Shown piece by piece: positions 1 through 32,461 of a DNA stretch of 32,461 nucleotides. The notes under the pieces are model-generated. The model did not search any database. It worked only from the letters and a program-made list of their open reading frames with translations, and was not told where the DNA came from. Both the position numbers and the translations under genes were made by a program. Each line of letters begins with the position of its first letter. Position 1 is the first letter of the stretch. Where the stretch lies: contig JACPTX010000059.1 in NCBI GenBank assembly GCA_016192545.1, positions 1 to 32,461 of the forward strand. The letters are read 5' to 3'. The DNA comes from Candidatus Omnitrophota bacterium. GTDB taxonomy: Bacteria; Omnitrophota; Gorgyraeia; Aquiviventales; Aquiviventaceae.

Positions 1-2
1 GG

Positions 3-1073
3 CTGCCGGCGGCGTTGATTGAGCGGCTGACCCTGAATGACGCGCGGCTGGATGAGATGACGGCGTCCGTCGAGGCGGTCCGGGAGCTGCCGGACCCGGT
101 CGGCGAGGTCGTGCGCAGCTGGACGCGCCCCAACGGGCTGCAGATCCGGAAGGTGCGCGTGCCGCTCGGCGTCATCGGGATCATCTACGAGTCGCGCCCC
201 AACGTGACCAGCGACTGCGCCTCGCTGTGCCTCAAGAGCGGCAACGCGGTCATCCTCCGGGGCGGGTCCGAGTCGTTCCGCTCCAACGAAGCGATCCGCG
301 CGGCCCTGCAGTCCGCATTGGCCGAAAGCCGCCTGCCGGCGGGGGCGGTCAGCACGATTCCCACCGCGGACCGCGCCGGGGTGGATCTCATGCTGCAGCT
401 CGACGCCTACATCAACGTCATCATCCCGCGTGGCGGGGAAGCCCTCATCAACAAGATCGTCGGGCAGTCACGGATTCCGGTCATCAGGCATGCCAAGGGC
501 GTGTGCCACGTCTACGTGGACGAGCAGGCGGATCCGGCCATGGCCGAGGAGGTGGCGTTCAACGCGAAGTGCCAGCGCCCGGCGACCTGCAACGCGATGG
601 AGACCCTGCTGGTCCATCAGCGCATCGCCCCCCGCTTCCTGCCGGCGATGGTCAGGCGGTTCCAGCAGGCCGGGGTCGAGGTCCGCGGCTGTCCCCGGAC
701 CCAGGCGCTGGTGCCGGGGATCACGCCCGCGACGGAGGAAGATTGGACCACGGAGTATCTCGACCTGATCCTCTCGGTCCGGGTGGTGGGCTCGCTGGAG
801 GAGGCGGTCGACCACATCGCCCGCTACGGCTCGGCCCACTCCGACGCGATTGTGACCGCCGATGAGGCGGCCGCGCAGCGGTTCGTCCGGGACGTCGACT
901 CGGCCTGCGTCTACGTCAACGCCTCCACGCGGTTCACCGACGGCTTCCAGTTCGGCCTGGGCGCGGAAATCGGCATCAGCACCGACAAGCTGCACGCCCG
1001 GGGCCCCATGGGCCTCGAGGAGCTGACCAGCTACAAGTACGTCGTCATGGGTACGGGCCAACTGCGCGAGTGA
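3..1073 (+). CDS. proA: Gamma-glutamyl phosphate reductase (ProA), 5' truncated by window edge
   Basis: Frame is open from position 3 (LPAALIERLTLND...); motifs VPLGVIGIIYESRPNVT, GNAVILRGGSES, KCQRPATCNAMETLLVH and FGLGAEIGISTDKLHARGPMGLEELTSYKYVV are typical of ProA. Confidence 0.95.
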   Translation: MPAALIERLTLNDARLDEMTASVEAVRELPDPVGEVVRSWTRPNGLQIRKVRVPLGVIGIIYESRPNVTSDCASLCLKSGNAVILRGGSESFRSNEAIRAALQSALAESRLPAGAVSTIPTADRAGVDLMLQLDAYINVIIPRGGEALINKIVGQSRIPVIRHAKGVCHVYVDEQADPAMAEEVAFNAKCQRPATCNAMETLLVHQRIAPRFLPAMVRRFQQAGVEVRGCPRTQALVPGITPATEEDWTTEYLDLILSVRVVGSLEEAVDHIARYGSAHSDAIVTADEAAAQRFVRDVDSACVYVNASTRFTDGFQFGLGAEIGISTDKLHARGPMGLEELTSYKYVVMGTGQLRE

Positions 1074-1088
1074 TGGAAAACACATTCG

Positions 1089-1204
1089 TCATCTGGCGGG
1101 GCCTGCCGCTGCGCGACCCCACCGTCCGTCCTCGTCCGCCACAGATCGCGGCGGACCTGCGGGCGGGCGGCGGGGGCCCCCGCTCCGCGTCACCCGCCAG
1201 ATGA
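1089..1204. repeat. Palindromic element E1 between proA and nadD
   Basis: Perfect 12-bp inverted arms TCATCTGGCGGG (1089-1100) / CCCGCCAGATGA (1193-1204). Internal hairpins GTCCGCC/GGCGGAC (1134-1140/1150-1156) and GCGGGGGCCCCCGC (1170-1183). The right arm contains the nadD ATG. Confidence 0.85.
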
Positions 1205-1773
1205 GGCGACTTGGCATCTTGGGGGGCACGTTTAATCCGATTCACCTCGGGCACCTGCTTCTGGCGGAATGCGCCCGCGAGCAGTATGCGCTCGACCAGG
1301 TCTGGTTCATGCCCACCGCCGTCCCGCCGCACAAATCCGCCCGCAGGCTCCTCGACGCGCGGCACCGCCTCGCCATGGTCCGCCTGGCGGTCCGGGGGCA
1401 TCCGGCCTTTCGCGCCTCGGATTTGGAGTTGCAGCTCGGCGGCGTCTCGTATACCATCAGAACGATTCACGCGCTTCGGCGGCGGGTTCCGGGGGCGCGG
1501 CTGTTCTATCTGGTGGGCGCGGATCTGCTGGCGGTGGAGTGGCATCGGATGGACGCCTTGCGGCGGCTCTGCACCTTTGCGGCGGCGGGCCGTCCGGGAC
1601 ACGCGATGCGCCGTGTCGCCGGGATGCGGCGGATCGCGATGCCGCAGGTGGACGTGTCCTCCTCGATGATCCGCGGGCGGATCCGCCGGGGACAGTCCAT
1701 CCGGTACCTGGTGCCTGACGCCGTGGCCCGGTATATCGCCCGTCACCGCCTCTACCAAGGAGCCGGCCGATGA
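1201..1773 (+). CDS. nadD: Nicotinate-nucleotide adenylyltransferase
   Basis: MRRLGILGGTFNPIHLGHLLLAECAREQYALDQVWFMPTAVPPHK; nucleotidyltransferase GGTFNPIHxGH motif; SSSMIRGRIRRG near the C-terminus. Confidence 0.95.
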   Translation: MRRLGILGGTFNPIHLGHLLLAECAREQYALDQVWFMPTAVPPHKSARRLLDARHRLAMVRLAVRGHPAFRASDLELQLGGVSYTIRTIHALRRRVPGARLFYLVGADLLAVEWHRMDALRRLCTFAAAGRPGHAMRRVAGMRRIAMPQVDVSSSMIRGRIRRGQSIRYLVPDAVARYIARHRLYQGAGR

Positions 1774-1878
1774 TCCCACGCCCTGCTGGGTTTCGCCGTC
1801 CTACAGTCCAACCATCGCCGAAGGCGAAACGTCCCGCCATGACGGGACGGCCTTCGGCCTACCAGCAGGGCGTGGGAT
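1773..1878. repeat. Multi-branched palindromic element E2 at nadD stop / corA start
   Basis: Perfect 17-bp arms ATCCCACGCCCTGCTGG (1773-1789) / CCAGCAGGGCGTGGGAT (1862-1878). Internal stems GTTTCGCC/GGCGAAAC, CGTCCCG/CGGGACG and GGCC-ttc-GGCC. Flanked by direct ATGA copies at 1770-1773 and 1877-1880. Confidence 0.9.
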
Positions 1879-2842
1879 GATTCGGTCCTACCGCTATCAC
1901 CCGACCGGAGAGCTGGAGTGGAACATCCCTGCGGAGCGCTTCCGGGAGGCCCTGGCGGATCCCCAGAGCCTCCTGTGGGTGGACATCGAGGATCCGGAAG
2001 ACGCCGAGATCGAGCTCCTGCTGGAGGTCTTCGATCTGCATCCGCTGACGGTCGAAGACTGCATCATGCCCAACGTCCGCCCGAAGATCGAGGAGTTCGA
2101 CCGCTACCTCTTCGTCGTGCTGCAGGGCCTGAAGCGCAACGACGCCAAGCGCCTCACCCCGACCGAGGTCGATTTCTGCATCGGCCGGAACTTCCTCGTG
2201 ACGGTGCGCTCGGAACGGATGAAAGTCCTGGACGAAGAGTGCATCCGGGTCGAGAAGAAGTCCCCCGTCATCAAGCGGGGAGCGGACTTCCTCTTCTATT
2301 CGATCGCGGACTCGCTCATTGACAGCTATTTTCCGATCCTCGACGAGGTGGAGGCGAGGGTGGATGAGCTGGAGACCCGGCTGCTGGCGGATTCCACGCA
2401 GGCGACGGTGAGCGCGCTGCTGGACGTGTATGGCGAGCTCATGATCCTGCGCCGGACCCTGGCGCCGCACCGGGAGATCCTCAGCCGATTCAACCGCGGG
2501 GACCTGCCGTTCATCACGCCCGCCAACGCCATCTACTTCCGCGACATCTACGACCACCTCCTGCGGATGAGCGATCTGGTGGATGCCTGCCGCGAGGTCA
2601 CGACGATGTCGCTGGAGGCCTACGCGACCATCGTGTCCAACCGGCTCAACGAGATCATGAAGACGCTGACGGCCATCGCCACGCTGGCCCTGCCGCTGAT
2701 CGTCGTGACCGGGATCTACGGGATGAATTTCTCCGAGCATCCGGAGCTGGGGCCGCGCTGGATCTACCATGTCTTTTCGGCAGGGATGCTGCTGGCCCTG
2801 CCGGTGATGGCGTGGGCCTTCCGCAAAAACCGATGGTTGTAG
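1877..2842 (+). CDS. corA: CorA-family Mg2+/Co2+ transporter
   Basis: C-terminal TIATLALPLIVVTGIYGMNFSEHPELG with the CorA GMN motif; two C-terminal TM segments; N-terminal VDIEDPEDAEIELLLEVFDLHPLTVEDC. Confidence 0.9.
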   Translation: MIRSYRYHPTGELEWNIPAERFREALADPQSLLWVDIEDPEDAEIELLLEVFDLHPLTVEDCIMPNVRPKIEEFDRYLFVVLQGLKRNDAKRLTPTEVDFCIGRNFLVTVRSERMKVLDEECIRVEKKSPVIKRGADFLFYSIADSLIDSYFPILDEVEARVDELETRLLADSTQATVSALLDVYGELMILRRTLAPHREILSRFNRGDLPFITPANAIYFRDIYDHLLRMSDLVDACREVTTMSLEAYATIVSNRLNEIMKTLTAIATLALPLIVVTGIYGMNFSEHPELGPRWIYHVFSAGMLLALPVMAWAFRKNRWL

Positions 2843-3849
2843 TCCCACCGCTGGTCATCGCGCTGGCGGCGCTCTTGTGCGTGTCCGCGGTGTTGTCCCT
2901 CACCGAGGCGTCGTTCCTTGCGGTCAACAAGGTGCGCCTCCGCCACCTCATGCAGCGGGGCAATCCCGCGGCCAGGCTGGTCTACCACCTCCTGACCCGG
3001 CTCGACCGGCTGATTGTGACGATCCTGGTCGGCAACAACCTGGTGAACGTCATCATCACCGTGGTGGGCACGGTGCTGTTCGTCGAGCTCCTGGGGGTGC
3101 GTCGTGGGCCGCTCGCCGCGACGGTCGCCATCACGGTGCTGCTGCTGGTGTTTGCTGAAATCACGCCAAAGTTGTTTGCGGCGACCCATGCCGACCGTGT
3201 CGCCCTCATCCTGGCCCGGCCCAGCCAATGGCTGATTCTTCTCATGCGCCCGCTCGTCTGGCTGTTCACCGGCGTCAGCCAGACGATCCTCCGCCTGCTG
3301 GGGGAGCGGAGGCTCGCGCGCTCGCCGCTGGTGACCGAGGAGGAGCTGAAGGTGATGATCGAGATGGGGCGGGAAGCCGGCGTCGTCGCGGAGCATGAGC
3401 TGCGGATGCTCCATCGGATCTTCGAGTTCGACGACACCCTCGTGCGGGACGTGATGGTCCCTCGGGAGGCCATCGCGGGCGTCAACATCAGCGAGCCGCC
3501 TGAGGCCGCGCTCGATCTCTTCATCGAAGAAGGGCACTCCCGGATTCCGGTCTATCGGGACTCCATCGATCAGATCGAGGGGATCATCTATGCCCGCGAC
3601 CTCCTGGCGGTCTGGCGGCATCAGGGCTTGTTCGTCTTGCCGGACCTCATCCGGCCGGCCTACCTCGTGCCGGAGACCACGCGCGTGGCCCAGCTCCTGA
3701 GCGATTTTCAGCGGCTGAAGGTTCAGATCGCCGTGGTCCAGGACGCCAAGCAGGCGACCGTCGGCCTGGTGACGCTGGAAGATCTCCTCGAGGAAATTGT
3801 CGGCGAGATCCGGGAGGACATCCGGGGGACCGGTGCGCGGCGGGGTTGA
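2833..3849 (+). CDS. HlyC/CorC-family (CNNM/DUF21 plus CBS) transporter
   Basis: N-terminal TM domain with LTEASFLAVNKVRLRHL and VGNNLVNVIITVVGT; FAEITPKLFAATHAD; CBS region VRDVMVPREAIAGV...GHSRIPVYRDSIDQIEGIIYARDLL. Start ATG 2833 overlaps the corA-like gene. Confidence 0.9.
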   Translation: MVVVPPLVIALAALLCVSAVLSLTEASFLAVNKVRLRHLMQRGNPAARLVYHLLTRLDRLIVTILVGNNLVNVIITVVGTVLFVELLGVRRGPLAATVAITVLLLVFAEITPKLFAATHADRVALILARPSQWLILLMRPLVWLFTGVSQTILRLLGERRLARSPLVTEEELKVMIEMGREAGVVAEHELRMLHRIFEFDDTLVRDVMVPREAIAGVNISEPPEAALDLFIEEGHSRIPVYRDSIDQIEGIIYARDLLAVWRHQGLFVLPDLIRPAYLVPETTRVAQLLSDFQRLKVQIAVVQDAKQATVGLVTLEDLLEEIVGEIREDIRGTGARRG

Positions 3850-3933
3850 CAGCACCGGAAGCCCCATGCTAGTCTTGAACGGTCGTGTCGGCCCTGGAGT
3901 GACGCGGAGTTCGTGCAACCAACAGGAGGATGG

Positions 3934-4074
3934 ATGGACGCGTACTGCGTGAAATGCAAGGGCAAGAAGGAAATGAAGGACGCGCAGAAGGTCAAGATGA
4001 AGAACGGCCGGTCGGCCATGAAGGGGCGCTGCCCGGACTGCGGGACCGGGCTCTACCGGATTATGAAGGCTTGA
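3934..4074 (+). CDS. 46-aa zinc-ribbon-like protein, DUF5679-like
   Basis: ATG 3934 after AGGAGG (3924-3929): MDAYCVKCKGKKEMKDAQKVKMKNGRSAMKGRCPDCGTGLYRIMKA, with two CxxC pairs. Too short to appear in the supplied ORF track. Confidence 0.8.
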   Translation: MDAYCVKCKGKKEMKDAQKVKMKNGRSAMKGRCPDCGTGLYRIMKA

Positions 4075-4472
4075 CCCTCCTCCCTGAAGGGCTGGCACGG
4101 CTTGCGGCGCAGGCCGCCATCGCCAAACTCGCGGAGGATGTGGTGGTGATGGACCTCAGGAGCCTGTCGAGCGTGAGCGACTTCTTCGTGCTGGCGACTG
4201 CCGCAAGCCGGCGGCAGCTCCGGGCGATTGTGGAGGACATCGACGGCGCCCTGCGTCGGGAAGGGCGGCGGGTCCGGCACGTGGAAGGATTGGACGCGGC
4301 TGCCGCCGGACGGGCGGCCCACGAACCCAGCGCCTTTGCGTGGGTCCTGATGGATTGCGGAAGTCTGGTCGTGCACCTGTTCACGCCTCCTGCCCGCGAG
4401 TTTTATCAACTCGAGCGCCTGTGGGGTGATGCCCCGCAGGTTCCCCTTGACCCGCTCCCCGCAAGGCAGTAA
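4071..4472 (+). CDS. rsfS: Ribosomal silencing factor RsfS
   Basis: AIAKLAEDVVVMDLRSLSSVSDFFVLATAASRRQLRAIVEDI...FAWVLMDCGSLVVHLFTPPAREFYQLERLWGDAP. Likely TTG start 4071, overlapping the upstream TGA; the ORF-track start 3930 would run through the small zinc-ribbon gene out of frame. Confidence 0.88.
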   Translation: MTLLPEGLARLAAQAAIAKLAEDVVVMDLRSLSSVSDFFVLATAASRRQLRAIVEDIDGALRREGRRVRHVEGLDAAAAGRAAHEPSAFAWVLMDCGSLVVHLFTPPAREFYQLERLWGDAPQVPLDPLPARQ

Positions 4473-4499
4473 GTCGTCACGTCTGGGCTGACCGTCTCG

Positions 4500-6161
4500 A
4501 TGCAGCTGATCGATCAACTGAACACCGTTCTCCGGCAGGCGGTTGGCGCGTGCGAGCCGTCGGCACCGACGGACTCGCTGCGCTGGGACGTCCCCAAGGA
4601 TCCCTCCTTCGGGGATCTGTCCTGCCCGGTGGCGTTCAGGCTGGCCTCCGGCCTTCGGAAGGCGCCTCTCCAGGTTGCGGAGCAGCTGGTCGCGGCGCTG
4701 CAGGACGCCGTGCACGGCTCGCGCGCGAGCCGCTGGGTGGACCGCCTGGAAGCCAAAAGCGGGTTCGTGAATCTCTTCCTGTCTCAGCAGGCCCTGCGGC
4801 AGATCCTGGCGCACATCCTCCGCAGCCGCGGGCGCTACGGCACCAGCCGGCTGGGAGCCGGGCGGTCGGTGCTGGTCGAATTTGTCAGCGCCAATCCCAC
4901 TGGCCCCTTGAGCGTCGCGCACGGCCGGCAGGCCGCGGTCGGCGATGCGCTGGCGCGGGTGCTGCGCTCGCAGGGCTGGCGCGTGACCACGGAGTTCTAT
5001 CTCAATGACGTGGGCCGGCAGGTGGAGCTGCTGGGCGCGTCGCTGCGCGCCCGGTATCTCGAACAGCTGGGACAGCCCACGCCCATCCCGGAAGGCGGGT
5101 ATCAGGGGCCGTATCTCGTTGAGAGCGCTGGGAACCTGGTTCGAGCACAGCAGGACACGCTGCGAGACAGAGAATTGAAGTGGTTTATCAAGACGGCCAG
5201 AGAGGAGCAACTGGCCGTCATCAAGGACGACCTGAAGCATTTCGGACTGGTGTTTGACTCATGGGTCAGCCAAGAGGACGACCTCGAACGGCCCGGCAAA
5301 GTGGATGTGGTGCTGGAACAGCTCAAGGCCAGAGGCGTCCTGTATGACGCCGAGGGGGCCACGTGGTTCGCCTCCACCAAGTTCGGCGACGACAAGGACC
5401 GGGTGGTGCGCAAGCAGTCCGGCGAGCTGACCTACCTGGCGCCGGACATCGCCTACCACGAGCAGAAATTCCGGCGGGGCTACGACCGGCTCATCAACCT
5501 CTGGGGCCCGGACCATCACGGCTACATCGCGCGCCTCAAGGCGGCGGTGACCGCGCTCGGCCTGCCGGCGGACCGGCTCACCGTCAAAATCGTCCAGTTG
5601 GTCACCCTCTCGCGCCACGGCACGGTGGTGCCGATGTCCAAGCGCGAGGGCGAGTACGTGAAGTTCCGCGACGTGCTCGACGAAGCCGGCGTGGACGCGA
5701 CGAGGTTCTTCTACCTCATGCGCACGATGGATAGCCATCTCGATTTCGACCTGGACCTGGCCACCTCCCAGTCCAACGAGAACCCGGTCTACTACGTCCA
5801 GTACGCCCACGCCCGCATCTGGAGCATCCTGGGCTATGCCAGGCGGCAGCTGCCGTGGTTCACGCGGCTCGGGAGCGCGAACCTCGCGCTCCTCGGAGAG
5901 CCGGAGGAACGCCTCCTGCTGCGGCACCTGTTTCAGTTCCCGATGGTCGCCGCCGCGTGCGCCCAGGCGCTTGAGCCGCACGGTCTGACCGTCTATCTGC
6001 AGAAACTCGCCGAGCTCTTCCACGTCTTCTACACCAAGCACCGCGTCATCGGGGAGGACGTCGCGCGCTCCCGCGCCCGCCTGGAGCTGATCCGCGCGGC
6101 CCGCTGGGTGATCGAGAACGGGCTGGGATTATTGGGGGTCGCCGCGCCCAAGCGGATGTGA
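4500..6161 (+). CDS. argS: Arginyl-tRNA synthetase
   Basis: VLVEFVSANPTGPLSVAHGRQAAVGDALARVL (class I HxGH-type signature as VAHGR), LINLWGPDHHGYIARLKAAV, VVPMSKREGEYVKFRDVLDEAG. Confidence 0.95.
   Translation: MQLIDQLNTVLRQAVGACEPSAPTDSLRWDVPKDPSFGDLSCPVAFRLASGLRKAPLQVAEQLVAALQDAVHGSRASRWVDRLEAKSGFVNLFLSQQALRQILAHILRSRGRYGTSRLGAGRSVLVEFVSANPTGPLSVAHGRQAAVGDALARVLRSQGWRVTTEFYLNDVGRQVELLGASLRARYLEQLGQPTPIPEGGYQGPYLVESAGNLVRAQQDTLRDRELKWFIKTAREEQLAVIKDDLKHFGLVFDSWVSQEDDLERPGKVDVVLEQLKARGVLYDAEGATWFASTKFGDDKDRVVRKQSGELTYLAPDIAYHEQKFRRGYDRLINLWGPDHHGYIARLKAAVTALGLPADRLTVKIVQLVTLSRHGTVVPMSKREGEYVKFRDVLDEAGVDATRFFYLMRTMDSHLDFDLDLATSQSNENPVYYVQYAHARIWSILGYARRQLPWFTRLGSANLALLGEPEERLLLRHLFQFPMVAAACAQALEPHGLTVYLQKLAELFHVFYTKHRVIGEDVARSRARLELIRAARWVIENGLGLLGVAAPKRM
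4715..4732. repeat. 18-bp perfect palindrome inside argS
   Basis: CGGCTCGCGCGCGAGCCG; encodes part of HGSRASR near the N-terminal domain. Confidence 0.6.
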
Positions 6162-8074
6162 GTGTCATGTTGGAGTACCGCCGGTTCTATGTCGGGGAAC
6201 GACTCAACCTGGAGCAGGTGCTGGACCAACTGATGCGCTTCGGCTATCAGCGCGTGCCGCAGGTGGCGGATCCGGGGGACCTCGCCGTGCGCGGCGGGAT
6301 CCTGGATATCTTTCCCGCCACGTTCGAATGCCCCCTGCGCCTGGAGCTGGCGGGCTCGCGCCTCGCGTCCATCCGGGGCTTCAACCCGGTGACCTTCGAG
6401 ACGCTCGACCGCCACTCCATGGTCGTCGTCCTCCCGCGCCAGCTGCGCATGCGCATGAGCGGGCGCGGGATCCTCGATCTCGAGACGCCCTTTGAGGGGG
6501 CCCTCGACCTCACGGAGGGCGATCTCGTCGTGCATCTCGAACACGGGATCGGGCGGTTCTGCGGGCGCACGACCCTGGCGACCAGCCAGGGGCAGACCGA
6601 TGCGCTGATCCTCGAGTACGCGGGCGGCGACCGGCTCTACGTGCCGATGGACCAGCTGCATCTGGTCCAGCGATACGTCGGGTTCGGCTCACGCCTGCCG
6701 GCCCTGCACACGTTGGGCGGCAGCGCCTGGGAACGGGCCAAGGCCAAGGCGTATCTCGGCGCCTGGACGTACGCGAACGAGCTCCTGAGCGTGCAGGCCA
6801 GGCGCCTGGCGCTTCCCGGCCACACGTTCTCCAAGGACCATGAATGGCAGCGGGATTTCGAGCGGGCCTTTCCGTATCGCGAGACCCCGGACCAACTCGC
6901 CGCCACCGAGCAGGTCAAGCAGGACATGGAGGACGCCCGTCCGATGGATCGCCTGCTCCTCGGGGACGTGGGCTACGGCAAGACCGAGGTCGCGCTGCGC
7001 GCCGCGTTCAAGACGGTGATGGACCAGAAGCAGGCGGCCGTGCTCGTGCCGACGACGATCCTGGCCTACCAGCATGCCCGGACCTTCACCGCGCGCCTGC
7101 AGGCCTTTCCGGTCCAGGTCGAGACGCTCTCCAGGTTTCAGACGCCCGCCGAGCAGCACCGCATCCTGGAGGCCCTGAGGGCCGGCGCGTGCGACATCGT
7201 GATCGGGACGCACCGGCTGCTGTCCGGCGACGTGCAGTTCAAGGATCTCGGGCTGCTGATCATCGACGAGGAGCAGCGCTTCGGCGTGCGGGAGAAGGAG
7301 CAGTTGAAGGCGTGGCGCACGCAGGTGGACGTCCTGGTGCTGTCGGCGACCCCGATCCCGCGGACGCTGTACCTGGCGCTGATGGGCTCCCGGGAGATGT
7401 CGCTGATCATGACCCCGCCGGAGAACCGGCATCCGGTGGAGACGGCGGTCGCCGAGGACGATGACGACTCGCTCCGGCGGTGGATCCGGAAGGAGCTGGC
7501 CCGGCAGGGGCAGGTGTACGTCGTGCACAACCGGGTGTATGACATTCACCAGCTGGCCGCGCGCATCCGGCGCCTGGTGCCGGAGGCGCGGGTGGGTGTG
7601 GGGCACGGACAGCTGCCCGAGGAGGCGCTGGAGCGCACCGTGCTGGAGTTCATCGAGGGCCGGCTCGACGTGCTGGTGACGACGACGATCATCGAATCCG
7701 GCATCGACATCCCCAACGCCAACACCCTCATCGTCAACCGCGCCGACCAGTTCGGATTGGCGGACCTGTATCAGCTCCGGGGCCGGGTGGGCCGGTTCAC
7801 CCGCAAGGCCTACGCCTACCTCTTGGTCCCGCGGGGCGGCGGGCTGTCGCAGGAGGCCCGCGAGCGCCTGCGCGCCATCATGCAGCACACCGAGCTGGGC
7901 GCGGGCTTCAAAATCGCCATGGAAGATTTGAAACTCCGCGGGGCCGGCAACCTGCTCGGCATCGAGCAGCACGGCCACATCACGGCGGTCGGCTTCGATC
8001 TCTACTGCCGGCTGCTGCGCGAAGCCATCACCCACATCAAGCACGAGCAACCGGTTCCGGTCGGTGCCGCATGA
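6158..8074 (+). CDS. mfd: Mfd-like transcription-repair coupling factor, shortened at both ends
   Basis: AVRGGILDIFPATFECPLRLEL (UvrB-like D1b segment), GDLVVHLEHGIGRFCG (RNAP-interaction domain), LLGDVGYGKTEVALRAAF, LLIIDEEQRFGVREKEQLKAWRTQVDVLVLSATPIPRTL, TTTIIESGIDIPNANTLIVNRADQFGLADLYQLRGRVGR. Only 638 aa; argS ends directly upstream (GTGA overlap). Confidence 0.9.
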   Translation: MSVMLEYRRFYVGERLNLEQVLDQLMRFGYQRVPQVADPGDLAVRGGILDIFPATFECPLRLELAGSRLASIRGFNPVTFETLDRHSMVVVLPRQLRMRMSGRGILDLETPFEGALDLTEGDLVVHLEHGIGRFCGRTTLATSQGQTDALILEYAGGDRLYVPMDQLHLVQRYVGFGSRLPALHTLGGSAWERAKAKAYLGAWTYANELLSVQARRLALPGHTFSKDHEWQRDFERAFPYRETPDQLAATEQVKQDMEDARPMDRLLLGDVGYGKTEVALRAAFKTVMDQKQAAVLVPTTILAYQHARTFTARLQAFPVQVETLSRFQTPAEQHRILEALRAGACDIVIGTHRLLSGDVQFKDLGLLIIDEEQRFGVREKEQLKAWRTQVDVLVLSATPIPRTLYLALMGSREMSLIMTPPENRHPVETAVAEDDDDSLRRWIRKELARQGQVYVVHNRVYDIHQLAARIRRLVPEARVGVGHGQLPEEALERTVLEFIEGRLDVLVTTTIIESGIDIPNANTLIVNRADQFGLADLYQLRGRVGRFTRKAYAYLLVPRGGGLSQEARERLRAIMQHTELGAGFKIAMEDLKLRGAGNLLGIEQHGHITAVGFDLYCRLLREAITHIKHEQPVPVGAA

Positions 8075-8140
8075 TCCCGCACCTTTCTGGATTCACGTTT
8101 CTAACGTCCAGGATCGTGAATGGTCTGAAAGGTGCGGGAT
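8074..8140. repeat. Palindromic element E3 at mfd stop / surA-like start
   Basis: Perfect 14-bp arms ATCCCGCACCTTTC (8074-8087) / GAAAGGTGCGGGAT (8127-8140); inner ATTCACG/CGTGAAT stem. Flanked by direct ATGA copies at 8071-8074 and 8139-8142. Confidence 0.9.
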
Positions 8141-9098
8141 GACCCGCTCCCGATTGTTGGCGTTGCTCGTGATGCTCGTCACTGGTCACTGGTCACTCGT
8201 CACTGCAGTCCATGCGGCTACCAACCGCATCGTGGCGATTGTGAACGACGACGTGATCACGGAGGGCGACGTCATCGCGCACATGGCCGCGCTCTTTCAG
8301 CGGGGAGACCTGCCCAGGCCGACCGACGAGGAAGCGCAAGGCATGCGGCGGGCGGTGCTTCAGCGGCTCATTGAGGAGCGTCTCATCGTGCAGGAGGGCA
8401 AACGCCTGGGCCTCACCGTGGACCCTGCCGAGGTGACGAAGCGGCTGCAGGACATCCGCGCGCAATTGGGGAGCAAAGAGGCCTACGAGCAGATGCTGCA
8501 GGAAGCGCAGCTGGGCGAGGAGCAATTGAAGATCAAGCTGCGCGAGCAGCTCATGGCGCAGAACACGATTGACCGCCAGGTGCGCTCCAAGATTCTGATC
8601 AGCCCTGCGGAGCTGGCGAGCGCCGCCGAGACCCCCGCCTTGCCCGGCAATCCCGGCGAGGAGGTCTTGGCGTCTCACCTCCTGATCCGCCTCGGGGATG
8701 AGCGCTCCGGCGAGGAGGCGGAGACCCTCATTCGCCAGCTCCGCGAGCGCCTCCAGCGGGGCGCGGACTTCAGCGAGCTGGCCAAGCAGTATTCCGAAGG
8801 GCCCCATGCCGAGGAGGGCGGGTCGTTGGGCTGGGTGCGCCCCGGCGAACTGCGGCCGGAGCTCGAGGCCGCGCTCTTTAGCCTGCAAGCCGGGGAGGTC
8901 TCCGAGCCGATCCGCTCGCCGCTCGGCGTGCATCTGCTCAAGGTGTTCGACCGGCGCAGCCTCTCCGAACGGGAGCTCGCCGAGGGGCGCGACCGCCTGG
9001 AGCGCCGGCTCTATCAGGAGAAGTTCGTGGCGGCGCTCGAGCGGTGGCTGGCGGACCTGAGACAACGGGCGTATATTCAGGTGATGGATGAGGAATGA
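8139..9098 (+). CDS. surA: SurA/PpiC-type periplasmic peptidyl-prolyl isomerase
   Basis: Signal peptide MTRSRLLALLVMLVTGHWSLVTAVHA; ATNRIVAIVNDDVITEGDV; rotamase SHLLIRLGDERSGEEAETLIRQLRERLQRGADFSELAKQYSEGPHAEEGGSLGWVRPGEL. Located directly before pdxA-rsmA, the classic surA-pdxA-rsmA order. Confidence 0.88.
   Translation: MTRSRLLALLVMLVTGHWSLVTAVHAATNRIVAIVNDDVITEGDVIAHMAALFQRGDLPRPTDEEAQGMRRAVLQRLIEERLIVQEGKRLGLTVDPAEVTKRLQDIRAQLGSKEAYEQMLQEAQLGEEQLKIKLREQLMAQNTIDRQVRSKILISPAELASAAETPALPGNPGEEVLASHLLIRLGDERSGEEAETLIRQLRERLQRGADFSELAKQYSEGPHAEEGGSLGWVRPGELRPELEAALFSLQAGEVSEPIRSPLGVHLLKVFDRRSLSERELAEGRDRLERRLYQEKFVAALERWLADLRQRAYIQVMDEE
8178..8205 (+). repeat. Heptanucleotide tandem repeat (GTCACTS)x4 in the surA-like signal peptide
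   Basis: GTCACTG GTCACTG GTCACTC GTCACTG, read as VTGHWSLVT plus the next codon. Confidence 0.9.
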
Positions 9099-10084
9099 GC
9101 GCGCCCCGTCCGTCCCTGCTCATCACCGCCGGAGATCCGTGCGGGATCGGCCCCGAAGTGATGCTGAAAGCCCTCGCCTCGTCGCTGCCCTTCTGCCGTG
9201 TGACGGTGATTGGAGATCTGGCGGTCTTTGAGCGGACCGCCGTACGAGTGGGTCGGCGTCTGCCCCGAGGCAGCCACCTCGAATTCCTTGACCTGGCCCA
9301 TCGGCAGCGCTATACGCCGGGCAGGCCAAGCGCGGCTTCAGGGCGGGCTTCACTGGACTATCTGGAGGTGGCGGTTGGCCTGTTGCGCCGGGGTGAAGCG
9401 CAGGGGCTGGTCACCGCGCCGGTCACGAAATGGGCGGTGGAGCGCGCGCGCCGCGGATTCGAGGGGCATACCGAGTATCTCGCGCACGCCTTCGGGGTCG
9501 CCAACCCGGTGATGATGTTCGCCTCGCCGGCCCTGCGGGTCGTGCTGCTGACGCGCCACGTGGCGCTCCGACAGGTGCCGTCCCGCGTCACCCCGCGCCT
9601 GGTGCGCGACGCCATTCGGACGACGCTCGATGGCTTGCGGCGTGAGTTCGGGATCCGGCGTCCGCGCCTGGCGGTCTGCGGGCTGAATCCGCATGCCGGA
9701 GAGGCCGGATTGTTCGGGCGGGAAGAGCAGCGCGTCCTGCTTCCTGTGATGCGGGAGCTCTCACGCAGGGGGATCAGACTGGAAGGGCCGGTGTCCGCCG
9801 ACGGGTTCTTCGCCGATCCCTCCGGCTATGACGCCGTGCTGTGCTGGTATCACGACCAGGGGCTCATCCCGTTCAAGCTCTTGGCGAGAGACCGCGGCTG
9901 CCAGGTGACGCTCGGCCTGCCCATCGTCAGAACCTCGCCGGACCACGGCAGCGCCCTCGACATCGCCGGCCGCAACTGCGCGCACCCCGGCTCCATGCGC
10001 TACGCGATCCACCTGGCCTCGACCCTCGTCGCCAAACGGGGTCAGACCCCGATTGTTGAGCGCAGGGTTTCAGGAGGGGTCTGA
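9095..10084 (+). CDS. pdxA: 4-hydroxythreonine-4-phosphate dehydrogenase
   Basis: LLITAGDPCGIGPEVMLKAL, GFEGHTEYLAHAFGV, NPHAGEAGLFGREE, GPVSADGFFADPSGYDAVLCWYHDQGLIPFKLL, LGLPIVRTSPDHGSALDIAGRN. ATGA overlap with the upstream gene. Confidence 0.95.
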   Translation: MSAPRPSLLITAGDPCGIGPEVMLKALASSLPFCRVTVIGDLAVFERTAVRVGRRLPRGSHLEFLDLAHRQRYTPGRPSAASGRASLDYLEVAVGLLRRGEAQGLVTAPVTKWAVERARRGFEGHTEYLAHAFGVANPVMMFASPALRVVLLTRHVALRQVPSRVTPRLVRDAIRTTLDGLRREFGIRRPRLAVCGLNPHAGEAGLFGREEQRVLLPVMRELSRRGIRLEGPVSADGFFADPSGYDAVLCWYHDQGLIPFKLLARDRGCQVTLGLPIVRTSPDHGSALDIAGRNCAHPGSMRYAIHLASTLVAKRGQTPIVERRVSGGV

Positions 10085-10088
10085 CCCC
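10038..10088. repeat. REP-like inverted pair GGGGTCAGACCCC / GGGGTCTGACCCC at the pdxA 3' end
   Basis: 13-bp arms 10038-10050 and 10076-10088; the pdxA TGA (10082-10084) lies inside the right arm. Confidence 0.9.
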
Positions 10089-10092
10089 TCTC

Positions 10093-10953
10093 ATGCATAC
10101 GAAGGCCGAGCTCGTTGAGTTGCTGCGGGCCCACGGCCTGCGGCTCACCAAACGCCTCGGGCAGCATTATCTCGTCGATCCGCGCCTCACCGCCCGCCTG
10201 GTCAGCGCCTGCCGTCTGACCAGCCGCGACACCGTGATTGAAATCGGCGCAGGGCTCGGGGCGCTCACCGACCTGCTGGCGGCCTCCGCCGGACGGGTCA
10301 TCGCCGTGGAGGTGGATCGCGCGGTCTGCCAGGCGCTGAAGGCGCGGATGGCGGCGTGGCCGAATGTCGAGGTGCGCTGCCAGGACATCCTGGCGTTTCC
10401 CTGGGCGCAGCATCCGGGCTGCCGCGTGGTCGGCGCGATCCCGTATCTCCTGACCTCGCCGATTCTGGTCATGCTGGCCGAGCGGCCTGCGCCGGTCGCC
10501 GACGCGTGGCTGGGGATGCAGCGGGAGGTGGCGGACCGCCTCACCGCGCGCCCCGGGACCAAGGCGTACGGCCGGCTCACCATTCTGGTGCAGTACCGCT
10601 TCATGGTGGAGCAGGCCCTGCGCATTCCCCGTCAGGCGTTTTTTCCTCCGCCGGCGGTGGGGTCGGCGTGGGTCCATCTGATCCCCCGGCCCGCCGCCGC
10701 CCCGACGGCCGTCGGGGTGAGGGATGAGCGCGTGTTGTTCGACGTGGTCCGTGCCGCCTTCTCCCAGCGCCGCAAGACGCTCCTCAACTGTTTGGGCGGG
10801 CTGGCGAGTGTCCGCATGAGCCGGCCACAGGCAGCGCGCACGCTTCAAGAGGCGGGATTGCCGGCGAATATCCGGGGGGAGATGCTGTCCCTTGAGGAGT
10901 TTGCGAGGTTGGCGAATGTCGTGAGCCAGCGCGGACAGTCTATGATACAATAA
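10093..10953 (+). CDS. rsmA: 16S rRNA (adenine1518/1519-N6) dimethyltransferase (RsmA/KsgA)
   Basis: LRLTKRLGQHYLVDPRLTARLV, TVIEIGAGLGALTDLLAASAGRVIAVEVDRAVCQAL, VVGAIPYLLTSPILVML, AFFPPPAVGSAWVHL. The dimethyltransferase NxPY motif reads AIPY here. Confidence 0.92.
   Translation: MHTKAELVELLRAHGLRLTKRLGQHYLVDPRLTARLVSACRLTSRDTVIEIGAGLGALTDLLAASAGRVIAVEVDRAVCQALKARMAAWPNVEVRCQDILAFPWAQHPGCRVVGAIPYLLTSPILVMLAERPAPVADAWLGMQREVADRLTARPGTKAYGRLTILVQYRFMVEQALRIPRQAFFPPPAVGSAWVHLIPRPAAAPTAVGVRDERVLFDVVRAAFSQRRKTLLNCLGGLASVRMSRPQAARTLQEAGLPANIRGEMLSLEEFARLANVVSQRGQSMIQ
10700..10717. repeat. Mini-palindrome CCCCGACGGCCGTCGGGG in rsmA
   Basis: 18-bp perfect palindrome encoding APTAVG; near-identical copy at 18973-18990. 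Confidence 0.8.
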
Positions 10954-10965
10954 TTGTCGACGAGT

Positions 10966-11256
10966 ATGAGCGTCGTGACGAAACAGGATGTCCAGCACGT
11001 CGCACGGCTGGCCCGGATCCGGTTGGAAGACGCGGAGCTGGCCACATTCGTGCCGCAGCTGGATGAGATTCTGGGCTACGTGCGGCAGCTGCAATCGGTG
11101 TCCACCGAGGGCGTGGAGCCGACCAGCCATGTCCTGCCTCTGGCGAACGTGACCCGCCCGGATGCGAACCAGCCCTGCCTGGACCCTGAACGAGCCCTGC
11201 GCCTGGCGCCGGCGCGCCACAACCAGTTCGTCAAAGTGCCGAAGGTGATCGAGTAA
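10966..11256 (+). CDS. gatC: Asp-tRNA(Asn)/Glu-tRNA(Gln) amidotransferase subunit C
   Basis: VTKQDVQHVARLARIRLEDAELATFVPQLDEILGYVRQLQSVSTEGVEPTSH; ATG 10966 chosen over the upstream TTG. Confidence 0.9.
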   Translation: MSVVTKQDVQHVARLARIRLEDAELATFVPQLDEILGYVRQLQSVSTEGVEPTSHVLPLANVTRPDANQPCLDPERALRLAPARHNQFVKVPKVIE

Positions 11257-11259
11257 TCC

Positions 11260-12840
11260 ATGAGCCGGCTGTGCGAGTTGACGATGCATGAGGCGCGGGC
11301 GCGCATCGAGCAGGGCGGGTGCGATCCCCGCGAGCTCCTGCGCGACGTGCTCGACCAGATCGAGCGGCTGAATCCGCTGCTCCACGCCTACATCGCGGTG
11401 GACCGCCGCCGCCTCGAGGCGGCGCTCGACGCGCGCCTCCGGCAGGGCCCGCGGGGCAGGCTCTTCGGGATTCCCGTGACGGTCAAAGACAATCTCTGCG
11501 TGCAGGACGAGGAAACCGCCTGCGGCTCGCGCATCCTGGCCGGCTTCCGTCCGCCGTACCACGCCACCGCGATTGACCGGCTCCTCCAGGAAGGGGCCGT
11601 CATCATCCCGCGGGCCAACATGGATGAGTTTGCGTTCGGCTCCTCGACGGAGACCTCGTATTTCGGCCCGACGAAAAATCCATGGGACCCGGCCCGCGTG
11701 CCCGGGGGCTCAAGCGGCGGCTCCGCGACCGCCGTGGCCGCGGATCTGGCGCTGGGCGCGCTGGGGACGGACACCGGCGGCTCGATCCGGCAGCCGGCGT
11801 CGTTCTGCGGCGTCGTGGGGCTGAAGCCGACGTATGGCCGCGTGTCGCGCTATGGCTTGATCGCCTTCGCCTCGTCGCTCGACCAGATCGGGCCGATCAC
11901 GAAGGACGTCACGGACTGCGCGCTGCTCTTGTCCGTCATCGCGGGGCACGACCCGAAGGATTCCACCTCCGCGCCCGTCGACGTGCCGGACTATGTCGGC
12001 CGGCTCTCTGCCCCGATCCGCGGCTTTCGGATCGGGGTGCCGAACCTTCCGAAGGAGGGGTTGGACGAGCAGGTCGGGCGGGCGATTGAAGAGGCAACGC
12101 AGGTCTTTCAACGGCTGGGCTGCTCGACCGTGCCGGTTGACCTGCCTCACATCGGCTCCTCCATCGCCACGTATTATGTGGTGGCCGTGGCTGAGGCCAG
12201 CTCCAACCTCGCCCGGTATGACGGCGTGCAGTACGGCTATCGCGCGACCGAGCCCGGGTACCCCCGCGGCTTCGTTTGGCGAAGCCAAACGTGCGGGGGT
12301 GGGCGACGGGAGTGCCGTGAGCCGGGAGGCGAACGGCCGCCCACCCACACGCTGTCGCTCCTCGACATGTACGAGCGCACGCGGGATGAGGGCTTCGGCG
12401 CGGAGGCGAAGCGGCGGATCATCCTGGGGACGTACGTCCTGTCGCGCGGCTACTACGACGCCTACTACCTGCAAGGGATGAAAGTCCGCACGCTGATCAA
12501 GCGGGATTTCGACGAGGCCTTCCAGCGCTGCGACGCGGTGGTGCTGCCGACCTCCCCCACGCCCGCGTTCCGGCTCGGCGAGAAACTGGACGACCCGCTC
12601 CAGATGTACCTGTCGGACATCTACACCATCTCCGCGAACCTCGCCGGCGTGCCGGCGATCTCCATCCCGTGCGGCTCTTCCCGCGAGGGGCTGCCGATCG
12701 GGATGCAGCTCGTGGCGGCGCCGTTCGGCGAGGAGGCGCTGCTGCGGGCGGCCTTCGCGTATGAGCAGGCGACCGAATGGCACCATCAAACTCCAGCAAT
12801 CAAGGGGTCAGACCCCGTCGGTCAAAGCCATGGTTCTTGA
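11260..12840 (+). CDS. gatA: Asp-tRNA(Asn)/Glu-tRNA(Gln) amidotransferase subunit A with a palindrome-derived insertion
   Basis: Amidase signature VPGGSSGGSATAVAADLALGALGTDTGGSIRQPASFCGVVGLKPTYGRVSRYGLIAFASSLDQIGPI; KRRIILGTYVLSRGYYDAYYLQ. Extra ~30 residues between YGYRAT and SLLDMYERTRDEGFG. Confidence 0.95.
   Translation: MSRLCELTMHEARARIEQGGCDPRELLRDVLDQIERLNPLLHAYIAVDRRRLEAALDARLRQGPRGRLFGIPVTVKDNLCVQDEETACGSRILAGFRPPYHATAIDRLLQEGAVIIPRANMDEFAFGSSTETSYFGPTKNPWDPARVPGGSSGGSATAVAADLALGALGTDTGGSIRQPASFCGVVGLKPTYGRVSRYGLIAFASSLDQIGPITKDVTDCALLLSVIAGHDPKDSTSAPVDVPDYVGRLSAPIRGFRIGVPNLPKEGLDEQVGRAIEEATQVFQRLGCSTVPVDLPHIGSSIATYYVVAVAEASSNLARYDGVQYGYRATEPGYPRGFVWRSQTCGGGRRECREPGGERPPTHTLSLLDMYERTRDEGFGAEAKRRIILGTYVLSRGYYDAYYLQGMKVRTLIKRDFDEAFQRCDAVVLPTSPTPAFRLGEKLDDPLQMYLSDIYTISANLAGVPAISIPCGSSREGLPIGMQLVAAPFGEEALLRAAFAYEQATEWHHQTPAIKGSDPVGQSHGS
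12260..12346. repeat. Double-hairpin palindromic insertion inside gatA
   Basis: Hairpin 1: ACCCCCGC (12260-12267)/GCGGGGGT (12293-12300) with inner CGTTTGGC/GCCAAACG. Hairpin 2: GGGTGGGCG (12297-12305)/CGCCCACCC (12338-12346). Confidence 0.85.
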
Positions 12841-12855
12841 GGGGTCTGACCCCTT
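12802..12855. repeat. REP-like inverted pair at the gatA/gatB junction
   Basis: Perfect 15-bp arms AAGGGGTCAGACCCC (12802-12816) / GGGGTCTGACCCCTT (12841-12855), same family as 10038-10088; gatA TGA at 12838-12840. Confidence 0.92.
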
Positions 12856-12862
12856 CTCTGAG

Positions 12863-14290
12863 ATGGTTTACGAACCGGTCATCGGCTTGGAAGTCCATGT
12901 GCAGCTGGCGACGCACTCGAAGCTCTTTTGCGGCTGTCCGACGAAGTTCGGGGGTCTGCCCAACGCCCAGACCTGCCCGGTGTGCCTGGGGCTGCCCGGG
13001 GCGCTGCCGGTGCTGAACCAGCAGGCCTTCGAATGGGGGATCAAAACGGCGCTGGCGTTTGATTGTCAGGTGGCCGAGGTCATGAAGTTCGACCGCAAGC
13101 AGTATTTCTATCCGGACCTGCCGAAGAACTTCCAGATCTCCCAGTATGACCGGCCGCTGGCGAAGGCCGGGCACCTCGACATCGCGGCCAATGGCACGAC
13201 GAAGCGCATCGGGATCACGCGGGTGCACATGGAAGAGGACGCCGGCAAGCTCCTGCATGATCCCAAAGAGCCGGCCAGCTACGTGGATTTCAACCGGACC
13301 GGCGTCCCGCTGCTGGAGATCGTCAGCGAGCCGGACCTGCGTTCGCCCGACGAGGCCTATCAGTATCTGGTCGAGCTGAAAGCCGTGCTCGAGTACCTGG
13401 ACGTCTCGACGTGCAACATGGAAGAAGGCAGCTTGCGTTGCGACGCGAACATCTCGTTGCGGCCAGCCGGCGCGTCCGAGTTCGGCTCGAAGGTGGAGAT
13501 CAAGAACCTGAACTCCTTCAAGTACGTCAGGGCCGCGCTGACATTCGAAATGGGCCGGCAGGCGCGCGCCCTCGATGCGCAGCAGCGGGTCGCGCAGGAG
13601 ACCCGCCTCTGGGACCTGAAGTCCGAGGCGACCGAGTCCATGCGCAGCAAGGAGGGGGCCTCCGACTACCGCTATTTCCCGGAGCCGGACCTCGTGCCGT
13701 TCGTGATCGGCCGGACGGTCGTGGAGTCCATCACGCGCGCGCTGCCGGAGCTGCCGGCGCAGCGGAGCCGGCGGTTCGCCGACGCCTACGGCCTCTCCGC
13801 CTACGACGCCCACGTCCTGACCGAGCACCGCCGGCTGGCCGACCTGTTCGAGCAGGCGGTCGCGTCGTACCGGAGGCCCAAGCCGGTCGCCAACTGGCTC
13901 ATGGGGGACCTGCGCGCGTACGGCAACGCGCGCGGCAAAGAACCGGAAGAGGTTCAGGTCGAGCCGGCGTGGCTCGTGCATCTCCTGGAGGCTATTGACC
14001 AGGGCACCATTTCCGGCAAGATGGCCAAGGACCTCTTCGTGGACATGCTCGACCAGCAGCAGGATCCCCGGCAGCTCATCGAGCAGCGCGGTCTGAAGCA
14101 GATCGTGGATGACGGGGCGCTCGACCGGCTGGCGGACGAGGTGCTCGCCGCCCATCAGCAATCGGTCGAGGACTACCGCAAGGGGAAGATGAACGCGCTC
14201 ATGTTCCTCGTCGGCAAATGCATGGAGCGCTCCAAGGGAAAGGCCAACCCGACCCAAGTGACCGAGATCTTGAAACGCAAACTCAGTTGA
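12863..14290 (+). CDS. gatB: Asp-tRNA(Asn)/Glu-tRNA(Gln) amidotransferase subunit B
   Basis: MVYEPVIGLEVHVQLATHSKLFCGCPTKFG, CPVCLGLPGALPVLN, KQYFYPDLPKNFQISQYDRPL, DFNRTGVPLLEIVSEPDLRSPDEA; C-terminal Yqey-like region. The ORF-track start 12761 reads through the repeat; ATG 12863 is more likely. Confidence 0.95.
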   Translation: MVYEPVIGLEVHVQLATHSKLFCGCPTKFGGLPNAQTCPVCLGLPGALPVLNQQAFEWGIKTALAFDCQVAEVMKFDRKQYFYPDLPKNFQISQYDRPLAKAGHLDIAANGTTKRIGITRVHMEEDAGKLLHDPKEPASYVDFNRTGVPLLEIVSEPDLRSPDEAYQYLVELKAVLEYLDVSTCNMEEGSLRCDANISLRPAGASEFGSKVEIKNLNSFKYVRAALTFEMGRQARALDAQQRVAQETRLWDLKSEATESMRSKEGASDYRYFPEPDLVPFVIGRTVVESITRALPELPAQRSRRFADAYGLSAYDAHVLTEHRRLADLFEQAVASYRRPKPVANWLMGDLRAYGNARGKEPEEVQVEPAWLVHLLEAIDQGTISGKMAKDLFVDMLDQQQDPRQLIEQRGLKQIVDDGALDRLADEVLAAHQQSVEDYRKGKMNALMFLVGKCMERSKGKANPTQVTEILKRKLS

Positions 14291-14303
14291 GGGAGGTTCA
14301 TCC

Positions 14304-15626
14304 ATGAAACGATGGCGGATGGTCATCATCGGCGCGGTCAGCCTGACGGCGCTCCTGGCGTTGTCCAACAGCGCCCTGCAGGCCAGGCGGGCGGTGGGCG
14401 ACGAGGCGCTCTACAAGGAGCTGGAGCTGTTCACGGACGCCCTGTCCATCGTCCAGACGGACTACGTGGAGCAGCCCGAGGCCAAGCAGCTCATCTACGG
14501 CGCGCTGAAGGGCATGCTCTCGATCCTGGACCCGTACAGCCAGTTCCTGGACCCGGACAGCTACAACGAGCTGAAGGTGGACACCGAGGGCCACTTCGGC
14601 GGGCTGGGGATCGAGATCACCATCAAGGACGATCTGCTGACCGTCATCACGCCCATCGATGACACCCCCGCGTACAACGCGGGCCTGAAGGCCAGCGACC
14701 GCATCGTGAAGATCGACGGAGAGCTCACGCGGGGGATCACGCTCCTGGAGGCGGTCAAGAAGCTGCGCGGCAAGCCCGGCACGACGGTCGCGCTGACGAT
14801 CCTGCGGGAAGGGGAGAATGAGCTGAAAGATTTCACCGTGACGCGGGACATCATCAAAATCAAGAGCATCCGGGATTCGCGGATCCTGGAGGCCCATATC
14901 GGCTACATCCGGATGTCCGATTTCCGCGAGAATACGCCGGAGGATCTGGAAGGGGCGGTGGAGAAGCTCAAGCGCGAGGGCATGGACAGCCTGATCCTGG
15001 ACCTGCGCAACAATCCCGGCGGCCTCCTGGATGTGGCGGTCTCCGCGGCGGAGCTGTTCCTCGACCGCCAGCAGATGATCGTCAGCACCAAGGGGCGCCT
15101 CAAGAACCAGAACTTCGAGTTCCGCAGCCGGCGGACCGGCATGGCCAACGGCCTGCCGCTCGTCGTGCTGGTGAATGAGGGCTCGGCCTCGGCGTCGGAA
15201 ATTCTGGCCGGGGCGATCCAGGACCACCACCGGGGGATCATCCTGGGGACCAAGACGCACGGCAAGGCGTCGGTGCAGACGATCTTTCCGCTCAAGGACG
15301 GCAGCGCCCTGCGCCTGACCACGAGCAAGTACTTCACGCCGGCCGGTCGGTCGATCCACGGAGAGGGGATCGCCCCGGACGTGGTCGTGCCGCTCGAACC
15401 ATCTGCCGAGCGCGCGAAGGACGCGGACGGCAAAGACAAAGACCAGCAGCCGGAGGCGGAGGAGCTCTTTGACAAACTGGAGCATCCGGACGACAAGGAC
15501 CAGACGGCCAAGCTGCGCATGGACAGCCAGCTGGCGCGGGCGGTGGACTTGTTGAAAGGGATCAAGGTGTACCAGCAGGGCGCGATGAAGCCCGCGAACG
15601 GCTCCTCGTCCGCGAAAGCCAACTGA
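14304..15626 (+). CDS. ctpA: S41-family C-terminal processing peptidase
   Basis: Signal anchor, PDZ segment (GGLGIEITIKDDLLTVITPIDDTPAYNAGLKASDRIVKIDG), LDLRNNPGGLLDVAVSAAELFL, VLVNEGSASASEILAGAIQDHHRGIILGTKTHGKASVQT. Confidence 0.93.
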   Translation: MKRWRMVIIGAVSLTALLALSNSALQARRAVGDEALYKELELFTDALSIVQTDYVEQPEAKQLIYGALKGMLSILDPYSQFLDPDSYNELKVDTEGHFGGLGIEITIKDDLLTVITPIDDTPAYNAGLKASDRIVKIDGELTRGITLLEAVKKLRGKPGTTVALTILREGENELKDFTVTRDIIKIKSIRDSRILEAHIGYIRMSDFRENTPEDLEGAVEKLKREGMDSLILDLRNNPGGLLDVAVSAAELFLDRQQMIVSTKGRLKNQNFEFRSRRTGMANGLPLVVLVNEGSASASEILAGAIQDHHRGIILGTKTHGKASVQTIFPLKDGSALRLTTSKYFTPAGRSIHGEGIAPDVVVPLEPSAERAKDADGKDKDQQPEAEELFDKLEHPDDKDQTAKLRMDSQLARAVDLLKGIKVYQQGAMKPANGSSSAKAN

Positions 15627-16636
15627 TGGTGCGGATTCTCGGCATTGAGACGTCGTGCGACGAAACCGCCATCGGCATCGTCGAGGAGGGCCGGACCATC
15701 CGGTCCAACGTCGTCGCCTCCAGCCAGCAGTTCCACCAGGCCTACGGCGGGGTCGTGCCGGAGATCGCCGCGCGGGTGCATGTCGAGGTGATTTGGCAGG
15801 TGCTCGAGGACGCCTTGCAGCAGGCGCAGTGCCGGCTGGCCGACGTGGATGCCATCGCGGCGACCCAGGGGCCCGGGCTGCCCGGCGCGCTCGTCATCGG
15901 CCTCGCATTCGCGAAGGGATTGGCGCTGTCCGTTGACCGTCCGCTGATCGGCATCGACCACCTCGCCGCCCATCTCTACGCCGGCGCGATGTCGGACCCG
16001 GATCTCGCCGAGCCGTTCGTCGGGCTGGTGGTGTCCGGCGGACACACGCTGCTGTGCGTGGTGCATCCGGACCAGCGGTTTGAGCCACTCGGCGAAACCA
16101 AGGACGATGCCGCGGGCGAGGCGTTCGATAAGGTCGCGAAGCTCCTCGGCCTGGGCTACCCCGGCGGGCCGGTCATTGACCGATTGTCGGAAGAAGGCAA
16201 CCCCGCGGCGATCGCCTTCCCGCGCCACACCGCGAAGGACGGCTACGATTTCAGCTTCAGCGGCTTGAAAACCGCCGTGTATCAGCACGTGCGCAAACAG
16301 CCCCAGCCGCTGGAGCGCCCGCAGATCGCGGACATCGCCGCCAGCTTCCAGGAGGCCGTCGTCGAGATGCTCCTGGCCAAGACGCTGCGTGCCTGCCAGC
16401 GGACCGGCTGCAAGCAGCTCGTCATCGGCGGGGGGGTGGCGGCGAACCGCCGCCTGCGGCAGCGCCTCACCGAGGCCGGCGCCGAGCGCAAGATCCGCGT
16501 GGTCTGTCCGCCCATCGAGCTGTGCGCGGACAACGGGGCCATGGTCGCGGGCCTGGCGTATGAGCAGCTGCGCCGTGGCCGCGTCTCGCCGCTGTCGTTG
16601 TCGCCTGACGCGAACCTGTGCCTGTCGGGGGTCTGA
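15626..16636 (+). CDS. tsaD: tRNA N6-adenosine threonylcarbamoyltransferase
   Basis: MVRILGIETSCDETAIGIVEEG, GGVVPEIAARVHVEVI, ATQGPGLPGALVIGLAFAKGLAL, GIDHLAAHLYA, VSGGHTLL. Confidence 0.96.
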   Translation: MVRILGIETSCDETAIGIVEEGRTIRSNVVASSQQFHQAYGGVVPEIAARVHVEVIWQVLEDALQQAQCRLADVDAIAATQGPGLPGALVIGLAFAKGLALSVDRPLIGIDHLAAHLYAGAMSDPDLAEPFVGLVVSGGHTLLCVVHPDQRFEPLGETKDDAAGEAFDKVAKLLGLGYPGGPVIDRLSEEGNPAAIAFPRHTAKDGYDFSFSGLKTAVYQHVRKQPQPLERPQIADIAASFQEAVVEMLLAKTLRACQRTGCKQLVIGGGVAANRRLRQRLTEAGAERKIRVVCPPIELCADNGAMVAGLAYEQLRRGRVSPLSLSPDANLCLSGV

Positions 16637-17100
16637 TGCCTGACCTCGTCGTGCTCCAACGGTTGCTCCTGGTCGCGGTCTTGGCCGGCGCCATCGGCTA
16701 TGAGCGTGAGCGCCATGGGCGCGCGGCGGGCCTGCGCACCCATCTGCTCGTCGGGTTGGGCTCGTGCCTGATCATGCTGACCGCGCTGCATCTGATGGAA
16801 GCCCTTGCGGGGCGCGTCACGGTTGACCCGACCCGGATGGCCGCGCAGGTGGTCAGCGGGATCGGGTTCTTGGGCGCGGGGACCATCATGCGGTTCCGGG
16901 CCTCCGTGCGAGGGCTCACCACGGCGGCCAGCCTCTGGGCGGTGGCCGGGATCGGGCTGGCAGTCGGCGCTGGCTTCCTGGTGGGCGCACTGGCGACGAC
17001 CGGGATCGTCCTGGTGGTGCTGTTCGGGCTGAGCCGCCTGGAGTGGCGGATGCGGACCAAGAGGCCATTCGAAGACACTGAGAGTCCAGACGAGCCATAG
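16636..17100 (+). CDS. MgtC/SapB-family membrane protein
   Basis: GAIGYERERHGRAAGLRTHLLVGLGSCLIMLTAL, DPTRMAAQVVSGIGFLGAGTIMRFRASVRGLTTAASLWAVAGIGLAVGAGF; TGATG overlap with tsaD. Confidence 0.92.
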   Translation: MPDLVVLQRLLLVAVLAGAIGYERERHGRAAGLRTHLLVGLGSCLIMLTALHLMEALAGRVTVDPTRMAAQVVSGIGFLGAGTIMRFRASVRGLTTAASLWAVAGIGLAVGAGFLVGALATTGIVLVVLFGLSRLEWRMRTKRPFEDTESPDEP

Positions 17101-17109
17101 GTGCGATTC

Positions 17110-17430
17110 ATGGAAAAATTGTGGACCACGGCAGAGGCGGCTCAGTATCTCGGCGTGACCGAAGAGGATGTCGAGCGGCTCGTGCGCTCAGGCCAGCTCA
17201 CCGGCCATAAGCTGGGCGGCCAGTTCCTCCGGTTCCAGCCGGACCAGGTGAAGGCCCTCAAGCCCGCGCAGCTCGAGGCGGCGTCGAGGCCGTCGGCCTC
17301 CGGCCCTGCCGCGGCCGCGTCCTCGCCGTGGCGGGAACGCGTCAGGGATTTTGTCTACTTCAACGATCTCTATCTGATCTCGGCCGGGCTCTTGGTCGGC
17401 CTCGTGGTCTATCTCCTCATCGCCAGCTGA
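17110..17430 (+). CDS. Excisionase-type (MerR-like) HTH protein with a C-terminal TM helix
   Basis: MEKLWTTAEAAQYLGVTEEDVERLVRSGQLTGHKLGGQFLRFQPDQVKAL, then linker and hydrophobic C-terminus YLISAGLLVGLVVYLLIAS. Confidence 0.75.
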   Translation: MEKLWTTAEAAQYLGVTEEDVERLVRSGQLTGHKLGGQFLRFQPDQVKALKPAQLEAASRPSASGPAAAASSPWRERVRDFVYFNDLYLISAGLLVGLVVYLLIAS

Positions 17431-17452
17431 CCTCCCTTCGTCGGAGTCGAGC

Positions 17453-18217
17453 GTGATGGTCAACGAGCAGCGCCTCACACGCTGGCTGCGCGAGGTGCGC
17501 GCCGGCCGCCGGACCGTCGCGGCGGTCGTGCGGGATCTCCGGCATCCGCCCATCGACCATCTGGGATTCGCCCAGCTCGACACCCATCGCCGGCTGCGCC
17601 GGGGCCTGCCCGAGGCCGTTCTCTGCGAAGGCAAAACCTCCGCGCAGATCGTGCGCTTGGCCAGGCGGATCATCGCGTCGGGTGAGCTGCTCGTGCTCAC
17701 CCGGTTGGATCCCGCGACGGCCTCCGTCGTCCAACAGGCCCTGCCGGCGGTCCGGTATGATCCGATGGCGCGTCTGGGGTATCGGCTGCCGGCCCACCGG
17801 CTGACGCGCCGGGGGCTGGTCGTGGTGGTCAGCGCAGGCACGGCGGATCTGCCGGTCGCCGAGGAAGCGGCCTTGACCGCAGAGCTCCTGGGGAGCCGCG
17901 CCGCGCGGCTCTATGACGTCGGCGTGGCCGGGATCCATCGCGTGCTGAACGCGTTCCCGCTCCTCCAGCGGGCGCGGGCGGTCGTCGTGGTGGCCGGGAT
18001 GGAGGGCGCCCTGGCCAGCGTCGTGGGGGGCCTGGTCCGGTGTCCGGTCGTCGCGGTGCCCACCAGCATCGGCTACGGCGCGAATTTCGCCGGCGTCGGG
18101 CCGCTGCTGACGATGCTGAACAGCTGCGTGCCTGGCATCGGCGTGGTGAACATCGACAACGGGTTCGGGGCCGGGTATCTGGCCCACCTGATCAACCACG
18201 CGTCGAACAGCCGATGA
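17453..18217 (+). CDS. larB: Nickel-pincer cofactor biosynthesis protein LarB
   Basis: PEAVLCEGKTSAQIVRLARRI; AIR-carboxylase-like VVVVSAGTADLPVAEEAALTAELLG, YDVGVAGIHRVL, VVVAGMEGALASVVGGLVRCPVVAVPTSIGYGANFAGVGPLLTMLNSCVPGIGVVNIDNGFGAGY. Confidence 0.9.
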   Translation: MMVNEQRLTRWLREVRAGRRTVAAVVRDLRHPPIDHLGFAQLDTHRRLRRGLPEAVLCEGKTSAQIVRLARRIIASGELLVLTRLDPATASVVQQALPAVRYDPMARLGYRLPAHRLTRRGLVVVVSAGTADLPVAEEAALTAELLGSRAARLYDVGVAGIHRVLNAFPLLQRARAVVVVAGMEGALASVVGGLVRCPVVAVPTSIGYGANFAGVGPLLTMLNSCVPGIGVVNIDNGFGAGYLAHLINHASNSR

Positions 18218-18537
18218 GGGTCGTTCGGCGGTCGTGCCGACGGCCGGGGCGGCTGGTGCCGGCGACGGCCCGCCGTCTTCGCAGCCGGGCGATCCGGCTG
18301 CGTCCGGGGCAGGTGATCGACTGGCATTCCACCGGCAAGAGGGAAGAGCTGCTGATTATCCTCGCAGGCACCGTGCACGTGGAGCAGGAGGACCCCGACC
18401 CCGACTGCGGTCGGGGCGGTCGGGGGCGCGCGTTGCGCCTGACCGCGTCACACTGCGCCTTCATCCCCAGCCGGACGCGCCATCGCGTCCTCAACCGCAG
18501 TCGGCATCCGGCCCGCTACCTCTATATCGCCGCATGA
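18214..18537 (+). CDS. Small cupin-domain protein
   Basis: AIRLRPGQVIDWHSTGKREELLIILAGTVHVE...HCAFIPSRTRHRVLNRSRHPARYLYIAA; ATGA overlaps with both neighbours. Confidence 0.75.
   Translation: MRVVRRSCRRPGRLVPATARRLRSRAIRLRPGQVIDWHSTGKREELLIILAGTVHVEQEDPDPDCGRGGRGRALRLTASHCAFIPSRTRHRVLNRSRHPARYLYIAA
18392..18426. repeat. Palindromic insertion in the cupin gene
   Basis: CCCCGACC..CCCCGAC / GTCGGGG.c.GGTCGGGG (outer 18393-18400/18418-18425; inner 18399-18405/18410-18416) with a 1-nt bulge; encodes DPDPDCGRGGRGR. Confidence 0.75.
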
Positions 18538-20198
18538 ATCCACAGCAGCCTGACACGCTCCTGGCGCGCCTCAAAGAATTGGGGATCGCCACCCCCCAGC
18601 AGATCGAGCAGGCCAAGCAGGAGCAGGCCAAGACCCAGGAACGGTTCGGGTCGGTGCTCGTCAAGCTGGGCATGATCCGTGACGCCGAAAGCGGCAAGCG
18701 CCTCGCGCCCCAGCTGGGGTGGATGCCGGCCAAGCTGGAGGCCTCCCAGGTCGAGGTGGTCGCGCATCCGCGCCTGCCGATGGATCTCTGCCGGGCGCAC
18801 CGGATCGTGCCGATCCAAGGCCCGGCCAACGACCATGTGCTCGTCGCGACGGATGATCCGTTCACGCTGTTCGCGTTGGAGTGGCTCGCACAGCGCTGCG
18901 GCGCCACGCTGGACGCCGTGCTGGTCCGCGAGCAGGATTTGGACGCCCTGCTCCTCCGCCTCGACCGGCAGGCCCCGACGGCCGTCGGGACGCCGGCCTC
19001 GGGTATCGTGACGCCGCCGGGCGAGACGGTCACCGCCACGGATGAGCCGATCATCCGCCTGGTCGATTCGATCCTGACCGAAGCGGTGCGGATGCGGGCC
19101 AGCGACGTGCACATCGAGCCCTCGGCGGACCGGCTGAAGGTGCGCTATCGCATTGACGGCGTGCTGCGCGACGCGAGCAGCCCGCCGAAAGCGCTCCACG
19201 GCCCGGTGACCAGCCGGATCAAAATCATGGCCGGCCTGAACATCGCCGAGAAACGGCTGCCCCAGGACGGACGGCTGCAGCTCGAGGTGGAGGGCAGCCC
19301 GCTGGACGTCCGCGTCTCGATCCTGCCGGCGCTGCATGGCGAGGCGATCGTCATGCGGCTCCTGCGCCGGGGCCAGTCCCTCTTGACGCTGAAGGATCTG
19401 GGCATGTCGCAGCGGGACGAGCCGCTCTGGCAGGAGCTCGTCGCGCGCCCCTACGGCATGGTGCTCGTCACCGGCCCGACCGGCTCCGGCAAGACCACGA
19501 CGCTCTACACGACGCTCGCCGCCCTGAACCGCCCGGAGCGCAAGCTGATCACCGTCGAGGACCCGGTCGAATATCAGCTCGCCGGCGTCAACCAGGTGCA
19601 CGTGAAGGCGGCCATCGGGCTGACCTTCGCGGCGGGGCTCCGCGCGATGCTGCGCCAGGCCCCGGACATCATCATGGTCGGCGAGATCCGCGACCAGGAG
19701 ACCGCGCAGATTGCGATCCAGGCCGCGCTCACCGGCCACCTGATTTTCTCGACCCTGCACACGAACGACGCCCCCTCCGCGGTGACCCGGCTGATCGACA
19801 TGGGGGTGGCCGCGTTCCTCGTGGCCTCGACCGTCCAGGGGGTGCTGGCCCAGCGGCTCGTCCGCCGCGTGTGCCCCTCGTGCCGCCACATGCGGGCCGC
19901 GACCAAGGACGAGCACGCGTTTCTCGGCGAGCCGGCGGTGAAGGAGCTCGCGGTCGGGCGCGGCTGCGAGCAGTGCCACGGCACCGGCTTCTACGGGCGG
20001 ATCGGCATCTACGAGCTGCTCGTGCTCAGCGACGCGCTGCGCCAGCTGATTGTCACCAGCAGCCAGGCCTCCAAGCTGAAGCAGCAGGCGGTCCGCGAAG
20101 GGATGCGCACCCTGCGCGAGGACGGCAGGCTGAAGGTGCGCGAGGGGTCCACCACGGTGGCCGAAGTCCTGAGGGCCACCGCCGAGGAGTGGGGCTGA
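18534..20198 (+). CDS. GspE/PilB-family secretion/type IV pilus ATPase with N-terminal MshEN-like domain
   Basis: MNPQQPDTLLARLKELGIATPQQIEQAKQEQAKT...; Walker A GPTGSGKTTTLY; DIIMVGEIRDQETAQIAIQAALTGHLIFSTLHTNDAPSAVTRLIDMG; C4 zinc motif CPSC...CEQC. Confidence 0.93.
   Translation: MNPQQPDTLLARLKELGIATPQQIEQAKQEQAKTQERFGSVLVKLGMIRDAESGKRLAPQLGWMPAKLEASQVEVVAHPRLPMDLCRAHRIVPIQGPANDHVLVATDDPFTLFALEWLAQRCGATLDAVLVREQDLDALLLRLDRQAPTAVGTPASGIVTPPGETVTATDEPIIRLVDSILTEAVRMRASDVHIEPSADRLKVRYRIDGVLRDASSPPKALHGPVTSRIKIMAGLNIAEKRLPQDGRLQLEVEGSPLDVRVSILPALHGEAIVMRLLRRGQSLLTLKDLGMSQRDEPLWQELVARPYGMVLVTGPTGSGKTTTLYTTLAALNRPERKLITVEDPVEYQLAGVNQVHVKAAIGLTFAAGLRAMLRQAPDIIMVGEIRDQETAQIAIQAALTGHLIFSTLHTNDAPSAVTRLIDMGVAAFLVASTVQGVLAQRLVRRVCPSCRHMRAATKDEHAFLGEPAVKELAVGRGCEQCHGTGFYGRIGIYELLVLSDALRQLIVTSSQASKLKQQAVREGMRTLREDGRLKVREGSTTVAEVLRATAEEWG
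18974..18989. repeat. Mini-palindrome CCCGACGGCCGTCGGG in the first GspE/PilB gene
   Basis: 16-bp perfect palindrome, context cCCCGACGGCCGTCGGGa; encodes APTAVG in the same reading phase as the rsmA copy. Confidence 0.8.
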
Positions 20199-21502
20199 TG
20201 GCTGAAGCCGGCCCGACGCCGACGCTGGATGTCCGCTCCTTGCAGAGCGCTTTCGCCGAGCTGCGGCAGGCCGCCCCGATAGCCATCGGGGCCGAGGCCG
20301 CGAAGGACAGCAAGGCCTTGCTGGAGCTGGCCAACCAGGCGCCGGTCATCCGGCTAGTGGATCTCGTGCTGACCGAGGCGGTCGGCCGGCGCGCCTCGGA
20401 CGTCCACATCGAGGCCTTCGAGGAGCTGGTGAACATCCGCTTCCGGATCGACGGGCAGTGCTATGAGGTCGCCAAGCCGCCGAAGAGCCTGGCGCTGGCC
20501 ATCGCCTCGCGCATCAAGATTCTGGCGAACCTCGACGTGGCCGAGTCGCGCCTGCCGCAGGACGGCCGCATCCTCCTGACGAAAGAGTCGCGGCAGATCG
20601 ACCTGCGCGTCTCGACCCTGCCGACGGTGACCGGGGAAAGCATCGTCTTGCGGGTGCTGGACAAGGGGGCGTTGGACAAGACGCTCGGCCAGCTGGGGAT
20701 GGAGCCGGCCACTCAACAGGCGATCGAGGGGCTCATCCGCCGCCCGCACGGCTTGTTCCTCGTGACCGGGCCGACCGGCTCCGGCAAGACCACCACGCTC
20801 TACGCCTGCCTGACCACGCTCAACAAGCCGGACGTGAAGATCATCACCACCGAGGATCCGGTCGAATACGACATCGCGGGCCTCGTGCAGATCGCGATCA
20901 ACCAGAAGATCTCGCTCGACTTCGCGACGTGCCTGCGGGCGATCCTGCGCCACGATCCCGACATCGTGATGGTCGGTGAGATCCGCGACGTGGAGACGGC
21001 TCAGGTCGCGATCCAGGCCTCGCTGACCGGCCACGTGGTGTTTTCGACGCTGCACACGAACGACGCCCCGGGGGCGGTCACGCGCCTGGTCGACATGGGC
21101 GTGGAGCCGTTCCTCATCACTTCGACGGTGACCGGGGTCCTGGCCCAGCGGCTGGTCCGGCGCCTGTGCCCGACATGCAAAGCCCCTGTCGAACGCCCGA
21201 GCGCCGAGGACCTCGCCGCCCTGCACGTGACGGCCAAGGATCTGAGGCAGCCGTTGATGCGGCCGGTCGGATGCGAGGCCTGCCAGGGGATGGGGTTCCA
21301 GGGACGGATGGGCATCTACGAGCTGCTCCTGATGCATGAGCCGCTGTTTCCGCTCGTGCTGGAGCGCCACGCGGTCAGCGAGCTTCGGGAGGCGGCGCGC
21401 GCCGCCGGGATGCAGACGCTGCGGGAGGCAGGGACGCAGAAAGCGCTGGCAGGGGAGACGACGGCGGCCGAAGTGCTGCGGGAGACGCAAGATTATGCCT
21501 AA
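20198..21502 (+). CDS. Second GspE/PilB-family ATPase, lacking the N-terminal MshEN region
   Basis: Starts at ATG 20198 (TGATG overlap); Walker A GPTGSGKTTTLYACLTTLN; DIVMVGEIRDVETAQVAIQASLTGHVVFSTLHTNDAPGAVTRLVDMG; CPTC...CEAC. Confidence 0.92.
   Translation: MAEAGPTPTLDVRSLQSAFAELRQAAPIAIGAEAAKDSKALLELANQAPVIRLVDLVLTEAVGRRASDVHIEAFEELVNIRFRIDGQCYEVAKPPKSLALAIASRIKILANLDVAESRLPQDGRILLTKESRQIDLRVSTLPTVTGESIVLRVLDKGALDKTLGQLGMEPATQQAIEGLIRRPHGLFLVTGPTGSGKTTTLYACLTTLNKPDVKIITTEDPVEYDIAGLVQIAINQKISLDFATCLRAILRHDPDIVMVGEIRDVETAQVAIQASLTGHVVFSTLHTNDAPGAVTRLVDMGVEPFLITSTVTGVLAQRLVRRLCPTCKAPVERPSAEDLAALHVTAKDLRQPLMRPVGCEACQGMGFQGRMGIYELLLMHEPLFPLVLERHAVSELREAARAAGMQTLREAGTQKALAGETTAAEVLRETQDYA
20273..20292. 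repeat. Mini-palindrome GCCCCGAT-agcc-ATCGGGGC in the second GspE/PilB gene
   Basis: 8-bp arms; encodes APIAIG, the same pattern and phase as the APTAVG copies. Confidence 0.7.
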
Positions 21503-21971
21503 CGCAAAAGGCAAAAGGCAAAAGGCAAAACTGACGAGGAGTTTCACGTTGGTTGAATTGTTGGTGGTGATTGCGATCCTCGGCATCCTCATCAGCCTGG
21601 TCACCGCAGGCGCGCAGTCGGCGAGGCGGCGCGGCGCCATCACCAAGGCCAAGGCGATGATCGCCTCGCTGGAGACCGCCGTCTCGATGTATCACGGCGA
21701 CATGGGCGCGTATCCGGCGTCCGGCAACGCGGAGCTGGTCAAGGCGGTGGCCGAGGGCACCAGCGATCCGGACTGGGCCGGGCCCTATATGGACTTCAAG
21801 CAGGAGGAGCTGGTGGGGGGTGAGCTGCTCGATCCCTGGGGCAAGCCCTACGTCTATACCTCGGTCAACGGCGGCTCGCCGACCCACCGCACCCGCTCCT
21901 ACGATCTCTATTCGCTGGGACCCAATGGCGCCGATGACCAGGGCACGGGGGATGACCTCATCAACTGGTAA
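21495..21971 (+). CDS. GspG-like major pseudopilin
   Basis: MPNAKGKRQKAKLTRSFTLVELLVVIAILGILISLVTAGAQSARRRGAITKAKAMIASLETAVSMYHGDMGAYPASG...DPWGKPYVY...DLYSLGPNGADDQGTGDDLINW. Confidence 0.9.
   Translation: MPNAKGKRQKAKLTRSFTLVELLVVIAILGILISLVTAGAQSARRRGAITKAKAMIASLETAVSMYHGDMGAYPASGNAELVKAVAEGTSDPDWAGPYMDFKQEELVGGELLDPWGKPYVYTSVNGGSPTHRTRSYDLYSLGPNGADDQGTGDDLINW
21504..21530 (+). repeat. Heptanucleotide tandem repeat (GCAAAAG)~3.9 in the pilin leader
   Basis: GCAAAAG GCAAAAG GCAAAAG GCAAAA, encoding the basic leader AKGKRQKAK. Confidence 0.9.
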
Positions 21972-22440
21972 GGGTTTTACCCTCGTGGAAATGCTGGTGG
22001 TGATGGCCGTCATCGGCCTGCTCGTGGCGGCCGGTGTCCCGGCGCTCACCGGCTATGCCACGCAGATGCGCCTCAAGGGCGCGACCCGCGAAGTCATCGG
22101 GCTGTTGTCGCTGGCGCGCAGCTCGGCGATCAGCTCCCGCACGCCCAGGACCGTCGTGGTGAACCCGGACACCCATGAGCTCGTCATCGAGGAAACCCTG
22201 ACGGAAGACGAGCCGCGCCGGGTCAGGCTCGCCTCGTCGCTGCAGGTGGACGTCCAATCGCAGGAGCAGACCGGCGGTCCCTTCCGCGTCGTGTTTCAGC
22301 CCGGCGGCGGGCTGGCCGGCCGCTCCGTGTCGCTGGTCCTCTCCAACGAGAGCCGCTCGCAGACCATCACGATCACCGCGGTCACCGGCGCCATCGCCGT
22401 GGCGGTGTCAGACGCGACCCTGACTGTCGACTCTCCCTGA
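21952..22440 (+). CDS. GspH-like minor pseudopilin
   Basis: MTSSTGKGFTLVEMLVVMAVIGLLVAAGVPALTGYATQMRLKGATREVIGLLSLARSSAISSRTPRTVVVNPDTHELVI; overlaps the gspG-like end by 20 nt. Confidence 0.85.
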   Translation: MTSSTGKGFTLVEMLVVMAVIGLLVAAGVPALTGYATQMRLKGATREVIGLLSLARSSAISSRTPRTVVVNPDTHELVIEETLTEDEPRRVRLASSLQVDVQSQEQTGGPFRVVFQPGGGLAGRSVSLVLSNESRSQTITITAVTGAIAVAVSDATLTVDSP

Positions 22441-22453
22441 CGTGTCTGACACC
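22404..22453. repeat. REP-like inverted pair GGTGTCAGAC / GTCTGACACC at the gspH-like 3' end
   Basis: 10-bp perfect arms 22404-22413 and 22444-22453 flanking the TGA at 22438-22440; related in sequence to the GGGGTCAGACCCC pairs. Confidence 0.75.
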
Positions 22454-22460
22454 TAAGTTG

Positions 22461-22489
22461 TTGACGGAAGCGTGTGGATATGCTATCTT
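22461..22489 (+). promoter_or_regulatory. Sigma70-type promoter for the TPR gene
   Basis: TTGACG (22461-22466), 17-bp spacer, TGC-TATCTT (extended -10, hexamer 22484-22489), AT-rich sequence before ATG 22498. Confidence 0.65.
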
Positions 22490-22497
22490 TAAAAGGT

Positions 22498-23079
22498 ATG
22501 AACAGCACAGCCCCGTGGTGGCTTGCTGTGGGGGTTGCCTGCCTCATCGTGCTCCCACACCCATCGCTCTTCTCAGCCGCTCTGCGCGATCAAGCCGTGA
22601 CCTACCGCACCGAAGGCTACGAGAAGCAGCAGCAGGGGGATATGGTGGGGGCGTTGGCCGCCTATCAGAAAGCCGCCGCCATCGATCCCGCGTATCCCAC
22701 GCCCCACAACGATGTGGGCGTGCTCCAGGAGCAGATGGGGCAGTTTGAAGACGCGAAACGGTCCTACGAGCAGGCGCTCCTGATTGACCCGAATTACCTC
22801 GAGGCGCACGCTAACCTGGCCATGCTGCACGAACGGCTGGGGGACAAGGACCAGGCCGTCCAGCACTGGACGAAGCGCTACGAGCTCGGCGACCCGGCCG
22901 ATCCCTGGACCGCGCGCGCCGAGGAACGGCTGGTGGCGCTGGGCGTGATCCAGTCGTATCCGGGCCTGAAGGGCAAGATCTATTCCCGGCGCCGCATCGT
23001 CGAGGACGAGCTGAAGGCGCACGAGCAATCCACCCAGGAATTCCACACGGTGACCGAACGCAGCGGACGCTGGCCGTAA
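22498..23079 (+). CDS. Exported TPR-repeat protein
   Basis: Signal-like N-terminus; TPR units GYEKQQQGDMVGALAAYQKAAAIDPAYPTPHNDVGVLQEQMGQFEDAKRSYEQALLIDPNYLEAHANLAMLHERLGDKDQAVQHW. Confidence 0.85.
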   Translation: MNSTAPWWLAVGVACLIVLPHPSLFSAALRDQAVTYRTEGYEKQQQGDMVGALAAYQKAAAIDPAYPTPHNDVGVLQEQMGQFEDAKRSYEQALLIDPNYLEAHANLAMLHERLGDKDQAVQHWTKRYELGDPADPWTARAEERLVALGVIQSYPGLKGKIYSRRRIVEDELKAHEQSTQEFHTVTERSGRWP

Positions 23080-23153
23080 CCTAGTCGCACGACACCGTCA
23101 CACTCCCGACAGAAATCCCCAACACGACAGTCCGTACGAGACTCTCTACGCGC

Positions 23154-25836
23154 ATGCGCACCGCCTTCCTCATCGACGGGACCGCGTTCTGTTACCGCGC
23201 CTTCTACGCGATCCGGGGGCTGGCGACGTCGGACGGCCGGCCGACCAACGCGGTCTACGGCTTTGCCGTCATGCTGAAGGCCCTGCGGGACAAGCACCAT
23301 CCCGAGTACCTGGCGGTGGCGCGCGCGGTTTGAGGACTACAAAATCCAGCGCAAGCCCATGCCGGATCCCCTCATCGCGCAGCTGCCGCTCATCAAGGAC
23401 CTGCTGGCGGCCTTGCGCGTGCCGACCTTCCAGGTGGAAGGCTACGAGGCCGAGGATCTCCTGGCGACGATCACCAAGCGGATCAGCGCCGACGTCGAGG
23501 TGTTCCTGGTGACCGGGGACAAGGACCTGCTGCAGCTCGTGGGCCCGCGGGTCAAGGTCTACAACCCGCATGCGGACAACGGCGCGATTCTGGACGGGGA
23601 AGCGGTGAAGGCCCGCTACGGCATCGGCCCTGAGGGCATGGTGGACTTTCTCGCCCTGAGCGGCGATGAGATCGACAACATCCCCGGCGTCCCCGGCATC
23701 GGCCCGAAGACCGCCTCCCAGCTCCTGCAGCAGTTCGGGACGGTGGAGCGCCTCTATGACCATCTGGAGGAGCTGCCCAGCGAGTCCCAGCGGACCGCGC
23801 TCGCGCGCTGCCGCGACCAGGTGAGCCTGGCGAGGGAGCTGGCGCAGATCACGGCGGAGGCGCCGATCGAGGTCGGGCTGGACGATTTGGCCGTGCAGGA
23901 ACCGGACTGGATGGCGCTGCGCCGGCTGTATCGCTCACTCGAATTCAAGAAGCTGCTGGCCGAGGTGGATGCCGCCATGCCGGCCGACCCGCAGCCCACG
24001 CTTCGCGCGCATGTGGTGGGAGACCAGCGGACCGCGGATGAGCTGGCGAAGCGGCTCGCGTCCCGTGAGCCTGCGGCGCTGGCCGCGTGGTCCACCCAGT
24101 GGTGTCCGAATGTGGCGGGTGACGCCGAGGGGAGGCCTCCTGCCGCCGGCCGCAGTCCCGTTGAGGGACGAGGACGGCAGGCGGAGTCCCGAGGCGGCAG
24201 GACCCGCCAAATGCTGGTGGCGCTGGCCTGGACCGCTGAGGAGGCGTGGATCGTGCCGTTTGACGCGACCCCGCCGAGCTGGTTGAAGTCGTTGAGGGAC
24301 TGGCTCGCCTCGGCGCAGCATCCGAAAGTGGGCCATGATGTGAAACGCCTCTCCCGCCTCCTGCGCGCGGGAGGGTGTGAAGTGGACGGCGTGGCCGGCG
24401 ACACGATGATCGCCGCGTACCTGCTCAATCCGTCGCTCGCGGAGCCGAGTCTCTCAGACTTGGCGGAGGAGCGGTTGGGGCGCCGGCTTGCCCCGTTAGA
24501 GCAGTCATCCTCTCTAACGGGGCTCGCGGACCATGCCTGCGCGATCCTGCAGGTGCACGAGGGGCTGGTCCGCGACCTGCGCGCCGCCGCGCTCGAGGCG
24601 CTCTACCGGGAACTCGAGCTGCCGCTGGTGCAGGTGCTGGCCGAGATGGAAACAACCGGGATCGCGGTGGACCGCGGCCAATTGGCCTCATTGCGAGCCC
24701 AGATGGACGTCAAGCGCTCGCGGCTGAGCCGCGAGCTGCATGAGCTGGCCGGCTGCGAGTTCAACCTCAACTCGCCGAAACAGCTCGCCGAGGTGCTGTT
24801 CAGCCGGCTGAAGCTGCCGGTCGTCAAGCGGACCAAGACCGGCCCCTCGACGGACAGCGAGGTGCTGCAGAAGCTTTCCGACACGCACCCCCTGCCGAAG
24901 AAGCTCATCGAATACCGCGAGCTCGCCAAGCTGAGCTCGACGTACCTGGAGGCGCTGCCCGAGCTGATTGATCCGAAGACCGGGCGGCTTCACACCACGT
25001 TTCATCAGACCGGCACCGCCACCGGGCGGCTCTCCTCCAGCGAGCCGAACCTGCAGAACATCCCGATCAAAACCGAGCTGGGCCGGCAGGTCCGCCGGGC
25101 GTTCGTGCCGGGGGAGCATGGCTGGGTCCTGATCGCGGCGGACTACTCGCAGATCGAGTTGCGCATCCTGGCGCACCTGTCCGGCGATCCGGCGCTGGGG
25201 GAGGCGTTCCGGCAGGAGCACTACATCCATCGTTACACCGCCTCGCTGATCTACGGCGTCGAGGAGCGCGACGTGACGGCCGAGATGCGGGGCGCGATGA
25301 AGGCGATCAACTACGGCATCCTCTATGGCATGAGCCCCTTCGGCCTCGCGAAGGAGCTGGGGATTCCCCAGGAAGAGGCGGCCGCGTTCATCGAGGCGTA
25401 TTTCGCCCGCTACCCGAACGTCCGCGCCTTTCTCGACGGACAGATCGAGCAGGCGCGCCGCGACGGCTTCGTGCAGACCCTGCTCGGGCGCCGCCGCTAC
25501 ATCCCGGAAGTCACCAGCCCCGACCCCGTGACCCGGCAGTTCGGGGAGCGGATGGCGGTGAACGCCCCGATCCAGGGCAGCGCGGCGGATTTGATCAAGC
25601 AGGCGATGGTGCAGCTGCATCACTGGCTGCGCGCGCAGGGGCTGAAGAGCCGGATGATCCTGCAGGTGCACGATGAGCTGGTCTTCGAGGCGCCGCCGAA
25701 GGAACGCGAGGCGCTCGTCGGACAGGCGCGCCGGATCATGGAGCACGCCATCGAGCTGTCCGTGCCGCTGCGCGTCCTCGTGAAGACCGGCCCCAACTGG
25801 CTCGACATGAACCCTGCAGATGCGTTGCCCGCATGA
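23154..25836 (+). CDS. polA: DNA polymerase I with a reading-frame break near 23320
   Basis: Frame A 23154-23333: MRTAFLIDGTAFCYRAFYAIRGLATSDGRPTNAVYGFAVMLKALRDKHHPEYLAVA then stop. Frame B from ~23320: RFEDYKIQRKPMPDPLIAQLPLIKDLL...GDKDLLQLV...GIGPKTASQLL...LIAADYSQIELRILAHLSGD...INYGILYGMSPFGLAKELGI...LQVHDELVFEAP. Confidence 0.88.
24138..24202. repeat. Palindromic insertion in polA, homologous to E1 (reverse orientation)
   Basis: TCCTGCCGCC (24138-24147) / GGCGGCAGGA (24193-24202). Reverse complement of 24166-24208 aligns ungapped to 1095-1137 with 35/43 identities by eye. Confidence 0.8.
24490..24523. repeat. Palindromic insertion in polA (second site)
   Basis: Perfect 12-bp arms GCCCCGTTAGAG (24490-24501) / CTCTAACGGGGC (24512-24523), 10-nt loop. 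Confidence 0.88.
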
Positions 25837-26154
25837 TCGTCATCGGGATCACCGGCGGGCTGGGCACCGGCAAGAGCACGGTCGCGCGCATGTTCGGGGA
25901 CCTCGGGGCGGTGGTGCTGGATGCCGACCGGATCGCCCACGAGGTCATGGAGCCGAAGAAGCTCGCGTGGCGCGCCATCATCCGGGCCTTCGGCGAGGAC
26001 GTCCTGAACGAGGATAACACCGTCAACCGCCGCTGGCTGGCCGCGCGCGTCTTCCGCGACCCGGAGGCGCGCCGGGAGCTGGAGGCGATCGTGCATCCGC
26101 ACGTGCTGAAGCACATCAAGCAGCGGCTGCACCGCCTCCGGCGCAGGGGCCGCG

Positions 26155-26202
26155 CCTGCCTGCCGCGCCGCCCAGGAGGAAAGCGGGCGCCGCGCAGGCA
26201 GG
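26155..26202. repeat. Palindromic insertion in coaE
   Basis: CCTGCCTGC (26155-26163) / GCAGGCAGG (26194-26202) with imperfect inner pairing; encodes [16 protein letters not shown]. Confidence 0.75.
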
Positions 26203-26452
26203 TGAAGGCGGTCGTCCTGGACGTGCCGCTGCTGGTGGAGACCGGCTCGCAGAAGCTGGTGGACGCGCTCGTGGTGGTGACCGCGCCGCCGGACGTGCAG
26301 CGCCAGCGGCTCATCGCACGGGGCATGTCCGAGGGAGATGCCGCAGGACGAATCGCGGCGCAGTGGCAATTAACCGTGAAGGAGGATCTGGCGGACTATG
26401 TGGTGGAGAACGGGAACGGGTTGGACCAAACCAGGAGGCAGGTGAGCACGAT

Positions 26453-27742
<1,290 letters not shown>

Positions 27743-27755
27743 AGGAGGCCGCGGC

Positions 27756-27971
27756 ATGAAAACAGGGATCCACCCGGAGTACGTGGAGTGCACGATCACC
27801 TGCTCCTGCGGGGCGGTGTACCACACGCGCTCGACCCGCAAGCAGATTCACGTTGAGATCTGCGCGGCCTGCCATCCGTTCTTCACGGGCCAGCAGCGGT
27901 TCGTGGACACGGCGGGCCGCGTGGAGAAGTTCCGCCGCAAATACACGAAGACCAAATCCCCCGCCAAATAA
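27756..27971 (+). CDS. rpmE: 50S ribosomal protein L31, zinc-binding type
   Basis: MKTGIHPEYVECTITCSCGAVYHTRSTRKQIHVEICAACHPFFTGQQRFVDTAGRVEKFRRKY. Confidence 0.96.
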   Translation: MKTGIHPEYVECTITCSCGAVYHTRSTRKQIHVEICAACHPFFTGQQRFVDTAGRVEKFRRKYTKTKSPAK

Positions 27972-27983
27972 CGCCCACCCGGA

Positions 27984-29078
<1,095 letters not shown>

Positions 29079-29091
29079 TCCCTCTTGCCAC

Positions 29092-29113
29092 ATGATAACA
29101 GATATGTTATCAT
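29092..29113. promoter_or_regulatory. Operator-like inverted repeat upstream of the XRE gene
   Basis: ATGATAACA-gata-TGTTATCAT, perfect 9-bp arms in an AT-rich patch between prfA and the HTH gene. Confidence 0.65.
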
Positions 29114-29170
29114 CTAAGCGGAGTCGGTAAGTGCTCGAAATCTTGTACGACTGAGGGAGGTGATGGCGCG

Positions 29171-29470
29171 ATGAGAGGTTTCGACAGACATCTTCACGAA
29201 TTATTGGAGGCACACCCAGAGGCGGCGTTGGAGCACGCCAAGCTGTTCGCTGAGCTCCCGCTTCCGACCCAGTTGGCGATTATGCGTCGTAGGAGGAAAT
29301 TGTCTCAGCGTGCGCTGGCTAAGAAGTTGCGGGTGCTGCAACCCCACATCGCCCGTACCGAAAGCGCCCATCACGATCCCCGAATCTCTTCGATCGTGAA
29401 GGCGGCGAAGGCGGTTCGCTGCCATGTCCTCTTGATACCGGATGAAGAGCTGGCGCGGCTTGCTGCGTAA
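29171..29470 (+). CDS. XRE-family HTH protein, HigA-like antitoxin candidate (no toxin partner seen)
   Basis: LPTQLAIMRRRRKLSQRALAKKLRVLQPHIARTESAHHDPRISSIVKAAKAVRCHVLLI; SD-like GGGAGGTG upstream. Confidence 0.75.
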   Translation: MRGFDRHLHELLEAHPEAALEHAKLFAELPLPTQLAIMRRRRKLSQRALAKKLRVLQPHIARTESAHHDPRISSIVKAAKAVRCHVLLIPDEELARLAA

Positions 29471-29599
29471 GTTCTGGAAACCGGCGTTGCTGACCACGAC
29501 CCCCTAAACCCTCCCAACACTCCCACCTCGCGGTATAATACTCACGGTGAAATCAGTCATGCGTCCCCGGAAGTTGCGGAATTCGGCGGTATTTTAAAG

Positions 29600-30004
29600 A
29601 TGTCCCCACGCAGAGTTAGAGTCATACTTGGCATTCTTTGTGCTTTGGCGATAGGCTATTTTCTTTTCACCACGTGGAATGCTTACGCCTTTCCGAGTAC
29701 TAAATCACGTCTCGCTCAGACCGTAGGGATCACCTTGCTGCTTTTTACAATTTTGGGGACCGACTTGATTCTCTTCGCGCTTTCGGTGGGACGAGTCTTG
29801 GATCAAATGACTCACTTACTTGATGGTGTGGTAAGAATTCTGACCGAGTCTGGCCAGACACCCCGACTTGAACCAAGGGAGCATACTGCGGAAATGAAGG
29901 ACTTGAGGAAAGAGGTTGGGTACCTAAAAAGTCAACTCAATTTCTTACTCAAGGTTTTGCCGATCGGCATCGGCGTAATTGCTATCCTCGTTGCGCTCCG
30001 GTAA
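29600..30004 (+). CDS. Small membrane protein of unknown function
   Basis: MSPRRVRVILGILCALAIGYFLFTTW...QTVGITLLLFTILGTDLILFALSVG...VGYLKSQLNFLLKVLPIGIGVIAILVALR; about three hydrophobic segments; TATAAT at 29534-29539 upstream. Confidence 0.6.
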   Translation: MSPRRVRVILGILCALAIGYFLFTTWNAYAFPSTKSRLAQTVGITLLLFTILGTDLILFALSVGRVLDQMTHLLDGVVRILTESGQTPRLEPREHTAEMKDLRKEVGYLKSQLNFLLKVLPIGIGVIAILVALR

Positions 30005-30042
30005 GTCGCTTAATGTCAAGACGGCTGTCACTTCACGGGCAG

Positions 30043-31029
30043 ATGATCGGACGGGGAACTCTGACGGAGACGAGGGGGATGCTCGGGGAGGTTGAGACGC
30101 AGCTGAGGGGGGCGGGGGTGGGGAGCGCGAGGGCGGAGGCGGAGTGGCTGGTGGCGGATACGCTGGGGGTGAGCCGAACCGACTTATACCTCTGGGACGG
30201 ACCCATCTCGTCTGCGCAGGCCGCGGAGCTTGAGGAGCGGATGGCCCGTCGCCTGTCAGGCGAGCCGCTGCAGTACGTGTTGGGATCGGTCGAGTTTTTG
30301 GGTCATCGTCTGGCGGTCAATCCGTCGGTGCTGATCCCGCGGCCGGAAACCGAAGCGCTTGCGGCGCAGGCGATTGTCACCCTCCAGGCGCTGGCTTCAG
30401 CGGGCAGGCCCCGTGAGATAGCGGCTTCACCTATCTCACGGGGCAGGGAACCGGTCCTGGTGCTGGACGTGGGGACCGGCAGCGGGTGCCTCGCCATCAG
30501 CTTGGCGCATGCGGTGGGGGCTTGCGCGATCACGGCGCTTGAGCTATCATGGAAGACCCTCCAGACCGCCAGGACGAACGTCCTCGCTCATCATCTGGAC
30601 GACCGCATTCATCTGATTCAATCGGACTGGACCAGCGGGGTGGGGGGCTTGTTTTCTCTCATCGTCTCGAATCCGCCCTACGTCCCGAGCGGCGAATTGG
30701 CGGGATTGCCGGACAATGTGCGCCGGGAACCGCGGGAAAGTCTTGACGGAGGATCGGACGGGATGCGGTTTCACCGGCGGTTGCTGATGGACGCCGAGCG
30801 GTTGCTCGCGCCGGGCGGCTCGCTGATGATGGAATGCGCGGAGTCCCAGGCCGAGGCGCTGCGCGCGTCTGCGGAGGGACTCTCGTGGGCGGCGGAGGCA
30901 TCGGTGGGAAACGACCTCGCCGGCCGTCCGAGAATCGTCAGTGTCCGGCGTCGTGATTCCTTGACCCCGCATAGAACGCATTCGACTTCAACGGGTGTGC
31001 GGGATGTCGCCCCGCGCCGCGGAGCATGA
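30043..31029 (+). CDS. prmC: Release factor glutamine methyltransferase
   Basis: GEPLQYVLGSVEFLGHRLAVNPSVLIPRPETEAL, VLDVGTGSGCLAISLAHA, LIVSNPPYVPSGEL (NPPY). Start uncertain (30043 or 30079). Confidence 0.92.
   Translation: MIGRGTLTETRGMLGEVETQLRGAGVGSARAEAEWLVADTLGVSRTDLYLWDGPISSAQAAELEERMARRLSGEPLQYVLGSVEFLGHRLAVNPSVLIPRPETEALAAQAIVTLQALASAGRPREIAASPISRGREPVLVLDVGTGSGCLAISLAHAVGACAITALELSWKTLQTARTNVLAHHLDDRIHLIQSDWTSGVGGLFSLIVSNPPYVPSGELAGLPDNVRREPRESLDGGSDGMRFHRRLLMDAERLLAPGGSLMMECAESQAEALRASAEGLSWAAEASVGNDLAGRPRIVSVRRRDSLTPHRTHSTSTGVRDVAPRRGA
30408..30444. repeat. Palindromic insertion in prmC
   Basis: Perfect 14-bp arms GCCCCGTGAGATAG (30408-30421) / CTATCTCACGGGGC (30431-30444), 9-nt loop. 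Confidence 0.92.
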
Positions 31030-31069
31030 GACGCCATCGTTCCTTGGTAATGCGGGGCTCCATAATCTA

Positions 31070-32344
31070 ATGGACACGCTCGTCGTCGAGCGCAGCGACC
31101 CGCTGACAGGCAGCATCGGCGTCAGCGGCGCGAAGAACGCGGCCCTGCCGATCATGGCCGCCTGCCTCCTGACGGAGGAGGAGTCGGTCATCGAGGGCGC
31201 GCCCCGCGTGACCGACGTGCTGACGATGGCCGAGATCCTCCGGACGCTCGGCGCCGAGGTGTCGTGGCCCCGACCGCCATCGGGGCTCGTCATCCGGCCG
31301 GATGACTACAGCGGCTGGACCGCGCCGTACGAGCTGGTGCGCCTGATGCGCGCCTCGGTCTGCGTGCTGGGGCCGCTGCTGGCCAAGCACGGGCGCGCCC
31401 GCGTGTCGCTGCCGGGCGGCTGCGTCATCGGCCCGCGCCCGATTGATTTGCACCTCAAAGGGCTGCAGGCGCTGGGCGCGGCCATCGCCATCGAGCACGG
31501 CGACATCCTCGCGCAGGCGGAGCGCCTGACCGGCGCCACGATCCATCTCGCCGGGCCGTCCGGCTCCTCGGTCCTGGCGACGGACAACGTCATGATGGCC
31601 GCGACCCTGGCGGACGGTATCACGGTGATCGAGTCGGCCGCCTGCGAGCCGGAAGTCGTGGACCTGGCCAATTGCCTGATCGCGATGGGCGCGCGGATCT
31701 CCGGGCACGGCACCCCGCGCATTCAGATCGAGGGGGTCGCGCGGCTGCGCGGGGCGCGCTGGCGCGTGATCCCGGACCGCATCGAGACCGGCACGCTGAT
31801 GATCGCCGCGGCGATGACCGGCGGGGACGTCCGGATTGACGGGGCGGTGCCGGAGCATCTGGGGGCGCTGATCGACGCGCTGCGGCAGGCCCGCGCGACG
31901 GTCGAGCTGCTGCCGGGCGCGCTGCGCGTGGCCGCGAACGGATGCCTGAAGGGCGTGGAAATCACGACGCTGCCGTTTCCGGGATTCCCGACGGACCTGC
32001 AGGCGCAGATGATGGCGCTGATGGCCGTCAGCGAGGGCGTGAGCCTCGTGGCCGAGAAGATTTATCCGGAGCGCTTTCAGCACGTGCCGGAGCTGCGCCG
32101 GATGGGGGCGTCCATCACGCGGGACGGGGCGCACGCGATCGTCAAGGGTGTGGCGCGCCTGAGCGGCGCGCCGGTCAAGGCCTCGGACCTGCGGGCCTCG
32201 GCCGCGCTCCTGCTGGCCGGCTTGGTGGCGGACAACCATACCGTGCTCGAAGGCCTCGAGCACCTGGACCGAGGCTATGAACGTCTGGAAGAGAAGCTGT
32301 CGATGCTGGGTGCGCGCATCCATCGGGAACGCGAAAGGAGTTAA
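31070..32344 (+). CDS. murA: UDP-N-acetylglucosamine 1-carboxyvinyltransferase
   Basis: GSIGVSGAKNAALPIMAACLLTEE, MRASVCVLGPLLAKHGRARVSLPGGCVIGPRPIDLHLKGLQALGA, FPTDLQAQMMALM, DLRASAALLLAGLVADN. Confidence 0.96.
   Translation: MDTLVVERSDPLTGSIGVSGAKNAALPIMAACLLTEEESVIEGAPRVTDVLTMAEILRTLGAEVSWPRPPSGLVIRPDDYSGWTAPYELVRLMRASVCVLGPLLAKHGRARVSLPGGCVIGPRPIDLHLKGLQALGAAIAIEHGDILAQAERLTGATIHLAGPSGSSVLATDNVMMAATLADGITVIESAACEPEVVDLANCLIAMGARISGHGTPRIQIEGVARLRGARWRVIPDRIETGTLMIAAAMTGGDVRIDGAVPEHLGALIDALRQARATVELLPGALRVAANGCLKGVEITTLPFPGFPTDLQAQMMALMAVSEGVSLVAEKIYPERFQHVPELRRMGASITRDGAHAIVKGVARLSGAPVKASDLRASAALLLAGLVADNHTVLEGLEHLDRGYERLEEKLSMLGARIHRERERS
31267..31286. repeat. Mini-palindrome GCCCCGA-ccgcca-TCGGGGC in murA
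   Basis: 7-bp arms matching the CCCCGAYNGCCRTCGGGG pattern; encodes PRPPSG (different phase). Confidence 0.55.
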
Positions 32345-32350
32345 GGCGCC

Positions 32351-32461
32351 ATGGTGGTGATTCGGTTTCAACGATTGGGGACGCTGAAGACGCCCTATCA
32401 TCGGATCGTGGTGACGGACCGCCAGCGGGCGCAGTCCAGCCGGGTCCTGGAGGTCGTGGGC
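32351..32461 (+). CDS. rpsP: 30S ribosomal protein S16, truncated by window end
   Basis: MVVIRFQRLGTLKTPYHRIVVTDRQRAQSSRVLEVVG matches the S16 N-terminus. Confidence 0.88.
   Translation, partial: MVVIRFQRLGTLKTPYHRIVVTDRQRAQSSRVLEVVG

What the first reader, a model, noticed from the sequence alone, without database searches (positions are those of the whole stretch)
1089..31286. Several families of palindromic elements dispersed through a housekeeping gene cluster, including in-frame copies inside conserved proteins
Directly visible: perfect or near-perfect inverted repeats at 1089-1204, 1773-1878, 8074-8140, 10038-10088, 12260-12346, 12802-12855, 18392-18426, 22404-22453, 24138-24202, 24490-24523, 26155-26202 and 30408-30444, plus mini-palindromes in rsmA, two ATPase genes, murA and argS. 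The coding copies (gatA, polA x2, coaE, prmC, cupin) leave the frame open and lie where I expect a gap relative to known homologues. Rickettsia palindromic elements (RPEs) are the established precedent for selfish palindromes tolerated in ORFs. I infer that this genome carries an analogous and possibly undescribed set. No mobilising enzyme is in the window.
Basis: partly seen in the sequence, partly recalled or inferred. Interest (0 to 1): 0.88.

Follow-up and report, generated by a model that had tools for sequence, protein, structure and literature searches.

The report
Mobile hairpins between overlapping bacterial genes
Groundwater bacteria of the phylum Omnitrophota carry dozens of small folded DNA insertions exactly where one gene's stop codon overlaps the next gene's start codon, each rebuilding that overlap on both its sides with a tiny reading frame, so an insertion that should break the operon probably goes unnoticed by the ribosome.

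Summary
The strongest thing there was missed. Two of them (1773-1878, 8074-8140) belong to one Omnitrophota family, here 'family B' (31-157 bp, 24 intact copies in this genome, up to 64 pattern hits in same-family genomes). Family B has terminal arms ATCCC..GGGAT, usually 12-17 perfect pairs, enclosing hairpins. It sits at stop/start junctions: 121 of 166 copies follow ATGA and 160 precede ATGA. Orthologous empty sites show insertion with a TGA duplication: mfd-surA is a bare ATGA in 19 relatives, yajC-secD a bare TGATG in most. After insertion the upstream stop, a new downstream ATG and an ORF through the element (MIPPPx..QVVG*) form NTGA overlaps at both ends. Lengths obey phase: 120 of 145 are 1 mod 3, with 11/96/84 stops in the three frames. 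In-gene copies are 2 mod 3 (in frame). The peptide itself is not conserved. Best reading: a MITE-like mobile element that preserves translational coupling by termination-reinitiation. No mobiliser was found. The other palindromes are REP-like (GGGGTCAGACCCC, 221 copies; a relative's Y1 transposase lies among the same palindromes) or smaller families, some in frame inside gatA, coaE and prmC.

The parts
1773..1878 (+). Family B element (106-bp type) between a nadD-like gene (1201-1773) and corA (1877-2842); 17-bp perfect terminal arms ATCCCACGCCCTGCTGG..CCAGCAGGGCGTGGGAT
   Evidence: 19-sequence structural alignment; other genera have plain overlaps or unrelated family B elements at this junction
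1770..1880 (+). Transit mini-ORF through the element (36 aa, MIPRPAGFRRPTVQPSPKAKRPAMTGRPSAYQQGVG*); its ATG overlaps the upstream stop (ATGA, 1770-1773), its TGA overlaps the corA start (ATGA, 1877-1880)
1771..1773 (+). Left copy of the duplicated TGA (stop codon of the nadD-like gene)
   Evidence: 3-bp duplication fixed at another junction
1878..1880 (+). Right copy of the duplicated TGA, overlapping the corA start codon ATG (1877-1879)
8074..8140 (+). Family B element (67-bp type, three copies read in this genome) between mfd (6158-8074) and surA (start 8139); 14-bp arms ATCCCGCACCTTTC..GAAAGGTGCGGGAT
   Evidence: bare ATGA overlap at this junction in 19 related genomes
8071..8142 (+). Transit mini-ORF through the 67-bp element (23 aa, MIPHLSGFTFLTSRIVNGLKGAG*)
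10038..10088 (.). Family A (REP-like) palindrome pair GGGGTCAGACCCC..GGGGTCTGACCCC at the 3' end of pdxA; the ORF's stop lies inside it
   Evidence: ORF 9095-10084
12802..12855 (.). Family A palindrome pair between gatA and gatB; the stop of the gatA ORF lies inside it
1089..1204 (.). Family H: about 105-bp dispersed structured repeat (1095-1198) just upstream of the nadD-like gene
   Evidence: 93-95% identical copies elsewhere in this genome
12261..12299 (.). Family G palindrome CCCCCGCGGCTTCGTTTGGC..GCGGGGG inside gatA, within a 33-aa in-frame insertion (residues 332-365)
   Evidence: insertion versus PDB GatA; identical 39 bp at the corA junction of another genus (L338)
22404..22453 (.). 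Family D palindrome GGTGTCAGAC..GTCTGACACC (50 bp) at the 3' end of a GspH-like ORF
   Evidence: 92% identical copy in L043 plus half-sites
24142..24208 (.). Family I: 67-bp dispersed repeat inside the polA ORF
   Evidence: 98.5% identical copy on contig C1 of this genome (L031)
24490..24523 (.). Family C palindrome GCCCCGTTAGA..TCTAACGGGGC in frame inside polA
   Evidence: 94% copy in L121; all three family C copies found in the 320-kb sample lie inside long open frames
30408..30444 (.). Family C palindrome GCCCCGTGAGA..TCTCACGGGGC in frame inside prmC, at an extra segment relative to HemK/PrmC structures
26155..26202 (.). Imperfect palindrome inside coaE, within an extra segment of about 18 residues relative to CoaE structures; no convincing dispersed copy in the sampled part of the genome

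Best explanation
Family B is a non-autonomous, MITE-like mobile element of Omnitrophota. It inserts after TGA, most often in the 4-nt stop/start overlap ATGA of two genes, and duplicates TGA (left end TGA|TCCC.., right end ..GGGA|TGA). The upstream gene keeps its stop. The element's last base A plus the duplicated TGA rebuilds an ATG for the downstream gene. A phase-locked ORF starts at the old overlapping start codon, runs through the folded element and ends in the TGA that overlaps the new ATG. Two -4 overlaps thus replace one, so a ribosome can terminate, reinitiate, cross and melt the structure, terminate and reinitiate on the downstream gene. Without that ORF a 70-160-nt hairpin gap would uncouple the pair. 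Shown by sequence: insertion with TGA duplication at orthologous empty sites, phase rule, stop avoidance, consensus fold. Inferred: actual translation, coupling, and an unknown transposase acting in trans.
For: Empty orthologous sites: bare ATGA at mfd-surA in 19 relatives; plain overlaps or unrelated elements at nadD-corA; TGATG at yajC-secD in most relatives, against gTGA-[element]-TGATG here. Flanks in a scan free of flank constraints: 121/166 ATGA left, 160/166 ATGA right. Of 17 pairs upstream of the same gene, 16 have interiors no more alike than random pairs. Length 1 mod 3 in 120/145; stops 11/96/84 in frames 0/1/2; 52/54 open against 28 after interior shuffling, maximum 40 of 300 shuffles; replicated in 66 further elements. 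In-gene copies in purL, ispD and antisense cases are 80, 83 or 89 bp, a net multiple of three. Terminal stem plus three hairpins with two-sided changes in two subfamilies. Patchy distribution in two distant families. Literature: gaps of about 20-38 nt nearly abolish termination-reinitiation (PMC10666635).
Against: No mobiliser and no autonomous copy found. Elements within a subfamily are related, so the phase counts are not independent; by distinct lengths the bias is weaker (21 of 38 lengths are 1 mod 3). The phase rule holds equally at flanks other than ATGA, so it may be intrinsic to the element rather than selected at each junction. No expression data. The right arm has a Shine-Dalgarno-like AGG, so independent initiation on the downstream gene is not excluded.
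Confidence: 0.72

Rival explanations
1. Family B is a host cis-regulatory RNA: an intercistronic hairpin that hides the Shine-Dalgarno site and AUG of the downstream gene and couples its translation to the upstream gene, kept for regulation at particular genes.
For: The right arm carries an SD-like AGG and the AUG, paired with the left arm that begins in the upstream stop codon; the stem is kept with two-sided changes while loops diverge; hairpin-dependent coupling is known in E. coli operons (PMC6728339).
Against: Absent from most orthologous junctions; unrelated interiors where two genomes share a junction; copies inside genes and antisense; both orientations; terminal stem letters differ by genome, not by gene.
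Confidence: 0.12
2. Family B is a purely selfish insertion; junction location and phase are only survivorship and descent (insertions elsewhere are lost, and lengths are inherited from a few founders), and the ORF is not translated.
For: Peptide not conserved: equal divergence at the three codon positions; elements fall into subfamilies of shared length; phase rule also at non-ATGA flanks.
Against: Hypervariable interiors stay free of stops in one frame only, also in low-GC elements (5/38/22 stops), and 21 different lengths keep the same phase.
Confidence: 0.12
3. Family B is a REP element moved by a RAYT (Y1 HUH transposase), as proposed here for family A.
For: Y1_Tnp genes are common in relatives (47/59 genomes).
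Against: Genomes rich in family B (G015, G017, G023) have no Y1_Tnp match, although some are incomplete. Both orientations with the same TGA flanks and a 3-bp duplication point to transposition by terminal inverted repeats, not to strand-specific HUH insertion.
Confidence: 0.04

Closest known systems
Rickettsia palindromic elements (RPE)
   Same: Short palindromic repeats, many subfamilies, tolerated in reading frames, element encodes an ORF, no known mobiliser (review PMC10969869)
   Different: Family B lies mainly between genes at stop/start overlaps, duplicates TGA, regenerates the start codon, and its ORF avoids stops without a conserved peptide; different phylum. Sequence homology to RPEs was not tested.
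Prokaryotic MITEs (for example ERIC, Correia/NEMIS, RUP, BOX)
   Same: Short, terminal inverted repeats, target duplication, near genes, fold as RNA
   Different: Those known to me insert at TA or other motifs and are not confined to ATGA/TGATG junctions with a phase-locked ORF (partly from memory)
REP elements with RAYT transposases (PMC2817692, PMC3733652)
   Same: Family A here: short palindrome, over 200 copies, paired in mosaics, Y1 transposase among the same palindromes in a relative
   Different: No Y1_Tnp detectable in this genome; family B is larger, four-way folded and inserts into TGA in either orientation
ATGA/TGATG overlaps and termination-reinitiation coupling (PMC6728339, PMC10666635)
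   Same: The geometry the element inserts into and recreates
   Different: In the passages read, a property of gene pairs, not of a mobile element that propagates it

Membership tests
MITE (family B) | Short element with terminal inverted repeats and no transposase gene | tested here: met
   31-157 bp, arms usually 12-17 perfect pairs
MITE (family B) | Target-site duplication shown against an empty site | tested here: met
   TGA duplicated; empty sites at mfd-surA, nadD-corA and yajC-secD
MITE (family B) | Related autonomous transposon or cognate transposase | tested here: inconclusive
   None found between B ends in fetched loci; no Y1_Tnp in this genome, DDE_Tnp_1 in only 4 of 27 family genomes; assemblies are fragmented MAGs
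Rickettsia palindromic elements | In-frame insertion inside protein-coding genes | tested here: met
   A minority of family B copies (purL, ispD, antisense cases) and other families in gatA, coaE, prmC
Rickettsia palindromic elements | Encoded peptide is conserved among copies (as the review states) | tested here: not met
   Equal divergence at codon positions 1, 2 and 3 in family B interiors
Rickettsia palindromic elements | Sequence homology to an RPE family | not tested
   No RPE set was compared; family B pattern hits all came from Omnitrophota-type MAGs
REP/RAYT (family A) | Short palindrome in high copy number, often paired | tested here: met
   221 copies, mostly pairs
REP/RAYT (family A) | Cognate Y1 (HUH) transposase in the same genome | tested here: not met
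   No PF01797 in this 86%-complete genome; present among the same palindromes in relative G033
REP/RAYT (family A) | GTAG or CGTC tag at one end of the palindrome | not tested
   Not systematically scored; none is obvious in the copies listed

The most novel reading that the evidence does not exclude
A transposable element whose target site is the coupling signal of operons: it recognises TGA in stop/start overlaps and has evolved a translated 'transit' ORF, free of stops but free to vary in sequence, that regenerates a -4 overlap on both sides, making it transparent to termination-reinitiation and in effect inserting a mini-gene into operons genome-wide.
Probability: 0.6. Interest if true: 0.9.

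Novelty: new variant of a known kind. Interest (0 to 1): 0.82.

Why it matters
It shows how a mobile element can colonise the most compact part of a bacterial genome, the overlap between genes of one operon, without breaking either gene. If the phase rule reflects selection, it is a natural record that coupled translation across gene junctions matters in an uncultured phylum, and it makes termination-reinitiation testable with ready-made natural variants (1-, 2- and 0-mod-3 elements). It also implies many short unannotated ORFs in Omnitrophota operons.

Tried and rejected
Chance palindromes in GC-rich DNA: rejected by shuffles and by dispersed copies. 4-bp ATGA duplication: given up for 3-bp TGA because yajC-secD is TGATG in empty sites and gTGA|..|ATGATG when filled. 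IS200/605-type insertion after NTGA: disfavoured by an inverted copy, L155. IS5/IS1031-type mobiliser (TNA duplication, from memory): PF01609 is absent from most family B-rich genomes, so unsupported. Autonomous copy at G017 contig ends: the shared 83 bp is another repeat fused to truncated B arms, unresolved. Non-ATGA flanks as a control that should lack the phase rule: did not differ significantly. Conserved mini-protein: rejected, equal change at all codon positions. Viral or plasmid origin: no match for the two-arm pattern in viral contigs, nor for the 106-bp copy in plasmids. Rfam: no hit in the window. Literature: no paper holding GGGGTCAGACCCC and no relevant paper on Omnitrophota palindromes in the library held.

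Full report
What was checked. The window lies in a 1.35-Mb, 67-contig, 86%-complete assembly. It belongs to Candidatus Omnitrophota: a scan of 84,980 species genomes with a family B pattern returned 83 stretches, all from MAGs titled Omnitrophota or Omnitrophica except two from one titled Planctomycetales, and 17 of the 83 elements are identical to elements I had read from same-family genomes. I read about 320 kb of this genome in stretches, some more around pattern hits, and searched the rest by pattern. Perfect inverted repeats are in large excess (>=14-nt arms: 32 versus 0 in a shuffle) and fall into several dispersed families.

Family A (window 10038-10088, 12802-12855) is a palindrome, GGGGTCAGACCCC, usually paired as GGGGTCAGACCCC-N-GGGGTCTGACCCC, with 221 copies here and 0-16 in 58 relatives. 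In relative G033 the same palindromes lie on both sides of a 190-aa Y1 transposase ORF (motif MPNHYHL) whose 3' end reads into one of them. This is REP/RAYT-like, although this genome itself has no detectable Y1_Tnp. Families C, D, F, G, H and I are smaller. Family C copies sit inside long reading frames, and GatA, CoaE and PrmC carry extra in-frame segments at their palindromes relative to PDB homologues.

Family B (window 1773-1878, 8074-8140) is the main result. A 15-nt pattern for its right arm, MARGKBGBGGGATGA, hits 26 times here (two of these lack a left arm) and up to 64 times in same-family genomes, with almost no control hits. A scan of all fetched DNA for the inverted repeat with free flanks gives 166 distinct elements: left flank ATGA 121 (as ATGAT), GTGA 22, TTGA 5, CTGA 3; right flank ATGA 160; two elements are flanked by ATAA on both sides. 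The left flank is usually the upstream gene's stop codon: in the first set the TGA frame is the longest open frame upstream in 59 of 73 elements, and 68 of 79 elements run into an ORF of at least 60 codons starting at their own ATG.

Insertion polarity. At mfd-surA, 19 related genomes have a bare ATGA overlap, and this genome has the element. At nadD-corA, three genera have elements with unrelated interiors and others have plain overlaps. At yajC-secD most relatives have TGATG, while this genome reads gTGA-[TCCC..GGGA]-TGATG, and two other genera have different elements there. The last case fixes the duplication as TGA and makes the final A of the element part of its terminal repeat. Of 17 pairs of elements found upstream of the same gene, 16 have interiors no more alike than random pairs. 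One subfamily occurs in both orientations (L155 against L122/L193). This pattern fits repeated transposition-like insertion rather than an inherited regulatory leader.

Reading-frame phase. Because the last A plus TGA rebuilds ATGA, a frame that starts at the old overlapping start codon (NTG|ATC CC..) ends in the new TGA only if the element length is 1 mod 3. Of 145 elements, 120 are 1 mod 3, 18 are 2 mod 3 and 7 are 0 mod 3; 21 of 38 distinct lengths are 1 mod 3. In the 1-mod-3 set, stop codons number 11, 96 and 84 in frames 0, 1 and 2; in low-GC elements 5, 38 and 22. Shuffling interiors leaves 28 of 54 open on average against 52 observed. The rule held in 66 elements gathered afterwards with a pattern blind to length phase within its 78-108-nt gap. 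Copies inside genes (purL, ispD and antisense cases) are 80, 83 or 89 bp, a net multiple of three. Codon positions diverge equally, so stop-free passage, not a peptide, is what is kept.

Structure. Two subfamilies fold as a terminal stem enclosing three hairpins (four-way junction), with 8 and 9 pairs showing two-sided changes. The middle loop is hypervariable. Terminal stem letters are genome-specific (mostly CACGCCCTG here, CACCACCTG in G008), as expected from within-genome amplification. Minimal 31- and 35-bp copies retain only the terminal stem.

How it probably works. Measured termination-reinitiation falls to near zero at gaps of about 20-38 nt, and -4 overlaps are the commonest junction (PMC10666635). 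A 70-160-nt structured insertion should therefore uncouple the pair. The transit ORF restores a -4 overlap at each end, and a ribosome translating it would melt the stem that otherwise covers the Shine-Dalgarno-like AGG and the AUG. Insertion and phase are shown by sequence. Translation, coupling and trans-mobilisation are inferred.

Distribution. In 384 Omnitrophota genomes the left-arm pattern is found in this GTDB family (12 of 16 sampled) and in a second family of another class (most of the genomes sampled), with single hits elsewhere. The two lineages are distant, so the element has either been transferred or been lost widely.

Limits. The assemblies are MAGs and incomplete. Elements within a subfamily are related, so counts are not independent events. 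The phase rule also holds at GTGA/TTGA/CTGA flanks, so it may be intrinsic to the element. No mobiliser was found, and nothing here tests expression.

Noticed in passing
window about 23150-23400: polA appears frame-broken: its N-terminal exonuclease part is in another frame and stops at ..LAVARAV*, and the main ORF (23359-25836) starts at the residue matching Taq 89; a short deletion or an assembly error.
   Followed up: partly
L227-L230, L247, L249-L253 (G017 contig ends); L248 (G026): At least six contig ends of G017 share an 83-bp sequence (..GCTGCCTATTCTAGCAGCCGGGGGTGCGCAGCCTTTCATGGC) joined to family B elements whose left arm is truncated to ATCACCTG: another multi-copy element that seems to sit in family B arms.
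   Followed up: partly
L070:1022-1795 (G033): A 190-aa Y1 transposase ORF lies between GGGGTC(A/T)GACCCC palindromes and ends in one (C-terminus ..EGSDPYGTVV), linking family A to an HUH transposase.
   Followed up: partly
L036:54-97, L038:9252-9302 and 19369-19412, L039:2551-2605 and 15707-15758: Two more palindromic families in this genome, AAAAGTGACAGTCACTTTTT and GGGGACGTTTCTATTTTTC.
   Followed up: no
L199, L203, L205, L214, L215, L216 just after the mfd stop: The first codons of surA carry various short repeats or palindromes in several genera (for example AAAAAGTGCCTGGCACTTTTT in L203), suggesting a tolerant landing zone for unrelated elements.
   Followed up: no
L262, L299: Two family B elements are flanked by ATAA on both sides instead of ATGA, which supports a 3-bp TRA duplication.
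   Followed up: partly
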